64,000 bases of DNA, taken from NCBI RefSeq assembly GCF_000355805.1, contig NZ_CM001837.1:1251408-1315407 (forward strand), read 5' to 3'. How positions within the stretch are numbered: position 1 is the stretch's first letter; each line of letters begins with the position of its first letter. The notes beneath the pieces are model-generated. The model had not been told where the DNA came from. It saw nothing but the letters and a program-made list of their open reading frames with translations, and did no database searches. The stretch comes from Dokdonia sp. PRO95. Lineage in GTDB: Bacteria > Bacteroidota > Bacteroidia > Flavobacteriales > Flavobacteriaceae. Position numbers and translations under genes: made by a program. Positions 1-64,000 of the stretch are shown piece after piece.

Positions 1-1
1 C

Positions 2-181
2 TTTGCTGTAAAGTTTAATAACGAATTACTAATACTATTTATCATTTTTTATGGTATTTTAATGCTTACCGACAATATTTTAGAGAAGGAGGCAGGTGTT
101 GTATACTTTTCATTATTCTTCAATTTTCTTACTGCCAAATCACTATTTGCAATTCCTAATCACAGTGACTTAAGAAGATAA
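2..181 (+). CDS. O-antigen ligase/polymerase-like membrane protein, C-terminal fragment
   Basis: The last 59 codons of a gene that begins before the window, ending at a TAA at 179-181. The peptide is hydrophobic and carries LTDNILEKEAGVVYF, which resembles the late conserved segment of Wzy/WaaL-type O-antigen ligases, where a Glu/Asp-Asn pair precedes a last membrane helix. It lies 41 bases before the next polysaccharide gene on the same strand, as expected inside an exopolysaccharide cluster. The family call rests on this short tail only. Confidence 0.5.
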   Translation, partial: FAVKFNNELLILFIIFYGILMLTDNILEKEAGVVYFSLFFNFLTAKSLFAIPNHSDLRR

Positions 182-222
182 TTAGAATGGGTTTAGTTGA
201 AAATATTCAAGTTTAAAGATGT

Positions 223-1668
223 ATGCTAGGTAAACTCATATTGATGTTATCTTATCTACTGATAAGTATATTTCTATTTGCAACATTCAGTGCAGATACT
301 TCTGTATGGATATCATTCTTTATAAGTAATCTCTTATTATTTGGGATGTTCTGGTGGCATTTGTATCAAGAGAAAGAGTTTTCTCCTTTCATTTCTGTGT
401 TTCTTGTCTTTAGCTTTCTGTTTTTCATACTTTCTCCGCTTCTCCAAGTAGGAGAATTAAACCTTACAAATGGAGTTTTCATAACTAAATTAAAATACTC
501 CCAAGCGGCAATTGTACACACAAATGTACTTGTAATCATATTCAACCTGACCTTTGCTGTAGCATATCTTTATTTTAAAAAGTTTCGAAAACTGAGAGTT
601 ATTCCAGTTTATGATCAGACCAAATATAAAGCCCTGCCAGTACTAATTAGTATAATCTCTATCGCTACAGTGCTAGTGTTTATTGCTAGCTTCGGTTTTG
701 TACAAGAAGAAATAAGAAGACATAGTGGGACACCCTCGTCTGCGTCAATAGGGATGCTATTGTTGTGGAAAAAGGTGCTATTTATGATGCCATTTGCAGG
801 AATCGTACTATGCTTTCAATATTTTGAGAAACGAAAAAAACTACCAATAAACATTATTATTGTAGCCTTACTTTTCTTAATTCTTGGAGCGTTTTTATTG
901 TGGTTTAAAAACCCCTTGACAGAAAAGCGCAACGCTTTAGGTCCCATTTATATTTGTATTATATTCTTGATGGCACCTAGATTACTTAATAGCAATGTTA
1001 AAATGACGCTATTTATGTTCTTTTCAATGATTATAGTTTTCCCACTCTCTGCCATACTTACACATGTGACAGCCACGTTTGAGGAGATTTTAGACAGACC
1101 TAGAGTGTTATTGGACAGTTTTGAAGGTTATGGTATAGGTCAGGTTTTTAATACATTACACTATGATGCCTTTATAAATATTACAGCAACCTTAGACTAT
1201 GTAAAATATGAGGGCTTTTCATACGGTTATCAATTGCTAAGCGGTTTATTATTTTTTGTTCCTCGTAGTCTATGGGAGACAAAACCCACAACCACTGGAA
1301 AATTAGTTGGTGAACATCTTATTGAATATCATGGGTTCCATTATAGTAATTTATCTAATCCACTAGTATCTGAGGGTTATATTAATTTTGGGATTTTTGG
1401 AGTCGTTATGATGGCTATTTTTCTCGCAATTACATGTATAAAGCTTCTTTCATGGTTTAAAAGCGACGACTATCTTAAGAAGATTTTAGCACTTTACTTT
1501 GCTATACATTTATTATTCTTATTGAGAGGTGATTTTGCAAATGGCTTTTCTTATTACATTGGCATCTTTGTCGGAGTTTATATACTTACGCGCTTTTTAC
1601 AATATATAATGGAACAGATGTTTTTAAACCAGAAATCATGGAAGGCAAAACATAAGCAACGTATATAA
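223..1668 (+). CDS. Oligosaccharide repeat-unit polymerase-like membrane protein (Wzy type)
   Basis: A 481-residue protein with about ten to twelve membrane helices spread over its length and one larger loop around 280-350. PRSLWETKP (347-355) followed by SEGYINFG (383-390) and RGDFAN (435-440) matches the pattern of bacterial repeat-unit polymerases, which join lipid-linked oligosaccharides at the periplasmic face of the inner membrane. It sits between another polymerase/ligase-like fragment and glycosyltransferases. Wzy proteins share little sequence identity, so the class is inferred from topology, these loop motifs and context. No SD-like sequence or TAnnTTTG box is clear before the ATG. 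Confidence 0.6.
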   Translation: MLGKLILMLSYLLISIFLFATFSADTSVWISFFISNLLLFGMFWWHLYQEKEFSPFISVFLVFSFLFFILSPLLQVGELNLTNGVFITKLKYSQAAIVHTNVLVIIFNLTFAVAYLYFKKFRKLRVIPVYDQTKYKALPVLISIISIATVLVFIASFGFVQEEIRRHSGTPSSASIGMLLLWKKVLFMMPFAGIVLCFQYFEKRKKLPINIIIVALLFLILGAFLLWFKNPLTEKRNALGPIYICIIFLMAPRLLNSNVKMTLFMFFSMIIVFPLSAILTHVTATFEEILDRPRVLLDSFEGYGIGQVFNTLHYDAFINITATLDYVKYEGFSYGYQLLSGLLFFVPRSLWETKPTTTGKLVGEHLIEYHGFHYSNLSNPLVSEGYINFGIFGVVMMAIFLAITCIKLLSWFKSDDYLKKILALYFAIHLLFLLRGDFANGFSYYIGIFVGVYILTRFLQYIMEQMFLNQKSWKAKHKQRI

Positions 1669-1744
1669 AGAAGCCTTATACTATGCAATTTTATAAGTTA
1701 ATATACGCATCATTTTGAACTGTAAAAAGTGATTTACTTATCTG

Positions 1745-1752
1745 TATTTTTG
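1745..1752 (+). promoter_or_regulatory. Bacteroidota -7 box TATTTTTG
   Basis: Exact match to TAnnTTTG in the 117-base gap before the GT4 gene at 1786. No well-spaced -33 TTG is present, so this is a sequence match only. Confidence 0.35.
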
Positions 1753-1785
1753 ATTGTTTTCACTTCTAATATTTCCAAGTAGCAA

Positions 1786-2937
1786 ATGCACATAGTCCAA
1801 ATACATAATAGATATAAAGACATAGGCGGTGAAGATATTGTTGTGAGTCGAGAAAAATTGCTACTAGAGTCTGCAGGTCATAAAGTCTCTCAATATATTG
1901 TAAATAACAATGATATTAATACGCTTTCGCGAAAGCTAAAAACGGCATTGTCGCTACCATATTCGGTTTCTCAAAAGAAATTAATTAAGGCATTTTTAAA
2001 AGATTCTTCACCTGATGTTGTGCACGTGCATAATTTTTTGCCTGTAATTACTCCGTCGATTTTTTACGCTTGTAAAGAACTTCGCATACCAGTAATAGTT
2101 ACTCTACATAATTACAGAATACTATGTAGTAACGGGCTTCTTTTTAGAGATGGGAAACCTTGCGAAGACTGTATAAAAAGTAAATGGGGTATTCCCGCTA
2201 TTAAAAACGGTTGTTATCAAGAATCTAAAATCGCGACAGTATTTCCCGTAATCAGTAACGCCCTGCATGGACATTTACAAACATGGTCATCATATATTGA
2301 CAAAGTGATATTGTTAAGCGAATTCTCTCATGAGATTTTTAAGAAATCGCATATAACTTTTAGAGAGGAACAAGTTATAGTCAAACCAAATTTTACCGAA
2401 GATAGAGGCTACCTCTATGATAAAGAGAATTATATGCTATTTGTAGGGCGTCTCTCAGATGAAAAAGGGATTGTAAACGTAATAGAAGCTTGTATTAAAG
2501 CAAATAAAAGACTCAAAATTGCAGGTACAGGTCCCCTTCATGAAGTTGTTGAGAATTATTCACACCTACATAATAATATAGAATTTGTAGGAAATCAAGA
2601 TGGAGAAGAGTTATCAAGCTTATATAAAAATGCTCAAGCATTAATCACAGCATCTAAGATGTACGAGACTTTTGGGTTGGTTATAATAGAATCATTCTCC
2701 TTTGGTACCCCAGTTATTGCACCATCGTTTGGGAATGGTGGGCAATTAGTTAAAGATCAATACAATGGATTACATTACACGTTAGATGATATTGATAATC
2801 TTGTAGAAGCGATTGAAAAAACAGATTACCTAGATCAAGAAACTATGAGAAATAATGCCCGAGAAACATTTCTGAAAAACTACACAGCTCAACAGAACGT
2901 ATTAAAATTGCTAGATGCGTATAAATCCGTTTTATGA
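1786..2937 (+). CDS. Glycosyltransferase family 4 (GT-B)
   Basis: A 383-residue GT-B retaining glycosyltransferase, probably adding a sugar to the lipid-linked repeat unit at the cytoplasmic membrane face. The N-terminal domain has GGEDIVV (14-20) and THLHNYR-like acceptor-side residues (LHNYR 107-111). The C-terminal Rossmann domain has GRLSDEKG (221-228) and the nucleotide-sugar contact region YETFGLVIIESFSFGTP (293-309). A four-Cys stretch (114, 126, 129, 143) follows the LHNYR segment and could bind a metal. The dispersed palindrome encodes TLSRKL at 46-51. Donor and acceptor are unknown. Confidence 0.85.
   Translation: MHIVQIHNRYKDIGGEDIVVSREKLLLESAGHKVSQYIVNNNDINTLSRKLKTALSLPYSVSQKKLIKAFLKDSSPDVVHVHNFLPVITPSIFYACKELRIPVIVTLHNYRILCSNGLLFRDGKPCEDCIKSKWGIPAIKNGCYQESKIATVFPVISNALHGHLQTWSSYIDKVILLSEFSHEIFKKSHITFREEQVIVKPNFTEDRGYLYDKENYMLFVGRLSDEKGIVNVIEACIKANKRLKIAGTGPLHEVVENYSHLHNNIEFVGNQDGEELSSLYKNAQALITASKMYETFGLVIIESFSFGTPVIAPSFGNGGQLVKDQYNGLHYTLDDIDNLVEAIEKTDYLDQETMRNNARETFLKNYTAQQNVLKLLDAYKSVL
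1922..1936. repeat. Dispersed palindrome, in CDS
   Basis: CGCTTTCGCGAAAGC, 15 of 16 bases of the full palindrome, inside the GT4 gene in the frame that reads TLSRKL. Confidence 0.9.
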
Positions 2938-2972
2938 TTAGGAAATTCTATTAAACTATTTTTACAAGCCCT

Positions 2973-4196
2973 ATGAATAATCTCCAAGGCAAACACATCA
3001 CACTTATCTCCTTAAACTTCTACCCGGAAGACACTGCAATAGGACTTTACAGCACGCAACTAGCAGAATATCTAGAGCAGCAAGGAGCACATATTTCGGT
3101 GATTACTGCGTTTCCTTATTACCCTAAATGGGAAATAACAGAAGCATATCAAAACCAAGGAGCTTATCTACATGAGAAGAAGGGAACCATTGATATATAT
3201 AGATATAAGCAATTTACTCCCAAGGAGCCTACATTCTTAAAACGGGTTATACATATAGCCGATTTTACCATAGGTTCACGCTTTAATTTCAAGCAGATTG
3301 CAGCGTGTGATATTGTAATCTCTGTTATTCCTTTTACGAGTAGTGCATGGTTAGGAAATACGCTTTCGCGAAAGCGTAACGCAAAACACTGGATTCACAT
3401 TCAAGATTTTGAATTTGACGCGGCTTTTCAGTCGGGTCTTGCCGCTGGAGGTGAAAGTAAAAGTATGGCGTATAAAGCGTTGATGAAATTAGAGCGCAGT
3501 ATTCTCAATAAAGCAGATTATGTGAGTACGATAAGCCATGCGATGCTTGCCAAACTAAAAGAGAAAACCACCACCGAAACCTACTATTTACCTAACTGGA
3601 TAGATGCAAACGAGAGTGATCCATCTAAGTCACAAGCACATCCTTATTTTTCTAAAGATAAGTGTAGTATTTTATATTCTGGTAATGTGGGAGACAAGCA
3701 AGACTGGCAGTTATTTACAGACCTTATCAAAGCATTAGACTTTAATACGTTTGAAGTAATTGTAGTAGGAGCAGGGGCAAAAATGAATGCTCTAAAGGAG
3801 AATTTAAAACATACAGAAGTAAATTTTTATCCTCCAGTACCATTTGCCGCGTTATCAAGTTTGCTAGCTAGTGCAGATGTGCATATTTTATTTCAAAAGA
3901 GCGAAGTTGTAGATACGGTTATGCCTTCTAAAATACTAGGTATGATGGCGAGCGCTAGACCATCTATCATTACCGGTCACCCAGACGCAGAGCCAGCTAA
4001 GATTATAAATGATTCGAAAGGTGGATATTACAACTCCGTTATTAATGTTGATATAATATTGAGCCAGCTAGAGACTCTCCATTCGGCTCCAGAAACTGCT
4101 TTAACTATGGGTACAGCTGCAAGAAACTATGTACTTGAAAAATTTGCAAGGAAACCTATTTTAGATAAATTTTCTCAAACGCTGAGTAGGTTGTAG
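2973..4196 (+). CDS. WcaI-like glycosyltransferase family 4
   Basis: A 407-residue GT-B enzyme resembling WcaI of colanic acid synthesis, which adds a sugar during assembly of the lipid-linked unit. FYPEDTAIGLYSTQLAEYL (16-34) is the typical N-terminal signature, HIQDFEFDAA follows near 142-151, and YSGNVGDKQDW (235-245) opens the donor-binding domain. PSKILGMMASARP near residue 330 is the usual nucleotide-sugar loop. The gene starts 35 bases after the preceding GT4 stop. The palindrome encodes TLSRKR at 130-135. Substrates cannot be read from sequence. Confidence 0.85.
   Translation: MNNLQGKHITLISLNFYPEDTAIGLYSTQLAEYLEQQGAHISVITAFPYYPKWEITEAYQNQGAYLHEKKGTIDIYRYKQFTPKEPTFLKRVIHIADFTIGSRFNFKQIAACDIVISVIPFTSSAWLGNTLSRKRNAKHWIHIQDFEFDAAFQSGLAAGGESKSMAYKALMKLERSILNKADYVSTISHAMLAKLKEKTTTETYYLPNWIDANESDPSKSQAHPYFSKDKCSILYSGNVGDKQDWQLFTDLIKALDFNTFEVIVVGAGAKMNALKENLKHTEVNFYPPVPFAALSSLLASADVHILFQKSEVVDTVMPSKILGMMASARPSIITGHPDAEPAKIINDSKGGYYNSVINVDIILSQLETLHSAPETALTMGTAARNYVLEKFARKPILDKFSQTLSRL
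3361..3376. repeat. Dispersed palindrome, in CDS
   Basis: Perfect 16-base CGCTTTCGCGAAAGCG within the WcaI-like gene, read as TLSRKR, with the flanking A...TA of the extended form. Confidence 0.95.
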
Positions 4197-4278
4197 GGCT
4201 TAGGCTTTACAAGCAGGTAATACTTCCTTATTTTTACGAACACAGATTGTTAAGTCTGTATAGATTAATCAACCAATT

Positions 4279-5265
4279 ATGAAGAGAGTTTTAATTACGG
4301 GTGCTGCAGGATTTTTAGGGTCTCATTTATGTGATAGATTTATTAAAGAAGGTTTTCATGTAATTGGGATGGATAACCTTATCACTGGTAGCCTGTCTAA
4401 TATTGAGCACCTTTTTAAGTTAGAGCAATTTGAGTTCCATCATCACGACGTTACTACTTTTGTGCATGTGCCAGGTGACTTAGATTATATTCTACATTTT
4501 GCGTCACCAGCGAGTCCTATTGACTATCTTAAAATACCCATACAGACACTTAAAGTAGGTTCGTTAGGAACACACAACCTATTAGGATTGGCCAAGGTTA
4601 AAAATGCCCGTATTCTGATTGCATCAACATCAGAAGTTTATGGTGATCCACTCGTGCATCCTCAGGATGAAAATTATTATGGTAATGTAAACACTATAGG
4701 GCCAAGAGGAGTATATGACGAGGCAAAACGCTTTCAAGAATCTATCACAATGGCTTATCATCGTTTTCATGGCTTAGAAACTCGCATAGTGAGAATTTTT
4801 AACACCTATGGACCTCGTATGAGACTTAATGATGGTAGAGTAATACCTGCATTTATGGGACAAGCGCTCAGGGGAGAAGATCTAACGATATTTGGTGACG
4901 GTTTACAAACTCGTTCCTTTTGTTATGTGGATGACCAGGTAGAGGGTATTTTCCGCCTATTAATGAGTGATTATGCATTTCCCGTAAACATTGGAAACCC
5001 AGATGAAATTACAATAAAAGATTTTGCAGAAGAGATTATAAAACTCACCGGGACTGATCAAAAAGTAATTTACCAAGACTTACCGGTAGATGACCCGATG
5101 CAACGTAAACCTGATATTTCTAAAGCAATGGAAATATTAGATTGGGAGGCCAAGGTAGGTCGCGCAGAGGGTATGAAAAAGACGTTTGAGTATTTTAAAA
5201 GTTTATCTCAAGAGCAATTATATAAAAGCGAACATAAAGACTTTTCAAAACACATACGTAAATAA
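4279..5265 (+). CDS. UDP-glucuronate decarboxylase (UDP-xylose synthase)
   Basis: A 328-residue extended short-chain dehydrogenase/reductase. GAAGFLG (8-14) binds [13 protein letters not shown] (115-124) and YDEAK (146-150) carry the Ser/Thr and Tyr-Lys active site, and [16 protein letters not shown] plus [14 protein letters not shown] are diagnostic of UDP-xylose synthases. These convert UDP-glucuronate to UDP-xylose in the cytosol through a bound 4-keto intermediate. The length is normal for the bacterial enzyme. In this cluster it would supply a pentose donor to the neighbouring glycosyltransferases. A near-consensus -7 box (TATTTTTA) lies about 45 bases upstream. Confidence 0.9.
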
Positions 5266-5267
5266 GT

Positions 5268-6620
5268 ATGGCGCAACGCGTAGGTAGGTATTCCTTTTAC
5301 ATAAGACCCATAATTTATGTTATAGACCTAGTAATTATTTTATTACTAGCTAGGGTATGCCTCATTATGAATGAGGATTTTGTGGTGTTCTCATTGTATA
5401 TCACGATAACTTGGATTTTATCAACCATCAAGTCAGATTTTTATGAAGTTTATAGGTATACTAAGCCTACACGTATAGTATCCCTTTTACTATTACAGTT
5501 ATTCATTTTTGCATTACTTGTTTTTGCATTCTTCGGTCTATTTCAAACAGTAGACGCCTCTCCAATAGCTGTGTTTCTATATGTTTTATATGTTTTTATA
5601 GGTGTAGGGATCAATAAATTTGGAGTATTCTATTTGTTAAAAACGTATAGAGCAGTTTTAGGAGGTAACCATCGTCGTGTTGTTATTTTAGGCTGGAATG
5701 TGCAAGTTAAGGAGCTTAAAAAGTTTTTTGATGAAAACAAAAGGTATGGTTATGTAGTGAGTAGCACCTTTGATATAAAAGACCCAAGTGTATCTCTTGA
5801 CAGCATATTTAATTACATATTAGAGAATAGTGTAGATGAGGTTTACTGCTCAGTAGAGCAGTTTACTAATGAAGAGTTGAGAGAGATATCTGAATTTACA
5901 GATAACAACCTTAAGATATTAAAATTTATTCCAGACAGCCGCGAGATCTTTACAAAGAAACTAGAATATCAATACCTAGGGATTACTCCCATACTATCTT
6001 TGCGTACCATCCCTATAGATAAACCATTTAATCAGTTTATTAAACGTGCGTTTGACATCGTTCTTTCTATTGCTGTACTTGTAGGCGTATTATCATGGCT
6101 TACCCCTTTGCTTGCAATTTTAATAAAGCTCGACTCTAAAGGGACTGTGTTTTTCAAACAGAAACGTAACGGATTAGATTATCACGAGTTTTACTGCTAT
6201 AAATTTCGCTCTATGAGAGATAATGAGAAGGCAGATATTGAGCAAGTGAGTAAAAATGATAGTCGTATTACTAGAGTAGGTCGGTTCCTGCGTAAAACCA
6301 GTATGGATGAATTACCGCAATTCATTAATGTCCTTAAGGGAGACATGTCTGTCGTGGGGCCAAGACCTCATATGGTGAGACATACTCATATGTATGCAGA
6401 GCGTATAGATAAATTTATGGTGCGTCACTTTATAAAACCTGGAATCACTGGTCTTGCGCAAGTGAGTGGTTACAGAGGAGAAATAGAGACTGAAGAGGAT
6501 ATAGTAAACCGCGTAAAATTTGACATATTCTACGTAGAAAATTGGTCACTCTTCTTAGATATTAAAATTGTTTTTAATACTATTTATAAAGCTATTGTAG
6601 GAGATGACAAAGCTTACTAA
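5268..6620 (+). CDS. Polyprenyl glycosylphosphotransferase (WcaJ/PssY type)
   Basis: A 450-residue polyisoprenyl-phosphate hexose-1-phosphate transferase. Four N-terminal membrane helices (about 12-130) precede a CoA-binding-like region (about 135-230). A re-entrant helix (about 258-290) is followed by the catalytic domain with KFRSM (312-316), DELPQ (347-351) and GPRPH (364-368). It primes repeat-unit synthesis by moving a sugar 1-phosphate onto undecaprenyl phosphate at the inner membrane. It begins two bases after the decarboxylase stop, so the two are cotranscribed. The sugar is usually glucose or galactose; which one cannot be told here. Confidence 0.9.
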   Translation: MAQRVGRYSFYIRPIIYVIDLVIILLLARVCLIMNEDFVVFSLYITITWILSTIKSDFYEVYRYTKPTRIVSLLLLQLFIFALLVFAFFGLFQTVDASPIAVFLYVLYVFIGVGINKFGVFYLLKTYRAVLGGNHRRVVILGWNVQVKELKKFFDENKRYGYVVSSTFDIKDPSVSLDSIFNYILENSVDEVYCSVEQFTNEELREISEFTDNNLKILKFIPDSREIFTKKLEYQYLGITPILSLRTIPIDKPFNQFIKRAFDIVLSIAVLVGVLSWLTPLLAILIKLDSKGTVFFKQKRNGLDYHEFYCYKFRSMRDNEKADIEQVSKNDSRITRVGRFLRKTSMDELPQFINVLKGDMSVVGPRPHMVRHTHMYAERIDKFMVRHFIKPGITGLAQVSGYRGEIETEEDIVNRVKFDIFYVENWSLFLDIKIVFNTIYKAIVGDDKAY

Positions 6621-7404
6621 AAATGACATACAGCCACTAGTCTCCATTATCACTCCGCTGTATAATGCAGCACCATTTATTGCTCAAACTATCGCGAGTA
6701 TTCAAGCACAAACGTATCAAAACTGGGAGCAAATTATCGTAGATGATTGCTCGACAGATAATTCTGTTGATATTGTAAGAGCCCTAGCAGCTCTTGATGA
6801 TAGAATTAAACTTATTACGCTTTCGCGAAATAGTGGTGCCGCACACACCCGCAACATTGCAACAGAAGCTGCTCAAGGGAAATTCATTGCATTCTTAGAC
6901 TCTGACGACTTATGGCATGCAGAAAAACTCCAGAAGCAAATTGCCTTTATGCAAAAAACAGCTTGTGACGTTTCTTATACCAGCTATGTACATATCGATG
7001 AACATGGAAAACCACTTGGTAAACGCATCGTGGCATTACCAGAGCTCCATTACAAAAAGCAACACAGCAATAACTATGTGGGAAATCTCACTGGTATTTA
7101 CAATGCAACCTCAATAGGTAAAATAAGCGCTCCAGACGTTAGAAAAAGACAAGACTGGGCGCTGTGGCTAGACGCGATAAAGAAGAGCGGAAAACCCGCC
7201 TTAGGTTTGCAAGAAGATCTGGCTTTTTATAGAGTACGTGAAGGCTCGATGAGCTCAAATAAATTAAATCTCGTTAAGTACAACTATCAGTTTTACAAAA
7301 CTTGCTTAGGATATTCTCATGTAGTAGCTGCAATATGTTTACTCCGCTTTTTCTGGGAGTACTTCGTAGTAAGACCTGAATGGATACAGCGATATGATGT
7401 CTAA
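6604..7404 (+). CDS. Glycosyltransferase family 2
   Basis: A 266-residue GT-A inverting glycosyltransferase. VSIITPLYN (13-21), VDDCSTDNS (46-54) and the metal-binding LDSDDLW (98-104) are classic GT2 motifs; RKRQDWALWLD near 180 matches the catalytic ED/QDW region. It overlaps the end of the phosphotransferase by 17 bases and closes the plus-strand polysaccharide run, its stop facing the convergent CapK-like gene with a 4-base overlap. The palindrome is truncated here and reads TLSRN at 72-76, in a position where GT2 proteins commonly have a short loop before an asparagine-glycine. Confidence 0.9.
   Translation: MTKLTKNDIQPLVSIITPLYNAAPFIAQTIASIQAQTYQNWEQIIVDDCSTDNSVDIVRALAALDDRIKLITLSRNSGAAHTRNIATEAAQGKFIAFLDSDDLWHAEKLQKQIAFMQKTACDVSYTSYVHIDEHGKPLGKRIVALPELHYKKQHSNNYVGNLTGIYNATSIGKISAPDVRKRQDWALWLDAIKKSGKPALGLQEDLAFYRVREGSMSSNKLNLVKYNYQFYKTCLGYSHVVAAICLLRFFWEYFVVRPEWIQRYDV
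6818..6830. repeat. Dispersed palindrome, truncated, in CDS
   Basis: CGCTTTCGCGAAA: the exact 10-base core with the left arm only, inside the GT2 gene. Confidence 0.8.
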
Positions 7405-8711
7405 GAAACGAGAGAAGTAAACTGTTTGAGTTTACCTCTATCCCTACGGTCCAGTACGGCTACTTTTTCAAAAGTTAGCTTTAGTTCATCTTCAAGATAA
7501 GTAGTGGTAGCTTTTTCAATATTTCTTTTTTCTTGAGCATTAAGTGGTCTCTCAGAGGTATAAATAAATTTAAATGAATCTTGAGCAGTTTGCTCAATAA
7601 TGAACTCACTTACATTGCCATCTTCCTCTATAATACTCTTGGTCACATAATAAAATGTTAGTCCAGGAACTACTTTGCCGCTAGGTAGCCGTGCAATATC
7701 ACTTGTTCTTCCTTGAAGATTTTCTAAAATAGGATTTTTAAGCGTGCTTAGTGGTGATAAAGATCCCATATCACCTATATCATAACGTATAAAAGGATGT
7801 GCTTTATTATAAAAAGATGTGATTACAATACGCCCTACCACACCGTGAGGTACAGGCTTATCGTTATCATCAAGAATTTCGACAAATAACAACTCACTAT
7901 CTACCTCTAACTGATTCTCCTTATTTTGAAAGGCTATAAGTCCTACTTCTGAGGCTCCATATTCATTAATGATTGGGACATTAAATTGCTCCTGCATTAA
8001 TTCTAAATCATCGGGAAATAGCATTTCACTAGTGACAATACATGCTTTAAGAGTAGGACAGATATCAGTGAGTATAATTTGGTGCTTTTTCAAATACTTA
8101 GCAAGTAATACAATGCTACTGGTGTAGCCATTTATATAGTCAAAAGGTGTCTTGCTAAATTTTTTAACCATATCTGCAAGCTTGTGCTCGCAAAGATCAA
8201 AAATGGGAAAACGATATCTGTTACCTAGTTTATCCTTGAGTCTTTCCTTTTGATAGGCAATCGTTGTAAGCGGAATCCCATAAAAACGCGCCTGTTTTGA
8301 GGTGTCCAGGTCAAGATGATACCAGTTGTACCTCCTTTGGAAACTCACCCAGCTCAACGCATGAGCGTCTTTATCTTTTGCAAAAACAAAAGGATGTCCA
8401 GAAGATCCAGAGGTCCTACCTACGTATACCGTCTTGCGGTCGTAGTTTTGAGAAAGCCTATTTTCAAGCGGTTGTTGTAGATCTGCTTTTGTTAGCACTG
8501 GCAGTGTTTCCCAGTCTTTTTCGCCTCTTTCGGTAAGGAGACTTTTATAAAAGGAATTATAAATCTCGTGATGGGTAACTATCTTTTTTTTCTGCTCAGA
8601 TATATATGCTGCATATTCACTTTCTGGGATATCTATGATACGTTGTAATTCCGCTTTCGCGAAAGCGGTATCAAATCCCTTCATTTTTAAAGCCCAGTTG
8701 AATAAATTCAC
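7401..8711 (-). CDS. CapK-like adenylate-forming enzyme (phenylacetate-CoA ligase family)
   Basis: A 436-residue protein of the ANL superfamily branch that includes phenylacetate-CoA ligase and CapK of capsule clusters. RTSGSSGHPFVF (99-110) is the ATP-phosphate loop, NEYGASEVGLIAFQ is the adenylate-binding motif and RYDIGDMG the next core motif. CapK proteins occur in polysaccharide loci and are thought to activate an acid that decorates the polymer, though the reaction is not established. It is convergent with the GT2 gene and divergent from purD. The palindrome encodes TAFAKA at 15-20. Substrate unknown. Confidence 0.75.
   Translation of the reverse strand: MNLFNWALKMKGFDTAFAKAELQRIIDIPESEYAAYISEQKKKIVTHHEIYNSFYKSLLTERGEKDWETLPVLTKADLQQPLENRLSQNYDRKTVYVGRTSGSSGHPFVFAKDKDAHALSWVSFQRRYNWYHLDLDTSKQARFYGIPLTTIAYQKERLKDKLGNRYRFPIFDLCEHKLADMVKKFSKTPFDYINGYTSSIVLLAKYLKKHQIILTDICPTLKACIVTSEMLFPDDLELMQEQFNVPIINEYGASEVGLIAFQNKENQLEVDSELLFVEILDDNDKPVPHGVVGRIVITSFYNKAHPFIRYDIGDMGSLSPLSTLKNPILENLQGRTSDIARLPSGKVVPGLTFYYVTKSIIEEDGNVSEFIIEQTAQDSFKFIYTSERPLNAQEKRNIEKATTTYLEDELKLTFEKVAVLDRRDRGKLKQFTSLVS
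8652..8667. repeat. Dispersed palindrome, in CDS
   Basis: Perfect 16-base copy near the 5' end of the CapK-like gene, read on the minus strand as AFAKA. Confidence 0.95.
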
Positions 8712-8745
8712 ATCGTCTTAATTAGGGAGCCAAAATACAAACATT

Positions 8746-8753
8746 TATTTTTG
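8746..8753 (+). promoter_or_regulatory. Putative purD promoter -7 box TATTTTTG
   Basis: Exact TAnnTTTG match ending 22 bases before the purD ATG, in the 64-base divergent gap. The expected start would give a leader of about 17-20 bases. Confidence 0.5.
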
Positions 8754-8775
8754 TCTAAACGCAAAATATACCATA

Positions 8776-10044
8776 ATGAATATCTTAATCTTAGGTTCTG
8801 GAGGACGCGAGCATACATTTGCTTATAAACTAGCACAGAGCGAGCAATGTGATTCACTTTTTGTTGCACCAGGTAATGCAGGTACTGCTCAAATTGCAAC
8901 GAATGTTGCCATAGGCGTAACCGATTTTGAGGCCATCAAAGCTTTAGTGATTAAGGAACAAATAACAATGGTTGTTGTAGGACCTGAGGATCCGCTAGTG
9001 CAAGGAGTATATGACTTCTTTAAAGGAGATGAAGCTCTCAAAAACGTTGCTGTCATTGGGCCCAGCAAGGAAGGAGCAGAACTTGAAGGGAGCAAGGAGC
9101 GCGCAAAGGAATTTATGATTGCTCATGATATTCCTACGGCTGCCTACGAAGCCTTTACAGTAGAAACACTAGAGAAAGGACAAGCGTTTTTAGAAACTTT
9201 AAACTCTCCATATGTTTTAAAAGCAGATGGTCTTGCGGCGGGTAAAGGAGTTTTAATCATAGAAGATCTTAATGAGGCAAAGAAGGAACTAGCGAGTATG
9301 CTTGGCGGTAAATTTGGCGATGCAAGTACAACCGTAGTCATAGAAGAGTTTCTAGACGGAATCGAGCTTAGTGTTTTTGTACTTACAGATGGTAAAAACT
9401 ATAAAGTGCTTCCTACTGCCAAAGATTACAAACGTATAGGTGAAGGTGATAAAGGACTTAACACCGGAGGAATGGGTGCAATAAGCCCAGTTCCATTTGC
9501 AGATGATGCTTTTATGAAAAAAATAGAAGACCGCATTGTAAAGCCTACGGTTAATGGTCTTACTAAAGAAAATATAGATTACAAGGGATTCATATTTATT
9601 GGTCTTATCAAAGTAGGAGATGACCCTAAGGTAATTGAGTACAATGTACGCATGGGTGATCCTGAGACCGAGGTAGTATTACCACGTATTCAGTCTGATC
9701 TTGTATCACTTTTTAAAGCGGTTGATAATCAAACATTAGACCAGCAAGAGTTTAAGCTAGATGCTAGAAGCGCAGCAACAATAATGCTTGTTTCTGGAGG
9801 ATATCCAGAAGCTTATGATAAAGGAAAAGTAATCACAGGACTTGAAAACATAGAAGGTTCTATTGCTTTTCATGCAGGAACAACAGAAAAAGATGGCGCA
9901 GTAGTTACTAATGGAGGTAGGGTGATTGCAATCACATCCTTTGATGAAGATTACAGAGAGGCCATAAAAAAATCCTACCAGAATATAGAAAAACTACATT
10001 TTGATAGGATAAATTATCGTACAGATATAGGTTTTGACCTATAG
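8776..10044 (+). CDS. purD: Phosphoribosylamine-glycine ligase
   Basis: A 422-residue ATP-grasp enzyme of normal length that makes glycinamide ribonucleotide from phosphoribosylamine, glycine and ATP in de novo purine synthesis. MNILILGSGGREH opens the N-terminal domain, KADGLAAGKGV (149-159) is the ATP-grasp loop, NTGGMGAISP and RMGDPETEVVLPR are the active-site segments. It stands alone, without other pur genes, and converges on the small DUF6341-like gene with a 4-base gap. A TAnnTTTG box lies just upstream. Confidence 0.97.
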   Translation: MNILILGSGGREHTFAYKLAQSEQCDSLFVAPGNAGTAQIATNVAIGVTDFEAIKALVIKEQITMVVVGPEDPLVQGVYDFFKGDEALKNVAVIGPSKEGAELEGSKERAKEFMIAHDIPTAAYEAFTVETLEKGQAFLETLNSPYVLKADGLAAGKGVLIIEDLNEAKKELASMLGGKFGDASTTVVIEEFLDGIELSVFVLTDGKNYKVLPTAKDYKRIGEGDKGLNTGGMGAISPVPFADDAFMKKIEDRIVKPTVNGLTKENIDYKGFIFIGLIKVGDDPKVIEYNVRMGDPETEVVLPRIQSDLVSLFKAVDNQTLDQQEFKLDARSAATIMLVSGGYPEAYDKGKVITGLENIEGSIAFHAGTTEKDGAVVTNGGRVIAITSFDEDYREAIKKSYQNIEKLHFDRINYRTDIGFDL

Positions 10045-10048
10045 TGAA

Positions 10049-10312
10049 TTAAAGGTTGCTTTCTAGCTCGCTGTTTTTACCTAAGAAACCGTGAGCTTTT
10101 GCCTCGCGGTATTCTGTATCGTTATCGTCATACTTTTTGATTTCCATAATCCAGTATACGATTGCAGCTGCACAAATGAGCATAAATAACCAGTTTACTC
10201 CGTTAGCAAGCCACCAGTTGCTCAATTCTAATTCGGCAAGGGCGTTAAAAGGTGCAAATAAAGTTGCTTCTGCAAATTCTTCAATGCCTTCGAAAAATCC
10301 TGTCAAACTCAT
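10049..10312 (-). CDS. Small membrane protein, DUF6341-like
   Basis: An 87-residue protein with one clear membrane helix (about 35-54, WLANGVNWLFMLICAAAIVY) and a charged tail. It resembles a small family restricted to flavobacteria (DUF6341, from memory) that is regularly found next to purD and a DUF6427 membrane protein, as here. Homologues are sometimes misnamed uracil phosphoribosyltransferase after a neighbour; nothing here supports that activity. Function unknown. Confidence 0.7.
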   Translation of the reverse strand: MSLTGFFEGIEEFAEATLFAPFNALAELELSNWWLANGVNWLFMLICAAAIVYWIMEIKKYDDNDTEYREAKAHGFLGKNSELESNL

Positions 10313-10370
10313 AATGTTGTATGTTTACAATATTGAAATCTTAATTACACATCACATAAAGATGTTATTG

Positions 10371-10378
10371 CAAAAATA
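10371..10378 (-). promoter_or_regulatory. Putative -7 box for the DUF6341-like gene
   Basis: CAAAAATA on the plus strand reads TATTTTTG on the minus strand, about 59 bases before the minus-strand ATG at 10312. It lies in the divergent gap shared with the 10394 gene. Confidence 0.35.
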
Positions 10379-10393
10379 GGAAAAAAACTAGCT

Positions 10394-11320
10394 ATGCTCA
10401 CAAGATTTTTTGGGACTTCAAAACCACTCGCCATTGCGCTTGTTTTGATATATATGACCTTGGGGTTTTTCTATAGCCATAGGGATATATTTACAGAGCC
10501 ATTTACATGGCTAGGCATATCTGTAACGTTAGGTATGTGGTTACTTTATGTGCTCACTATGTTTATATTGAGTTTTGTTTCTCAAAAAAATGACCTTACT
10601 AAGCGATCTTCATATGGAGTACTCTTGTTTGCAGCATTTAGCTTAGCATTACCAGTCGCTCTAAAGGATCACGCCATATTAATAGCAGGTTTCTTTATCT
10701 TAATCGCGCTGCGTAGGATCATCAGTTTCAAGTCAGAATTACACATGGAGCGCAAGATTTTTGACGCGGCATTATGGATACTATTAGCGTCACTTGCCTT
10801 TTATTTTAGCTGGTTGTATGTTATAGCGATTTATCTAGCGTTACTTTTTTATAGAATTACGGTAGTAAGATATCTCTTTATACCACTATTAGCGCTACTA
10901 AGTTTTGGTGTGATTTATTATTCTATTTTATTATTTCAGGTGGGAAATCCGTCTGAGGTTTCGTTATCATTTCAACCCATATCACTAGATTTTACAGCTT
11001 ATAATAATCTACAAGTGCTCGGTGCAATCGCTTTCTTCATTGGGACATTATTATGGACCATCTGGAAGTATCTAGGTGAGCAACGAAGAGCCTCCACTGG
11101 ATCAAAAAGTAGATACTCCGTTATTTTAGGAATACTAGCTGTAGGGCTATTGGTAATCTTGTTTACCACTACAAAAACTGGAGCAGAGTGGTATTTTATT
11201 ATTCCTGTAATGACCATTATTGTAAGCAATTATCTAGAAAACACAGAGAGCCTGCTCTTTAAGGAAAGCTTACTATGGTTTATCATATTATTACCTATTC
11301 TTATTCATCTACTACCTTAA
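10394..11320 (+). CDS. Polytopic membrane protein, DUF6427-like
   Basis: A 308-residue protein with about eight to ten hydrophobic helices and almost no soluble domain. It resembles DUF6427, a flavobacterial membrane family of unknown role that accompanies DUF6341 and purD. Its divergent pairing with the small DUF6341-like protein suggests a shared envelope task, but no catalytic or transport motif is visible. Confidence 0.65.
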   Translation: MLTRFFGTSKPLAIALVLIYMTLGFFYSHRDIFTEPFTWLGISVTLGMWLLYVLTMFILSFVSQKNDLTKRSSYGVLLFAAFSLALPVALKDHAILIAGFFILIALRRIISFKSELHMERKIFDAALWILLASLAFYFSWLYVIAIYLALLFYRITVVRYLFIPLLALLSFGVIYYSILLFQVGNPSEVSLSFQPISLDFTAYNNLQVLGAIAFFIGTLLWTIWKYLGEQRRASTGSKSRYSVILGILAVGLLVILFTTTKTGAEWYFIIPVMTIIVSNYLENTESLLFKESLLWFIILLPILIHLLP

Positions 11321-11397
11321 TTTTATAGCTCTTGTTTCTAAATCCAAGGCTACTGTTAACAAGTAAAGGCAGTGGGCTATTCCAAATCAAAAAATAA

Positions 11398-11405
11398 TAT
11401 CTTTG
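11398..11405 (+). promoter_or_regulatory. Putative -7 box TATCTTTG
   Basis: Exact TAnnTTTG match 94 bases before the DUF4254 gene, implying a leader of about 90 bases. The leader contains no obvious riboswitch fold. Confidence 0.4.
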
Positions 11406-11499
11406 TAGACAATGCATGTTGCCCGTAATCCTTAGGGATTTTAACCGTTTTCCGACGCACTAGGCATTATAGAACAATTACATTATAGAAAACAATTAT

Positions 11500-12111
11500 A
11501 TGTTTACAGAAAAGGCAAACGCCATTTTTAAAGAAGCAATCGATACCTATCATTTAGTAAATACGGTAGACCAACCTTTTACTAATAAGTATGATAAAAA
11601 TGAAGATTTATTGGGTCATCTGTTGTACAGAAAATGCTGGATAGATACGGTACAGTGGCACTATGAAGACATCATTCGTGATCCGCAGATTGATCCAGTT
11701 GCAGCCTTGACTCTAAAACGTAAGATTGATGCGTCTAACCAAGATCGTACGGATATGGTAGAATATATAGACAGCTATTTTCTTGAAAAATATAACAGCG
11801 TTGAGGTTAAAGAAGGCGCTACAATTAATACAGAAAGTCCGGCTTGGGGAGTAGATCGTTTATCCATCCTAGCACTCAAAGTATACCATATGGAAGAGGA
11901 AGCAACTCGTACAGATGCTAGTGATGCACACCGAGCTGCTTGTAAAACTAAACTTGACATATTACTTGAGCAACGCGTAGACCTTTCGACAGCGATAGAT
12001 ACCTTACTTGAAGATATCTCAAAAGGTGACAAGTACATGAAAGTCTATAAACAGATGAAAATGTATAATGATGATGAGCTCAACCCTGTACTGCGCAACA
12101 TCAAAAAATAA
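11500..12111 (+). CDS. DUF4254 family protein
   Basis: A 203-residue soluble, largely helical protein with no signal peptide. LGHLLYRKCWIDTVQWHYED (about 40-60) and RKIDASNQDRTDMVEYID (about 76-93) match the conserved core of DUF4254, a Bacteroidota family of unknown function usually encoded just before a heptosyltransferase-like GT9, as here (57-base gap). The pairing suggests a role in lipopolysaccharide core assembly; that is inference from context. Confidence 0.75.
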   Translation: MFTEKANAIFKEAIDTYHLVNTVDQPFTNKYDKNEDLLGHLLYRKCWIDTVQWHYEDIIRDPQIDPVAALTLKRKIDASNQDRTDMVEYIDSYFLEKYNSVEVKEGATINTESPAWGVDRLSILALKVYHMEEEATRTDASDAHRAACKTKLDILLEQRVDLSTAIDTLLEDISKGDKYMKVYKQMKMYNDDELNPVLRNIKK

Positions 12112-12168
12112 TTATCTATTGTAGGTTTTAGTTTAAATCGATAAACCCTTCACAAGTCTAGCGAGATA

Positions 12169-13182
12169 ATGACTCAACAAAAACACATGCTCATCATTCG
12201 TCTCTCTGCAATGGGAGACGTTGCGATGACGGTGCCTGTGGTGTACGCTTTCGCGAAAGCGAACCCAGAAATAAAAATATCCTTCCTTTCAAAACCTTTT
12301 TTTAGGCCTATTGTAGAAGCAATGCCTAATGTATCCTTTATCGCTGCCGAAGTCAATACCATACATAAAGGGGTGAGCGGTATGTGGAAATTATCGCGCC
12401 AACTTAAAAAGTTAGGAATTACACATGTAGCAGATATGCACAATGTAATTCGGTCAAAAATGCTGCGTAAGTTTCTTAATCTTCCCAGCGTTTCCTTAGA
12501 TAAAGGTAGACCAGATAAAAAGGCACTCACTAGAAGCACAGATAAAGTTTTTAAAGCTCTCAAGACCACAATAGCAAGATATCAAGATGTTATTGAAGGG
12601 TTAGACGGACATCATTTTATACCAGAACCACTCCCTAAACCTAACAAACAAGATGAGGTTATAGAGTTTACTGCTGGTTGTCATAAAAAGTGGATTGGTA
12701 TAGCACCTTTTGCTGCACACCTAGGGAAGCAATATCCACTAGACTTGATGGAACAAGTCATTAGAGAGTTAGATGGTAAAAAGGATTACAATTTATTTCT
12801 TTTTGGAGCACCAGATGAGGAGGAGATACTAAGGGATCTTTCACAAGGTTGCATGATGACAAAAGTAGTTGCCGGAAAACTCAAATTTAAAGAAGAAATT
12901 AATTTTATAAGTCAGCTAGATCTTATGCTCGCTATGGATAGCGGTAATGCGCACCTAGCAGCAATGTATGGGATTCCTACGGTGACATTGTGGGGAGTAA
13001 CACACCCATACGCAGGATTTGCACCATATAACCAAGAAGCAAATTGCTTACTTTCAGATAGAAAAAAGTATCCACAAATACCTACCTCTATTTACGGAAA
13101 CGTAGTTCCTGAAGGCTATGAGGATGTGATGAGGACTATCTTACCTGCTGATATTGTTGAGAACGTGACAACTATAATCTAG
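12169..13182 (+). CDS. Glycosyltransferase family 9 (heptosyltransferase-like)
   Basis: A 337-residue GT-B enzyme of the ADP-heptose:LPS heptosyltransferase family. IIRLSAMGDVAMTVPVV (about 9-25) is the N-terminal signature. AMDSGNAHLAAMYGIPTVTLWG (about 255-276) is the donor-site motif with the Asp-Ser-Gly-x-x-His core. It would extend lipid A core sugar at the cytoplasmic face of the inner membrane. The palindrome falls at the end of the first helix and reads YAFAKA, residues compatible with that helix. It follows DUF4254 and is probably cotranscribed. Confidence 0.88.
   Translation: MTQQKHMLIIRLSAMGDVAMTVPVVYAFAKANPEIKISFLSKPFFRPIVEAMPNVSFIAAEVNTIHKGVSGMWKLSRQLKKLGITHVADMHNVIRSKMLRKFLNLPSVSLDKGRPDKKALTRSTDKVFKALKTTIARYQDVIEGLDGHHFIPEPLPKPNKQDEVIEFTAGCHKKWIGIAPFAAHLGKQYPLDLMEQVIRELDGKKDYNLFLFGAPDEEEILRDLSQGCMMTKVVAGKLKFKEEINFISQLDLMLAMDSGNAHLAAMYGIPTVTLWGVTHPYAGFAPYNQEANCLLSDRKKYPQIPTSIYGNVVPEGYEDVMRTILPADIVENVTTII
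12246..12261. repeat. Dispersed palindrome, in CDS
   Basis: Perfect 16-base copy in the GT9 gene, read as AFAKA. Confidence 0.95.
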
Positions 13183-13216
13183 TTTCAAAGTGTTATGCAC
13201 GCATAGCAATATTGTT

Positions 13217-13224
13217 TATATTTG
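13217..13224 (+). promoter_or_regulatory. Putative -7 box TATATTTG
   Basis: Exact TAnnTTTG match 17 bases before the nitronate monooxygenase ATG, in a short AT-rich gap after the GT9 gene. Confidence 0.5.
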
Positions 13225-13241
13225 TTTAAATTAAATGTTTT

Positions 13242-14195
13242 ATGAGCGCTACAAAACCTACCCTAAAAGACTTACTTGGTATTACACATCCTATCATTAT
13301 GGCACCTATGTTTTTGGTGTCTAATGTTGCAATGCTTAAAGCCGGAATGCAAAACGGTATCGCTGCTTGTGTACCAGCACTCAATTATAGAACAATAGAC
13401 GAGCTTAAGGCGGCAATTACAGAACTTAAAGCTGCCAAAGTTCCTGGAGGGGCTTTTGGTATTAACCTCATTGTAAATAAATCAAACATGAAATACCCTG
13501 CACAACTGGAAGCGGCTTGTGAGCTAGGGGTAGATTTTATAATTACATCTTTGGGATCTCCACAGATGGTAATTGAGCAAGCAAAACCTAAAGGAATCAA
13601 AGTGTTTTGTGATGTAACAGACCTTGGCTATTCAAAAAAGGTGGAGGCTATGGGCTGTGATGCTCTTGTGGCTGTAAATAATCAAGCAGGAGGACACAGA
13701 GGTAATATCGCTCCCGAAGCATTAATAAAAGAACTTGATGAAAACTGTACAATTCCAGTAATCACTGCTGGAGGCGTTGCAAATAAAGCAGATCTAGAAC
13801 GCGCTATGTCTTACGGTGCCATAGGAGCAAGTATAGGAAGCCCTTTTATAGCATCAGAAGAGGCTCCAGTATCTCAAGAGTACAAACAAGCTTGTGTAGA
13901 CTTTGGCGCTAAGGATATTGTGATGACTCAAAAGATTTCTGGTACACCTTGTACTGTCATAAACACGCCTTACGTTCAAAAGATAGGGACTAAACAAACG
14001 TGGTTAGAAGGCTTATTTAACAAGAATAAGAAGCTTAAGAAGTGGGTTAAGGCCATACGTTTTGCAAAAGGAATGCGTGACACTACAAAAGCTGCTCAGG
14101 GAGCTACTTATAAAACAGTATGGGTTGCAGGTCCATCTATAGAAGAAACGACTGCTATAGCGCCTGTGGCAACTATTATTAAGAAGTTTATATAG
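13242..14195 (+). CDS. Nitronate monooxygenase family flavoprotein
   Basis: A 317-residue FMN TIM-barrel protein of the 2-nitropropane dioxygenase family. HPIIMAPMFLVSN (16-28) opens the barrel, VNNQAGGHRG (about 145-154) holds the family His, and ITAGGVANKADLERAMSYGAIGASIGSPF is the FMN-phosphate region. Family members oxidise alkyl nitronates such as propionate 3-nitronate; others act in fatty-acid metabolism (enoyl-ACP reductase FabK is related). Own TAnnTTTG box. The stop is followed by the palindrome and then the tandem repeats. Confidence 0.85.
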   Translation: MSATKPTLKDLLGITHPIIMAPMFLVSNVAMLKAGMQNGIAACVPALNYRTIDELKAAITELKAAKVPGGAFGINLIVNKSNMKYPAQLEAACELGVDFIITSLGSPQMVIEQAKPKGIKVFCDVTDLGYSKKVEAMGCDALVAVNNQAGGHRGNIAPEALIKELDENCTIPVITAGGVANKADLERAMSYGAIGASIGSPFIASEEAPVSQEYKQACVDFGAKDIVMTQKISGTPCTVINTPYVQKIGTKQTWLEGLFNKNKKLKKWVKAIRFAKGMRDTTKAAQGATYKTVWVAGPSIEETTAIAPVATIIKKFI

Positions 14196-14200
14196 AAGTA

Positions 14201-14213
14201 CGCTTTCGCGAAA
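14201..14213. repeat. Dispersed palindrome, intergenic, truncated
   Basis: CGCTTTCGCGAAA, five bases after the nitronate monooxygenase stop and just before the tandem repeat array; the right arm runs into an A-tract. Confidence 0.85.
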
Positions 14214-14221
14214 AAAGGAAC

Positions 14222-14560
14222 TGTCATCTCGACGCTAGGAGAGATCACACAAGCAGCTAAGGAATATAGCTCTACAAGTAACATTTTAAAATTTATCCTA
14301 TAATTTTTTCAGTGTTATGCGATTTCTCGTCACTCGTACCTCGCTCTGTCCAAATGACTACATATTGTCATCTCGACGAAAAGGAGAGATCACACAGGCA
14401 GCTAAGGAATCTAGCTCAACGAGTAGCGTTTTAAAATTTCTCACATAACGTTCTCACTCTTATGCGATTTCTCGTCACTCGCACCTTGCTCTGTCGAAAT
14501 GACTACAGATTGTCATCTCGACGTTAGGAGAGATCACACACGTAGCTCAAAGTAGAGCGT
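14222..14560. repeat. Tandem 145-bp repeat, about 2.4 copies
   Basis: TGTCATCTCGACG starts at 14222, 14366 and 14511, giving periods of 144 and 145 bases. Each copy continues with AGGAGAGATCACAC and a shared GCAGCTAAGGAAT stretch (lost in the third). Between copies lie two near-identical segments (about 14318-14355 and 14463-14505) with GCGATTTCTCGTCACTCG and CTCTGTC-AAATGACTACA. The second segment, reverse-complemented, begins TGTCATTTCGACAGAG, so each unit contains facing arms. The array fills the 378-base gap between two convergent genes. Similar TCATTTCGAC...GAGAAATC repeats occur in many flavobacterial genomes (from memory). Confidence 0.85.
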
Positions 14561-14573
14561 TTCAAAGGTTTAC

Positions 14574-15236
14574 TTACTTCAAATAACCAAAATCTTTCAG
14601 ATCTTTTGAGGTATGAACTTCATGAGCAACACCATCTTTTAACACCAAGTTCTTAGTAGAAACGTCAAATACATCTGTATAATAGTGATCTGTGAGTATG
14701 ATTCCTTTTTTCGCTTTAAGCGAAATTAAAAACTCTTTTATTTTCTCCTTGTAAAGCGGTTCAATCATAGAAAAAGGCTCGTCCAGCATTAAGAAAGGGT
14801 GGTTGAGGTTTGCGACAAGTAGTAATTCTAGATAACGTATTTCTCCCATGGAGAGTAGGCCAGCTTTTCTTGAAGCAATTTTTTCAATAAATGGAGCTCT
14901 AAAGATGGTGTCTTGAGCATCACCACTTTCATGAAATAGCGGAATAATATCTCTCACTTTTAAATGCTTGGGTAAGAAACTTTCTTGTGGTAAGTAACCG
15001 ATAAGTTGCTCAGGTATGATGCTTTTAGGTACAATGGATGTACCATTTATGCTAAGCTCTAAGCGCGTAGGTTTAAGTGTTCCAAAAAGAATTTTAAGAA
15101 GTGTAGATTTTCCAGAGCCATTCTTTCCAAAAAGTCCTAAAACATCTTCTGTGCTAAGATTAAAAGATACATCTGTGAGTATATTTTTCCTTCCAAAGTT
15201 TTTGTAGAGACCGTGTACGTTAAGTTCATTTTTCAT
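14574..15236 (-). CDS. ABC transporter ATP-binding protein
   Basis: A 220-residue ABC ATPase. GLFGKNGSGKST is Walker A, LSMGEIRYLELL a somewhat degenerate signature (LSMGE for LSGGQ), FLMLDEPFSMIEP Walker B, and the switch His is in LTDHYYTD. I start at the ATG at 15236, which overlaps the upstream gene's TGA as ATGA; a longer reading frame to 15293 would overlap that gene more and adds an unlikely Cys-rich leader. The upstream partner is a 97-residue membrane protein, so the pair may form a small exporter, though that partner is small for a permease. Confidence 0.85.
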   Translation of the reverse strand: MKNELNVHGLYKNFGRKNILTDVSFNLSTEDVLGLFGKNGSGKSTLLKILFGTLKPTRLELSINGTSIVPKSIIPEQLIGYLPQESFLPKHLKVRDIIPLFHESGDAQDTIFRAPFIEKIASRKAGLLSMGEIRYLELLLVANLNHPFLMLDEPFSMIEPLYKEKIKEFLISLKAKKGIILTDHYYTDVFDVSTKNLVLKDGVAHEVHTSKDLKDFGYLK

Positions 15237-15526
15237 AGAAACGGCAGTACAAATACAGTGAGTATGCAGGCAAGAACAAAGTTTACCGCCCATGCACGTA
15301 GTATCAGATAGCGCTTTGTAAAGCCGAGATTATAATACATATAATATTGCTGCTTCTGAAAATATGCAAATGCCAAAACGCCTAAGCCAGTGCCAAAAAC
15401 TCCAAAAATAATGATGGTGGTAATTATCCCTACAGAGATGCGTTCACTAGCGGAAACGTGAACAAGCCCAAACACTAAGCAAATGCCTGCAGCGTATAAA
15501 GTTACATCACGGTAATAGGTCCACAT
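15233..15526 (-). CDS. Small membrane protein, unknown, paired with ABC ATPase
   Basis: A 97-residue protein with three hydrophobic segments (about 8-25, 33-54, 73-96) and YMYYNLGFTKRYLILRAWAVN between the second and third. The LGF-T-R pattern is reminiscent of the coupling region of ABC-2 permeases that contact the ATPase, but no family is recognised. It overlaps the ABC ATPase start by four bases (ATGA), arguing for translational coupling. Function unknown. Confidence 0.65.
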   Translation of the reverse strand: MWTYYRDVTLYAAGICLVFGLVHVSASERISVGIITTIIIFGVFGTGLGVLAFAYFQKQQYYMYYNLGFTKRYLILRAWAVNFVLACILTVFVLPFL

Positions 15527-15597
15527 GGATGAAAAGTAAGGAAAGTAATTGTTTTTGCAAATGAGTAATGATGGTTAAAAAGCAGTGATTGTAAGCT

Positions 15598-16323
15598 TTA
15601 AGAATTATTCAAAAACCTAAAGAGCTTTCTTAAGTCATTATCTTCCTTAAAGGATAACTTTTCATCTTTCATAAAGGTTTTCACTGCATTAGACTCATTA
15701 TCAAATTGATTGATAATAGAAGATTTTTTCAGTTTTATCTTTATTATTTCGTCATCTTGAGAGATGTAATAATTACTATTAATAACTATTTGATCATTTA
15801 ATTTACCCCTATATGGGTCTGATCCTCTTTGTATAAGCTCTGCTTTGAAGTCTTTTAATAAAGTTTTTCCGTTATAACTTCCTAACTCTTGAAAGAGCAC
15901 AAATTTATTTTCTATTTTAAAATACTTAACTACGTAAGGACTGTAGTTAATACTTACTCTTTTAATGTCATCAAGTTCAAATATGTACACAGATTTCTCT
16001 GATATTTTTGATTCAAATGAACCTTTATCAGCGTTAATGTTGAAGTTTTGCTCTAAGACATATTTTTTGCCATTATTTAACTCAATTACAGCATTATTTT
16101 CCCAATTTTCAAATACGTAATATGATCCTTCAACATTAGTTGGCGAAGAAGAAAACATACTCGAACTTCCTGATGCTGTGCCTATAGTATTAGGCGCTCC
16201 AGCATTTGATATAGAGGAAAGAGCATTAAAATTAGTCTCGGTAACACTACTTTGTTGTCCAAAGAGCGAAAATGTGGTTAAAATAAATATTGTAGTGACA
16301 TGTAGGGATAGTATACATTTCAT
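15598..16323 (-). CDS. Hypothetical secreted protein
   Basis: A 241-residue protein with an N-terminal signal peptide ending near FSLFGQQ (about 17-24). A Ser/Gly/Asn-rich stretch (about 28-62) is followed by a beta-rich domain with NNGKKYVLEQNFNINADKG. The late region is lysine-rich. No family recognised. The neighbours are a small membrane protein and another secreted protein of unknown role on the same strand. Could be periplasmic or outer-membrane associated. Confidence 0.6.
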   Translation of the reverse strand: MKCILSLHVTTIFILTTFSLFGQQSSVTETNFNALSSISNAGAPNTIGTASGSSSMFSSSPTNVEGSYYVFENWENNAVIELNNGKKYVLEQNFNINADKGSFESKISEKSVYIFELDDIKRVSINYSPYVVKYFKIENKFVLFQELGSYNGKTLLKDFKAELIQRGSDPYRGKLNDQIVINSNYYISQDDEIIKIKLKKSSIINQFDNESNAVKTFMKDEKLSFKEDNDLRKLFRFLNNS

Positions 16324-16434
16324 GATTAGATGTTTGCAGTTAAAACATCAATGTAATAAATATAAATAGTTTTACATGAAATATAGACAACATTAACTAA
16401 TTGAATATAAGCTGTTTATTGATGTTCTTGATTG

Positions 16435-16839
16435 CTATATTTTATACACTCCCTTACCACCATGTTGCCCTATAACAAAAGCATTAAATTCCTTTAAAAA
16501 TAATTTTTTATCTAAGGCATGCTTTTCGGCAGTTGCTCTTAGTCCTTTTTTCAGTGCGGCATTTTTCTTAAGAATGGAAACTAAAAACCAAATAAGTATA
16601 GCAATTATTAATAATCCTAGTGTGAGCATTGTCATTTCTATAATATTCTTCTCTGAATAAGTAACACGTTTTCCAGCAATAAAAATGCTGTAAATACCAA
16701 AAAGTCCAGCTACTGCAAAACCTACGTATCGTACATTATAAGTAGTTTTCATATACAATACATAACTATCAATTTGGGCTTGAAGTTCTTGAGACGGTAG
16801 TGTGGATAATATTGGGAATTCTTGTAGGTCAGTATTCAT
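16435..16839 (-). CDS. Hypothetical membrane protein with two helices
   Basis: A 134-residue protein with two membrane helices (about 38-55 and 70-92), a cytosolic-type charged segment and a lysine-rich tail. Its ATG overlaps the upstream gene's TGA by four bases, so the two are translationally coupled. No family recognised. Confidence 0.6.
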   Translation of the reverse strand: MNTDLQEFPILSTLPSQELQAQIDSYVLYMKTTYNVRYVGFAVAGLFGIYSIFIAGKRVTYSEKNIIEMTMLTLGLLIIAILIWFLVSILKKNAALKKGLRATAEKHALDKKLFLKEFNAFVIGQHGGKGVYKI

Positions 16840-17336
16840 TGTGCTACTTGTTTAATACGTTTTATAATTTCTTTTGCTTGTTTTTTATTGTCAAACTGCC
16901 CAAGGCTAAAAGTTCCATTTTTAATAACACTATTAACGTTTGCAACGCTTACTATCTCGTTCTGTATGACAAGTACAAGTTTACGTTCATAAACGACGCC
17001 ACCTCTTCGCGTGATGGGAATACCCTTATAATTGGTTGTGAAGTTTTCAAGCTCTTTGCCAGTGAGGTCGTCTAGCTTAAAGAATATGCTCCATATTGGA
17101 TATCCTTTTGGCTTGCTTGCCATTATCTTTTGAATGTCTTTAAACTCTATAAGCGCAGTATTGCTATAATGTATAAGTCTTTTGTCATCTGGATTAATGC
17201 CAGAGGGATCTTCGTCATTTATGGTTTGTGCATAAAAGCCGTTATAGAATTTTTGTAATAGAGGCGTCTCTTGCTGAGCTTGAACAGCAGTAACAAATAA
17301 AAAAAGAAGTATAGGTAGTGTATTATAAATTTTCAT
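16836..17336 (-). CDS. Hypothetical secreted protein
   Basis: A 166-residue protein starting MKIYNTLPILLFLF, a clear signal peptide ending near VQAQQ (about 18-22). I choose the ATG at 17336 because the longer frame from 17381 only adds residues ahead of the signal peptide. The mature part ends in a lysine-rich helix. It has no recognisable family but is coupled to the two-helix membrane protein downstream, which suggests a shared envelope role. Confidence 0.6.
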   Translation of the reverse strand: MKIYNTLPILLFLFVTAVQAQQETPLLQKFYNGFYAQTINDEDPSGINPDDKRLIHYSNTALIEFKDIQKIMASKPKGYPIWSIFFKLDDLTGKELENFTTNYKGIPITRRGGVVYERKLVLVIQNEIVSVANVNSVIKNGTFSLGQFDNKKQAKEIIKRIKQVAQ

Positions 17337-17389
17337 CCTTATAAAGGTAGCCTGCAATATATCTACAAATGATAAGCACATGCAAGCTA

Positions 17390-17434
17390 TTAAAAAGAAA
17401 AAAACTCATTAAGTAACTATACCCAATGAGTTTT
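17390..17434 (-). terminator. Intrinsic terminator after the PaaE-like reductase
   Basis: A perfect 10-bp stem, AAAACTCATT (17401-17410) with AATGAGTTTT (17425-17434), loop of 14 bases. Read on the minus strand it is followed by a T-rich tract (complement of 17391-17400), 23 bases after the reductase stop. Confidence 0.7.
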
Positions 17435-17456
17435 AAAAATATGTTATCGTAAAAGA

Positions 17457-18509
17457 CTACACATCATCAAAATCTACCACAATCGAAGCTGAGGTAGGAT
17501 GCGCCTGGCAGGTAAGTATTAATCCTTCGGCTACTTCTGAGTCTGTTAAGATTTGGTTTTGTGACATGACTGCTGTTCCTTCTGTTACACGAGCAATACA
17601 GCTGCTGCATATGCCGCCTTGACAAGAATGTGGAGCATCTATGTCTTGATCTAACGCTACATCAAGAATGACAGCATCTTTCTCCATAGTAAACTCAAAT
17701 TCCTCATCGTCACAAACTACTTTGATGGCAGTTTTCCCATCTAGGTTGGCGTCAATAGTTACCTCTTCTGTACTTGCAGTAAAAAGTTCGAAGTGGATAT
17801 TTTCTTCCTTAGTATCGTTTTCCTTAAGCACTTTAGAAACTTCTTTGATCATGGCTTCTGGGCCACATAAGAAGTACTCGTTAAAGTTATTTGACGCATA
17901 TTTATTCTTTACTACAAAATTAACTGTAGCCTTCATAATACGTCCAAAATGTGCTCCATCTACTCGTGTTTGAGAGTAAATAAACTCTATAGAGAAACGA
18001 TCTTTATACTGGTCGCGTAAGGCAATTAACTCATCGCGGAACATGGCTTCTTCTTCGGTGCGGTTTCCGTACACTAGAACAAATTTACTATCTGCAGACT
18101 GTGATAATGTAGTCTTAATCATTGATAAGATAGGCGTGATTCCTGATCCTGCAGCAAAGGCTGCGTAGGTTTGCGCTTTCGCGAAAGCGGAATTTTCAAT
18201 TTTAAAACGTCCTTCTGGTGTATGAACGTCCATGGTATCACCCTCCTTTAACTCACGGTTTGCATACGTAGAAAATGTACCATTCTCAACTTCTTTTATC
18301 GCAACAGTAAGTCCTTCTTGAGGAGTGCTGCAAAGAGAATATGCGCGACGAACTTCCTCGCCATTAATTTGAGTTTTTAAAGTTATATATTGTCCTGCAG
18401 AGAAGTTAAAATCTTCTTTAAGCGAATCTGGAACAGCAAAAGTTACTGCCACAGATTTTTCTGTAACGCGCGTAATGCTTTGTATATGAAGTGTATGAAA
18501 TTGTGACAT
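17457..18509 (-). CDS. PaaE-like ferredoxin-NAD(P)H reductase with 2Fe-2S domain
   Basis: A 350-residue three-domain electron-transfer protein: an FAD domain with RRAYSLCS (about 54-61), an NAD(P) domain with AAGSGITPILSM, VYGNRTEEEAMFRDEL and YFLCGPEAMI, and a C-terminal plant-type 2Fe-2S domain with CQGGICSSC plus a fourth Cys in LILTCQAHP. Such proteins feed electrons to oxygenases (PaaE feeds phenylacetyl-CoA epoxidase), but no oxygenase subunits are nearby. I start at the ATG at 18509 (MSQFHTLHIQ); the frame extends to 18557 but adds a basic, non-conserved leader. The palindrome encodes SAFAKA in the linker before the NAD domain. Confidence 0.88.
   Translation of the reverse strand: MSQFHTLHIQSITRVTEKSVAVTFAVPDSLKEDFNFSAGQYITLKTQINGEEVRRAYSLCSTPQEGLTVAIKEVENGTFSTYANRELKEGDTMDVHTPEGRFKIENSAFAKAQTYAAFAAGSGITPILSMIKTTLSQSADSKFVLVYGNRTEEEAMFRDELIALRDQYKDRFSIEFIYSQTRVDGAHFGRIMKATVNFVVKNKYASNNFNEYFLCGPEAMIKEVSKVLKENDTKEENIHFELFTASTEEVTIDANLDGKTAIKVVCDDEEFEFTMEKDAVILDVALDQDIDAPHSCQGGICSSCIARVTEGTAVMSQNQILTDSEVAEGLILTCQAHPTSASIVVDFDDV
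18174..18189. repeat. Dispersed palindrome, in CDS
   Basis: Perfect 16-base copy in the PaaE-like gene, read on the minus strand as AFAKA in an interdomain linker. Confidence 0.95.
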
Positions 18510-18596
18510 TATGTTTTTTTTGTAAAAATACAAACGATTGCGTTTTGTATGTAACATTATCGAGAGTTTAAATACCTATACCTCGCTAAATAACCT

Positions 18597-20066
18597 GTGA
18601 TTATGGTAAAACAATTTATAAGTCTAGAGTGGAAGGCTTTTTTTAGAAGTGCTTCTTTTCAAACCAACCTCGCTCTCAAGATCTTGATGATTTTTGGGGT
18701 GTTGATGATGATTTTGTACCTAGGAGGTGCAGGTGTAGGACTCTATTTCCTTCTTGAGAAAATGGACCTCGAACCTTTTGCCACGGTAAACATGTTTATG
18801 ATTTATTATGTAGTGGGTGATCTCATTATACGATACATGGGGCAGAAAATGCCGGTAGTAAACATCAAACCGCTATTACTACTGCCTTTTAAGAAGACTA
18901 AGATTGTAAAGTTTGCATTAGGTAAGACGGTACTTTCTTTCTGGAACTGGATGCATGCATTTTTCTTTATTCCATTCTCTATAGTCTTAATTGCACAAGA
19001 CTTTAATCCGCTGGGAGTATTGGCATGGCATATTGCAATGTTCTGTTTTATATATGCAAATAACTTTATCAATGTCTTTTTAAATGATAAGTTGTGGTTA
19101 GTAATAGGTGTGGGAGCACTTTTTGCACTTCTAGGCGCTGCTCAGTATTACGAATATTTTGATATTACTGCTTTCACCCAGCCATTCTTTCAAGGGCTGT
19201 ATGAAGTGAAGTGGACGGTTATTTTCCCTATAGCACTACTTGTTGTGGTGGCAACCATCGCATTTAAATATTTCTTAGCACGATTATACCTTGATGCAGG
19301 GCTGGCAAAAAAGGTGAGTGAAGCAAGCGGTGGAGATTTAGGATGGTTAGACCGTTTTGGGAAACAATCTACATTTCTCAAAAATGACATTAGACTTATA
19401 ATGAGAAATAAACGCTCTAAGACTACGGTCTTTATGAGTATGATGTTTTTGTTTTATGGATTGTTGTTTTTTGGAGTAGAGGTTTATAGTGGTCCGTTCT
19501 GGATGATGTTTGCGGCAGTGTTTGTGTCGGGAGGGTTTTTGTTCAGTTTTGGTCAGTTTGTTCCATCATGGGATAGTGCTTACTATCCGCTCATGATGAC
19601 GCAAAATATTGCTTATAAAGAGTATTTAAAATCAAAGTGGTTACTAGTGGTAATCGCCACTCTTATCTCTGCAATACTTTGTATTCCTTATGTTTACTTT
19701 GGGGTAGATGTACTACTCGCCATCATTGTAGGCGCCATTTTTAATATGGGAATTAACGCTCACTTAGTATTACTGGGTGGTGCGTTTATAAAAACACCTA
19801 TAGACTTACAGAGTGGTAAAAAAGCCTTTGGTGATAAGAGCTCTTTTAATCTTAAAACATTACTCGTGAGCTTGCCAAAAATGCTCGGACCTATGGCTTT
19901 ATATGCTATAGGCCACTTTACAGTAGGTCCCATGCTAGGGTATGCACTTGTTGCTATAGTAGGATTGATAGGTTTTGCCTTTAGAGATAAAGTGTTTGAC
20001 CAGATTATTAAAATATATAAGAGCGAGAAGTACAAAACGCTTGAGGCTTACAAACAAACTAAATAA
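18597..20066 (+). CDS. ABC-2 type permease, DUF5687-like
   Basis: A 489-residue membrane protein with about ten to twelve helices. The start FISLEWKAFFRSASFQTNLALK resembles DUF5687, a Bacteroidota permease family encoded with an ABC ATPase, here the next gene after eight bases. Loops with FLKNDIRLIMRNKRSKTTVF (about 262-281) are typical coupling segments. Probably exports an unknown substrate. An alternative ATG two codons later is equally possible as start. Confidence 0.78.
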   Translation: MIMVKQFISLEWKAFFRSASFQTNLALKILMIFGVLMMILYLGGAGVGLYFLLEKMDLEPFATVNMFMIYYVVGDLIIRYMGQKMPVVNIKPLLLLPFKKTKIVKFALGKTVLSFWNWMHAFFFIPFSIVLIAQDFNPLGVLAWHIAMFCFIYANNFINVFLNDKLWLVIGVGALFALLGAAQYYEYFDITAFTQPFFQGLYEVKWTVIFPIALLVVVATIAFKYFLARLYLDAGLAKKVSEASGGDLGWLDRFGKQSTFLKNDIRLIMRNKRSKTTVFMSMMFLFYGLLFFGVEVYSGPFWMMFAAVFVSGGFLFSFGQFVPSWDSAYYPLMMTQNIAYKEYLKSKWLLVVIATLISAILCIPYVYFGVDVLLAIIVGAIFNMGINAHLVLLGGAFIKTPIDLQSGKKAFGDKSSFNLKTLLVSLPKMLGPMALYAIGHFTVGPMLGYALVAIVGLIGFAFRDKVFDQIIKIYKSEKYKTLEAYKQTK

Positions 20067-20074
20067 TACAGACT

Positions 20075-20791
20075 ATGATTACTATAAACAACTTATCAAA
20101 ATCATATAGCGGAGTAACAGTTCTCAATCTTGAAGGGTTTGAGATTCCTAAGGGACAATCTTTTGGACTAGTAGGTAATAACGGCGCGGGAAAAACAACA
20201 CTTTTCAGCTGTTTGCTAGATCTTATCCAGCCTACTTCTGGCTACATAGAAAATAGTGGGGTAAAAGTGCATGAAAGTGAAGATTGGAAAACACACACCG
20301 CATCTTTTATAGACGAGACTTTTCTCATAGGTTACTTAACACCAGAGGAATACTTTTACTTTATAGGAGACTTGAGAGGTGAGAATAAGGCAGATGTAGA
20401 TGCGTTACTTGCAACTTTTGAAGACTTCTTTAATGATGAGATTATTGGAAAACGTAAATATCTGCGTGATCTTTCTAAAGGAAATCAGAAAAAAGTGGGT
20501 ATTGTAGCTACACTTATAGGAAAGCCTGATGTTATTATTTTAGATGAACCTTTTGCAAATCTAGATCCAACTACGCAAATAAGGCTTAAGGGAATCATCA
20601 AGCAAATGGCCATTGACAAGGAGGTTACAGTACTAGTTTCAAGTCATGATTTACAGCACGTAACAGAAGTTTGTGAGCGTATTGTGGTGCTTGAGAAAGG
20701 AGAACTTGTAAAGGACATTATTACCTCACCGGCTACTCTTAAAGAGCTAGAAGGTTATTTTGCTGGCAATGAGGTAATCACAGGGGTGTAA
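20075..20791 (+). CDS. ABC transporter ATP-binding protein
   Basis: A 238-residue ABC ATPase of the ABC-2 exporter type. GLVGNNGAGKTT (about 33-44) is Walker A, LRDLSKGNQKKVGIVATL the signature (LSKGN), PDVIILDEPFANLDP Walker B with D-loop, and VSSHDLQHV the switch His. It follows its DUF5687-like permease by eight bases. Downstream is a 330-base gap, suggesting the two-gene operon ends here. Confidence 0.92.
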   Translation: MITINNLSKSYSGVTVLNLEGFEIPKGQSFGLVGNNGAGKTTLFSCLLDLIQPTSGYIENSGVKVHESEDWKTHTASFIDETFLIGYLTPEEYFYFIGDLRGENKADVDALLATFEDFFNDEIIGKRKYLRDLSKGNQKKVGIVATLIGKPDVIILDEPFANLDPTTQIRLKGIIKQMAIDKEVTVLVSSHDLQHVTEVCERIVVLEKGELVKDIITSPATLKELEGYFAGNEVITGV

Positions 20792-20805
20792 ATTTTGGGT
20801 AAAAA

Positions 20806-20831
20806 AAATGGTCACAATAAAGTAACCATTT
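20806..20831. terminator. Weak hairpin after the ABC operon
   Basis: AAATGGTCAC (20806-20815) can pair with GTAACCATTT (20822-20831) with one mismatch, loop AATAAA. It is preceded by an A-tract and lacks a strong T-tract on the plus strand, so termination by it is uncertain. Confidence 0.35.
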
Positions 20832-21121
20832 CCTAAGTTCCCCAACTTAATTGTTCAAACCTTATAAAGGTCTGAACAGTAAAAATACTAAAGTGCTTGC
20901 AATCAACGATGAACATGGGGTAATTTTTATGAAAAAAATTCAAACGATTGCGTAAATACGCTTTTTGATACTTTTTTACTGGAAATAGGATACTTCTTAA
21001 TAAGTGAATACTATTTAATTACGGATAGAAATCTTCGTTTTTTCAAAAAGAAGCGTATTTTTACGAGCCTCCATACTAATTACGGTAAATTACAGTTCCC
21101 TTTAGTAAAAACAAATAAGGT
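20832..21121. other. Intergenic region upstream of the SprE/PorW-like gene
   Basis: A 290-base AT-rich stretch with no convincing ORF on either strand. It holds an inverted repeat TGTTCAAACC / GGTCTGAACA (20852-20861 and 20868-20877, nine of ten paired) around a 6-base loop, and a near-consensus -7 box (TATTTTTA) around 21055. No tRNA or known riboswitch fold is recognisable. Confidence 0.4.
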
Positions 21122-23665
21122 TTGAAATTACTCTTAAGACGTTTATTCTTTACTGGTGTTATTACACTATCTCTATCGAGTTGCTCTCGTAAGAACGATT
21201 CTTTTTTGAGCCGTAACTTCCATGCTGTTACTACAGAGTTCAATACATTGTATAATGGAAACGTTGCGCTAGAAGAAGGCAAGAACTCCCTCGTACAAAC
21301 CTTTAATGATAATTATTGGGATGTTTTACCTATTGAGCGCATCGCTTTTGAAGAAAATACAGCTCTAGGAGAAGAGAATAGAGACCCTAACTTCTTAAGA
21401 GCAGAAGAAAAAGCCATAAAGGCAATACAAAACCATGCTATGAAAATAGATGGTGAGGAACGCAACCCACAAATGGATGAAGCTTTTCTTCTATTGGGTA
21501 AAGCACGTTACTACGATCAGCAATTTGTACCTGCTTTAGAGGCTTTTAATTATGTACTCGCATATTATCCCAAGAGTAATAACATAGCACAAGCCAAGGT
21601 CTGGAAGGCAAAAACAAATATTAGGCTTGAGAATAATGAGGTAGCAATTAAAAATCTTAAACAAATTTTTGAGGTAGAAAAAGATCTCAAAGATCAAGAT
21701 ATTGCAGATGCTCATGCAATGCTCACGCAAGCATATCTCAACCTTGGTATTCAAGATAGTGCATTTCAATATATACAAAGTGCGGCAAAGCTTACAAGAA
21801 AATCTGAAGAGCGCGGTCGCTACAACTATATTTTAGGCCAATTATACAATAGAGCAGGCGAGTATTCACTCGCAAATGAAGCGTTTCAAGATGTTATTGA
21901 TCTCAACCGTAAAATACCACGTAAATACCATATTAACGCACGCTTGGAGCAAATGCGTAACTACGATTATAAAGTGGTAGATACGCTAGTAGTAAGAGAG
22001 CGCTTAGATAAAATGGTTCGTAACCGTGAGAATAGACCATTTTTAGATAAAATCTATTACGCAAAAGCAGACTTCTTTATGAGAACAGGAAGAGAAGACT
22101 CTGCAATTGTTAATTATAATAAGTCTTTAAGGCAAAGTAGTACAGATGATTACTTGCTTTCTAGAGATTACCTAGCACTCGCAGATTACAATTTTGAGCA
22201 GGCCTCGTATAAAATTGCGGGAGCATATTATGATAGTGTTATAGGAAAAATTAATGATCGTAGCCGTGAGTATCGTACTATCAAGAAAAAGCGAGAGAAT
22301 CTAACTGACGTTATAGATTATGAAAACCTCACACAGCGCAATGATAGCATCATTGCTTTAGTGACACTTTCAGAAGACTCACTTACGGCTTATTTTGATA
22401 ACTACATTGCGCAAATCAAAGCAAAAAAGGAAGCAGATTCTATTGCACGTGTTGATAAAATACGTAACAATGAATTTTTTAATGCTTCAGGTAGTGGAGC
22501 TAGAGAATCCGGTGGAGAGCCAGGAGAGTTTTATTTCTATAATGATGTAGCAGTTGCATACGGAAAACAGTCTTTTGAAAGAAGATGGGGGAAACGCCGT
22601 CTCGTGGATGGATGGAGATTATCTTCTGTACAATCTGTACCTCTTAATTCGAGTAACTTGCCAGTTGCCTTAGATAATCCAGATCTTGACGGAGAAAAAG
22701 ACATGACTACGGCAGATTATATTGCAAGCTTACCAAGGGAGAAGACTCAAGTAGATAGTCTGTTAAAAGAACGCGACTTTGCATACTTCCAGCTAGGTCT
22801 TATTTATAAAGAGAAATTTAAAGAATATCCTCTGGCAGCCCAGCGATTAGAAAAATTACTAACTTTTAATCCAGATGAAAAGTTGGTGCTTCCTGCATTA
22901 TACAATCTCTACCAAGTGTATGGGACTATGGACGCTTCCGCGAAAGCGAATACCTACAAAAATAAAATTACAACGGAATATCCAGATTCTCGTTATGCTA
23001 CTCGCATCAATAATCCAAACAAAGCATTAGAAGCCGATGCAGAGTCTCCAGAAGAGGTGTATAAGGGATTATATAAGAGATTTCAGAACCAAAATTTTGT
23101 AAATCTCGAGAGCGATTTAAATAAAAGAATCGATCAGTTTTATGGCGACCCTTATTTACCAAAGTTCGAATTACTTAAAGCAACAGTCGCTGGAAGATAT
23201 GAAGGGTATGAGGCTTATAAGAAAGGGTTGAGCTATGTAGCACTTACATATCCTCGCACAGAAGAAGGAAAGAAAGCACAAAGCCTACTGCAAAATGCAC
23301 TCCCTACCATGAAGTTTGATCAATTTGATGACGAGTCTATTGCAATTAACTATAAAATAATCTATCCATTTAAAAATAGTAATATTCAAGGAGCGAGAGA
23401 TTTACAGCAAAAACTTTTAGAAAGTTTTGAGGAGGTGGGCTATACGGAGTTTTCAACCTCTATAGATGTTTATGATGCACAACAATCATTTGTTGTAATT
23501 CATTATTTAAGTAGCCGCAGCCAGGCAGAAGGCCTAGTGGAGTTGCTTAGTACTAATAAAGATATTTTGATAACGTTACCTAGTATGGTAATCGCATCAG
23601 AGAATTATAAAATAATTCAAATGCATAAAAATCTTGATGCATACAAAGCACAAGATTCAAATTAA
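21122..23665 (+). CDS. sprE: SprE/PorW-like type IX secretion lipoprotein
   Basis: An 847-residue TPR lipoprotein. The signal peptide ends in a lipobox-like SLSSCS (about 17-22) and the conserved start FNTLYNGNVALEEGK follows. Helical repeats run through about 100-350 and 560-680. This order and length match SprE of Flavobacterium (PorW of Porphyromonas), an outer-envelope lipoprotein needed for type IX secretion and gliding. The start is TTG at 21122, chosen because the signal peptide begins there and no in-frame ATG precedes it. A palindrome variant (one mismatch) encodes DASAKAN at about 603-609. No T9SS core genes lie in this window. Confidence 0.82.
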   Translation: MKLLLRRLFFTGVITLSLSSCSRKNDSFLSRNFHAVTTEFNTLYNGNVALEEGKNSLVQTFNDNYWDVLPIERIAFEENTALGEENRDPNFLRAEEKAIKAIQNHAMKIDGEERNPQMDEAFLLLGKARYYDQQFVPALEAFNYVLAYYPKSNNIAQAKVWKAKTNIRLENNEVAIKNLKQIFEVEKDLKDQDIADAHAMLTQAYLNLGIQDSAFQYIQSAAKLTRKSEERGRYNYILGQLYNRAGEYSLANEAFQDVIDLNRKIPRKYHINARLEQMRNYDYKVVDTLVVRERLDKMVRNRENRPFLDKIYYAKADFFMRTGREDSAIVNYNKSLRQSSTDDYLLSRDYLALADYNFEQASYKIAGAYYDSVIGKINDRSREYRTIKKKRENLTDVIDYENLTQRNDSIIALVTLSEDSLTAYFDNYIAQIKAKKEADSIARVDKIRNNEFFNASGSGARESGGEPGEFYFYNDVAVAYGKQSFERRWGKRRLVDGWRLSSVQSVPLNSSNLPVALDNPDLDGEKDMTTADYIASLPREKTQVDSLLKERDFAYFQLGLIYKEKFKEYPLAAQRLEKLLTFNPDEKLVLPALYNLYQVYGTMDASAKANTYKNKITTEYPDSRYATRINNPNKALEADAESPEEVYKGLYKRFQNQNFVNLESDLNKRIDQFYGDPYLPKFELLKATVAGRYEGYEAYKKGLSYVALTYPRTEEGKKAQSLLQNALPTMKFDQFDDESIAINYKIIYPFKNSNIQGARDLQQKLLESFEEVGYTEFSTSIDVYDAQQSFVVIHYLSSRSQAEGLVELLSTNKDILITLPSMVIASENYKIIQMHKNLDAYKAQDSN
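22933..22948. repeat. Dispersed palindrome, one mismatch, in CDS
   Basis: CGCTTCCGCGAAAGCG, one transition from the consensus, in the SprE-like gene, read as ASAKA. Confidence 0.75.
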
Positions 23666-23682
23666 CTGATTAATTTTTACTC

Positions 23683-24087
23683 ATGTTTTCAGACAATAAG
23701 AAAGGAAAAGGACCTGATCTATCTAACCAGCAGAACCGCATAAGCCAGGGTACAACGCTTAAAGGTGATGTCACCTCAGAAGGTGGTTTTCGTATTGATG
23801 GCGTTATACATGGTAATATTACCTCACCTAATAAAATTGTAATAGGTAAAACAGGTGTGGTACTAGGAACCCTTATTTGTAATGATGCAGATGTAGAAGG
23901 GAAAATAGAAGGTAAACTAGAAATTAAGAACCTTCTTTCTATAAAAACAGCTGCTCATATTGAGGGCGAAGTAATTACAGGTAAGCTAGCTGTAGAGCCA
24001 GGGGCGACCTTCAATGCATCATGCGTTATGAAGGGAAGCGTAAAAACACTGTCTAATGGCAAAGGAAAAGAAGGGCGCTCAGCTTAA
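23683..24087 (+). CDS. Bactofilin (polymer-forming cytoskeletal protein)
   Basis: A 134-residue bactofilin. A disordered basic start is followed by the beta-helical core LKGDVTSEGGFRIDGVIHGNI, then repeated G-x-I/V turns to about residue 120. Bactofilins self-assemble into non-polar filaments that localise cell-wall enzymes or envelope machines. It starts 17 bases after SprE-like and overlaps the AtpZ-like gene by 32 bases, so it may be translated as part of a readthrough into the ATP synthase operon. Confidence 0.92.
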   Translation: MFSDNKKGKGPDLSNQQNRISQGTTLKGDVTSEGGFRIDGVIHGNITSPNKIVIGKTGVVLGTLICNDADVEGKIEGKLEIKNLLSIKTAAHIEGEVITGKLAVEPGATFNASCVMKGSVKTLSNGKGKEGRSA

Positions 24088-24271
24088 TAGGTGGGTTAAA
24101 TTTTCTACCATACCTTTTCAGATGGGAGCAACCATCTACTTAGGTAATTTACTAGGAACATGGCTCGATGTGAGATATGAAACAGAGTGGGTGGAAACAA
24201 CAATCACATTAATTGCAGTTTTTCTTTCTATTTATATTGTAATCAAAGGGGTTATACAACTTAACAAGTAG
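24056..24271 (+). CDS. AtpZ/AtpI-type F0F1 ATPase accessory protein
   Basis: A 71-residue protein with two membrane helices (about 18-35 and 44-65), matching the small AtpZ/AtpI family encoded in front of ATP synthase operons. These proteins help assemble the c-ring or carry magnesium. GATIYLGNLLGTWLD is the conserved first helix. The first 32 bases overlap the bactofilin gene in another frame; the next gene follows after two bases. Confidence 0.8.
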   Translation: MAKEKKGAQLNRWVKFSTIPFQMGATIYLGNLLGTWLDVRYETEWVETTITLIAVFLSIYIVIKGVIQLNK

Positions 24272-24273
24272 TC

Positions 24274-24666
24274 GTGATAAAAAAAATACTCCTCTATGTT
24301 GCTGTCGCTGTGGCTACTTTTTTTATCAGTTACAGCTTACATAATTATATATTGATCTCTATAGACAATACCCCTCCTTATAATTTGAGAGATGTATATA
24401 TCTTTCATCTATCATTATCACTTTTTATCGTTTTGTCATTTGAGTTGATCATTTATTTTTTAAAGGAATTTAAAGATCAAATAGGATTTTTATACTTAGG
24501 GTCTATTGTCTTAAAAATGATGCTCTTCTTTGTTATTTTTAGAGAATTACTGTCAACAAGCTTACAATTGTCAAAAACAGATAAATTATCATTACTCATT
24601 CCTATTGCTATTTTCATAATTTATGAGGTGATGATAGTTGTTAAAATGCTAAACAGAGCGGATTAA
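24274..24666 (+). CDS. Small membrane protein, DUF6168-like, ATP synthase-associated
   Basis: A 130-residue protein with four hydrophobic segments (about 5-23, 45-64, 72-92, 105-124) and a GTG start two bases after the AtpZ-like stop. Its place between atpZ and atpB matches a flavobacterial membrane family (DUF6168, from memory) that may replace AtpI. Activity unknown; the position is the main argument. Confidence 0.65.
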   Translation: MIKKILLYVAVAVATFFISYSLHNYILISIDNTPPYNLRDVYIFHLSLSLFIVLSFELIIYFLKEFKDQIGFLYLGSIVLKMMLFFVIFRELLSTSLQLSKTDKLSLLIPIAIFIIYEVMIVVKMLNRAD

Positions 24667-24710
24667 TTTTGAAATAATTAAGAAATGCATTTTATTTTCA
24701 AGAAAATGAG

Positions 24711-24718
24711 TATTTTTG
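24711..24718 (+). promoter_or_regulatory. Putative atp operon promoter -7 box TATTTTTG
   Basis: Exact TAnnTTTG match in the 92-base gap before atpB, 40 bases ahead of its ATG. It would give the core ATPase genes a promoter independent of the SprE-bactofilin run. Confidence 0.5.
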
Positions 24719-24758
24719 CACAAAATTTAAGGTTACGTTATTTATTGAAAATTTAAGA

Positions 24759-25949
24759 ATGAAGGTAGCATCAAAATCAATCACACTTTTAGTATTAGTT
24801 TTTGTTCTTAGTATTCCCTTTTACGCTTTCGCGAAAGCGGATACTGGAAAGACTGGAGAAAAAGGAAATCCGGTTAATACTAAAGAGGAGGTAAAGGCTT
24901 ACATACAGCATCACTTAAAGGATTCTCACGACTTCCATTTATTCTCAACTTTTGATGATAATGGGGTAGAGCACCACTGGGGTTTCCCGCTTCCTGTTAT
25001 GTTATGGGGAGAAAACGGATTTACTGCTTTTATGTCTTCAGAGTTTCATCATGATGATGAAGGTCAGGTAATCGTAACTAAAGGTGAAAGCCGCTTTGTG
25101 AAAAATCACGGTCGCATCTACGAGCTTGAGCCAGGAGCAACAAGTCTTACTTATGATGAAGATCACCACGCAACAAATGCTTCAAAACCTTTTGATCTTT
25201 CAATCACAAAAAGCGTTTTTGGTATTATACTAATAGGGCTTTTAATGTTAATCTGGTTCTCAGGATTAGCAAGACAATACAAGAAAAAAAATATTCCAAC
25301 TGGATTTGCACGAGTACTTGAGCCTCTAGTAATTTATGTGAGAGACGAAATAGCAAAACCGAACATTGGGGAGAGCTACAGAAAATTTACAGGATACCTT
25401 CTTACAGTATTCTTTTTTATCTGGATACTTAACTTAGTAGGATTAATGCCATTTGGTTTTAACGTTACGGGTCAAATCGCAGTAACTGCAGCACTGGCTG
25501 TTATTACATTAGTGATTTATGTATTTAGCGGTAACAAACACTTCTGGGGTCACATGTTATGGATGCCAGGTATACCTTATGTATTCAGACCATTATTAGG
25601 TGTTATTGAGCTTGCAGGTACATTGGTTATTAAGCCATTCTCATTGTTAGTTCGTTTATTTGCAAACATTACGGCAGGGCATACTGTTGTTATGAGTCTT
25701 GTTGCTGTGGGAATCTTGTTGCAAGATTCGCTTAGCGTTGCGGGATCTACAATAGTATCATTATTCTTATCTGCATTTATTATGCTTATCGAATTGCTAG
25801 TAGCATTTCTACAGGCTTATATATTTACTACGCTATCAGCATTATTTATTGGTATGGCTGTAGCAGATGATCATCATGACGAGGAGTTGCATGATGAGCA
25901 TGGTGAAACGATAGAGGATACAGAAGTTATTAGAAAGAACTTCACTTAA
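24759..25949 (+). CDS. atpB: ATP synthase F0 subunit A
   Basis: A 396-residue subunit a, longer than the usual 240-270 because of an N-terminal signal peptide and an approximately 120-residue periplasmic domain, both typical of Bacteroidota. The channel core has the essential Arg (R299) in LVIKPFSLLVRLFANITAGH. The C-terminus is His/Asp/Glu rich (about 370-385). The palindrome encodes YAFAKA (22-27) exactly at the expected signal peptidase site (A-x-A). First gene after the operon promoter box. Confidence 0.97.
   Translation: MKVASKSITLLVLVFVLSIPFYAFAKADTGKTGEKGNPVNTKEEVKAYIQHHLKDSHDFHLFSTFDDNGVEHHWGFPLPVMLWGENGFTAFMSSEFHHDDEGQVIVTKGESRFVKNHGRIYELEPGATSLTYDEDHHATNASKPFDLSITKSVFGIILIGLLMLIWFSGLARQYKKKNIPTGFARVLEPLVIYVRDEIAKPNIGESYRKFTGYLLTVFFFIWILNLVGLMPFGFNVTGQIAVTAALAVITLVIYVFSGNKHFWGHMLWMPGIPYVFRPLLGVIELAGTLVIKPFSLLVRLFANITAGHTVVMSLVAVGILLQDSLSVAGSTIVSLFLSAFIMLIELLVAFLQAYIFTTLSALFIGMAVADDHHDEELHDEHGETIEDTEVIRKNFT
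24824..24839. repeat. Dispersed palindrome, in CDS
   Basis: Perfect 16-base copy in the atpB signal-peptide region, read as AFAKA. Confidence 0.95.
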
Positions 25950-25989
25950 TTAAGAATTTTTATTTGTTTAATTTTTTATATACACTATT

Positions 25990-26214
25990 ATGTCTTTAGC
26001 ATTAGTACAAGAAGTAGCACCAATGATCCCAAATTTAGTGGGAGCTGGTTTAGTAGTAATTGGAGGTGGTATCGGTCTTGGTAAGATTGGTGGAGCTGCA
26101 ATGGAAGGAATTGCTCGTCAGCCTGAGGCTGCTGGTAAGATCCAGACTGCGATGATTATCGTTGCTGCACTTTTAGAAGGACTTGCATTTGGAGCACTTA
26201 TCTTAGGATCGTAA
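25990..26214 (+). CDS. atpE: ATP synthase F0 subunit C
   Basis: A 74-residue hairpin of two helices that forms the rotor ring. GGGIGLGKIGG (25-35) is the helix-packing glycine motif, RQPEA (43-47) the polar loop, and E63 in LLEGLAFG the ion-binding carboxylate. The residue after Glu is Gly and the Na+-site Gln/Ser set is not evident, which favours a proton ring. A strong hairpin follows 16 bases after the stop. Confidence 0.97.
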   Translation: MSLALVQEVAPMIPNLVGAGLVVIGGGIGLGKIGGAAMEGIARQPEAAGKIQTAMIIVAALLEGLAFGALILGS

Positions 26215-26230
26215 TCCAAGTCAACCTTAA

Positions 26231-26270
26231 AATTCAACTCCCTGCAACGGTTGGTTGCAGGAGTTGAATT
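26231..26270 (+). other. Long intercistronic hairpin between atpE and atpF
   Basis: AATTCAACTC-CTGCAAC (26231-26248, one bulged C) pairs completely with GTTGCAGGAGTTGAATT (26254-26270), a 17-bp stem with a 5-6-base loop. No T-tract follows, so it is more likely an mRNA-stabilising or partial-termination element that raises atpE output relative to the downstream genes, as needed for a c-ring. Confidence 0.75.
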
Positions 26271-26311
26271 TAATTAAACAAAGATTAAAAGAACAAAGAA
26301 TCACTTTTGAG

Positions 26312-26812
26312 ATGGAACAATTATTAGAGAATTTTTCACTTGACCTGTTTGTAAAACAAACAATCCTTTTTTTATTGATCATATTTTTGATGGTAAAATT
26401 TGCTTGGAAGCCTATTATGAATGCTCTTAACGAGCGTGAAGAAGGTATTCAAGGAGCTCTAGATGCTGCTAAAAAAGCAAAGCTAGATATGCAAAACCTT
26501 CAAGCTGATAACGAGAAGCTTTTAAAAGAAGCACGTGCTGAGCGTGAGTCTATGCTTAAAGAAGCTCGTGAGATGAAGACAAAAATGATTGATGATGCCA
26601 AGGCGGAGGCTAAGGTGGAAGCAGATAAAATGGTGTCACAAGCACAAGCAGCAATTGAGGCAGAGCGCAAAAGTGCTATCGCAGATCTTAAAGGTCAAGT
26701 TGCAGCACTTTCTGTAGAAATTGCAGAGAAGGTTGTTAAGAGTGAACTTACAAATAAAGGAAAGCAACTAGAACTCGTAGATGAGATGCTAGGTAATGCA
26801 ACTTTAAACTAA
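26312..26812 (+). CDS. atpF: ATP synthase F0 subunit B
   Basis: A 166-residue subunit b: an N-terminal membrane helix (about 12-33, ILFLLIIFLMVKFAWKPI) and a long charged coiled coil forming the stator stalk. I start at the ATG at 26312 (MEQLLENFSLDLF) because the alternative TTG at 26255 would begin inside the hairpin stem and add a non-conserved leader. GMXXI-type NERE segment follows the helix as usual. Confidence 0.95.
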   Translation: MEQLLENFSLDLFVKQTILFLLIIFLMVKFAWKPIMNALNEREEGIQGALDAAKKAKLDMQNLQADNEKLLKEARAERESMLKEAREMKTKMIDDAKAEAKVEADKMVSQAQAAIEAERKSAIADLKGQVAALSVEIAEKVVKSELTNKGKQLELVDEMLGNATLN

Positions 26813-26834
26813 TAGAATTTAAGCCGCCATCACT

Positions 26835-27371
26835 ATGAGTAGAGCAGCAATAAGATATGCAAAAGCAGTACTAGATCTGTCAAAAGATAATGGTACTATT
26901 GAGGCAGTTTTAAATGATATGAAATCTGTTACAGCAACGCTAGAGGAAAGTAAAGGTCTTCGCAATGCTCTTAACAGCCCAATTATCAAGGCAGATGATA
27001 AGCGTGCCGTATTAAGACAAGTATTTACAGATGGAACAAAGGAGACTCTTGGTCTTATAGATGTTCTTGTTGATAATAAAAGAGCTGACTTGTTAGGAGG
27101 CGTAGCACAAAGTTTTATTACAGAATATAATAAAGCGAATAAGATAGAGGCTGCAACGGTAACAACAGCAATAGCGTTAACACCAGAGCTAGAGACTAAA
27201 GTGCTAGCAAAAGTGACTGAGCTTACTGGAAGTACGAATGTTACTTTAACTAATGTGATTGATGAGAGCATTATAGGTGGTTTTGTGCTACGTGTAGGTG
27301 ATACGCAGTACAATGCTAGTATCGCTAGCCAGTTAAGTAAATTAAAAAGAGAATTTAGTAACAGTTTATAA
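26835..27371 (+). CDS. atpH: ATP synthase F1 subunit delta
   Basis: A 178-residue delta subunit (OSCP), linking the F1 head to the b stalk. SRAAIRYAKAVLDLSKDNG opens the helical N-domain. ESIIGGFVLRVGDTQYNASIASQLSKLKREF closes the protein and is the family's best signature. It starts 22 bases after atpF. Confidence 0.96.
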   Translation: MSRAAIRYAKAVLDLSKDNGTIEAVLNDMKSVTATLEESKGLRNALNSPIIKADDKRAVLRQVFTDGTKETLGLIDVLVDNKRADLLGGVAQSFITEYNKANKIEAATVTTAIALTPELETKVLAKVTELTGSTNVTLTNVIDESIIGGFVLRVGDTQYNASIASQLSKLKREFSNSL

Positions 27372-27400
27372 ATAAACGGCTCATCGTGAGGTGAGAAAAA

Positions 27401-27413
27401 TTTCGCGAAAGCG
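27401..27413. repeat. Dispersed palindrome, intergenic, in atpH-atpA spacer
   Basis: TTTCGCGAAAGCG, core plus right arm, in the 62-base spacer between atpH and atpA, within the operon. Confidence 0.85.
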
Positions 27414-27433
27414 AACTTATAAATTTAGATCAA

Positions 27434-29011
27434 ATGGCAGAAGTTAAACCAGCAGAAGTTTCGGCAATTTTAAAGAAACAACTTTCAGGTTTTGAAGCAA
27501 CAGCTTCCCTTGACGAAGTAGGAACAGTACTAACTGTGGGTGATGGTATCGCTCGTATTTACGGACTTGCAAACGCACAATATGGTGAGCTTGTAGAGTT
27601 TGAAAGCGGTCTTGAGGCAATTGTTCTTAACCTTGAAGAAGATAACGTAGGGGTTGTACTCTTAGGTACTTCTTCATCTATTAAAGAAGGTGATACCGTA
27701 AAACGTACACAACGTATCGCATCTATCCAGGTAGGTGAGGGTATTACTGGACGTGTGGTAAACACGTTAGGTCTTCCTATTGATGGAAAGGGACCTATCG
27801 CTGGAGAAACTTATGAGATGCCACTTGAGCGTAAAGCGCCTGGTGTTGTTTTTCGTGAGCCAGTAACAGAGCCATTACAAACAGGTATTAAGGCAATTGA
27901 TGCTATGATACCAGTAGGTAGAGGGCAGCGTGAGCTTGTAATTGGTGACCGTCAGACAGGTAAGTCTACTGTTTGTATTGACACTATCCTTAACCAAAAA
28001 GAATTTTACGATGCTGGTGAGCCAGTACACTGTATATATGTAGCTATTGGACAGAAAGCTTCTACTGTTGCACTTATTGCACAGGTACTAGAAGATGCTG
28101 GAGCAATGGCATACACAACTATCGTAGCGGCAAATGCATCAGATCCTGCAGCAATGCAAGTATATGCACCATTTGCTGGAGCTGCAATTGGAGAGTACTT
28201 TAGAGATACAGGTCGTCCTGCATTAATCATTTATGATGATTTATCTAAGCAAGCAGTTGCATACCGTGAGGTATCACTTCTTCTTCGTCGTCCACCGGGA
28301 CGTGAGGCATACCCTGGAGATGTATTCTTCTTACACTCTAGATTACTTGAGCGTGCTGCAAAGGTGATTAATGATGATGCTATTGCAAAAACAATGAATG
28401 ATCTTCCAGATAGTCTTAAGCCTATCGTAAAAGGAGGAGGATCACTTACTGCACTTCCTATTATTGAGACACAAGCAGGTGACGTATCTGCTTATATCCC
28501 TACAAACGTAATTTCTATTACAGACGGGCAAATCTTCTTAGATGGAGATTTATTTAACTCTGGTGTACGTCCAGCTATTAACGTAGGTATCTCGGTATCA
28601 CGTGTAGGAGGTAACGCGCAGATTAAGTCAATGAAGAAAGTATCTGGTACACTTAAGCTGGATCAAGCAGCTTTCCGTGAACTAGAAGCGTTTGCAAAGT
28701 TTGGATCAGATTTAGATGCTGCTACCCTTAACGTAATCGAAAAAGGAAAGCGTAACGTAGAGATACTTAAGCAAGCAGAAAATACGCCATTTACAGTAGA
28801 GGATCAGATTGCAATTATTTATGCAGGATCTAAAAACTTATTACGTGACGTGCCTGTAAACAGAGTTAAAGAATTTGAAGCAGAATATATCGAGTTCTTA
28901 AACGCAAAGCACAGAGGTATCCTTGATACACTTAAGTCTGGAAAGCTTACAGATGAAGTTACAGATACACTTGTAGCAGTAGCAAAAGACCTATCTGCTA
29001 ACTATAACTAG
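27434..29011 (+). CDS. atpA: ATP synthase F1 subunit alpha
   Basis: A 525-residue alpha subunit of normal length. The N-terminal beta-barrel has [30 protein letters not shown] is the non-catalytic Walker [15 protein letters not shown] near 376-389 is the ATP synthase alpha/beta signature, with the conserved Arg. The beta subunit gene is absent from this window, as in other Bacteroidota where atpD/atpC sit elsewhere. Confidence 0.98.
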
Positions 29012-29019
29012 TAGAATTT

Positions 29020-29032
29020 CGCTTTGGCGAAA
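29020..29032. repeat. Dispersed palindrome, one mismatch, in atpA-atpG spacer
   Basis: CGCTTTGGCGAAA differs from the motif by one base at the centre. It lies eight bases after the atpA stop. Confidence 0.55.
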
Positions 29033-29047
29033 AATATAATTCAACAA

Positions 29048-29065
29048 CTCCCGCGCAAGCGGGAG
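29048..29065 (+). other. GC-rich hairpin with GCAA tetraloop in atpA-atpG spacer
   Basis: CTCCCGC (29048-29054), loop GCAA, GCGGGAG (29059-29065): a perfect 7-bp stem with a GNRA loop. No T-tract follows, so it may stabilise or process the operon mRNA between atpA and atpG rather than terminate it. Confidence 0.6.
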
Positions 29066-29132
29066 ACTTGTCAAAATTAAAGACAAATCGTGCCTAGCAA
29101 GTCTTACTTGTAAACACGGGAATTTATACAAG

Positions 29133-29996
29133 ATGGCAAACTTAAAGGAAATAAGAAACAGAATTTCATCAGTATCTTCTACGATGCAGATTACCAGTGC
29201 TATGAAAATGGTATCTGCTGCAAAGTTGAAGAAAGCACAAGATGCAATTACAGCAATGCGCCCATATTCTGATAAGCTTACTGAGCTTTTACAGAACTTA
29301 AGTGCAACGCTAGAAGGAGATTCTGGAAGCAAACTCGCAGAAGATCGTGAGATTAATAAGGTACTTATTGTAGCTATTTCATCAAACAGAGGTCTTGCAG
29401 GAGCTTTTAATACAAATATTATTAAAGGTGTAAATGCACGTGTTGCTGCAAAGTATGCTGGCAAAGAAGTGCACCTAGTAACCTTAGGTAAAAAAGCAGA
29501 TGCTATACTTGGTAAGACTTTTAAGGTAATCGAAAATAATAATGATATTTACGATGATCTTACTTTTGATAACGTATCAGCTATTGCAGAAGATTTAATG
29601 GCTCGTTTTGAAGCTGGTGAATATGACCGTATAGACATCATTTACAACAAGTTTAAAAATGCAGCAACGCAAATTGTTACTCCTGAGCAGTTTCTACCTA
29701 TCGTAGCAACCGTACAAGAAGAAACAACTGCCACTGCAGATTATATCTTTGAGCCGTCTAAAGAAGAGATTGTAGAAGGATTAATTCCTAAAGCATTAAA
29801 GACACAGCTTTTTAAAGGTATAAGAGACTCTGTAGCATCAGAACACGGTGCACGTATGACTGCGATGCACAAAGCAACAGATAACGCAACAGAGCTTAGA
29901 GATGCACTTAAGTTGCAATATAACAAAGCACGTCAAGCGGCTATTACAAATGAGATACTCGAGATTGTAGGTGGTGCAGAAGCTTTAAATAACTAG
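29133..29996 (+). CDS. atpG: ATP synthase F1 subunit gamma
   Basis: A 287-residue gamma subunit, the central rotor shaft. MANLKEIRNRISSVSSTMQITSAMKMVSAAKL opens the N-terminal coiled coil and ARMTAMHKATDNATELRDAL with NKARQAAITNEILEIVGGAEAL closes the C-terminal one; both are diagnostic. It ends the operon, 42 bases before an intrinsic terminator. Confidence 0.97.
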   Translation: MANLKEIRNRISSVSSTMQITSAMKMVSAAKLKKAQDAITAMRPYSDKLTELLQNLSATLEGDSGSKLAEDREINKVLIVAISSNRGLAGAFNTNIIKGVNARVAAKYAGKEVHLVTLGKKADAILGKTFKVIENNNDIYDDLTFDNVSAIAEDLMARFEAGEYDRIDIIYNKFKNAATQIVTPEQFLPIVATVQEETTATADYIFEPSKEEIVEGLIPKALKTQLFKGIRDSVASEHGARMTAMHKATDNATELRDALKLQYNKARQAAITNEILEIVGGAEALNN

Positions 29997-30036
29997 TATT
30001 GATTTAAAATATCACTATTATAACTTATAGAGTAAA

Positions 30037-30063
30037 CCCCAATCGGAAACGGTTGGGTTTTTT
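30037..30063 (+). terminator. Intrinsic terminator of the atp operon
   Basis: CCCAATCG (30038-30045), tetraloop GAAA, CGGTTGGG (30050-30057) with one G-U pair, followed by six T (30058-30063). Confidence 0.85.
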
Positions 30064-30193
30064 ATTGCATATTTACTGAGGGAACACGCATATTACTTAA
30101 TAGTTATGCATAAGGATTTATTTAATTTTCTTAATAATAATCTTTACTATCTTTATGGCAAGGGTTTTGAATATTAACCCAAAACAACCAATT

Positions 30194-30724
30194 ATGAAAA
30201 TGTACAAACTACTAGCGCTTTTAAGTATAGGTTTTTCCTCTTTATTATTAACCCAATGTAAGTCTAGCGCTGTGTCAGAAGCTCAAGAAACTATGGTACT
30301 ATCTCAACCATCCTTTGCATCAAGTCCAGCATATTATAATACGTATGTGGCCGGTATGGCTCAAGCAGGCTCGGGAGTAGAGTTTTATTTAGATATAGAA
30401 GCATTAGAAGCAGATGTGGTATTAGAGAATGTTTATTTTCGCGAAAGCGTTGGAAAATTTATGCGTGGTAGTGATAATTATGTTGCTCGTTTTAGAACGG
30501 ACCAAGGTCGCAATCAAGATCTAGTGATGTCTGATAACATAGAAGATGAGGCGGTAAATACTCCTCCTGTTCAAAATGACGTATTTCCATTTAAATTATC
30601 ACCATCTGAAGCTGGTATAACGTATCGCGATAACGGAGTGCTTAAATACGCTAAAATCACAAACGTTATAAAGAAAGAAACTAAAGCCTACCCTAGTCAG
30701 AAACCACGTGGTGGTCGTAACTAG
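30194..30724 (+). CDS. Hypothetical lipoprotein
   Basis: A 176-residue lipoprotein: signal peptide with lipobox LLTQC (Cys22), then a beta-rich domain. I start at the ATG at 30194 (MKMYKLLALLS), since the frame's earlier ATG at 30155 adds 13 residues ahead of the signal peptide. The palindrome core is read in its third frame, giving YFRESVGK at about 80-87. No family recognised; the C-terminus is basic with a Gly/Arg end. Confidence 0.65.
   Translation: MKMYKLLALLSIGFSSLLLTQCKSSAVSEAQETMVLSQPSFASSPAYYNTYVAGMAQAGSGVEFYLDIEALEADVVLENVYFRESVGKFMRGSDNYVARFRTDQGRNQDLVMSDNIEDEAVNTPPVQNDVFPFKLSPSEAGITYRDNGVLKYAKITNVIKKETKAYPSQKPRGGRN
30437..30449. repeat. Dispersed palindrome, in CDS
   Basis: TTTCGCGAAAGCG in the lipoprotein gene, read as FRES, one of two copies in that frame. 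Confidence 0.85.
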
Positions 30725-30742
30725 TTGCTAGTATAATTTCTG

Positions 30743-30750
30743 TACTTTTG
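30743..30750 (+). promoter_or_regulatory. Putative -7 box TACTTTTG
   Basis: Exact TAnnTTTG match 21 bases before the flippase start codon, with a TTG at 30725-30727 a little close (15 bases) to serve as the -33 element. Confidence 0.45.
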
Positions 30751-30771
30751 GCTACTTAAATACAAAATTAT

Positions 30772-32235
30772 TTGAGTTCTCTTAAAAGCCTTTTCAAACA
30801 CACCTTTGTGTATGGTCTAGCGACGGTATTACCGCGCGTGCTTACGGCTTTACTCACACGTCTCTATACCGGATATTTACCAGATAAGGAGGCCTTTGGA
30901 GAAGTGACAATCGTATTTTCTTATGTGATGATATTCAACGTGCTTCTGACGTACGGAATGGAAACCGCTTTTTTTAGATTTTTTAATGATGATAAGTATA
31001 GTGCTAAGACGCTATCTACATCGCTCATAGCCTTACTGGTCTCTACTGTTGCATTCACAATTATAGCATTTTTGGGTATTGACACGCTATCTCAAATATC
31101 CGACGTTCCCGTTACATACTGGCGATGGGTTATCCTCATTATTGCATTTGATACACTCACCGTGATCCCTTTTGCATACATGAGAGCGCAAAAGAAGTCT
31201 GGAACATATGCACTTATAAAATTGCTCAATGTTGTTATCTCAACAGGACTCTCTGTACTTCTTTTAGTATGGCTACCTGGTTTAGATGGGGTTGCTACTT
31301 GGTTACCCTCAGACAAGATAGAGCTCGTTTTCATAGCATTTTGTTTACCAAGTATTCTCACTTTTTTAATTGTGATCAAGCCATATTTTGTAAAGTGGTC
31401 TTTTGATGCAGACTTGTGGAAAAAGATGCTTACCTATGGAGCGCCTGTATTACTGGCAGGTTTAGCTTTTACAATTAATGAATCTTTTGACAAGATTCTA
31501 TTAGAAAAGTTACTACCAGAAGACATCGCCAAAGGGGAAGTGGCTATTTATGGCGCCTGCTATAAATTATCGATTGGTATGACACTGTTTGCTACTGCAT
31601 TTAGAATTGGGATTGAACCTTTCTTTTTTAGCGAAGCAAAAAATGAAAATGCACAAGTCATGTATGCTCAGATTACAAAGGCATTTGTAGTCTTAGGCTC
31701 TATTGCATTATTTGCTTATGTGGTCCTCGTAGACGTTGTAAAAGTAATGTTACTCGATGGAGAAGAGTACTGGGAAGGCATGTACATCGTGCCACTTATT
31801 CTCGTAGCATACCTGTTTTTTGGAATTTATCAAACGCTGTCCGTTTGGTATAAAGTGACAGATAAAACTAGATATGGCGCTTATATTTCAGTTGCAGGGG
31901 CATTACTTACCATAGTGATAAATGTCTTACTCATCCCAAAAATAGGATATCTCGCCAGTGCCATTGCTACCTGTAGTGCTTATGGATTAATGATGGTCGT
32001 ATCTTATCTCATGGGACGTAAACATTTGGCAGTTCCTTATGATGTAAAAAATATACTTTTGTATCTAGTCATGAGTATTGCATTTTCTTGTCTTTTCTTC
32101 TATGGTTTTAGAGATTATTTTGGTGTTGGGAGCTTACCATTGTATCTTGTAGGAGTCGGTATGATTGTAGTGCTAATAGGCTTTATTAGCTTTCGCGAAA
32201 AAGAGCTTTTATTAAGATTGTTAAAAAGAAAATAA
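30772..32235 (+). CDS. Lipopolysaccharide/oligosaccharide flippase (Wzx/MATE-like)
   Basis: A 487-residue membrane protein with about fourteen helices of the polysaccharide-transport (MOP) superfamily. LFKHTFVYGLATVLPRVLTALLTRLYTGYLP is the characteristic first helix, and TYGAPVLLAGLAFTINESFDKILLEKLLP begins the second half. Such proteins flip lipid-linked sugars across the inner membrane. Start is TTG at 30772 after a TAnnTTTG box. The palindrome near the C-terminus reads SFREK (about 472-476). The polysaccharide cluster at 1-7400 is a possible client. Confidence 0.85.
   Translation: MSSLKSLFKHTFVYGLATVLPRVLTALLTRLYTGYLPDKEAFGEVTIVFSYVMIFNVLLTYGMETAFFRFFNDDKYSAKTLSTSLIALLVSTVAFTIIAFLGIDTLSQISDVPVTYWRWVILIIAFDTLTVIPFAYMRAQKKSGTYALIKLLNVVISTGLSVLLLVWLPGLDGVATWLPSDKIELVFIAFCLPSILTFLIVIKPYFVKWSFDADLWKKMLTYGAPVLLAGLAFTINESFDKILLEKLLPEDIAKGEVAIYGACYKLSIGMTLFATAFRIGIEPFFFSEAKNENAQVMYAQITKAFVVLGSIALFAYVVLVDVVKVMLLDGEEYWEGMYIVPLILVAYLFFGIYQTLSVWYKVTDKTRYGAYISVAGALLTIVINVLLIPKIGYLASAIATCSAYGLMMVVSYLMGRKHLAVPYDVKNILLYLVMSIAFSCLFFYGFRDYFGVGSLPLYLVGVGMIVVLIGFISFREKELLLRLLKRK
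32189..32200. repeat. Dispersed palindrome, truncated, in CDS
   Basis: GCTTTCGCGAAA near the flippase 3' end, read as SFRE. Confidence 0.8.
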
Positions 32236-32261
32236 AGTCAACTCTTAGTTTAATAAAAACA

Positions 32262-32273
32262 CCGCAGCTGCGG
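32262..32273. repeat. Short palindrome CCGCAGCTGCGG
   Basis: A perfect 12-base palindrome in the 55-base flippase-dut gap. It is unrelated to the dispersed motif; it could be an operator or a short hairpin. Confidence 0.4.
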
Positions 32274-32290
32274 AATTGAAATAGATTATA

Positions 32291-32725
32291 ATGAAGATTA
32301 AAGTCATTAATAAAAGTGCACACGCACTTCCTCACTATGAAACCATTGCTAGTGCAGGAATGGATTTACGTGCAAATATCACAGAGTCAATCACGATAGG
32401 ATCATTAGAAAGAGCCATCGTTCCTACCGGGATATTTATGGAACTTCCTATAGGTGTTGAGGCGCAAGTAAGACCACGTAGCGGACTAGCTGCCAAAAAA
32501 GGAGTCACCGTACTCAACGCTCCAGGAACCATAGATGCAGATTATAGAGGGGAAGTGGGAGTAATCCTTGTGAATCTATCTAATGAACCGTTTACTATTG
32601 AAAATGGTGAACGCATAGCACAGATGGTAATTGCAAAACATGAGCAAGGACAATGGGAAGAAGTAACAGAACTTTCAACCACAGATCGTGGTGAAGGCGG
32701 TTTTGGGAGTACTGGTGTAAAATAG
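32291..32725 (+). CDS. dut: dUTP diphosphatase
   Basis: A 144-residue trimeric dUTPase hydrolysing dUTP to dUMP and diphosphate. All five motifs are present in order: [35 protein letters not shown] and [10 protein letters not shown]. Normal length. It is in line with the flippase and a secreted protein, six bases downstream. Confidence 0.97.
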
Positions 32726-32731
32726 ATAACT

Positions 32732-33184
32732 ATGAAGAAATTTATAACTTTATTTATAATATTAATATCATTTAGCCTTAATGCACAGTCTAATCCTGAG
32801 CAAATTATTGAGGATTTTTTTAGTGACTATCAGTCTAAAGGTGTGGTTCAAGCCATTGACAATATTTATGCAAGTAATCCTTGGATAAATACTCAAACTG
32901 ACGCAATAATTAACTTAAAGAATAAAATGAGTGACCTCACCGAGGAATACATTGGTAAACTGCACGGTCGAGATTTAATAACTAAGAAAGAATTTTCGGA
33001 TAAATATGTGATTTATACATATTTAGTAAGATATGATAGGCAACCTGTAAGATTCACCTTTGAGTTTTACAAGCCTAAGAATGAATGGCGTATACATTCA
33101 TTTAAATATAATGGGGATGAATTTGAGTCAGAACTTGAAGAACTAACCAGATTGTACAATTTAGACTTAGAGAATAAAAACTAA
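32732..33184 (+). CDS. Hypothetical secreted protein
   Basis: A 150-residue protein with a signal peptide (MKKFITLFIILISFSLNAQS, cleavage near residue 19). The mature part mixes helix and strand with FEFYKPKNEWRIHSFKY, a pattern like NTF2-fold or DUF4783-type proteins but not assignable. It lies six bases after dut and 39 before the nucleotidyltransferase, so probably in the same operon. Confidence 0.6.
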   Translation: MKKFITLFIILISFSLNAQSNPEQIIEDFFSDYQSKGVVQAIDNIYASNPWINTQTDAIINLKNKMSDLTEEYIGKLHGRDLITKKEFSDKYVIYTYLVRYDRQPVRFTFEFYKPKNEWRIHSFKYNGDEFESELEELTRLYNLDLENKN

Positions 33185-33223
33185 GTAATCCATATAAATG
33201 GAATAAATAAAGATTTATAAAAG

Positions 33224-34243
33224 ATGAAGATAATAGTACCAATGGCCGGACTCGGCTCGAGATTAAGACCACATAGTTTAACAATACCTAAACCACTAAT
33301 TCCTGTTGCAGGAGCACCTATTGTGCATCGTTTAGTGCGTGATATTGCAAAAATTTTAAAGCAACCAGTAGACGAGATTGCTTTTATACTTGGTGATCCT
33401 ACATTTTTTGGGGATGCTGTAATTGCACAACTTGAGGAACTTGCACAAAGCCTTGGTGCAAAAGCATCTATTTATCGTCAGGGAGCGCCATTAGGAACTG
33501 GTCACGCTATTATGAGTGCAGAGCCTTCTTTAAGTGGTCCAGCAGTAATCGCATATGCAGATGCACTAATACGTGCAGATCTGGAGCTAGATCCAAAGGC
33601 AGATAGTGTAATCTGGACTAAGAAAGTGCCTAATCCAGAAGCTTACGGAGTTGTAAAACTTAATGAGAAGGATGAGATTGTAGAGCTTGTAGAGAAGCCA
33701 GAATCATTTGTATCTGATCAAGCTGTCATAGGTATATATTATTTTAAGGATGTAGCCGTTCTTAAAGAGAAGCTTCAAGAAGTGCTAGATGAAAATCTAA
33801 TGAATGGAGGTGAATACCAGATTAACGATGGTATAAAGAAAATGATGGCAGAAGGTCGTATTTTCAAAACTGGAACCGTAGATGAGTGGATGGATTGTGG
33901 TAATAAAGAGGTTGCCATAGATACTAATTCTAAGATGTTACAGTTCTTACACGATGAGAAGGAAGAGCAACTCATAGCAGACTCTGTTGTAAATGAGAAC
34001 TCAACGATTATTGAGCCTTGTTTTATAGGTAAAAACGTAGTTCTTAAAAATTGTACCATAGGTCCAGGTGTTGCGATTGGAGCTGGCACAACTATTGAAG
34101 ATAGTACCATAAGCCATAGCTTAATCCAAAAGGATAGTGTTATTAAAAACGCACAGTGGACAGAAGCCATGATAGGTAACAAAGTACAGTATAACGGGGA
34201 GCACACACGTGTAAGTCTTGGAGACTACACAGTGATGAAATAA
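33224..34243 (+). CDS. Sugar-phosphate nucleotidyltransferase
   Basis: A 339-residue enzyme: an NTP-transferase domain with VPMAGLGSRLRPHSLTIPKPLIPV (about 5-28, the G-x-G-x-R...K-P nucleotide site), DALIRADLE near 112, EKPE near 158, and a C-terminal left-handed beta-helix hexapeptide region (about 270-325). It makes an NDP-sugar from NTP and sugar 1-phosphate, feeding cell-surface glycans. Substrate (glucose- or mannose-1-phosphate) is not decidable from sequence. Confidence 0.88.
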   Translation: MKIIVPMAGLGSRLRPHSLTIPKPLIPVAGAPIVHRLVRDIAKILKQPVDEIAFILGDPTFFGDAVIAQLEELAQSLGAKASIYRQGAPLGTGHAIMSAEPSLSGPAVIAYADALIRADLELDPKADSVIWTKKVPNPEAYGVVKLNEKDEIVELVEKPESFVSDQAVIGIYYFKDVAVLKEKLQEVLDENLMNGGEYQINDGIKKMMAEGRIFKTGTVDEWMDCGNKEVAIDTNSKMLQFLHDEKEEQLIADSVVNENSTIIEPCFIGKNVVLKNCTIGPGVAIGAGTTIEDSTISHSLIQKDSVIKNAQWTEAMIGNKVQYNGEHTRVSLGDYTVMK

Positions 34244-34249
34244 TCTAAA

Positions 34250-35635
34250 GTGATGAATAAAGGAATTTACATACTCATATTAACGGTGTTTTTTACGCTT
34301 TCGCGAAAGCGTATGAACGCACAGCAACCGCAAGAGATAACACCTTTTGCAGATGAGAATGTAGATGACTTAGGTGATGTGTCAGATGCTTTTCAAACCG
34401 CTTTTTTTGAAGCTCTTAAGCAAAAGGGGATTGAAAATTATGAACGCGCCATTACCTCACTAAATAAGTGTATCGCTCTAGAACCTGAACTTGCCATATT
34501 GTTTTTTGAAAGAGGTAAAAACCAAGTCTTTCTCAAAAACTATGATGAAGCTGCTTCAGATTTTAATACGTACTTAGATATTAAACCTAATGATGTAGAT
34601 GTTTTAGAGGCGCTATATGAGGTCTACTTTCAGCAGCAGGACTATGAGTCTGCTGCCTCCACAGTAAAAAAACTTATAGGTTTTGATGTGCAGTACAAGG
34701 AAGATCTTGCGCGTATTTATACTAGCACAAAGCGATACGAAGAAGCACTTGACCTCATAGAAGAGCTCGATAATGAGATAGGTGGTGATATATATCGAGA
34801 TCGCTTGAAAAGTAAATTATACAGACTTTCTGGTAATACGAATAGACAGGTAAAGGAGATAGAAAAAAACATTGCATCAAATCCAAAGAGCGAGGCAGAG
34901 TATCTCAAACTTATATTACTGTATAGTGAGCAAGGCGACACGCAAAAGGCATACGAAACAGCACTTGAGCTGCAAAAGGTAAACCCATATGCAGACGAGG
35001 TCCACCTAGCTTTATACAAGTTTAACCTTAATGATGGGAAGATTGATGACGCAATTAGCTCTATGCAAAAGGTACTTGAGAGCACTCGAATGAGTCCGCC
35101 AGCGAAGCATCGCGTGCTTAATGATTTTGTACTCTTTGTAAATAGAAATCCCAAGTACGAGCCAGCGCTTGAGCGAGCTATTGCAATTTTTGACACCCAA
35201 GTAGCAGATGCAAATATTTATCAAGAACTAGCTACATATTATATCCAAAAAGGAAATAAAGCTAAGGCCTTACCATACCTTACTAAAGCGTTAGATAGTG
35301 AGCCAGAAAATCTCGAGCTTATAAAAAATACAAGTTTATTATTGCTAGATGCAGGTGATTTTGAAAAAGTAGAAGATGTAGTGGCAGACGGTCTTGATTT
35401 ATACCCATCGCAGCCGTTATTGTATCTTACTTATGGCGTGGCATTAAATAAACAGGGTAAGTTCAAAGCTGCTATTAATCAGTTGGAACTTGGTGTAGAC
35501 TATATTATTGAAGATTTGTTGATGGAGATGGACTTTTACAAGCAACTAGGTGATGCACATACTGGTGATGGTGATGCTGTAAAGGCAGCTCGTTATTACA
35601 GTAAGGTAAAAGAACTTAAAGCACAAGGAAATTAA
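34250..35635 (+). CDS. Tetratricopeptide-repeat protein, secreted
   Basis: A 461-residue protein of about ten TPR-like helix pairs (about 50-450), for scaffolding an envelope complex. The N-terminus is an export signal whose hydrophobic helix is followed by TLSRKR (16-21), which is entirely palindrome-encoded, then NAQQ at a plausible cleavage site. Basic residues after the hydrophobic core are unusual. It begins six bases after the nucleotidyltransferase and overlaps the DUF4292 gene by one base. Confidence 0.75.
   Translation: MMNKGIYILILTVFFTLSRKRMNAQQPQEITPFADENVDDLGDVSDAFQTAFFEALKQKGIENYERAITSLNKCIALEPELAILFFERGKNQVFLKNYDEAASDFNTYLDIKPNDVDVLEALYEVYFQQQDYESAASTVKKLIGFDVQYKEDLARIYTSTKRYEEALDLIEELDNEIGGDIYRDRLKSKLYRLSGNTNRQVKEIEKNIASNPKSEAEYLKLILLYSEQGDTQKAYETALELQKVNPYADEVHLALYKFNLNDGKIDDAISSMQKVLESTRMSPPAKHRVLNDFVLFVNRNPKYEPALERAIAIFDTQVADANIYQELATYYIQKGNKAKALPYLTKALDSEPENLELIKNTSLLLLDAGDFEKVEDVVADGLDLYPSQPLLYLTYGVALNKQGKFKAAINQLELGVDYIIEDLLMEMDFYKQLGDAHTGDGDAVKAARYYSKVKELKAQGN
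34296..34311. repeat. Dispersed palindrome, in CDS
   Basis: Perfect 16-base copy in the signal-peptide region of the TPR gene, read as TLSRKR, preceded by a T-run. Confidence 0.95.
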
Positions 35636-36417
35636 TGAAGAAGCTAGGCTACATATTATTAGTAATAGTGCTCGCAAGTTGCGGAGGGGCAAAGAAAGTT
35701 ACTACCACAGAGACGGTAGAAGATATTTCTTCTAAGCGCCTTGTAAAGGAATATTATAATAATGCGATAGATTTTACAACTTTTGACGCTCGTACAAAAA
35801 TTAAGTATAGGGATAAAAAAGGAACTAAACCTACAGTTACTCTTACTATCCGTATTGAAAAGGATAAACAAATCTGGATGAATGCATCCTTGATAGGTTT
35901 TTCTGGTGCTCGTGCTTTAATAACTCCACAAAAGGTGCAGTTTTATGATAAGCTCAACAATCAGTACTTTGACGGTGACTTTGCATTTTTAAGTCAGTAT
36001 CTCGGTGTAGAAATAGACTTTTTCCAATTGCAGCGTTTACTTACTGGGCAAACTGTGTATGACTTGAGAGAAGGGAAGTATACGTTTAAAGAAACTCAAA
36101 ATGGCTACGAGGTTACTCCAAGAAAGCAACTTGATGAAGTTAGTTTATTTTTTGGGATTAATACTCAAAACTTTGTTACTCAAGAACAACGCATAGAGCA
36201 AAAGGATAATGGAGGATCACTTGATATTGCATATGGTGATTATAAAGAAGTAGGAAATAAAATCTTTCCTTTCTTGCTAGATATCCTCGCAGATGATGGT
36301 AAGAATCAATCACAGGTTCAAATTGAGTATCGCGATATTGATTTAAACGGAGAAGTACGCATGCCATTCTCTATTCCTTCTGGTTACCAAGAAATCAAGC
36401 TCAATGCAAAAAAGTAA
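35635..36417 (+). CDS. DUF4292 lipoprotein (LolB-like)
   Basis: A 260-residue lipoprotein: signal peptide with lipobox VLASC (Cys16), then a LolA/LolB-like beta-sandwich with DARTKIKYRDKKG and the family-typical IWMNASLIGFSGARALITP. DUF4292 is common in Bacteroidota and may act in lipoprotein delivery to the outer membrane. It is translationally coupled to the TPR gene (TAATG) and overlaps the EnvC-like gene by 14 bases, so the three form one envelope operon. Confidence 0.82.
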   Translation: MKKLGYILLVIVLASCGGAKKVTTTETVEDISSKRLVKEYYNNAIDFTTFDARTKIKYRDKKGTKPTVTLTIRIEKDKQIWMNASLIGFSGARALITPQKVQFYDKLNNQYFDGDFAFLSQYLGVEIDFFQLQRLLTGQTVYDLREGKYTFKETQNGYEVTPRKQLDEVSLFFGINTQNFVTQEQRIEQKDNGGSLDIAYGDYKEVGNKIFPFLLDILADDGKNQSQVQIEYRDIDLNGEVRMPFSIPSGYQEIKLNAKK

Positions 36418-37636
36418 GTTAGCATACACCTTTATTGTAAGCTGTTTCTTGACGTTGTTTATGTCTCAAGCAGCCTTTGGGCAGAGTGCAAAGCAAAGAC
36501 AGCTAGAACAACGCAGAGAGGCTCTTAAAAAGGAAATGCAGCAATTGCAACGCTTGCGCGAAACAAATAAGAAGAAAGAAATATCTATCCTCACACAAGT
36601 AGAAGATCTAGATACAAAAATTAGACTGCGATCAGACCTTATTAAAATAACTAACAGTCAGGCCAACTTGCTCACTCGTGAGATTAATGAGAACCTCGAG
36701 AAAATGGAAAATCTACGCAAGGAACTTGCTATTCTCAAAGAAGACTATAGTGATATGATACGTAAGTCTTATAAAAGCAAGAGTGGTCAGAGTAAGATTA
36801 TGTTCCTCTTATCTAGTGAGAGCTTCAAACAAGCATATAAGCGTACGCAATACATGAAGCAGTATGCAAATTACCGCAAGAAACAAGGCTTGCAAATTAA
36901 GGAGCGCACCACACTTATTCAAGAAACAAATAAGAAGCTAGTAAAACAAAAAGGTGATAAGGAAGCCCTTATTGCAGAGAATCGTATAGCTAGACGAGAG
37001 CTTGATAAAGAGAAAGAACGTCAAGATGAGCTTGTAAAAGAGATTAGAAAAAAATCAAGTAGTTACATTGCCCAGATTAAAACTAAACAACGAGAGGCAG
37101 ATCGCATAGATAGACAAATAGATAAACTCATTGCAGATGCTATTGCAGCAAGTAATAAAAAGGCAGGAAAGTCGGCTAGCAGTAAGACATTTGCTATGAC
37201 TCCTGCAGAGGTTGCACTAGCTAAAGAGTTTTCTGGAAACAAAGGAAGATTAATATGGCCAGTAGTGCGAGGTAGAGTCACTCGTCGCTTTGGTAAATCT
37301 GCACACCCTACGCTACCTGGAATCACACTTACTAATAGCGGTGTAGATATTGAGACAGCACCAGACGCAGCAGTGAGAGCCGTGTTTGCCGGAGAGGTTA
37401 CTCAAATACAGGATATGCAAGGAGGTGCCATTACAGTTTTTATACGTCATGGAGATTATCTTACTGTCTATACAAATCTTAAGAGTATCAAGGTGAAGCA
37501 GGGCGACCAAGTTTCCTTTAAGCAAGAGATAGGACAAGTAACGCGCAATGCCTTTAGCGGTAAGAGTATTCTTAAATTTTCGGTACGTAAAAACACTTCA
37601 AAACTCAATCCAGCAGACTGGGTACTTAATATGTAA
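36404..37636 (+). CDS. EnvC-like murein hydrolase activator (degenerate M23)
   Basis: A 410-residue protein: a signal peptide ending near AAFGQ (about 21-27), a coiled coil (about 28-250) and a C-terminal LytM/M23 domain (about 280-405). The zinc ligands of active M23 peptidases are lost: the first His of HxGxD is replaced in TNSGVDIET, and the HxH pair reads YTN in HGDYLTVYTNL. This matches EnvC/NlpD-type activators that switch on amidases at the division site rather than cutting themselves. A near copy of the palindrome lies at 36551-36563. Confidence 0.88.
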   Translation: MQKSKLAYTFIVSCFLTLFMSQAAFGQSAKQRQLEQRREALKKEMQQLQRLRETNKKKEISILTQVEDLDTKIRLRSDLIKITNSQANLLTREINENLEKMENLRKELAILKEDYSDMIRKSYKSKSGQSKIMFLLSSESFKQAYKRTQYMKQYANYRKKQGLQIKERTTLIQETNKKLVKQKGDKEALIAENRIARRELDKEKERQDELVKEIRKKSSSYIAQIKTKQREADRIDRQIDKLIADAIAASNKKAGKSASSKTFAMTPAEVALAKEFSGNKGRLIWPVVRGRVTRRFGKSAHPTLPGITLTNSGVDIETAPDAAVRAVFAGEVTQIQDMQGGAITVFIRHGDYLTVYTNLKSIKVKQGDQVSFKQEIGQVTRNAFSGKSILKFSVRKNTSKLNPADWVLNM

Positions 37637-37647
37637 TGTTCTTTTTG

Positions 37648-37663
37648 CGCTTTCGCGAAAGCG
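37648..37663. repeat. Dispersed palindrome, intergenic
   Basis: Perfect 16-base copy 12 bases after the EnvC-like stop, preceded by a T-run on the plus strand. Confidence 0.95.
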
Positions 37664-37750
37664 TACTTCTAAATATCATTTGGCACTTCATTTATGTTTT
37701 TTGTAATAAGCTTAACATAAGCGTGTTGTATAAGTTTTAAATTTAAGGCT

Positions 37751-38260
37751 ATGAAACATCTTAGCCTCTTACTCTTAATTTTATTCGCTTCAATTATTAG
37801 TGCTCAAAACACTACAACCACGGCAGAACCTCGTTTTTCTCTAAACTCGATAGGTGCGCTACCTAGTAATGTAGGAGAACCCAATAAAGAATTTTATGAT
37901 CAAACACGCACGCTACTTGTGGGTACATCTTTAGGTTATAAGTCTAGCTTGCAAGGTGGGATATCAAGGTCACGTGTAGGTAATGACGAGGTGCTTGAGT
38001 TTCCTCTTATTTTTAGATATCAAGCCACAAAGGGTATAAGTGCATACCTGGGCGTACAAGGACAAGTGGTGAGAGGACCTAATACTAATGGGGCGTTGTT
38101 TACAGAACTTTCTCCTACCATGGGAGTTGATGTGCAATTTACACCAGAGTGGGATGCAGGTATTCAGTTTGTGGCACCCGTATATCAAAATAGTGCTGCG
38201 CCTGCAGTAAGCTACGAGCTATCACACCCTATGAGATTAAGAACAGGGATTAAATTTTAG
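37751..38260 (+). CDS. Hypothetical outer-membrane-like protein
   Basis: A 169-residue protein with a signal peptide (about 1-19, ending SAQN). The mature region has alternating hydrophobic strands and ends in GIKF with a terminal Phe, a pattern of small outer-membrane beta-barrels. No family recognised. It stands alone between the EnvC-like gene and a CsbD gene. Confidence 0.6.
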   Translation: MKHLSLLLLILFASIISAQNTTTTAEPRFSLNSIGALPSNVGEPNKEFYDQTRTLLVGTSLGYKSSLQGGISRSRVGNDEVLEFPLIFRYQATKGISAYLGVQGQVVRGPNTNGALFTELSPTMGVDVQFTPEWDAGIQFVAPVYQNSAAPAVSYELSHPMRLRTGIKF

Positions 38261-38372
38261 TGTTTACTAGGCTTGCAAACTTTAGCACAACCATAACACT
38301 TTTTAATACTCTCTTATTACAATAAAGCGCTCATTAAAAGTAATTTAGTGGTAAATTTAAAAAGAGAAGATT

Positions 38373-38558
38373 ATGAACAGCACAGAACTAGAAGGAAAGT
38401 GGAATCAAGTAAAAGGAGAGTTTAAACAGAAATACGGAAAGCACTTTGACGACGACGAGACATTTGCAGATGGAAAATTTGATGAAGTTGTAGGTCGTAT
38501 CCAAGAAAAAACTGGAAAAACCAAAGAAGCTATTAAAGAAGAAGTAGAGAAGTGGTAA
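38373..38558 (+). CDS. CsbD family stress protein
   Basis: A 61-residue acidic/basic protein matching the CsbD-like family: ELEGKWNQVKGEFKQKYG near the start and two repeats of KxxEVVGRIQEKTGK. CsbD-like proteins are induced by stress and have no proven biochemical role. The gene ends just before a strong bidirectional terminator. Confidence 0.9.
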   Translation: MNSTELEGKWNQVKGEFKQKYGKHFDDDETFADGKFDEVVGRIQEKTGKTKEAIKEEVEKW

Positions 38559-38570
38559 ACACCACAAGCA

Positions 38571-38601
38571 TAAAAAAAAGCCTCGAATTGGAGGCTTTTT
38601 T
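38571..38601. terminator. Bidirectional intrinsic terminator
   Basis: GCCTC (38580-38584), loop GAATTG, GAGGC (38591-38595), flanked by eight A on the left and six T on the right. It serves the CsbD gene and the convergent thioesterase gene, whose stop is at 38605. Confidence 0.9.
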
Positions 38602-38604
38602 GCG

Positions 38605-39114
38605 TTATATAAATAAAGCTTTAAGCTCTGTTGCGTCTTCTGGTTTCATCTTACCAGCGAGCACAAGAGATAGTTGCTTACGTCGCAGTGCGGCGTCATA
38701 TCGTTTCTTCTCAAGATCAGACTCTGGAGTTACCTGTGGTACTAGAACTGGGATTCCTTGCTCATCTACGGCAACAAAGGTATAAATTGCTTCATTAGCC
38801 TGCGATTTTAAGCCGCTTTCACGGTCTTCTATCCACACATCAATTACTATCTCCATAGAGGTTCTAAAAGCGCGAGAAATCTTTGCTTCTACAGTTACTA
38901 CACTTCCTAGAGGAACCATGCGGTTAAAGGCTACGTGGTTTACAGATGCAGTTACTACAATACGACGAGAGTGTCGTCTTGCAGCAATACTTGCAGCTCT
39001 ATCCATACGAGCGAGTAACTCACCTCCAAAGAGATTACCCAAAGGGTTAGTCTCACTAGGTAGTACTAAGTCTGTTAGTATAGTTTTTGAATCAGTAGGC
39101 GTACGTGCTTCCAT
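38605..39114 (-). CDS. Acyl-CoA thioesterase (hotdog fold)
   Basis: A 169-residue YciA/acyl-CoA-hydrolase-type hotdog protein. NPLGNLFGGELLARMDRAASIAARRHS (about 23-49) contains the catalytic Asp in its conserved helix, and VVTASVNHVAFNRMVPLGSVVTVEA follows. It hydrolyses acyl-CoA thioesters in the cytosol, typically medium or long chains. Own promoter box upstream. Confidence 0.9.
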   Translation of the reverse strand: MEARTPTDSKTILTDLVLPSETNPLGNLFGGELLARMDRAASIAARRHSRRIVVTASVNHVAFNRMVPLGSVVTVEAKISRAFRTSMEIVIDVWIEDRESGLKSQANEAIYTFVAVDEQGIPVLVPQVTPESDLEKKRYDAALRRKQLSLVLAGKMKPEDATELKALFI

Positions 39115-39132
39115 TACATTTCAATTTTGGCG

Positions 39133-39140
39133 CAAAGGTA
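39133..39140 (-). promoter_or_regulatory. Putative thioesterase promoter -7 box
   Basis: CAAAGGTA on the plus strand reads TACCTTTG on the minus strand, 18 bases before the thioesterase ATG. Confidence 0.45.
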
Positions 39141-39180
39141 CGTCAAACTCGAAAGGTTAAAAATGAAAATGTGAAAAGGA

Positions 39181-40116
39181 TTAATTCATTTCTTGTACAA
39201 GAAGCCATGCTTCTTTGTTATCTGTACTGCGTATTGATTTTAATGCAGCTAGTGCTTCTTGTGAGTCTGTATAGCTTCCATACACTACTTGATGAAGGCC
39301 ATATTTATTAGTTCCTATCTTGCGAGCCTTAAAACCTTGTTCTGTAAGTTGGTCCACACGTGTTTGTGCATTTTCTTCCATACGGAAAGCTCCTGCAACA
39401 ATGTGATAGCTCCCTACAGGCTTTGTAAGTGATAGCTTAATCGCTGGTAGCGGATTAGGTATCTCAAAAGTAGCTTCTTGAATTTTATCTTCAAGTTGCT
39501 CTTTTGCCTCTTGATGAGACACATAGTTATGCTGCTCTACATCTTTTACATAGTTAAATCCTACAGCGCCTATAAGTCCAAAAGCGATTACAGCCGCAGC
39601 TGCATACTTCATCCACGAGCTCGTTGCCTTGCGTTCTGGAGTAAAAGCTATAGGAGTTGTGCTTTCTAGAGCAGTAACTTCTTCTTTGTATACTTCTCTT
39701 AAAATCTCTGGAGAGGTAAATGAAGAAAGACCAAAAGAATCTGTAAGATAATTAAGGTGGTATGATGGCTCAAACTGTAACCTGCTTTCTGTGTCTAGAG
39801 AAAGAGTACCTATGTTTGATAGTGTTTGTGCTTCTCCCTTATGAAGACTGTCAAATAGAAAACGAACGTATGTTTTAATACGAGTACTCGCTTCCTCATG
39901 AGGGATCATCTCAGTTTTAGAAATATAATTTGCTAGCAATCCATCGCTATCTGTAAGTTGCGCGTTAAAAGAAAGTTTCTTCTTGGGCGGGTAGAAGGCA
40001 TGGGTTGTTGAGTGAATCTGTGCACTCTGGATCTGAGTCAAAAAAGCCCCAAAACCAGGTAATATCACACATTCATATCTATATAATAAATCGCTTATGT
40101 ACTGATCTAACTGCAT
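39181..40116 (-). CDS. HU-CCDC81 and SPOR domain protein
   Basis: A 311-residue protein. The first half (about 1-130) looks like the prokaryotic HU/CCDC81-type domain, with QYISDLLYRYECVILPGFGAF and the Ile/Gly pattern NIGTLSLD. A membrane helix (about 170-190) follows, then a SPOR domain (about 232-308, GSYHIVAGAFRMEENA) that binds denuded glycan strands at the septum. The protein therefore may link a DNA-associated-type domain in the cytosol to peptidoglycan. Near-leaderless promoter box upstream. Confidence 0.85.
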   Translation of the reverse strand: MQLDQYISDLLYRYECVILPGFGAFLTQIQSAQIHSTTHAFYPPKKKLSFNAQLTDSDGLLANYISKTEMIPHEEASTRIKTYVRFLFDSLHKGEAQTLSNIGTLSLDTESRLQFEPSYHLNYLTDSFGLSSFTSPEILREVYKEEVTALESTTPIAFTPERKATSSWMKYAAAAVIAFGLIGAVGFNYVKDVEQHNYVSHQEAKEQLEDKIQEATFEIPNPLPAIKLSLTKPVGSYHIVAGAFRMEENAQTRVDQLTEQGFKARKIGTNKYGLHQVVYGSYTDSQEALAALKSIRSTDNKEAWLLVQEMN

Positions 40117-40120
40117 AATT

Positions 40121-40128
40121 CAAAATTA
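40121..40128 (-). promoter_or_regulatory. Putative near-leaderless promoter -7 box
   Basis: CAAAATTA on the plus strand reads TAATTTTG on the minus strand, ending four bases before the HU/SPOR ATG. This spacing leaves almost no leader. Confidence 0.5.
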
Positions 40129-40217
40129 ATCAAAATGCATAACCCTCCAAGATTTAGTGATTTATTTTATTAACAGATATAATAGTTGTTACTTAGATGT
40201 CTTAAAATCAACAGTTA

Positions 40218-41321
40218 ATGTCCGAAAAAGAATTACTTTCCTTGCTTACATTACAACATACTCCTAATCTAGGTGATGGTACCATCAAGAAATTAATACA
40301 ACAATTTGGGAGTGCAGAGGAGGTACTAAAACAGTCCAAAACCACGCTTCTCAAAATAGATGGGATAGGAAATCATAAACTTAGTGCCTTCGGTGAGGAG
40401 AAGTATTACGCTTTCGCGAAAGAAGAACTTTCTTTCATTCAGTCTAATGATATTAAGCCAACTACCTACACAGACCCAGACTATCCACAGCGGTTGAAAT
40501 ATTGTATAGACGGACCAGTTGTTCTCTTTTCTCGAGGGAATATTAACTGGAATAATCCGCGAGTCATAAGTATTGTGGGAACTCGTAAAATCACTACTTA
40601 TGGTGAGCATTTCTTAAAAAAGTTCATAAAAGAGATAGCTCCGCTCAATCCACTTATTATTTCGGGATTTGCTTATGGAGTAGATATTACAGCTCATAAA
40701 GCGTGTATTGACCACGGTTTACAAAACATAGGCGTACTTGCTCACGGCCTTAATCAAGTGTATCCTAAAGTACACAGCAAGTATATGAGCGGAGTAGAGG
40801 CAAACGGAGGTTTTGTTACAGATTTCTGGAGTCGTAGTAGTTTTGTGCATACTAACTTCTTGCAGCGCAACCGGATTATAGCAGGCCTCTCTGAAGCGAC
40901 TATTGTGATTGAATCTGCCGAGAAAGGAGGTTCTCTTGTCACTGCAGATTTTGCAAATGGCTACAATCGCGATGTATTTGCGGTACCAGGTCGAGCAGAC
41001 GATAAGCAAAGTTTAGGGTGTAATAATCTCATCAAACAACAACGAGCAAATCTCATGACAAGCGCAGCCGACCTTGTGTATATTCTCAACTGGAAACTAG
41101 AAGAAAAACAGCAGCCAGCCGTTCAAAAACAACTTTTTGTAGAACTCACAGAAGAAGAAAAGGTCGTGTGGCGATTCCTTAACGAGAATGGAAAAGAGCT
41201 TATGGATATTATTGCTCTCAACTGCAAGCTACCCACTTTTAAAATCGCGAGTATATTATTGCAAATGGAACTTAAAGGAGTGGTAAGACCATTGCCAGGG
41301 AAGTTGTTTGAGTTGACTTAA
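40218..41321 (+). CDS. dprA: DNA processing protein DprA
   Basis: A 367-residue DprA. HhH-like start, Rossmann core with VGTRKITTYGE (about 117-127), SGFAYGVDITAHKACIDHG and RNRIIAGLSEATIVIESAEKGGSLVTADFAN, and a C-terminal winged-helix segment. DprA loads RecA on incoming single-stranded DNA during transformation. It is the only competence gene in the window. The palindrome encodes YAFAKE at about 63-68. Confidence 0.95.
   Translation: MSEKELLSLLTLQHTPNLGDGTIKKLIQQFGSAEEVLKQSKTTLLKIDGIGNHKLSAFGEEKYYAFAKEELSFIQSNDIKPTTYTDPDYPQRLKYCIDGPVVLFSRGNINWNNPRVISIVGTRKITTYGEHFLKKFIKEIAPLNPLIISGFAYGVDITAHKACIDHGLQNIGVLAHGLNQVYPKVHSKYMSGVEANGGFVTDFWSRSSFVHTNFLQRNRIIAGLSEATIVIESAEKGGSLVTADFANGYNRDVFAVPGRADDKQSLGCNNLIKQQRANLMTSAADLVYILNWKLEEKQQPAVQKQLFVELTEEEKVVWRFLNENGKELMDIIALNCKLPTFKIASILLQMELKGVVRPLPGKLFELT
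40409..40422. repeat. Dispersed palindrome, in CDS
   Basis: CGCTTTCGCGAAAG in dprA, read as AFAK in a helical region. Confidence 0.9.
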
Positions 41322-41417
41322 TCTTTGAAATATTTTAAGAGGTTTGGTTATGAGTTAGTTACTCTCATCGTAAGTGTGTACTTTATAGATAATGCACTTA
41401 TAAGAGGTTGAGAACAT

Positions 41418-41430
41418 TTTCGCGAAAGCG
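41418..41430. repeat. Dispersed palindrome, intergenic
   Basis: TTTCGCGAAAGCG in the 197-base gap between dprA and the lipoprotein gene. Confidence 0.85.
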
Positions 41431-41466
41431 AAATTAAAACACAATGACCTAATAGTTAGTTGTTTA

Positions 41467-41474
41467 TATTTTTG
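41467..41474 (+). promoter_or_regulatory. Putative -7 box TATTTTTG
   Basis: Exact TAnnTTTG match 44 bases before the lipoprotein ATG. Confidence 0.45.
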
Positions 41475-41518
41475 GCACGCCGTTTGAATACTGTTAAGGG
41501 AATCAAAAAACAAACAGT

Positions 41519-42481
41519 ATGAAAACGATCAAACATTTTTTTGCAGTAGCGCTCGTCGCCGTGTTGTTTACTTCTTGTTATACAGAAGAGATCGTAGTAG
41601 TAGATCCTTATGTTGAAGTAAATAATGGACCTTCACTTAACCAAGTGTTAAGTCAGTATGAAATATTTTATGTAGATATTGATGCCTCTTCCGGTAACCT
41701 TACCGTGCCGTTTTTACAAAAGGCATTTACAGTATCCTTTAGAAATGGAACCATCTTTGCAAACAATAACTTATCTGGTCTAGGTCAGAACGGTGGAGGA
41801 TTTGGTATTGATGTAGGAGCATATGACACCTTTGACTATGAGCTAGATGCATACCATGATCTAGATGGTGATTATTCCTTTGATGTTCGTGTATTATCTA
41901 GCAATGAGATAGAGTTATTTCACCCATCAACTGGAGCAGTTTATATTCTAGTAGGATACCAGAGAAGCACTTTTGATTATGACTTGGTTTTTTATAACAA
42001 CATCCATTACTTCTTACAGGAATTTGAAGCTTGGGAGAAAATATACACCAGTGAAGAAGGAGAAATAAATCCTTTTGATAATGAGAATTTCTTACAGTTT
42101 TTACCTGCGGGACAGTCTGGAAACTTTAGAAGCTCTGAAGATGGAAACGGAACATCTACAAATAATATCTTTTGGGACTATGATGGAATCTATGATGTAA
42201 ATGATGTGCCTGGAGATTTCTACTTAAAGACTTTAACATTAGATTATAATTTTCCAGACAATGAGTTCTTTGACCTTACCGTTATTGATGATGAAACGAT
42301 AGAGCTGTTTCAAGTAAATACAGGAACTACTTACCAGTTTAGAGGTAGAGGTTATATCCAGTTTAGAACAGCAACAGATGGAAAGAGTAAAAATGCTCCG
42401 AAACTTCGTAAGAAAACGGCAGACATTAAAGCAGAAATAAAAGCGCTTACCGAAAAGAAAGCAGCAGCGCTTAAAAAGTAA
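41519..42481 (+). CDS. Secreted lipoprotein of unknown function
   Basis: A 320-residue lipoprotein: lipobox VLFTSC (Cys20), then Asp/Tyr/Phe-rich repeats (two related halves, about 45-150 and 180-285, each with a LDxDYxFDVRV or LTLDYNFPDNEFFDLTV strand followed by ExIELF). The tail (about 289-320) is Lys/Ala-rich. Homologues may be listed as nicotinic acid mononucleotide adenylyltransferase (from memory), but no nucleotidyltransferase motif is present; the real nadD is at 43694. Function unknown. Confidence 0.7.
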   Translation: MKTIKHFFAVALVAVLFTSCYTEEIVVVDPYVEVNNGPSLNQVLSQYEIFYVDIDASSGNLTVPFLQKAFTVSFRNGTIFANNNLSGLGQNGGGFGIDVGAYDTFDYELDAYHDLDGDYSFDVRVLSSNEIELFHPSTGAVYILVGYQRSTFDYDLVFYNNIHYFLQEFEAWEKIYTSEEGEINPFDNENFLQFLPAGQSGNFRSSEDGNGTSTNNIFWDYDGIYDVNDVPGDFYLKTLTLDYNFPDNEFFDLTVIDDETIELFQVNTGTTYQFRGRGYIQFRTATDGKSKNAPKLRKKTADIKAEIKALTEKKAAALKK

Positions 42482-42540
42482 CAATCACTGCACTAACCAT
42501 AGCAGTGTAGTTTAAGATTTTTTGGTTGGTTATTTAGTTG

Positions 42541-42586
42541 GAGAATCCTCACCTAAGTGTTACTTAGTGTGGGGATTCTCTTTTTT
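42541..42586 (+). terminator. Strong intrinsic terminator
   Basis: GAGAATCCTCAC (42541-42552) pairs with GTGGGGATTCTC (42569-42580, one G-U pair). An inner CTAAG/CTTAG stem sits between, and six T follow (42581-42586). It ends the lipoprotein transcript. Confidence 0.9.
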
Positions 42587-42759
42587 ATGAAGTGACTCAT
42601 GTAAGCAAGATTTTACAGAAACATAGATAATCTACTCAAATGTTAGGTAAGGGTTAATATACTTTCAGATTTACTAAAGTCATCATAACAATGTATTGAT
42701 AACTCTAGGTTTTTTGTAAATTGACTACACAATAAAAACACTAACTAAATATTATAATT

Positions 42760-43260
42760 ATGGGATTATTTTCATTCATTAAAAATGCAGGAGCAAAAGT
42801 TTTTGGAATAGGAAAAACAGATGCAGAAGAAGCAGCAGAAGCAGCAGCGGTAGCTGAAGAAAAGATTGCAATGGAAAATGCAAAAGCAGCAAGTAACATG
42901 GCAGAAACTATTAATGACCTTGGTCTTGATGTTGATAACCTTGATATCTCAATAGATGGAGATGTTGCTGTAGTTACTGGAAGTGCAAACGATCAAGCAA
43001 CTAAAGAAAAGGTAATCCTTGTAGTAGGAAACTCTACAGGTATTGCAACGGTAGACGATAGACTTACTGTTGAGAACCCAGAGCCAGAAGCTCGTTTTTA
43101 TACAGTAGAAAAAGGAGATTCTTTAAGTAAGATCTCAAAAGCGATGTACGGAGACCCAATGAAGTACCCACAAATTTTTGAAGCAAATAAGCCTATGCTT
43201 AAAGACGTAGATTTAATTTATCCAGGTCAAGTATTACGTATTCCTCACTTAGAGAAATAA
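42760..43260 (+). CDS. BON and LysM domain protein (Kbp/YgaU-like)
   Basis: A 166-residue protein close in plan to E. coli Kbp (YgaU): start GLFSFIKNAGAKVFG, an Ala/Glu-rich helix, a BON domain (about 50-105) and a LysM domain (about 112-163) with YTVEKGDSLSKISKAMYG and IFEANKPMLK...IYPGQVLRIP. Kbp binds potassium in the cytosol of E. coli; there is no signal peptide here. Own transcription unit with terminators on both sides. Confidence 0.88.
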   Translation: MGLFSFIKNAGAKVFGIGKTDAEEAAEAAAVAEEKIAMENAKAASNMAETINDLGLDVDNLDISIDGDVAVVTGSANDQATKEKVILVVGNSTGIATVDDRLTVENPEPEARFYTVEKGDSLSKISKAMYGDPMKYPQIFEANKPMLKDVDLIYPGQVLRIPHLEK

Positions 43261-43293
43261 AAGAAAGCGCTCAAGCGCGATTATAGACTAATT

Positions 43294-43342
43294 AAAAGAA
43301 CAAATATGAAGGGCGATAGTCTGGAATGTTTGTTCTTTTTTT
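43294..43342. terminator. Putative terminator after the BON-LysM gene
   Basis: AAAAGAACAAA (43294-43304) pairs with TTTGTTCTTTT (43329-43339), large loop, followed by a T-tract. It is symmetric enough to serve the convergent 43359 gene too. A smaller GCGC-TCAA-GCGC hairpin precedes it (43267-43278). Confidence 0.55.
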
Positions 43343-43358
43343 TATGTAATAAATTCAT

Positions 43359-43688
43359 CTAGTTTAATGAACCAAAAATGTGCAGAACCTCTTTGCTCAT
43401 ATTCATTAAGACTAATATCCAGAATACTACAGCGAGCCCTGCAAAGAGTTTTGCTTTGCCCAGGTGAGTATTATGAGGTTCTTTTCGAGCCTTGACGTAT
43501 TTTATAATTGTAAAGACACTGGAAACAATAAATATTGCCGTGGCAAAACCTGTTAAAAAATCAGGTAAGTCATTACTTGATTTAATGACTCTGTTTAATA
43601 CAAAATATACTAGAAAAGACACAACCATCATAAGTCCATAGTAAGTGGCTTCTTTTGTATTTTGGTCAGTGAGATCTCTTTTAGGCAT
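43359..43688 (-). CDS. Small membrane protein, unknown
   Basis: A 109-residue protein with three hydrophobic segments (about 15-33, 45-63, 80-100) and short charged loops. It starts five bases after nadD's stop in transcription order, closing the yicC-gmk-hopJ-nadD run. No family recognised. Confidence 0.6.
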   Translation of the reverse strand: MPKRDLTDQNTKEATYYGLMMVVSFLVYFVLNRVIKSSNDLPDFLTGFATAIFIVSSVFTIIKYVKARKEPHNTHLGKAKLFAGLAVVFWILVLMNMSKEVLHIFGSLN

Positions 43689-43693
43689 CAGGA

Positions 43694-44272
43694 TTATCTA
43701 TAAAAACTCATCTCGTCTATAAAGGTGTAAACTTCTGGAGGAAGTAATGGTCGTATGTTTTTATCCTCCTTAATCGCCTTACGTATCATTGTAGATGAAA
43801 TCTCCATTATAGGAGCGTCTACTTTGTGAATCTTTGGATGATTATCAAACTGTGTTTCAACCGTACCTTCAGAGATTCTAGGGTATACATAGATGTCGTG
43901 ACGCTCCAAAATAACTTCATAATTTTTCCACTTATGAAGGCTTTTAAGGTTGTCCTCACCCATTATTAAACAAAACTCGTGCTGAGGATACTTTTCTTCT
44001 AGATGAGCTAGCGTGTATACCGTATAGTTAGGTTGTGGTAGGTCAAACTCAATATTACTTGGCTCGATTTTATCATAATGCTCTACAGCCTCCATAACCA
44101 TCTGGTAGCGGTGGTGATTGTTAAGAAGACTACTCTTCTTCTTAAAAGGGTTGTGAGGCGTGATAACCATCCAGATTTTATCTAGATCACTATACTCTGC
44201 CATATGATTTGCAATAGCAAGATGCCCTATGTGAATAGGGTTAAAAGTTCCAAAGTATAGACCTATTTTCAA
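43694..44272 (-). CDS. nadD: Nicotinate-nucleotide adenylyltransferase
   Basis: A 192-residue NadD that adenylates nicotinate mononucleotide in NAD synthesis. GLYFGTFNPIHIGHLAIA (3-20) has the GxFxPxHxGH nucleotidyltransferase motif, and ISSTMIRKAIKED near the end is the SSTxIR motif. Normal length. It follows the HopJ-like gene by 18 bases in the operon. Confidence 0.96.
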   Translation of the reverse strand: MKIGLYFGTFNPIHIGHLAIANHMAEYSDLDKIWMVITPHNPFKKKSSLLNNHHRYQMVMEAVEHYDKIEPSNIEFDLPQPNYTVYTLAHLEEKYPQHEFCLIMGEDNLKSLHKWKNYEVILERHDIYVYPRISEGTVETQFDNHPKIHKVDAPIMEISSTMIRKAIKEDKNIRPLLPPEVYTFIDEMSFYR

Positions 44273-44290
44273 GGGATAGTAAGTTTTGAG

Positions 44291-44635
44291 TTATTTCTTT
44301 TGGAGCGGTTTTGTGTCAAAGGCAATTCCGTCCCAACCGTATTTGATAAAATTTCTAATATTTTGGTGATCTATACCCTCTGGGTTTTGTAACACATCTT
44401 CTCTGTAATATGCGCCAAAACATTGTAGCGTATCACTTTTACTTAGTCCTTGTTCTTGTGCAAATGCAAACAGCTTACAAGAGCCATTGTTCTCACCTGT
44501 GTCATTATGAATATCACCATTCTTAAAAGAGCTAGGCGTAAAAGTATATAGCGCTTCTATAACAGCTATTGTATCTGTAAACTCAATCTCAGTGGGTGCG
44601 CTGGTAAGTTTGGTATTAAAATCTTGTAATGTCAT
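44291..44635 (-). CDS. HopJ-family protein
   Basis: A 114-residue soluble protein with NGDIHNDTGENNGSCKLFAFA (about 40-60) and CFGAYYREDVLQNPEGIDHQNIRNFIKYGWDGI, the signature of the HopJ type III effector family. Despite the name, it is common in free-living marine bacteria without type III secretion; its role is unknown. It sits between gmk and nadD, with gaps of seven and eighteen bases, so it is cotranscribed with housekeeping nucleotide genes. Confidence 0.82.
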   Translation of the reverse strand: MTLQDFNTKLTSAPTEIEFTDTIAVIEALYTFTPSSFKNGDIHNDTGENNGSCKLFAFAQEQGLSKSDTLQCFGAYYREDVLQNPEGIDHQNIRNFIKYGWDGIAFDTKPLQKK

Positions 44636-44642
44636 TGAGGTA

Positions 44643-45242
44643 CTATTTTACAAAATCGGTAACAAGTGTGACCGCCTCTTTAAGAGCTTTTTCTAAATTA
44701 TCATTAAGGATAATATGATCAAATTGTGGTGCTGTGGCAAGCTCAACAGAGGCTTTTGCAACACGCATATTGATTTTATCCTCACTTTCTGTACTACGTT
44801 TTTTAAGACGTATTTTGAGCTCGTCTACACTAGGTGGTTTTACAAAAACGGCAAGTGTCTTATCTGGAAACTTTTTCTTTATGCGTAAACCGCCTACTAC
44901 GTCTATATCAAATATAACGTGCTTACCCATCGCCCAGATACGTTGTACTTCTTTCCAGAGTGTACCGTAAAAGTTGTCACGATAGACCTCTTCCCATTCT
45001 AGAAAGTCGTCTGCTTTGATATGATTTTTAAACTCCTTAAGAGAGATAAAGTAGTAATCTGTGCCGTGTACTTCTGTGCCACGAGGTTCTCTACTAGTCG
45101 CAGAGATACTAAACTCTAGATTGAGCTCTGGTTGACCCAAGAGATGTCTTACAATTGTTGTTTTACCACTACCAGAAGGCGCCGAAAAAACAATGAGTTT
45201 CCCCGTGTGATTTAGTTCTTGTGCGTCAGGTTGTTTTCCCAT
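44643..45242 (-). CDS. gmk: Guanylate kinase
   Basis: A 199-residue guanylate kinase phosphorylating GMP to GDP. VFSAPSGSGKTTIVRHLL is the P-loop, FSISATSREPRGTEVHGTDYYF the GMP-binding region, and FDIDVVGGLRIKKKFPD the second nucleotide segment. Normal length. Its ATG overlaps the yicC stop by one base. Confidence 0.97.
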   Translation of the reverse strand: MGKQPDAQELNHTGKLIVFSAPSGSGKTTIVRHLLGQPELNLEFSISATSREPRGTEVHGTDYYFISLKEFKNHIKADDFLEWEEVYRDNFYGTLWKEVQRIWAMGKHVIFDIDVVGGLRIKKKFPDKTLAVFVKPPSVDELKIRLKKRSTESEDKINMRVAKASVELATAPQFDHIILNDNLEKALKEAVTLVTDFVK

Positions 45243-46105
45243 TAGAGTACGTTTAATACTTGCTCTTTTATTTTTTCTAGCTCATCCTTCATTTGCACCA
45301 CTAGCTGTTGCATAGGTGCATAATTAGATTTTGAGCCTATGGTATTAATCTCACGACCTATTTCTTGACCTATAAAGCCCAGTTTTTTACCGTTAGAATT
45401 ATCAGAATCTAGTGCTTCTGTAAAGTAATCTAAGTGATTTTTAAGACGTACCTTTTCTTCTGTGATGTCGTATTTCTCTAGGTAATAGATAAGCTCTTGC
45501 TCAAACCTATTTTCGTCAAGATTAACCTTGAGATCTGCAACGGCCTTTTCTAGACGTACTTTTACATCTGCAAGACGATCTTTATCAAGAGTGATAACTT
45601 CATCTAGTAAACGCTGTAGATTTTTAATGCGCAGTTCAAACTCAGTCTTGAGAGAGTTACCCTCATCTAGTCTGTAAGCGTTTATTTCCTTAAGCGCACC
45701 TTCTAGATTAGTTACAATGGCTTTGTACTCATTTTCATCCAGTTCTTCACGCTCAGTTTTGAGAGCATCTGGAAGTCTCACAGCCATTTTAAGTAGCTCT
45801 ATCTCGCTAGGCTCACCAGCAACAGCGTTTGACAGCTGTTTCATATACGTGTTTACAACAGATTCATTAATCGCTGTATTAGTGTTTTCGCCAGTGCTTT
45901 CTATGTAGAGACCTACATCTATCTTACCACGTTCTAGAGCTTTTGCCACCATATTGCGTAGTGCGAGTTCCTTCTCACGATATGTAGAAGGGATACGTGC
46001 ATTGAGATCAAGGTTTTTGCTGTTAAGCGATTTGATCTCGATAGTAATCTTTTTTCCGGGAAGCTGTACGACACTCTTCCCAAAACCAGTCATTGATTTT
46101 ATCAT
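45242..46105 (-). CDS. yicC: YicC family endoribonuclease
   Basis: A 287-residue YicC-like protein: MIKSMTGFGKSVVQLPGKKITIEIKSLNSKNLD at the N-terminus and GKKLGFIGQEIGREINTIGSKSNYAPMQQLVVQMKDELEKIKEQVLNVL at the end are both diagnostic (YicC_N and DUF1847-type C-domain). YicC cuts RNA at CG/GC dinucleotides in E. coli. It opens the yicC-gmk-hopJ-nadD operon, with a near-leaderless promoter box. Confidence 0.93.
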   Translation of the reverse strand: MIKSMTGFGKSVVQLPGKKITIEIKSLNSKNLDLNARIPSTYREKELALRNMVAKALERGKIDVGLYIESTGENTNTAINESVVNTYMKQLSNAVAGEPSEIELLKMAVRLPDALKTEREELDENEYKAIVTNLEGALKEINAYRLDEGNSLKTEFELRIKNLQRLLDEVITLDKDRLADVKVRLEKAVADLKVNLDENRFEQELIYYLEKYDITEEKVRLKNHLDYFTEALDSDNSNGKKLGFIGQEIGREINTIGSKSNYAPMQQLVVQMKDELEKIKEQVLNVL

Positions 46106-46109
46106 AGCG

Positions 46110-46117
46110 CAAAGATA
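46110..46117 (-). promoter_or_regulatory. Putative near-leaderless yicC promoter -7 box
   Basis: CAAAGATA on the plus strand reads TATCTTTG on the minus strand, ending four bases before the yicC ATG. The same four-base spacing occurs at uppP and the HU/SPOR gene. Confidence 0.5.
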
Positions 46118-46164
46118 ATGGTTCAGTAAGTAATGAAAAATTAAGAATGACTGTGGTTTTTTTA

Positions 46165-46180
46165 CGCTTTCGCGAAAGCG
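46165..46180. repeat. Dispersed palindrome, intergenic
   Basis: Perfect 16-base copy between the yicC promoter region and the end of the SdpI-like gene, preceded by a T-run on the plus strand. Confidence 0.95.
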
Positions 46181-46190
46181 TAATCACATC

Positions 46191-46523
46191 CTATTTTACT
46201 TTTTCTTGCATATAAGAGCGCACCTGGTAGTTAGCCAGCACAACATATGCTACTAATGCTATATAACCACCGTATGCGGCATAAGGGCTTTCTAAAAAGA
46301 GAAGACAACTACAAATTGCAAAAAGTGCAATGGTGCCTATCCCATACTTTTGAGCAAGAAAAGAGTATGCTTTATCCCAAGTGGCTTGATCTCTCATCCA
46401 CCATTCTGGAGCTTTTGATAAAAAAGGATTACCCAGCGATGGCGGAAAGTAACGTGTATTTATAAATAATGCCAGACTTATGAGTGCTGGGGCAAATGTT
46501 GTAAGGAGTGCAGGGAAGTTCAT
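46191..46523 (-). CDS. SdpI-like small membrane protein
   Basis: A 110-residue protein with three membrane segments (about 5-22, 58-75, 78-98). NPFLSKAPEWWMRDQATWDKAYSF between the first two resembles the SdpI/YfhL family (toxin immunity in Bacillus; unknown elsewhere). It overlaps the DUF1080 gene upstream by one base and is the last gene of the sugar operon's minus arm. Confidence 0.65.
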   Translation of the reverse strand: MNFPALLTTFAPALISLALFINTRYFPPSLGNPFLSKAPEWWMRDQATWDKAYSFLAQKYGIGTIALFAICSCLLFLESPYAAYGGYIALVAYVVLANYQVRSYMQEKVK

Positions 46524-47284
46524 TAATCTAATTTACGTAACCAAATATTTCTATATCCTACACCACTCATATCTCCGTGATCTTGCAGTACAATTGGGCC
46601 GTCACCGTGAGCATTGTTTTTTGGGAAACCTATGTATTCTGTACTTCCTTTGATCTCGTAGTGATCTTGTATGAGTACACCATTTAAAAATACGGTGATT
46701 GTAGCAGCTCTTGTTTTTTTACCTGCAGCATTAAATGCTGGCGCGTGAAAAACAATATCATAGCTGTTCCACTCTCCAGTAGGTTTTGCAGCCATAACGT
46801 CTGGAGCTTTTTGCTTATAAATAGAGCCTACCATACCGTTTACATAGGTGTCATTATCATTGTTGTTTAAGATTTGCACTTCGTACAAGCCTTGAAAAAA
46901 CACACCACTATTACTTCTGTTTTGGTTAGTCTGTGTGTTGTTTGGGTCACTGCGCCATTCTAGGTGTAATTGTACACTCCCGAAGTCTTCTTTGGTCACA
47001 ATATCTCCCGTTTTATCCTTTACGGTCATACTCCCGTCTTGATTAATCGTCCACTTAGGAGCGCCGCCGTCATTTTTACTTTTCCAAGCGTTGAGGTCTG
47101 TGCCGTCAAACAATACTACAGCATCACTAGGGATACCGGTTTGCCCGTTTATGGCAACCTTTGCAGGTTTTGGACCCCATACTTCTGTTTGTTCTGGTTT
47201 TGTAGGTTCGTCACCCACATTTCCTGAGCCGCAAGATGTAATGGTTAGTGCTGTTGCGATAATTCCTAAATGGTATAATTTCAT
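46523..47284 (-). CDS. DUF1080 lipoprotein (3-keto-glycoside hydrolase family)
   Basis: A 253-residue lipoprotein: lipobox ITSC (Cys17), then a concanavalin-like lectin fold with LFDGTDLNAWKSK and the repeated W-R/W-K strands, ending QDHGDMSGVGYRNIWLRKL. DUF1080 (PF06439) members include 3-keto-disaccharide hydrolases; a lectin role is also possible. It follows its paralogue by three bases. Likely on the periplasmic face of a membrane. Confidence 0.88.
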   Translation of the reverse strand: MKLYHLGIIATALTITSCGSGNVGDEPTKPEQTEVWGPKPAKVAINGQTGIPSDAVVLFDGTDLNAWKSKNDGGAPKWTINQDGSMTVKDKTGDIVTKEDFGSVQLHLEWRSDPNNTQTNQNRSNSGVFFQGLYEVQILNNNDNDTYVNGMVGSIYKQKAPDVMAAKPTGEWNSYDIVFHAPAFNAAGKKTRAATITVFLNGVLIQDHYEIKGSTEYIGFPKNNAHGDGPIVLQDHGDMSGVGYRNIWLRKLD

Positions 47285-47287
47285 AAT

Positions 47288-48046
47288 CTATAATTCTTTT
47301 ATTGTAATGTTGCGGTACCATACTTTATCTCCGTGATCTTGGAGACCTATGTGACCTTCTTGGTATTTGCCAAAGCCTTTCCAGTCTGCAAACTTAGTCT
47401 TTGCAACCATAGCATCCCACTCTTCGCCATTTACGGGGAAGGTATATGCTTCTTTACCGTTAAGGCTTACTTTACCTAGGTTGCTATCGTGATTGATATA
47501 AAGCGTTACTTTGTTCCACTCACCAGCGGGATTGATCATACCGTCTGCAGGTTTTATCATATCATAAAGAGATCCTGCTTTGTGCGTTCCATTTGCCACC
47601 TTTGCATCTGGGTGACGCTCGTCATCTAGCACTTGTATCTCTGGGCCAGTTTCATAAGCTTCTTTAAACTCTGGTGATTCCTTTACACCCCAAAAGATGC
47701 CACTGTTACCACCTTCAGAAACTTTCCACTCTAGATTGAGTTCAAAGTTTTTATAGGTGTTTTTTGTAATGATGTTTTTACCACCTTCTTCACCCGGTGC
47801 AAATGCCATTGCTCCATCTTCTATGGTCCAGTTGTCGTGCATACCGTCTGTACCATATCCTTTCCAAGCGTTGAGGTTAGAGCCGTCAAAAAGAACAACT
47901 TTATCACTAGGATCGGCAATTTTTTTGCCACCTATAGAGAAAGTGTTTCCTTCTCCGCTCCTAATGTCTACAACCGTGGTTTTAGTCTCGTTTTTACAAG
48001 CAAGTGCCATTAAAGCTACTGCTGCGATATAGAATGTTGTTTTCAT
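47288..48046 (-). CDS. DUF1080 lipoprotein (3-keto-glycoside hydrolase family), paralogue
   Basis: A 252-residue lipoprotein with lipobox LMALAC (Cys17) and the DUF1080 motifs LFDGSNLNAWKGYG, FELNLEWKVSEGGNSGIFWG and LQDHGDKVWYRNI. It shares the fold and key motifs with the neighbouring paralogue but the middle differs, so the pair may act on different substrates. Its ATG overlaps the VOC gene stop by four bases (ATGA). Confidence 0.88.
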   Translation of the reverse strand: MKTTFYIAAVALMALACKNETKTTVVDIRSGEGNTFSIGGKKIADPSDKVVLFDGSNLNAWKGYGTDGMHDNWTIEDGAMAFAPGEEGGKNIITKNTYKNFELNLEWKVSEGGNSGIFWGVKESPEFKEAYETGPEIQVLDDERHPDAKVANGTHKAGSLYDMIKPADGMINPAGEWNKVTLYINHDSNLGKVSLNGKEAYTFPVNGEEWDAMVAKTKFADWKGFGKYQEGHIGLQDHGDKVWYRNITIKEL

Positions 48047-48411
48047 AAGTAATTTTTTGATTTAAGATTTACTATGTGTCCATCAGGATCTCTAAATGTC
48101 ATATATCTGAAATTATTTTCGTTCCAAGGTTGTGTAATAATCTCAAGATTGAATTTTTTAATGTCTTCTAAATATCCATCTATTTCATCAATCACTAGAG
48201 TAAACTCCAAATTGCGTGTGACTTCATCTTCTTTAACTACTTCAATTAGACAAAATTCAAAATAATTGTTCGAATAAGTGAAAAACTCCCGTTCGTCTTC
48301 AGATGTCCATTTATTAAAAAGCATACCTAGCTGGAAATAGAAATCTTCCATAACTTCAGTATTTGTAGTTCTTAAGGTAATGGTTGTAAAACTTGGAGGT
48401 GGAGCAAACAT
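48043..48411 (-). CDS. VOC (glyoxalase-like) family protein
   Basis: A 122-residue vicinal-oxygen-chelate fold protein: ITLRTTNTEVMEDFYFQLGMLF opens the first repeat and FRYMTFRDPDGHIVNLKS closes the second, with His/Glu positions typical of metal sites. VOC proteins include isomerases, lyases and dioxygenases; no specific activity can be chosen. It is sandwiched with 1-4 base overlaps between a TIM-barrel protein and DUF1080. Confidence 0.75.
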   Translation of the reverse strand: MFAPPPSFTTITLRTTNTEVMEDFYFQLGMLFNKWTSEDEREFFTYSNNYFEFCLIEVVKEDEVTRNLEFTLVIDEIDGYLEDIKKFNLEIITQPWNENNFRYMTFRDPDGHIVNLKSKNYL

Positions 48412-49463
48412 TATAATCCCAATATCTTCTTTAACTGCTCTTTGTCGATATCCTCACCTGCAAAATCATCAAAGCGTTTTTGTGTTGCCTCAATAATATG
48501 TGAAGCGATAAATGGCGCACCTTCTCTAGCCCCTTGCTCAGGACTTTTTACACAACATTCCCACTCCATCACTGCCCAAACGTCACAGCCGTATTCTGTG
48601 AGTTTTGTAAAAATAGTTTTAAAGTCTATCTGTCCATCTCCCGGAGAGCGGTAACGCCCAGCGCGATCTTGCCAGTCACTGTAACCGCCAAAAGTACCAC
48701 GCTTCCCATCTGGTTTAAACTCAGAATCTTTTACGTGAAAGGCCTTTATAAACTCGTGATAGTGGTCTATGTATGCGATATAATCGAGTTGCTGCAATAC
48801 AAAGTGACTCGGATCATATAAAATATTACAACGCTTGTGATTACCTGTAGCTTCTAGAAAACGCTCAAAAGTCACACCATCGTGTAGATCTTCACCAGGG
48901 TGGATCTCATAAGCCACATCTACACCACACTCATCATAAGTGTTGAGTATAGGTAACCAGCGTTTGGCTAGCTCTTCAAACCCCATTTCAACAAGTCCTG
49001 CAGGACGTTGTGGCCAAGGGTGCATTGTATGCCAAAGCAGCGAACCACTAAATGTCGCACTCACATCAAGACCTAGATGTTTACTTGCGTGTGCTGCGCT
49101 TATTACTTGCTTGCGAGCCCACTCAGTACGCTTCTTTGGATTGTTTTTACAATCGTCTGGAGCAAAATTATCAAACATCAAGTCATAAGCAGGATGTACT
49201 GCAACCAGTTGCCCTTGTAGGTGTGTAGAGAGCTCAGTTATCTCAAGCCCATAGTCATTTACTTTACCCTTAAGCTCATCACAGTAGGTTTTACTCTCTC
49301 CTGCTGTGGTGAGGTCAATTAATCGGTTTTCCCAAGTTGGTATTTGTATTCCTTTATACCCAAGGTCTGCTGCCCATTTACACAATCCATCTAGTGAATT
49401 AAATGGTGCTTTGTCATCCATAAACTGGGCGAGAAATACTGCGGGTCCTTTTATTGTTTTCAT
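48411..49463 (-). CDS. Sugar phosphate isomerase/epimerase-like TIM barrel
   Basis: A 350-residue AP-endonuclease-2-type TIM barrel without a signal peptide. Metal ligands are suggested by EIHPGEDLHDG (about 191-201), DPSHFVLQQ (about 216-224), HVKDSEF (about 244-250) and AVMEWECC (about 300-307). Family members isomerise or epimerise keto-sugars or inositols. It is cytosolic and lies between the VOC and Gfo/Idh genes of the sugar operon, so it probably acts on the Gfo/Idh product or substrate. Confidence 0.85.
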   Translation of the reverse strand: MKTIKGPAVFLAQFMDDKAPFNSLDGLCKWAADLGYKGIQIPTWENRLIDLTTAGESKTYCDELKGKVNDYGLEITELSTHLQGQLVAVHPAYDLMFDNFAPDDCKNNPKKRTEWARKQVISAAHASKHLGLDVSATFSGSLLWHTMHPWPQRPAGLVEMGFEELAKRWLPILNTYDECGVDVAYEIHPGEDLHDGVTFERFLEATGNHKRCNILYDPSHFVLQQLDYIAYIDHYHEFIKAFHVKDSEFKPDGKRGTFGGYSDWQDRAGRYRSPGDGQIDFKTIFTKLTEYGCDVWAVMEWECCVKSPEQGAREGAPFIASHIIEATQKRFDDFAGEDIDKEQLKKILGL

Positions 49464-49520
49464 TGGATATATTTATTTTATTCCCGCGAATGCGAGAATC
49501 TTTTCTATTGTTGTTTTTTA

Positions 49521-49536
49521 CGCTTTCGCGAAAGCG
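49521..49536. repeat. Dispersed palindrome, intergenic
   Basis: Perfect 16-base copy in the 81-base gap between the TIM-barrel and Gfo/Idh genes, inside the operon, preceded by a T-run. Confidence 0.95.
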
Positions 49537-49544
49537 TACTTATA

Positions 49545-50681
49545 CTACTCTAAATCTACCCACACATTTCCATCACGATGAGATTGCACGGCTTTCTCTA
49601 TAAAATTCATTCCTCGTACACCATCTGTCATCCCTGGAAACTCTCCAGAATTGTAGTCTTCTCCACGTAATGCCTTTGCAACGCCTTTATAGATATTACC
49701 CATCGCGTCAAAAATACCTTCTGGGTGTCCCGGAGGTAGTTTTGTGCCATCTAGCGATAGCGCACTGTTATAAGCGTGGCCTGGCTTAAGCACTCGCATA
49801 GGTTGTCCATCTTCTAGTAAATAAAGATAGTTAGGGTTTTCTTGCTCCCACTTAAGACCTGCTTTTGTACCATAAACAGCTACGGTAAAGTTGTTCTCTT
49901 CTCCTGTTGCTATTTGACTAGATCGCAATACACCTTTTGTGTATTCATCTAGGCGTAGTAATACGGTGCCGTCTATATCCATCTCATTATCTGCATACAG
50001 ATGGTTGAGGTCTGCAAGTACAGATTTAATTTTTTTGCCAGTTACAAACTCTAGCATCTGGTAAGCGTGAACGCCTATATCGCCAAGACAGCAAGAAATT
50101 CCCGATTTTTCAGGCATTAAACGCCAGGTGCTATTGCGCTGCTCCTTGTCGTGTATGAGGTTATTAATCCAGCCTTGGTAATACTGCGCGTCTACTTTTT
50201 GTATCTCGCCTAGTTCTCCATTTGCTATCATTTCCCTCATTTGGCGCACCATAGGGTAGCCTGTATAGGTATGCGTAAGTCCAAAGACGTTACCATTTTT
50301 CTTTTGGATAGCCTCAAGCTCTAGCGCCTCTGCGTGCGTCATTGTCATAGGCTTCTCACAAATCACGTTAAAGCCAGCTTCTAGAAGCTGCTTTGCCATC
50401 GGGAAGTGTAAAAAGTTAGGCGTTAGTATAGATACCACTTCCATACGCTGGTCTGCTGGGAGTTCTGTTTCCTTTTCTACAAGCTCCGTTAGATCTTTAT
50501 AAATACGATCTGTCGGGATGCCTATTTGAGCAGCAAAGTCTTTACTTACCTCAATATCTGGGTTAAAAGAACCACCTACTAGCTGGTATGCGTCAAACAT
50601 ACTTGCCGCCACGCGGTGTAACACACCTATTAAACTATCTCCGCCGCCACCTAAGACGCCCCATCTTATTTTATTGCTCAT
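49545..50681 (-). CDS. Gfo/Idh/MocA family oxidoreductase
   Basis: A 378-residue NAD(P)-dependent sugar dehydrogenase. GVLGGGGDSLIGVLHR (8-23) is a Gly-rich Rossmann start and CEKPMTMTHAEALEL (about 108-122) carries the EKP lysine; SCCLGDIGVHAYQM (about 193-206) holds the catalytic D-x-x-x-H pair. The enzyme oxidises or reduces a sugar, often at C3 in DUF1080 neighbourhoods. Probably cytosolic, without a Tat signal. Confidence 0.92.
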   Translation of the reverse strand: MSNKIRWGVLGGGGDSLIGVLHRVAASMFDAYQLVGGSFNPDIEVSKDFAAQIGIPTDRIYKDLTELVEKETELPADQRMEVVSILTPNFLHFPMAKQLLEAGFNVICEKPMTMTHAEALELEAIQKKNGNVFGLTHTYTGYPMVRQMREMIANGELGEIQKVDAQYYQGWINNLIHDKEQRNSTWRLMPEKSGISCCLGDIGVHAYQMLEFVTGKKIKSVLADLNHLYADNEMDIDGTVLLRLDEYTKGVLRSSQIATGEENNFTVAVYGTKAGLKWEQENPNYLYLLEDGQPMRVLKPGHAYNSALSLDGTKLPPGHPEGIFDAMGNIYKGVAKALRGEDYNSGEFPGMTDGVRGMNFIEKAVQSHRDGNVWVDLE

Positions 50682-50733
50682 TGTGTTGTGTTTTTATTTT
50701 TTAATTATATCAAGTAAATATGCTTTTTCTAAG

Positions 50734-50768
50734 AAAAGTCCGCCCTTTAGGGTAGGGGAAAGACTTTT
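50734..50768 (-). terminator. Possible hairpin between permease and dehydrogenase genes
   Basis: AAAAGTC and GACTTTT (about 50735-50741 and 50762-50768) pair around an inner CCCTTTAGGG element in the 100-base gap after the permease stop. There is no clear T-tract on the minus strand, so it may be processing or partial termination. Confidence 0.35.
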
Positions 50769-50781
50769 TAAGACTTTGCTA

Positions 50782-52005
50782 CTACTCCGTATATTCTATT
50801 TTCTCACTCTTAAATAACAGTGCAAAAATCACAAATACTGCTGCTGCAAAAATCGCTGGGAATACCCATACTGAGTTCCAGTCGTGACCTTCACCTACAA
50901 TGTTTGCATCTGTTATTTTTCCTGCCACATAAAAACCTACAAGCATACCTACACCGTAAGTAGCAAGTGTGATAAGTCCTTGAGCGGCACTTTTAATTTT
51001 TGGTCCAGCTTTACTGTCTGTATAAATCTGTCCAGACACAAAGAAAAAGTCATAGCAAATACCGTGTAAAACAATACCTGTAATAATCATAAAGAAAAGG
51101 TCTCCCGTGTTACCATAAGCAAACAGTAGGTAGCGCAATGTCCAAGCGAGCATCCCTACAAGGATAGTTTTCTTAAACCCAAATTTCTTAAAGAAGAAAG
51201 GAAGTAATAACATAAAGACTACCTCAGATACTTGACCTATAGAAGCAAGGGCTGTAGACTTTTCTACACCAGACTCCGTTAGGAACGGACTTAAATTTTG
51301 ATAATAAAAAGCAAGTGGAATACAAATAAGTACCGAAGAAAGGAAAAACACTAAGAAGTTTCTATCCTTAAGTAAATCTAAAGCTTCAAGACCTAAAATA
51401 TCTTTAATTGCAACTTTCTCTCCTTTTGCACTTGGTGGTGTTTTAGGAAGTGTAAAACTAAAAACTCCTAGAACTGCAGAAGCAATAGCAGTCATTACAA
51501 ATGTATTTTTAAGTAAACCTGCAGCGATAGATTCTTGAGAATCCCATCCAAAAGCAAAACTTATTAATAGTCCTGCCACAATCCAACCGATGGTTCCCCA
51601 TACACGTATGAATGGGAAGTCCTTTGATGGGTCTTTCATCTGGTTAAATGCAACCGAGTTTACTAGCGCCAGTGTAGGCATATAAGCAATCATATACCCT
51701 AAAACATATGGATAAAACACAGCCGAGTCTGTTGCTTGTGACATCAAATACATAAGTACAGCACCTATAATATGTAATACTCCCAGAATGCGCTCTGCAT
51801 TAAAAAATCGATCTGCAATAAGACCTATAATAAATGGTGCTATAATAGCTCCCCAAGATTGTGTAGAAAATGCTGCTGCAATTTCTCCTCCTTCGGCGCT
51901 TAGGTTATTACCCATAAAGGTACCCAAGGTTACAAACCAGCCTCCCCAGATAAAAAACTCGAGAAACATCATTAGGGATAATTGAAACTTAGTCGTTGAT
52001 TTCAT
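50782..52005 (-). CDS. MFS permease, nucleoside:H+ symporter-like
   Basis: A 407-residue twelve-helix transporter. QLSLMMFLEFFIWGGWFVTLGTFM (about 8-31) and IIAPFIIGLIADRFFNAERILGVLHIIGA (about 54-82) match the NHS branch (NupG/XapB). In Bacteroidota such permeases often serve sugar operons, so the substrate may be a sugar or glycoside rather than a nucleoside. It begins five bases after the periplasmic TIM-barrel gene. Confidence 0.85.
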   Translation of the reverse strand: MKSTTKFQLSLMMFLEFFIWGGWFVTLGTFMGNNLSAEGGEIAAAFSTQSWGAIIAPFIIGLIADRFFNAERILGVLHIIGAVLMYLMSQATDSAVFYPYVLGYMIAYMPTLALVNSVAFNQMKDPSKDFPFIRVWGTIGWIVAGLLISFAFGWDSQESIAAGLLKNTFVMTAIASAVLGVFSFTLPKTPPSAKGEKVAIKDILGLEALDLLKDRNFLVFFLSSVLICIPLAFYYQNLSPFLTESGVEKSTALASIGQVSEVVFMLLLPFFFKKFGFKKTILVGMLAWTLRYLLFAYGNTGDLFFMIITGIVLHGICYDFFFVSGQIYTDSKAGPKIKSAAQGLITLATYGVGMLVGFYVAGKITDANIVGEGHDWNSVWVFPAIFAAAVFVIFALLFKSEKIEYTE

Positions 52006-52010
52006 ATTGC

Positions 52011-53000
52011 TTATTTAAGATTGTCTATTGATTTTTGAACTAGTGCTTTAGTCAGAGCGATACCTTCTTTTGGGTCTTCTAGTGGCCCTTCATATTCTGT
52101 ACCCACATATCCTTCAAAACCGCTATCGGCAACGATTTGCATTAATCGTTGATAGTCTAATTTTGTCTCATCACCATTTTCATCAAAGTTATATGACTTT
52201 GCAGACACTCCTTTTGCATACGGCATCATTTCTTCTATTCCTTTATAGGTATCATATTCTAAAATACAAGGCGCGCCCCAGCGTTCTCCACCTTCACGTT
52301 TTACACAAAAGTTTCCAAAATCTGGTAAGACACCTACTGTTTCCATATTAACCTCTTTCATCACAGCAACAAGCTTTTCTCCATCACTAGACCATCCTCC
52401 GTGGTTTTCTATAATTACGTTTACGCCTACTTCTTTACCGTAAGCTCCTAGTTCTTTAAGAGATGCTACAGATAGTGCGTGCCATTTTACAGGATCTAGC
52501 TCTCCAAAGAGATTTGCCCTTACCGAATGTGCTCCCATAAGTTTTGCAGCATCCATCCATATTTTGTGATTTGCAATAGCTTCTTCTAGTTTTTTAGGAT
52601 CTGGATCTGCTAGTTCACCAGCGTGATCAACCATAATAAGAACGTTATCCATTCCTGCAGCATTTGCCTTAGTATTAAGGTCGTTTGCAAGTTTCATTAC
52701 ACGTTCTTTGTAACCTGTCCCTACTTCAGCAACAGATGGATATAGTTGTGTCACATATTCTACTCCGGTAAAACCAAGATCTTTGGCAATTTGCGGGAAT
52801 TCCATCGGGTCCATAGTACCATCTTGAAACGGTTTGTGAAGTGACCATTGAGCTAGCGAATGTTTGAAAGTTGGAGCTGTTTTTTGAGAATTTTCAATTT
52901 CTGCTTTCGCGGAAGCGTTATCACCCTCTTTTTTTTGATCTGTTTTACAAGAAAAGAGTGTAAATGCGCATAAAAATGCTCCTAGAAGATATTTTTTCAT
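52011..53000 (-). CDS. Periplasmic lipoprotein TIM barrel (sugar isomerase-like)
   Basis: A 329-residue lipoprotein: lipobox LFSC (Cys18), a linker with NASAKAE (28-34, encoded by a palindrome variant), then an AP-endonuclease-2-type barrel with IENHGGWSSDG, PDFGNF, and GYVGTEYEGP as metal-site segments. It is the first gene of the minus arm. Being exported, it probably acts on an oxidised sugar outside the cytosol. Confidence 0.85.
   Translation of the reverse strand: MKKYLLGAFLCAFTLFSCKTDQKKEGDNASAKAEIENSQKTAPTFKHSLAQWSLHKPFQDGTMDPMEFPQIAKDLGFTGVEYVTQLYPSVAEVGTGYKERVMKLANDLNTKANAAGMDNVLIMVDHAGELADPDPKKLEEAIANHKIWMDAAKLMGAHSVRANLFGELDPVKWHALSVASLKELGAYGKEVGVNVIIENHGGWSSDGEKLVAVMKEVNMETVGVLPDFGNFCVKREGGERWGAPCILEYDTYKGIEEMMPYAKGVSAKSYNFDENGDETKLDYQRLMQIVADSGFEGYVGTEYEGPLEDPKEGIALTKALVQKSIDNLK
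52902..52917. repeat. Dispersed palindrome, two mismatches, in CDS
   Basis: TGCTTTCGCGGAAGCG, a diverged copy in the linker of the lipoprotein TIM barrel, read on the minus strand as ASAKA. Confidence 0.6.
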
Positions 53001-53117
53001 AATATAATTTAATTGGAGGGTAGAACTATAACGTTTTCGCCCGTGAATTACTGTTAAATCTAGTGTTTGACTAAGGTAACCTTTTTCTCATATTAACAAA
53101 AAACAACTTAAAATTTA

Positions 53118-53125
53118 TATATTTG
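53118..53125 (+). promoter_or_regulatory. Putative GMC operon promoter -7 box TATATTTG
   Basis: Exact TAnnTTTG match in the 166-base divergent gap, 41 bases before the GMC start. Confidence 0.45.
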
Positions 53126-53166
53126 GTAAACTACATCACAATTTTTTTTCATTAATACAATATATA

Positions 53167-54870
53167 GTGAACACAGCCAACGAAAACGAAATGTACGACG
53201 CAATCGTCGTAGGCTCAGGAATCTCCGGAGGATGGGCAGCAAAAGAGTTATGTGAGAATGGTATGAAAACGCTTGTTTTAGAGCGTGGTCGTATGGTTAA
53301 TCACATTGAAGACTACCCTACTATGCATAAAGACCCTTGGGACTTTGAGTTAAAGGGTAATAATAGTGTAGAAGTAGAGGCTCGTTATGAGAAGCAAGCT
53401 CGTACGGGTTATGTTCATAAAGCAGAGAGTCGTCACTTTTTTGTAGATGATGTAGATCATCCTTATAATGAGACAAAACGTTTTGACTGGATACGTGGAT
53501 ATCACGTGGGAGGTCGTTCTATTATGTGGGGACGCCAGAGTTACCGTTTATCTGATATTGATTTTGAAGCAAATAAAAAAGAAGGCATAGCTGTAGACTG
53601 GCCAGTGCGTTATAGCGATATTTCTCCTTGGTATGATAAGGTGGAAGAGTATATCTCTGTTTCTGGAGAGAGTCTAGGTCTTGAAGTATTACCTGATGGT
53701 AAATTCTCACCTCCTATGGAACTTAACTGTGTAGAGGAAGTACTTAAGAAAAACATGGCCGAAAATTATAAAGACGGTCGTTTACTTACTATTGGGCGTG
53801 TTGCGCACATTACAGGAGCAAAAACATATGATGGTCGCTCTGCTTGCCAGTTTAGAAATCGCTGTGTGAGAGGATGTCCTTTTGGAGGGTACTTTTCAAG
53901 TAACTCATCTACTTTACCAGCTGCCGAACGCACAGGGAATATGACGTTACGTCCATTTTCTATCGTGACAGAAGTGGTGTATGATGATAAAACAGGGAAG
54001 GCAACAGGAGTAAAAGTTACCGATCAAGAGACCATGGAGACTATGGAGTTTAAAGCAAAGACCGTTTTCCTTTGTGCTTCTGCAATTGCCTCTGCTAGTA
54101 TTCTTATGAACTCTAAGAGTGAGCGTTTTCCTAACGGGATGGGTAATGACTCTGGAGAGCTAGGACACAACTTAATGGATCACCACTTTAAAGCAGGAGC
54201 AACTGCAAAGTGGGATGGTGATAAAGACAAATATTACAAAGGACGTCGTCCTAATGGGTTATATATTCCTCGTTTTAGAAACATAGGCGGAGTAACAGAT
54301 CAAAAAACCTTTAAGCGTGGTTACGGTTATCAAGGTGGTGCAGGTCGTGGTGATTATCAACCACAAATTGCCGAAGCAGGATACGGAGCAAAGCTTAAAG
54401 AAGAGATTCAAAAACCAGGAGGATGGACTATGAGTCTTATGGGCTTTGGAGAGTGTCTTCCTTACCATGAGAACAAAATGACGCTAGATTATAATGATCT
54501 TGATAAATGGGGACAACCTAAGGTAAACTTTGACGCAGAGTGGAAAGAGAATGAGTGGGAAATGCGTAAGGATATGATTGCAAGTGCAAAAGATATGCTT
54601 AAAAAGGCTGGGTTTACAGATATCCAGACTATGGATGATCCTAGTGCTCCGGGTAACGGAATACATGAAATGGGTACGGCTCGTATGGGTCGTGATCCTA
54701 AGACATCAGTTTGTAACGGTAATAACCAGTTACACGCTGTTCCTAACGTTTATATTACAGACGGAGCGTTTATGACCTCTGCAAGTTGTGTAAACCCATC
54801 ACTCACATATATGGCTTTTAGCGCACGTGCTGCAAATCACGCTGCTGCTCAAATCAAAAAAGAAGCGTAA
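53167..54870 (+). CDS. GMC-family FAD sugar dehydrogenase
   Basis: A 567-residue GMC oxidoreductase. YDAIVVGSGISGGWAAKELC (about 10-29) binds FAD, GGRSIMWGRQS (about 115-125) is a GMC motif, and HEMGTARMG (about 499-507) with VTDGAFMTSASCVNPSLTYMAFS-like C-terminus holds the His/Asn catalytic region. ACQFRNRCVRGC (about 219-230) has three Cys that could hold an Fe-S cluster as in FAD glucose dehydrogenase. No own signal peptide; export may be by riding with its Tat-targeted partner. Start is GTG at 53167; ATG at 53191 is an alternative. Confidence 0.9.
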   Translation: MNTANENEMYDAIVVGSGISGGWAAKELCENGMKTLVLERGRMVNHIEDYPTMHKDPWDFELKGNNSVEVEARYEKQARTGYVHKAESRHFFVDDVDHPYNETKRFDWIRGYHVGGRSIMWGRQSYRLSDIDFEANKKEGIAVDWPVRYSDISPWYDKVEEYISVSGESLGLEVLPDGKFSPPMELNCVEEVLKKNMAENYKDGRLLTIGRVAHITGAKTYDGRSACQFRNRCVRGCPFGGYFSSNSSTLPAAERTGNMTLRPFSIVTEVVYDDKTGKATGVKVTDQETMETMEFKAKTVFLCASAIASASILMNSKSERFPNGMGNDSGELGHNLMDHHFKAGATAKWDGDKDKYYKGRRPNGLYIPRFRNIGGVTDQKTFKRGYGYQGGAGRGDYQPQIAEAGYGAKLKEEIQKPGGWTMSLMGFGECLPYHENKMTLDYNDLDKWGQPKVNFDAEWKENEWEMRKDMIASAKDMLKKAGFTDIQTMDDPSAPGNGIHEMGTARMGRDPKTSVCNGNNQLHAVPNVYITDGAFMTSASCVNPSLTYMAFSARAANHAAAQIKKEA

Positions 54871-54871
54871 G

Positions 54872-55516
54872 ATGAATAGAAGACAATTAATAAAGAACTT
54901 AGGATTAGGTGGAGTAGCACTTGTTGCAACACCTACGATATTGAGCCTTTTACAAAGTTGTAAAGCAGATGGACCGGTGTTTGAGCCTGTATTTTTAAGC
55001 AAGTCTCAAGGTAAAGCATTGCGCCATATGGTAGATCTTATTATTCCTTCTGACGAGATGATCCCAGGAGCGGTAGATGTAGGTGTACACAAGTTTATAG
55101 ATACTTACTGGAATCAAGCAGTAGATGCAGAAGGTAAAACGCAAATTCTAGCAGGGTTTGACGCACTTGCAAATAGATTGCAAGACGCCTCTGGAAAGAC
55201 ATTTGAAGAGGCCGAAGCAGAAGATTATGATGCCTTACTCACAAAGTACCTTAATGCATCTCAAGAAGAACAAGCTATTTACAATAAAGGTTTAGGTGAG
55301 TTTTATCAAGTTTACGAGAATGACAAGACGGTAAAAGTAGATCCAGATGCTGGTTCTTTTAGCCTTTTAGGAAATATAAGAGGAATGACTATATGGGGAT
55401 GGAAAGCCTCAGAAGAAATAGGAGAAAATGTACTCGCTTATGAGCCTATTCCAGGTAAACAAGTAGGTTGCTTACCACTAGAGGAAGCAACAGGAGGAAA
55501 GACATATTCTCTATAA
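54872..55516 (+). CDS. Gluconate 2-dehydrogenase subunit 3-like Tat lipoprotein
   Basis: A 214-residue partner subunit: MNRRQLIKNLGLGG carries a Tat-like RR motif, the hydrophobic core ends in LLQSC (Cys30, lipobox), and the body has FLSKSQGKALRHMVDLIIPSD, the hallmark of the gluconate 2-dehydrogenase subunit 3 family. The small subunit helps export and assemble the FAD subunit. I start at ATG 54872, one base after the GMC stop; the longer frame to 54827 overlaps it. Confidence 0.9.
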   Translation: MNRRQLIKNLGLGGVALVATPTILSLLQSCKADGPVFEPVFLSKSQGKALRHMVDLIIPSDEMIPGAVDVGVHKFIDTYWNQAVDAEGKTQILAGFDALANRLQDASGKTFEEAEAEDYDALLTKYLNASQEEQAIYNKGLGEFYQVYENDKTVKVDPDAGSFSLLGNIRGMTIWGWKASEEIGENVLAYEPIPGKQVGCLPLEEATGGKTYSL

Positions 55517-55583
55517 ATTACATCAGATGTAATTAATAAATGGAATGCTATAAATGACAATGTTGCAAGAATTTTAATAAGTT

Positions 55584-56534
55584 ATGGACAGAAGGAAATT
55601 TATACAAAAAGGAGCTCTCACGGGTTCCTTTTTAGGTTTAGGTAGTATCGGGGTAAACGCTATGGTTAATGGGATAGGAGATGTTTCCGCTTTCGCGAAA
55701 GCGAAAAATGGAGCACACTCTTTTAATCTCAACTATGCTCCACATGTAGGGATGTTTAAAGAGCTCGCTGGCGAAAATGTGATCGATCAGCTTCACTTTA
55801 TGGCAGATCAAGGATTTACCGCCTTCGAAGATAATGAGATGCGCAACCGTCCCATTGCTGAACAAGAGGCCATGGCACTTGTTATGAAAGAACGTGGGAT
55901 AACCATGGGAGTATTTGTGGCTCATAAGATATACTGGACAACACCTCATCTAGCGAGCGGAAAGCAAGAATGGAGAGAAGAGTTTCTAGGTGATATTAAG
56001 AAATCTGTTACTGTCGCCAAACGTGTAAATGCAAAGTGGATGACAGTCGTACCTGGTCATGTGGATATGCGTCAAGACATGGCATATCAAACGGCAAACG
56101 TGGTAGAGACTTTAAAACAAGCTGCAGCGATTCTAGAACCACATGGAATTGTAATGGTGCTTGAACCATTAAATTTTAGAAACCACCCAGGACTCTTTTT
56201 ATCTAAGTCGCCGCAAGCATATCAAATTTGTAAAGCAGTAGATAGTCCGTCCTGTAAGATTCTATTTGATATTTACCATCAGCAAATTCAAGAAGGAAAC
56301 TTGATTCCTAACATAGAGCAGTGCTGGGACGAGATTGCTTATTTCCAGATAGGAGATAACCCGGGGCGCAATGAGCCTACCTCTGGAGAGATTAACTATA
56401 AAAATGTATTTAAATATATTCATAGCCGCGATTTTAAAGGAGTTTTAGGAATGGAGCATGGCAATAGTATAAAAGGGAAGGAAGGCGAGCAGCGTGTAAT
56501 AGATGCGTATGTGGAGAGTGATGGATTTTTGTAA
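55584..56534 (+). CDS. Tat-exported TIM barrel, hydroxypyruvate isomerase-like
   Basis: A 316-residue protein: Tat-type start MDRRKFIQKGALTGSFLGLG, then a TIM barrel with EPLNFRNHPG (about 193-202), LFDIYHQQIQEGN (about 223-235), QIGDNPGRNEP (about 249-259) and GMEHGNS (about 294-300) as metal-site segments of the hydroxypyruvate isomerase-like family. The palindrome encodes SAFAKA (35-40) right after the signal region. Third exported or cytosolic barrel of the locus. Confidence 0.88.
   Translation: MDRRKFIQKGALTGSFLGLGSIGVNAMVNGIGDVSAFAKAKNGAHSFNLNYAPHVGMFKELAGENVIDQLHFMADQGFTAFEDNEMRNRPIAEQEAMALVMKERGITMGVFVAHKIYWTTPHLASGKQEWREEFLGDIKKSVTVAKRVNAKWMTVVPGHVDMRQDMAYQTANVVETLKQAAAILEPHGIVMVLEPLNFRNHPGLFLSKSPQAYQICKAVDSPSCKILFDIYHQQIQEGNLIPNIEQCWDEIAYFQIGDNPGRNEPTSGEINYKNVFKYIHSRDFKGVLGMEHGNSIKGKEGEQRVIDAYVESDGFL
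55688..55703. repeat. Dispersed palindrome, in CDS
   Basis: Perfect 16-base copy just after the Tat signal of the TIM-barrel gene, read as AFAKA. Confidence 0.95.
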
Positions 56535-56624
56535 ATCGGTATATTTAATAATAATACAATCAGAATCTCTTCGTTTGATAACGGAGTGTGTAGGATTTAC
56601 TACTTTTACTCAAAACCCTAGCAA

Positions 56625-57503
56625 ATGAGTTCATCTTTTGAAAAATACCAGAAAAGACGATTGATTACCTCCTATTTTTCGGTGGTGATTAGTATTGCTT
56701 TGGTTCTTTTTCTGTTGGGAATTTTGGGGTTACTAGTCCTCAATACCAAGAAGGTAGCAGATTATTTTAAGGAGACTATTGCCGTAGGTGTTTACTTTAA
56801 AGACACTGCAAAAGATGTGGAGATGAAACAGCTAGAGAAAACACTTTCTCTTGCAGCGTACACAAAATCTATAAAATTTGTTTCAAAAGAAGAGGCTGCG
56901 GCAGCTCATAGTGAAGCCTTGGGAGAAAACTTTGTAGATTACCTTGGGGAGAACCCGCTTCAAAATAGCATAGACTTATACCTCAATGCAGATTATGTAT
57001 CTGCAGAGAAAGTAGAAGAAATAGCAAATGAAATCGGATCAAAAGACTTTGTAGAAGAAGTAACTTATGATAAACCGCTCATATCATTGCTTAACGATAA
57101 TATCAAAAAAATAAGCCTGTGGATACTTATTATCTCTGGCATATTTACATTTATTGCAGTACTGCTTATCAATAGCTCTATACGATTATCTGTGTATGCA
57201 AAGCGTTTTACAATAAAGACAATGCAAATGGTGGGCGCGACAAAACGTTTTATAAGACGTCCTTTTGTGTGGAAGAGTGTGCGCCTCGGGATTATAGGTG
57301 CGCTTATCGCTATAGCAGGGATGGCAGGAGTTTTATACTATGCAAATAAAGCATTTCCGCAACTTACACTACTAGATGATCCCGTTGTACTAGGAGCATT
57401 ATTTGGAGGTGTGTTTTTAATGGGAATACTCATTACTTGGTTTAGTACCTTTCTGGCAACACAACGTTTCTTAAATTTGCGCACAGACGAGCTATACTAC
57501 TAG
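56625..57503 (+). CDS. ftsX: Cell division protein FtsX
   Basis: A 292-residue FtsX: an N-terminal membrane helix (about 16-37), an extracytoplasmic domain (about 40-160) and three further helices (about 172-192, 225-242, 258-282) with the FtsX/ABC3 permease core KTMQMVGATKRFIRRPF. With FtsE it controls murein hydrolases at the septum, the same pathway as EnvC at 36404. ftsE is not adjacent. Confidence 0.93.
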   Translation: MSSSFEKYQKRRLITSYFSVVISIALVLFLLGILGLLVLNTKKVADYFKETIAVGVYFKDTAKDVEMKQLEKTLSLAAYTKSIKFVSKEEAAAAHSEALGENFVDYLGENPLQNSIDLYLNADYVSAEKVEEIANEIGSKDFVEEVTYDKPLISLLNDNIKKISLWILIISGIFTFIAVLLINSSIRLSVYAKRFTIKTMQMVGATKRFIRRPFVWKSVRLGIIGALIAIAGMAGVLYYANKAFPQLTLLDDPVVLGALFGGVFLMGILITWFSTFLATQRFLNLRTDELYY

Positions 57504-57522
57504 CCGAATTACTAGATGTATT

Positions 57523-57786
57523 ATGGGAGAACAAAAACGTAAAGAAGTATCAAAACAACCTACCGAATTTATATTTGGGAAGAAAAATTTTACGTGGATG
57601 CTTATAGGCCTTGGAGTTATAGCCTTAGGTTTTATACTTATGTCTGGAGGAGGTAGTGATGACCCTAATGTGTTTAACCCAGAGATTTACTCTTGGAGAC
57701 GCATACGTCTTGCCCCAGCAGTAATACTTATAGGTTTTGGTATAGAAGTATATGCCATCTTATTAAATCCTAATAAAGGGAAGTAA
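57523..57786 (+). CDS. DUF3098 membrane protein
   Basis: An 87-residue protein with two membrane helices (about 22-41 and 59-80) and the DUF3098 pattern TEFIFGKKNFTWMLIGLGVIALGFILMSGG...RIRLAPAVILIGFGIEVYAIL. This Bacteroidota family lies between ftsX and uppP in many genomes. Function unknown. Confidence 0.85.
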   Translation: MGEQKRKEVSKQPTEFIFGKKNFTWMLIGLGVIALGFILMSGGGSDDPNVFNPEIYSWRRIRLAPAVILIGFGIEVYAILLNPNKGK

Positions 57787-57789
57787 CAC

Positions 57790-57819
57790 TTGCCGCTTGT
57801 AACTACAGTTTTATCTTTG
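57790..57819 (+). promoter_or_regulatory. uppP promoter: TTG-N19-TATCTTTG
   Basis: TTG at 57790-57792, nineteen bases, then TATCTTTG (57812-57819), four bases before the uppP ATG. The best two-element Bacteroidota promoter in the window, and the mRNA would begin at or next to the start codon. Confidence 0.7.
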
Positions 57820-57823
57820 CCCT

Positions 57824-58618
57824 ATGAATAATCTTGACGCATTTATCCTTGGTGTCATTCAAGGACTTACTGAGTTTTTACCTGTTTCATCTAGTGGGCA
57901 CCTCGAGCTAGGTAAAGCCATACTAGGAGATACTTCTGTACCAGAAGAGAGCCTTATGTTTACCGTAGTGGTACATTTTGCAACAGCACTTTCTACCATT
58001 GTAGTCTTTAGAAAAGATATCATAGAAATTTTAAGCGGATTGTTTTCATTCAAGTGGAATGAAGAAACACAATTTTCGGCAAAAATCGTTTTGTCAATGA
58101 TACCTGCTGTCATTGTAGGACTCTTTTTTGAGGAGCAACTAGAAGCACTTTTTGGAGGAAATATTATGCTTGTAGGCTGTATGCTACTTGTAACAGCGGT
58201 ACTACTATACTTTGCAGATAGAGCAAAAGACACTCAAAAGAATGTAACTTTTTCTAATGCATTTATAATTGGTGTTTCTCAAGCAGTCGCTATGATACCT
58301 GGTATCTCACGTAGTGGAGCGACTATATCTACCTCTGTATTACTGGGTAATGATAAGAGTAAGGCAGCACGATTTTCATTTTTAATGGTGATTCCACTTA
58401 TTTTTGGAAAAATTGCAAAGGACCTTATGGACGGAGCAATTACGACTCAAACGGGTAATGTCTCTGTACTAGTGATAGGTTTTATATCTGCCTTTGTTGC
58501 AGGACTTATAGCTTGCACCTGGATGATAAAACTTGTGAAGAAAAGTAAACTCTCTTGGTTTGCTATATACTGCCTCATTGTAGGAGTTATTGCGATAGGT
58601 TTCTCACTTTATAACTAA
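57824..58618 (+). CDS. uppP: Undecaprenyl-diphosphate phosphatase
   Basis: A 264-residue integral membrane phosphatase of the BacA/UppP family recycling the lipid carrier used for peptidoglycan and O-antigen. QGLTEFLPVSSSGHLEL (13-29) and PGISRSGATIS (159-169) are the two active-site motifs, with E17 and R162/S163 regions conserved. Eight helices, normal length. It supports the polysaccharide genes elsewhere in the window. Confidence 0.96.
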   Translation: MNNLDAFILGVIQGLTEFLPVSSSGHLELGKAILGDTSVPEESLMFTVVVHFATALSTIVVFRKDIIEILSGLFSFKWNEETQFSAKIVLSMIPAVIVGLFFEEQLEALFGGNIMLVGCMLLVTAVLLYFADRAKDTQKNVTFSNAFIIGVSQAVAMIPGISRSGATISTSVLLGNDKSKAARFSFLMVIPLIFGKIAKDLMDGAITTQTGNVSVLVIGFISAFVAGLIACTWMIKLVKKSKLSWFAIYCLIVGVIAIGFSLYN

Positions 58619-58622
58619 GTCT

Positions 58623-59348
58623 ATGTCTGAGATAACGAGCCTTACAGATCAAGATTTTAGAGATGGCCAAGTGCTTATTTTTGACAAGCCTCTTGAGTGG
58701 ACTTCCTTCCAGCTAGTAAACAAAGTGCGCTGGCTTATACGTAAGAACCGAAACATAAAAAAGATCAAAGTAGGGCACGCAGGCACACTAGACCCGCTCG
58801 CTACTGGTCTTATGATTATCTGTACAGGTAAGTTTACAAAGCGTCTACACGAGTTTATGGGTCAGGAGAAGGAATATACTGGCACCATCACTCTAGGTGG
58901 CACCACGCCTAGTTATGACCTGGAGACAGCCATAGATAAAGAATACCCTACCGAGCATATCACTGAGGAGGATATATACGCTTTCGCGAAAGCGTACCAA
59001 GGAAAAATAATGCAACGTCCACCTGTATTTTCTGCACTAAAAAAAGAAGGGAAGCGTCTGTATGAATTTGCAAGAGCAGGTGAGGAAGTAGAAATTCCGA
59101 AGCGAGAGATACACATCTCATCTTTTGAAATTACACGTATTGAAATGCCCGAAGTAGATTTTAAAGTAAGCTGCAGTAAAGGTACTTATATACGATCACT
59201 AGCGTTCGATTTTGGAGAAGGGCTTAAAAGTGGTGCCCACCTTACGGCGCTTAGAAGAACCAAAATAGGCGATTATAGCGTAGATAATGCACATCTTCTA
59301 GATGACTTTATAAGAGAGATTACTCAAAGCAATCCTGGCGATATCTAG
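58623..59348 (+). CDS. truB: tRNA pseudouridine(55) synthase
   Basis: A 241-residue TruB that makes pseudouridine 55 in the T loop. GHAGTLDPLATG (51-62) contains the catalytic Asp57; RPPVFSALKKEGKRLYEFAR (about 130-149) and CSKGTYIRSLAFD are further motifs. It lacks the larger C-terminal PUA domain, as is common in Bacteroidota. Four-base gap after uppP. The palindrome reads YAFAKAY in the helix before the RPPVFSA motif. Confidence 0.96.
   Translation: MSEITSLTDQDFRDGQVLIFDKPLEWTSFQLVNKVRWLIRKNRNIKKIKVGHAGTLDPLATGLMIICTGKFTKRLHEFMGQEKEYTGTITLGGTTPSYDLETAIDKEYPTEHITEEDIYAFAKAYQGKIMQRPPVFSALKKEGKRLYEFARAGEEVEIPKREIHISSFEITRIEMPEVDFKVSCSKGTYIRSLAFDFGEGLKSGAHLTALRRTKIGDYSVDNAHLLDDFIREITQSNPGDI
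58979..58994. repeat. Dispersed palindrome, in CDS
   Basis: Perfect 16-base copy in truB, read as AFAKA. Confidence 0.95.
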
Positions 59349-59406
59349 AGGCGCGCCACCTACGAGTCATAACTTATGGCTTATTTTTTGTAACTTTTAA
59401 ATACCT

Positions 59407-60120
59407 ATGAAATTATCCCCATCAGATAAGGCACTACTCATTACCGTTTTTGGAGCGAGTTTTTTAGTGCTTGTATTTTTCTTTTTGGGAGTAAAACCAT
59501 ATCAGGGTGAGATAGCAGAGGAGTTTATAGAAATACCGGTTATTACTCAAAATCTAGAAGAACCGGAGGAAGAAACCAAAACACCAGTACAGCAAAGAAC
59601 TCGTTTATCTAATCAAGCATACAACTCAAGTGAATTATCTAAAGCGCTGCAAGAGGAGGACGAGATAAGAAAGGCAATTGCACAGCGCCAGCAAAGCAGT
59701 GTTGAAAATCTTAATGAGCGCACAAATAATCAACTTAACGCCTTGCAAGAGGCTAGAGAAGCTGCTCTAGAAGAAAAGAAGAAAGAAGTACAAGCCGCAA
59801 TAGAGGCAAGAGAGGATGCTAGAGACATTAAGAAAAAGAGCGCTTACAGACAGAGTACTGTTTCTTATAATTTAGTAGGTCGTACAGCAATTGCTTTACC
59901 TAACCCCGTGTATACTTGTGACGCTTTTGGCAAGGTGGTCATAAATATTACTGTAAATAATAAGGGGGTTATTGTAAAGAAAACGTTTAATAAAAATGCT
60001 TCTACAAGCGCAAATGGCTGCCTTATAGACCAAGCTATGAAATATTTAAACAGGGCCTACTTTGATAAAGGAACAAAAGCCACACAGCTAGGCAGTGTGA
60101 CTTTTGATTTTCAAGGATAA
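59407..60120 (+). CDS. TonB-like protein with coiled coil
   Basis: A 237-residue protein: a membrane anchor (about 11-30), a long charged/Gln-rich segment (about 50-140, coiled coil) and a C-terminal domain with GKVVINITVNNKGVIVKKTFNK and late Cys pair, like the TonB C-terminal fold. It may link the inner membrane to outer-membrane transporters, but ExbB/ExbD are absent. It follows truB, as in other flavobacteria. Confidence 0.7.
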   Translation: MKLSPSDKALLITVFGASFLVLVFFFLGVKPYQGEIAEEFIEIPVITQNLEEPEEETKTPVQQRTRLSNQAYNSSELSKALQEEDEIRKAIAQRQQSSVENLNERTNNQLNALQEAREAALEEKKKEVQAAIEAREDARDIKKKSAYRQSTVSYNLVGRTAIALPNPVYTCDAFGKVVINITVNNKGVIVKKTFNKNASTSANGCLIDQAMKYLNRAYFDKGTKATQLGSVTFDFQG

Positions 60121-60129
60121 GCTTATAAT

Positions 60130-60750
60130 CTATTTTAATAGATGAAGTAAATCTTCTACAGTGTTTTGGCCTTTGTCTTTATTATACCACACTTGTAAGT
60201 CTTGTTTAAACTCTGGTGTGAGTTTACCGTGAGCTTCTTTATAATCATTTACCATTTTTGTAGCTTCAGATGGACGTGGTCCCCAGTCTCCAAGTACTTC
60301 TTGAGTTTCATTGTCAAAGGCAATAAGTCTTGGGATAGACCGACCACCGTTATATAAAAAACGATCCATAAGCTCAAGATTTTCATCTCTTAGAATGACC
60401 TTAAAATCAATGTTAGGGTTGAGGTCTGCAAACTTTTGCATTACAGGCATTGTTTGTGCCGCGTCACCACACCAGCTTTCTGTTAGTACAAGCCAAGTGG
60501 CTTTAACGTTATATTGCTTTATTGCGTTTTGAGACTCTTCAGACAGTTTTATGGTCTTATCTAGACGCTTCATACGTTTGTGATTGAGCATTGTATAGTT
60601 GTGCAATGCCTCTGTGACTTCTGGACCTGTATTTGTGCCTTCTAGGGCGTGAGTTTCTGTAAGTACTCTATAATCTTGGTAAGAGATTGCCTCAGAGAGA
60701 CTTTCTTTGACTAGTTGTGTTGTTGTTTTTTGCATAGTTTCCATAGCCAT
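60130..60750 (-). CDS. Thioredoxin-like family protein
   Basis: A 206-residue thioredoxin-fold protein. VLTESWCGDAAQTMPVMQKFAD (about 86-107) is the active-site region, but only one Cys is present (CGDA instead of CxxC), so it is not a normal dithiol reductase. GGRSIPRLIAFD provides the cis-Pro loop. Several ATGs near the start are possible. Convergent with the TonB-like gene. Confidence 0.82.
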   Translation of the reverse strand: MAMETMQKTTTQLVKESLSEAISYQDYRVLTETHALEGTNTGPEVTEALHNYTMLNHKRMKRLDKTIKLSEESQNAIKQYNVKATWLVLTESWCGDAAQTMPVMQKFADLNPNIDFKVILRDENLELMDRFLYNGGRSIPRLIAFDNETQEVLGDWGPRPSEATKMVNDYKEAHGKLTPEFKQDLQVWYNKDKGQNTVEDLLHLLK

Positions 60751-60769
60751 TATGTCGCAGGCTTTACTA

Positions 60770-60802
60770 CAAACTTACTATCTTTCGAGTTAGAAAAACA
60801 AA
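60770..60802 (-). promoter_or_regulatory. Putative thioredoxin-like promoter
   Basis: CAAACTTA (60770-60777) reads TAAGTTTG on the minus strand, with TTTG (complement of 60799-60802) 21 bases upstream as a -33 element. Confidence 0.5.
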
Positions 60803-60812
60803 TTGTAACCGT

Positions 60813-61382
60813 ATGGAAAAACATAGATGTGGCTGGTGTGTGGGTGATGACCTATATGAGGCTTATCACGATAACGAGTGGGGAACTCCGCTTAGAGATG
60901 AAGATCTACTCTTTGAGTTTTTGGTTCTTGAGACTTTTCAAGCGGGATTGAGCTGGATTACAATTTTAAAAAAGAGAGAAAACTTTAGAGTTGCCTTTGA
61001 TAATTTTGATTACAAGCGCATTGCCGCTTATAACGAAGATAAAATACAATCACTCTTGCAAGATGCTGGTATTATAAGAAACAAGCTAAAAGTACGTGGT
61101 ACGGTTACAAATGCAAGGCTGTTTATGGAGATCCAAAAGGAATACGGCAGTTTTTCAAAATACCTATGGGATTATGTAGATAACACACCCATAAAAAATC
61201 ACTGGAATGATTATAAAGAATGCCCAGCAAATACGCCTCTAAGTGATAAAATATCTAAAGATCTAAAAAAGCGAGGCTTCAAGTTTGTGGGAAGTACCAT
61301 TATCTATGCATTTATGCAGGCCATAGGGATGGTAAATGATCACGATGTAAACTGTTTTAGGTACGAGATGGTACAAGAGTAG
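60813..61382 (+). CDS. tag: DNA-3-methyladenine glycosylase I
   Basis: A 189-residue Tag. HRCGWCVGDDLYEAYHDNEWG (about 3-23) with the zinc Cys and FLVLETFQAGLSWITILKKRENF (about 36-58) contain the aromatic pocket and Glu that flip and excise 3-methyladenine. VGSTIIYAFMQAIGMVNDHDVNC near the end holds the zinc-binding His/Cys. Single-gene unit converging on aat. Confidence 0.96.
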   Translation: MEKHRCGWCVGDDLYEAYHDNEWGTPLRDEDLLFEFLVLETFQAGLSWITILKKRENFRVAFDNFDYKRIAAYNEDKIQSLLQDAGIIRNKLKVRGTVTNARLFMEIQKEYGSFSKYLWDYVDNTPIKNHWNDYKECPANTPLSDKISKDLKKRGFKFVGSTIIYAFMQAIGMVNDHDVNCFRYEMVQE

Positions 61383-61390
61383 TAAAGCTA

Positions 61391-62047
61391 CTATTTAAGA
61401 TATTCTAAAAAGGTTTCTCTAGGTATTTCATCGGCGCCTAGGCTTGCGAGATGGTCTGTGTACATCTGGCAGTCTATGAGCTTGTATCCGTTTTTAGTAA
61501 GCTTTCGCGAAAGCGTAATAAACCCCACTTTACTGGCATTACTCATGGTTGCAAACATACTCTCGCCACAAAAAACACCTTTATCTTGCAAGTCTATACC
61601 ATAGAGGCCTCCTACGAGTTTGTCTTCATGCCAGACTTCTACAGAGATTACATGACCTAATTCGTGTAATCTGAGATACGCGTCTATGATATCATTAGTA
61701 ATCCATGTGCCGTCTTGACCGTTACGTTTAATACGCTTACAAGCGAGAATTACCTCTAAGAAATTTTTATTGTAAGTGACTTCAAAGTGGTTATCACGTA
61801 ACACTTTGCGCATGGATTTAGACACATGAACGTCGCTAGGTTTTACGACCATACGTGGGTCTGGACTCCACCACAAGATGGGTTGCCCCTCATTATACCA
61901 AGGGAAAATACCAGATTTGTAGGCGAGTAATAACCAGTCTGTAGTAAGATCTCCACCTACCATAAGTAGTCCTTCTTCGTCTGCCAGATGGTGTTCTGGA
62001 AACCAAGGGTCATTATTCCAATGTTGATCTTCTGGGAGTAAAAGCAC
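61391..62047 (-). CDS. aat: Leucyl/phenylalanyl-tRNA-protein transferase
   Basis: A 218-residue Aat of the N-end rule, adding Leu or Phe to proteins with N-terminal Lys/Arg. EGLLMVGGDLTTDWLLLAYKSGIFPWYNEGQPILWWSPDPRMVV (about 26-70) and GVFCGESMFATMSNASKVGFITL are diagnostic. Start is GTG at 62047, as no in-frame ATG precedes it. The palindrome reads TLSRKL (about 178-183), within the GNAT-fold region. Confidence 0.95.
   Translation of the reverse strand: MLLLPEDQHWNNDPWFPEHHLADEEGLLMVGGDLTTDWLLLAYKSGIFPWYNEGQPILWWSPDPRMVVKPSDVHVSKSMRKVLRDNHFEVTYNKNFLEVILACKRIKRNGQDGTWITNDIIDAYLRLHELGHVISVEVWHEDKLVGGLYGIDLQDKGVFCGESMFATMSNASKVGFITLSRKLTKNGYKLIDCQMYTDHLASLGADEIPRETFLEYLK
61501..61515. repeat. 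Dispersed palindrome, in CDS
   Basis: GCTTTCGCGAAAGCG in aat, read on the minus strand as TLSRKL. Confidence 0.9.
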
Positions 62048-62069
62048 GAGTATAATTAATAGCTATGCA

Positions 62070-62077
62070 CAAAGATA
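62070..62077 (-). promoter_or_regulatory. Putative aat promoter -7 box
   Basis: CAAAGATA reads TATCTTTG on the minus strand, 22 bases before the aat GTG, in a 31-base intergenic gap. Confidence 0.5.
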
Positions 62078-62078
62078 A

Positions 62079-62444
62079 CTAGGCTTTGCTTCTATTAAAA
62101 GTATCGATTAACTTAAAATTTCTTCTTGTATGCCACACATAACCTAAAGCAAGCGGTGTATAAAAAGCAATAATTAAGGCCATGTAGGTAATATCTGTGA
62201 GAAAGTAATAGCTAGAAAAGAGCACAACAACACCTACAATTGCAACCTCTAAAACCGCATGACGAATGCGCTTTGAGAGTTTTGCTTTGAGCTGGTTTAT
62301 ACTAAAGGTGGTAGTAACACCACAGCGGTCGCATTTTTTTGAAATGCTTACACCTATTTGTTTTGAGAGTTCCGCACGTGTGCCAGCAAGAACATTTAGG
62401 CTCAAGTGGTTATGACAACTTTTACAAACTCCGTATACAATCAT
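62079..62444 (-). CDS. Zinc-ribbon membrane protein, unknown
   Basis: A 121-residue protein. CKSC (about 7-10) and CDRC (about 38-41) form a zinc ribbon, followed by two membrane helices (about 66-84 and 88-106). I start at MIVYGVCKSCHNH (ATG at 62444); the longer frame to 62477 overlaps the terminator of the upstream gene. No family recognised. Confidence 0.65.
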   Translation of the reverse strand: MIVYGVCKSCHNHLSLNVLAGTRAELSKQIGVSISKKCDRCGVTTTFSINQLKAKLSKRIRHAVLEVAIVGVVVLFSSYYFLTDITYMALIIAFYTPLALGYVWHTRRNFKLIDTFNRSKA

Positions 62445-62460
62445 AGATTGATAAAGGTGT

Positions 62461-62500
62461 AAAAATAAAGAACCCAAAACAAGTTAATTGTTTTGGGTTC
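62461..62500 (-). terminator. Intrinsic terminator after the DUF3127 gene
   Basis: GAACCCAAAAC (62470-62480) pairs perfectly with GTTTTGGGTTC (62490-62500), loop of nine bases; on the minus strand it is followed by a T-rich tract. Confidence 0.8.
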
Positions 62501-62528
62501 AAATCTCAATTTATTGAGCTTTATCGTC

Positions 62529-62912
62529 TTAAAATGGTAGATCGTCGTGATCGTCGCTATTAAGGTTTGTTGCAGGCTCAAATGAATCTGCTGGAGGCAT
62601 AGGAGGTAATGGTTGTCCTCCACCAGCATTTGCTGCTGCAAGATTCTCTATGCGCCATCCTTGTATAGAGTTAAAATACTTAGTTTCACCTTGTGGATTT
62701 ACCCACTCGCGACCTCTTAAGTTAATGCTTACTTTTACGTTTTGGCCAACAGCATAGTTGTTCAAAAGATCTGTTTTATCTTGTACAAACTCCACCATAA
62801 TGTGCTGTGGGTATTGCTCTTCTGTCGTTACGACAAGTTCTCTTTTTCTAAAGCCGTTACTCCCAAATGTTTGAGTCTCACCTATCATTTTTACTTTACC
62901 TTGTACTTCCAT
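62529..62912 (-). CDS. DUF3127 OB-fold protein (SSB-like)
   Basis: A 127-residue protein with an OB-fold-like start MEVQGKVKMIGETQTFGSNGFRKRELVVTT, INLRGREWVNPQGETKYFNSIQGWRIE, and a Pro/Asp-rich acidic tail ending DDLPF, like the SSB C-terminal tip. DUF3127 resembles single-stranded DNA-binding proteins. I start at ATG 62912; the TTG at 62921 adds only three codons. Confidence 0.85.
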   Translation of the reverse strand: MEVQGKVKMIGETQTFGSNGFRKRELVVTTEEQYPQHIMVEFVQDKTDLLNNYAVGQNVKVSINLRGREWVNPQGETKYFNSIQGWRIENLAAANAGGGQPLPPMPPADSFEPATNLNSDDHDDLPF

Positions 62913-62948
62913 CGCGTTCAATTATTAGGGTGTAAATTTATAAAAATC

Positions 62949-63824
62949 CTAGCGTTTTGCGAGCAGAACTCTCCACGCATTATCCACATTTTTTTTATCT
63001 AAATATTCCTTTGCTATTTTGTGCAGCGTTTCTTGCGTTGTTGTGGTGAGATTTGTTCTTAAATCCTGATGCTGTGCTATAAAACTAGAAATCTCATCTG
63101 CTGTAGGCAATTGCTCTACATTACCCAGCATACCTAGATCATTACCAGTAAGTATCGTACTATTTCTTATATCTTGAGGAATCATATCTACGCCTATTCC
63201 TGTTCTTAAAACAGGTTTAGGTACTTCAAAAAGTCCGTCTTTTGCACGGCTATACCAGTTTGCGCCCATACGTGATACTTGATCTATCTTGAGAGGATCT
63301 ATTGCGCCATGAGCATCTAGTATCTCCTCATCAATATGCATTTTTAAAATTTCGCAAATCACAAGGTTTCCTGCACCCCCTTGATCACCTAGTGGCTTTA
63401 CCTCAATTACTTTACACTCAAACTGTACTGGCGCTTCTGCAACGCAAGGAGGTTGTACCATCTCAGATGGCTTTTCTGTTAGCCCAGATTTTGTAAACTC
63501 ATTTACTCCTTTTGCATAAGCCGTACTTGCCAGTGACATTTGCTGTACCATTGCATAGTTTACAATGTTTACAGTACATTCAGGTACTTCGAGTACGTTA
63601 TCAAGTGTGTGTTTTGTGGTGTTATCACGACCACTTCTAGAAGGAGAATACACAAGAATAGGAGGATTTGCCCCAAAGACATTAAAAAAGCTAAAAGGAG
63701 CGAGATTTACTTTTCCATCCTTATCTACAGTACTTGCAAATGCAATAGGACGTGGTCCCACGGCGCCTGTAAGGTGGCCAAATAATTGTGGAACAGGTAT
63801 TTCTTTAGGATCTATCGTGAGCAT
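62949..63824 (-). CDS. Flavin reductase family protein
   Basis: A 291-residue FMN-binding split-barrel protein. TGAVGPRPIAFASTVDKDGKVNLAPFSFFNVFGANPP (about 20-56) is the conserved FMN site and family signature. Members reduce flavins or act as small FMN proteins in aromatic degradation. A promoter-like box lies upstream. Confidence 0.9.
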   Translation of the reverse strand: MLTIDPKEIPVPQLFGHLTGAVGPRPIAFASTVDKDGKVNLAPFSFFNVFGANPPILVYSPSRSGRDNTTKHTLDNVLEVPECTVNIVNYAMVQQMSLASTAYAKGVNEFTKSGLTEKPSEMVQPPCVAEAPVQFECKVIEVKPLGDQGGAGNLVICEILKMHIDEEILDAHGAIDPLKIDQVSRMGANWYSRAKDGLFEVPKPVLRTGIGVDMIPQDIRNSTILTGNDLGMLGNVEQLPTADEISSFIAQHQDLRTNLTTTTQETLHKIAKEYLDKKNVDNAWRVLLAKR

Positions 63825-63847
63825 ACATATCTTTTTAAAAAGTGTAT

Positions 63848-63855
63848 CAAAAATA
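63848..63855 (-). promoter_or_regulatory. Putative flavin reductase promoter -7 box
   Basis: CAAAAATA reads TATTTTTG on the minus strand, 23 bases before the ATG. Confidence 0.5.
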
Positions 63856-63872
63856 GGAATTCTTTAAGGGTA

Positions 63873-63968
63873 TTAATAACGCTTTCGCGAAAGCTTAACA
63901 ACAACCTCAACATCATTATAAGAAAAGCTGTCTAGCGGCTCTATTAATAAGTCTTTTGTGTAGGAATT
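63873..63968 (-). other. Open frame at the right edge, possible gene end
   Basis: On the minus strand this frame reads a 31-residue, protein-like segment ending DVEVVVKLSRKRY-stop, with the palindrome coding LSRKR. A stop (63969-63971) precedes it and there is no ATG, so either it is the tail of a broken or frameshifted gene, or chance. Confidence 0.25.
63880..63894. repeat. Dispersed palindrome near right edge
   Basis: CGCTTTCGCGAAAGC, 15 of 16 bases, about 55 bases upstream of the flavin reductase ATG. Confidence 0.9.
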
Positions 63969-64000
63969 TTAAGAATGACTTAGAAATATAGGGGTATAGA

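Follow-up and report, generated by a model that had tools for sequence, protein, structure and literature searches.

An evenly spaced, conserved palindrome throughout the genome of Dokdonia sp. PRO95 as a candidate self-DNA signal

A short palindrome recurs throughout the 64,000-nucleotide stretch of the Dokdonia sp. PRO95 chromosome analyzed here (the window) and across the rest of the genome. This marine bacterium and close relatives have as many as roughly a thousand nearly identical copies of the 16-bp form. The motif is most likely a tag, either for own-kind DNA or for organizing the chromosome. By analogy, the chances are roughly even that it is a genome-wide self-DNA signal, acting as DUS and USS do in Neisseria and Haemophilus. 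Its properties fit DNA uptake sequences best, and better than they fit HIP1, because three complete carrier genomes lack both C5 and PF01555 methyltransferases. A sequence-only reading of the window had compared the motif with HIP1 and with chromosome-organizing sites and did not propose an uptake function.

Excess of the motif in the window and genome

All 21 exact TTTCGCGAAA cores listed by that reading are present at their listed starts (Table 1), whereas 100 dinucleotide shuffles of the window held a mean of 0.07 (largest number, 2) and a third-order Markov model of the window expects 0.11. The three near copies it reported also exist, and one further weak copy was found. At least a GC arm accompanies every core, at least one full CGC arm accompanies 20, and 11 of the 21 form the full 16-mer CGCTTTCGCGAAAGCG. 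With 0 to 4 mismatches allowed, the 16-mer occurs at 25 window positions, compared with 0 to 3 for each of six shuffled palindromes. One full 16-mer falls, as judged by eye, in the signal-peptide region of F0F1 ATP synthase subunit A.

Table 1. Sites and near copies of the palindrome in the window (mismatches are counted against the 16-mer)
Feature	Positions	Strand	Core start	Location
Site, one outer arm base changed	1922..1937	.	1925	within gene (TLSRKLK)
Full 16-mer	3361..3376	.	3364	within gene (TLSRKRN)
Single-arm site	6818..6833	+	6821	within gene (TLSRNSG)
Full 16-mer	8652..8667	.	8655	close to 5' end of - strand gene (TAFAKAE)
Full 16-mer	12246..12261	.	12249	within gene (YAFAKAN)
Single-arm site	14201..14216	+	14204	intergenic
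Full 16-mer	18174..18189	.	18177	within gene (SAFAKAQ)
Near copy, 1 mismatch (in core)	22933..22948	.		
Full 16-mer	24824..24839	.	24827	close to start of F0F1 ATP synthase subunit A gene (YAFAKAD)
Single-arm site	27398..27413	-	27401	intergenic, directly ahead of atpA
Degenerate near copy, 4 mismatches	29020..29035	.		
Single-arm site	30434..30449	-	30437	within gene (YFRESVG)
Site, one side GC arm only	32188..32203	+	32191	close to gene 3' end (SFREKEL)
Full 16-mer	34296..34311	.	34299	close to 5' end of TPR-like protein gene (TLSRKRM)
Degenerate near copy, 4 mismatches (absent from earlier list)	36551..36566	.		
Full 16-mer	37648..37663	.	37651	intergenic
Single-arm site	40409..40424	+	40412	within gene (YAFAKEE)
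Single-arm site	41415..41430	-	41418	intergenic
Full 16-mer, T run on left	46165..46180	.	46168	intergenic
Full 16-mer, T run on left	49521..49536	.	49524	intergenic
Near copy, 2 mismatches	52902..52917	.		
Full 16-mer	55688..55703	.	55691	within gene, N-terminal part (SAFAKAK)
Full 16-mer	58979..58994	.	58982	within truB (YAFAKAY)
Site, one outer arm base changed	61500..61515	.	61503	within - strand gene (TLSRKLT)
Site, one outer arm base changed	63880..63895	.	63883	intergenic

In the whole genome, TTTCGCGAAAGCG occurs 771 times on the forward strand and 773 times on the reverse strand (reversed control, 1 and 0), and TTTCGCGAAAGC occurs 901 and 909 times. With 794 copies of the 14-bp palindrome GCTTTCGCGAAAGC, the number of sites carrying one or both GC arms comes to 1,016 (901 + 909 - 794) in 3,305,093 bases, or about one per 3.25 kb. 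The genome-wide excess that the sequence-only reading had left to be counted is therefore real; the motif spans the whole genome and the genus and is not restricted to the window. It was present in 18/18 genus members searched. The single-contig carriers G399, G401, and G402 have 873/893, 944/937, and 762/768 matches, respectively. Among 13 genomes, the relation of site count to genome size gave a slope P value of 0.16 and a Spearman P value of 0.065.

Within a sample of 397 genomes of the family, hundreds of copies were found in 6 genomes from 3 genera, and none of the remaining 391 exceeded 23 matches per strand. Where relatives are poor in the motif, its clusters were located on conjugative-element-like DNA. 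Across 395 genomes sampled from the phylum, only the window's genome had more than 6 copies of the 14-mer; because that sample contains no other known carrier, it shows rarity and not absence. A scan for over-represented 9- and 10-mers in 20 genomes of other genera than those with the motif, one 20-kb stretch per genome, revealed no comparable, evenly dispersed 10-mer. The strongest words in that scan came from a tandem repeat in G254, for most copies from a tRNA cluster in G156, and from G143 and G265, whose two AT-rich words were partly local. Titles and abstract openings of papers retrieved from the open-licence PMC literature contained nothing on this motif, which does not prove that it is undescribed.

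Architecture of the unit

The unit is directional and consists of a T-rich flank, CGC, and TTTCGCGAAA; the palindrome is two such units, overlapping and inverted. Dokdonia-group DNA totaling 947 kb contains 281 cores, of which 139 are palindromic over 16 bp, 121 have one full CGC arm only, and 21 have none. At 67 single-arm sites, the T-rich flank is stronger on the arm side (3.07 versus 2.24 of 6; P = 0.0004), a comparison that excludes the 75 of 280 Dokdonia-group cores that are neither two-arm nor one-arm. The flank signature extends about 20 bp to either side of the dyad, and copies share no sequence beyond the motif with its T-rich flank. Copies of the hairpin-shaped form CGCTTT-NNNN-AAAGCG carry CGCG at the center in 139 of 141 cases; thus, the motif seems to be read as duplex DNA rather than as RNA.

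Placement relative to genes and strands

In the window's genome, 86 of 149 sites examined are intergenic and noncoding DNA amounts to 13% (this value and the gene positions come from a simple ORF caller, not from annotation), which corresponds to an approximately ninefold enrichment of sites per base outside genes. The other 63 sites are intragenic and occur in each of the three reading frames. Intergenic density per kilobase is 1.37 in tandem, 1.37 in divergent, and 1.98 in convergent gaps. Single-arm sites showed no replichore bias (28 versus 28, with replichores guessed from GC skew). Twenty 20-kb stretches covering 12% of the genome held 4 to 8 sites each, with no trend by eye and a density like that of the window; neither a regional trend nor a strand bias was obvious in the sequence covered, about 14% of the genome.

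A signal acting in RNA or transcription, such as a hairpin, a terminator, or a global regulator site, could account for perfect palindromes flanked by T-rich DNA on the 5' side and A-rich DNA on the 3' side and for the many sites just outside genes, and in the g11 set, 16 of 18 intergenic sites do lie in tandem gaps. We nevertheless regard such a signal as very improbable. The conserved feature is not the stem alone but includes the CGCG loop, 142 of the 281 cores do not have both CGC arms, and T-rich DNA lies ahead of the hairpin rather than after it. The equal densities of divergent and tandem gaps and the intragenic sites in three frames also argue against this explanation.

Conservation and turnover

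The cores remain unchanged although their flanks diverge. In alignments of at least 300 columns, orthologous cores were identical in 16/16 and 16/16 cases (32/32) in two species at 90% identity, compared with 43 to 44% of random 10-mers and with 23/53 and 21/54 other CGCG 10-mers. In six species at 72 to 74% identity, 22/35 cores were identical, compared with 5 to 9% of random 10-mers and 3/146 other CGCG 10-mers. As examples, the core at 18177 is identical in 12/12 aligned Dokdonia-group sequences, and that at 12249 is identical in G397, G399, G401, G404, G206, and L016 and changed in G402 and G412. Between genera, none of four alignable cores was kept.

Many occupied and empty alleles align without gaps and differ by substitutions only, which is not expected of a miniature repeat copied by a transposase (REP- or MITE-like). 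The high copy number and intergenic excess would suit such a repeat, as would the empty alleles that differ by gaps (1 to 3 sites each in 7 of the 12 comparisons made within the Dokdonia group). With common sequence ending at the motif and its flank, and with sites evenly spaced, we consider this origin extremely improbable.

Even spacing of sites

The sequence-only reading described roughly one site per 3 kb with no clustering. The rate holds (sites occur about once per 3 to 4 kb), while the second statement was too modest: spacing is strongly more regular than random. The coefficient of variation (CV) of the gaps was 0.37 to 0.67, compared with 0.95 to 0.98 by chance, and in each of the five sets it was smaller than under the uniform null. 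For the window's genome, the CV was 0.57, against 0.96 for the uniform and 1.06 for the class-aware null, and only 12 of 128 gaps were shorter than 1 kb, where 40 and 47 were expected, respectively. The remaining values were 0.37 (g11), 0.47 (G206), 0.62 (G190), and 0.67 in stretches of eight other Dokdonia-group genomes, the last set being orthologous to the window and thus not independent of it. Sites that were lost had no compensating new neighbors, the nearest site being farther away than from random points.

Such regularity suits the main rival explanation, namely, that each dyad is bound by a dimeric DNA-binding protein of the clade, which would bridge, anchor, or space the nucleoid at intervals of 3 to 4 kb. 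Its recurrence in separate genome sets, the dyad symmetry with about 20 bp of flank signature per side, the retained cores, and the similar density in the twenty stretches and the window all favor this explanation, which we judge possible but unlikely. The sequence-only reading had likewise suggested a chromosome-organizing site; even spacing agrees with that idea. A point against it is that, unlike in the MatP, Noc, and KOPS systems, no regional trend and no strand bias was obvious in the approximately 14% of the genome covered. The parS, Noc, matS, and SlmA sites are palindromic dyads on the chromosome, and the motif resembles these protein sites in form, but it has far more copies and their regional bias is unseen here. 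Furthermore, no cognate protein was identified, the 121 cores with one full CGC arm and the 21 with none are loose for a strict dimer site, and lost sites were not replaced nearby.

Comparison with HIP1

HIP1 and alternate HIPs of cyanobacteria are likewise short, CG-rich palindromes iterated across the genomes of one clade, and Elhai links HIPs to a methyltransferase (excerpts of PMC4390886). The likeness to HIP1 suggested by the sequence-only reading extends to dispersion and stops at this link, which was not borne out in the two families tested, PF00145 and PF01555. The present motif also differs in being longer, with a flank, and in its intergenic excess. Creation and maintenance of a HIP1-like motif by a methyltransferase with linked repair bias appears improbable to us. 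In its favor, a CG-centered palindrome is iterated very highly within a limited clade, and C5 methyltransferase matches were found in 6/15 carriers and 1/7 noncarriers, two of them adjacent in the window's genome. However, a C5 match was missing in 9/15 carriers and a PF01555 match over the cutoff in 13/15, and the single-contig genomes G399 (which has one PF01555 match below the cutoff), G401, and G402 lack both families yet keep hundreds of matches. Moreover, sites produced by nothing but mutation bias should not repel one another, yet spacing is even.

Comparison with DNA uptake sequences

USS has an AT-rich flank, and the motif similarly combines a core with an AT-rich flank. According to excerpts of two papers, DUS and USS are evenly spaced, in excess in noncoding DNA, free of orientation bias, and formed by point mutation (PMC1939737), and they are strongly conserved in permissive core regions (PMC2397512). 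The motif shares with them a genome-wide excess, with a thousand copies or more, as well as even spacing, noncoding excess, strand neutrality, and conservation. It differs in phylum, in T-rich flanks on both sides, in hosts that often lack pilus ATPases, and in form: known uptake sequences are described as nonpalindromic (excerpts of PMC1939737), whereas the motif is often palindromic (139/281 over 16 bp), with a directional single-arm form. PMC1939737 also describes uptake sequences as less evenly spaced than compaction would require. A type IV pilus did not characterize carriers, since PF00437 (pilus/type II ATPase) scored over the cutoff in 5/14 carriers and 5/20 noncarriers; 9/14 carriers, 5 of them single-contig, were without it.

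A pilus-free uptake pathway is established in Flavobacteriaceae, and a CarboxypepD_reg/DUF5689 pair is described for it (excerpts of PMC8459023). The window's genome belongs to the same family as Riemerella, in which this transformation is found, and has ComEC as well as a CarboxypepD_reg gene followed by a DUF5689 gene; the excerpts of PMC8459023 name no such motif. R. columbina favors its own DNA, with top k-mers consisting nearly entirely of A and T (excerpts of PMC7965970). Nothing on DNA uptake by Dokdonia was found in the open-licence PMC literature. ComEC matches were present in 19/19 and DUF5689 matches in 25/25 genomes searched, and both are equally common in the noncarriers searched. 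A carrier-specific DUF5689 receptor was considered and rejected, as the DUF5689 tree scatters carriers (4 changes); no receptor is thus singled out.

Under the uptake interpretation, a surface receptor of the pilus-free machinery of Flavobacteriaceae would bind the unit, and DNA bearing it would enter via ComEC. Recombination with imported DNA could then spread and repair copies. Were a single copy per imported fragment sufficient, even spacing would result. Several observations speak against this interpretation: the palindromic form, the 9/14 carriers without a pilus/type II ATPase, the lost sites that no new neighbors make up for, the failure of any of four alignable cores to persist between genera, and the site alleles that differ by gaps.

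Significance

With slightly less than even confidence, we propose that the motif is either a palindromic, bidirectionally readable self-recognition sequence of pilus-independent uptake in Bacteroidota, placed regularly along the entire chromosome, or a regular grid of about a thousand intracellular anchoring sites. Sequence-marked DNA uptake is known chiefly from two pilus-bearing proteobacterial groups, and to our knowledge, an uptake role would make the motif the first signal of this type found beyond Neisseriaceae and Pasteurellaceae. If true, a flavobacterial uptake signal, many of whose hosts have no pilus ATPases, would offer an independent lineage in which to test DNA self-recognition, and its even spacing would help to distinguish molecular drive from selection acting on spacing. 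For a chromosome-organizing site, in contrast, so high a copy number and such regularity would be unusual. Under either reading, the motif may mark resident DNA.

Abundance and distribution of the palindrome

All 21 exact copies of the 10-base palindromic core TTTCGCGAAA that the sequence-only reading had counted in the window were found where it had placed them, compared with expectations of 0.07 (shuffled sequence) and 0.11 (third-order Markov model). Every copy carries at least a GC arm, 20 have at least one complete CGC arm, and 11 form the full 16-mer. The recurrence also extends beyond the window: in the genome, searched as one contig of 3,305,093 bases, there are 771 copies of the 13-mer TTTCGCGAAAGCG on one strand and 773 on the other, compared with 1 and 0 copies of its reversed control. 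The number of sites bearing one GC arm or two is 1,016 (901 + 909 - 794), or one per 3.25 kb.

One protein encoded in the window matches three Dokdonia records (93, 76, and 76% identity), which makes the genome Dokdonia-like. Of 397 genomes sampled from the family, six contain at least 496 copies of GCTTTCGCGAA per strand (G000, the genome of the window, and G206, both of the Dokdonia-group genus g1; G010, G242, and G394 of genus g11; and G190 of genus g191), and the other 391 contain at most 23. TTTCGCGAAAGC was present in all 18 g1 genomes searched (421 to 1,049 per strand, some assemblies being incomplete). Among 395 genomes of a phylum sample that contained no other known carrier, G000 alone had more than six copies of the 14-mer. 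In a tree built from a single 847-residue protein of 30 genomes, the 10 carriers group together, except that genus g145 (G144, 19/22 copies) is nested inside them; the fork joining g11 to the rest has weak support (80/70). The carrier trait requires a minimum of two changes on this tree, which would fit one gain and one loss. Two g145 genomes, G144 and G329, have about 20 matches per strand, which may be remnants after loss or belong to elements. An apparent motif "dialect" in G254 proved to be a 7-bp tandem repeat (see the table).

Anatomy of the unit

Among 281 cores in 947 kb of Dokdonia-group DNA, 139 have two CGC arms, 121 have one, and 21 have none. Of 41 cores that have a single mismatch and one or two arms, 28 are changed at the third T of the half-core, 10 at the C, and 3 at the second T. 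For about 20 bp outward, the 5'-side flank is C-poor and T-rich; this holds for either side of the dyad and for genes and intergenic DNA alike. The T's of g11 stand at -5, -6, -9, -12, -14, and -15, and the signature is weaker in G190. At single-arm sites (n = 67), the T signature averages 3.07 of 6 on the arm side versus 2.24 on the other (p = 0.0004). The unit is therefore directional, and the palindrome consists of two overlapping units. A hairpin does not require a fixed loop. The centre is CGCG in 139/141 copies with a 6-bp stem and, to judge by this fixed centre, the motif is probably read as duplex DNA.

Conservation at orthologous positions

In G399 and G401 (90% identity), all alignable cores are identical (16/16 in each); the corresponding shares are 43 to 44% for random 10-mers, and 23/53 and 21/54 for other CGCG-centred 10-mers. 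In G397 (82% identity), 10/14 cores are identical versus 29% of random 10-mers and 8/52 of other CGCG 10-mers. Identical cores number 5/5 in L014, 1/2 in L015, and 4/6 in L016. Six species with identities of 72 to 74% keep 22/35 cores, versus shares of 5 to 9% for random 10-mers and 3/146 for the other CGCG 10-mers; between genera, none of the four alignable cores is kept. Alleles missing a site often, though not always, align without gaps: 7 of 12 Dokdonia-group comparisons include one to three gapped sites. No compensating sites were found near lost ones.

Placement and spacing

Genes were called with a simple ORF caller written for this analysis. In a 464-kb sample of G000 (the window plus 20 stretches), 63 of 149 cores are genic and 86 intergenic at a coding share of 87%, an approximately ninefold intergenic excess per base. 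The excess is lower elsewhere, with 7/29 sites intergenic in G206 (91% coding), 18/45 in g11 (90%), and 8/28 in G190 (88%). Given site densities of 1.37, 1.37, and 1.98 per kb in tandem, divergent, and convergent gaps, neither a promoter nor a terminator role is conspicuous in G000; the corresponding g11 sample (16/1/1 sites; 1.40/0.35/0.63 per kb) is too small to judge such a role. Genic sites in G000 use all three frames (AFAKA type, 33; LSRKR, 17; RFRES, 13), and 43/63 lie in the first half of the gene. By eye, the AFAKA frame can end a signal peptide, both in one window gene (see the table) and in further AFAKA genes, a position where an AxA cleavage site would be wanted.

The earlier estimate of roughly one site per 3 kb held, but its "no clustering" understated the pattern, as the gaps are much more uniform than random placement would give. 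The coefficient of variation (CV) of gaps in G000 is 0.57, compared with 0.96 under a uniform null and 1.06 under a null preserving coding and intergenic shares; only 12/128 gaps are shorter than 1 kb, versus 40 and 47 expected, respectively. Values for g11, G206, and G190 are 0.37, 0.47, and 0.62. A further set, made up of stretches from eight other Dokdonia-group genomes that are orthologous to the window and so not independent, gives 0.67; the nulls are 0.95 to 0.98. Twenty 20-kb stretches of G000 contain four to eight sites each. The largest gap in G000 (P = 0.20 and 0.13), gaps of <1 kb in G190 (P = 0.125), and 20-kb dispersion in G206 (0.35) and the eight-genome set (0.09) were not significant. 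GC skew changes from negative (a stretch at 1.155 Mb) to positive (the window) around C1 ~1.2 Mb of G000, just ahead of the window; a replication origin may thus lie close to this point.

Motif clusters on conjugative-element-like DNA

In three motif-poor genomes, the listed matches fall largely inside stretches of some tens of kilobases (10/10 in G102, 8/9 in G093, and 8 of the first 10 of 22 in G337), and in G101 the 10 listed of 14 matches fall in two contig parts. The cluster stretches of motif-poor genomes have genes in common. Nine proteins scanned from the G337 stretch include TraG, a coupling protein, DUF4138, DUF5712, a metal P-type ATPase, an AcrB-family pump, and a TonB-dependent receptor; two had no match. 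By their gene content, which includes tra and metal-efflux genes, these stretches of motif-poor Flavobacteriaceae are conjugative-element-like. We infer that such elements formerly resided in motif-rich hosts and bear the former host's stamp. The exact 16-mer also occurs in 41 stretches of about 30 IMG/VR viral contigs, in which prophage and host DNA are not distinguished; one 37-kb contig has it at at least six places.

Locations of features discussed in the text
Feature	Source	Location	Handle
AFAKA-frame gene	G000	window 24759-25949	
Two adjoining C5 methyltransferase matches	G000	C1:2994546-2996633	
Motif clusters	G102	C1:55-115 kb	L057-L065 (with G093, G337)
Motif clusters	G093	C30	L057-L065 (with G102, G337)
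Motif clusters	G337	C5:40-100 kb	L057-L065 (with G102, G093)
Motif clusters	G101		L066-L068
Example viral contig	IMG/VR	IMGVR_UViG_3300040781_000495	L191, L208, L211
7-bp tandem repeat	G254	13291-13342	L092

Candidate machinery and function

The palindrome is clade-limited, evenly spaced, maintained, and composed of a directional unit. A drive of the HIP type, acting via a methyltransferase, is opposed by the distribution of the enzymes: PF00145 is present in only 6/15 carriers (1/7 non-carriers), PF01555 exceeds the cutoff in 2/15 (1/7), and the single-contig genomes G399, G401, and G402 have neither over the cutoff. The adjoining C5 methyltransferase matches of G000 (see the table) have no counterpart in G399 or G401.

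PF00437 exceeds the cutoff in 5/14 carriers and 5/20 non-carriers. ComEC matched in 19/19 genomes and DUF5689 in 25/25. A CarboxypepD_reg gene precedes the DUF5689 gene in G000; a long frame lies upstream of DUF5689 in 23/25 short fragments, its content having been scanned in G000 only. Passages of PMC8459023 describe Riemerella, of the same family, as transformable with pilus homologs not found, and list as its transformation proteins ComEC, DprA, ComF, and RecA plus four new ones, including DUF5689 and CarboxypepD_reg proteins; PMC7965970 describes a preference of R. columbina for its own DNA.

Even spacing, a noncoding excess, no orientation bias, and conservation above flanks are described for uptake sequences in parts of PMC1939737 and PMC2397512, and the palindrome has the same properties. 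The former also describes uptake sequences as less even than a compaction role would need. Binding of the palindrome by an internal chromosome-organising protein would account for the spacing and the dyad equally well; we regard this main rival as rather unlikely, and less likely than the palindrome serving as an uptake signal, for which we judge the case evenly balanced; an uptake receptor would then read the palindrome.
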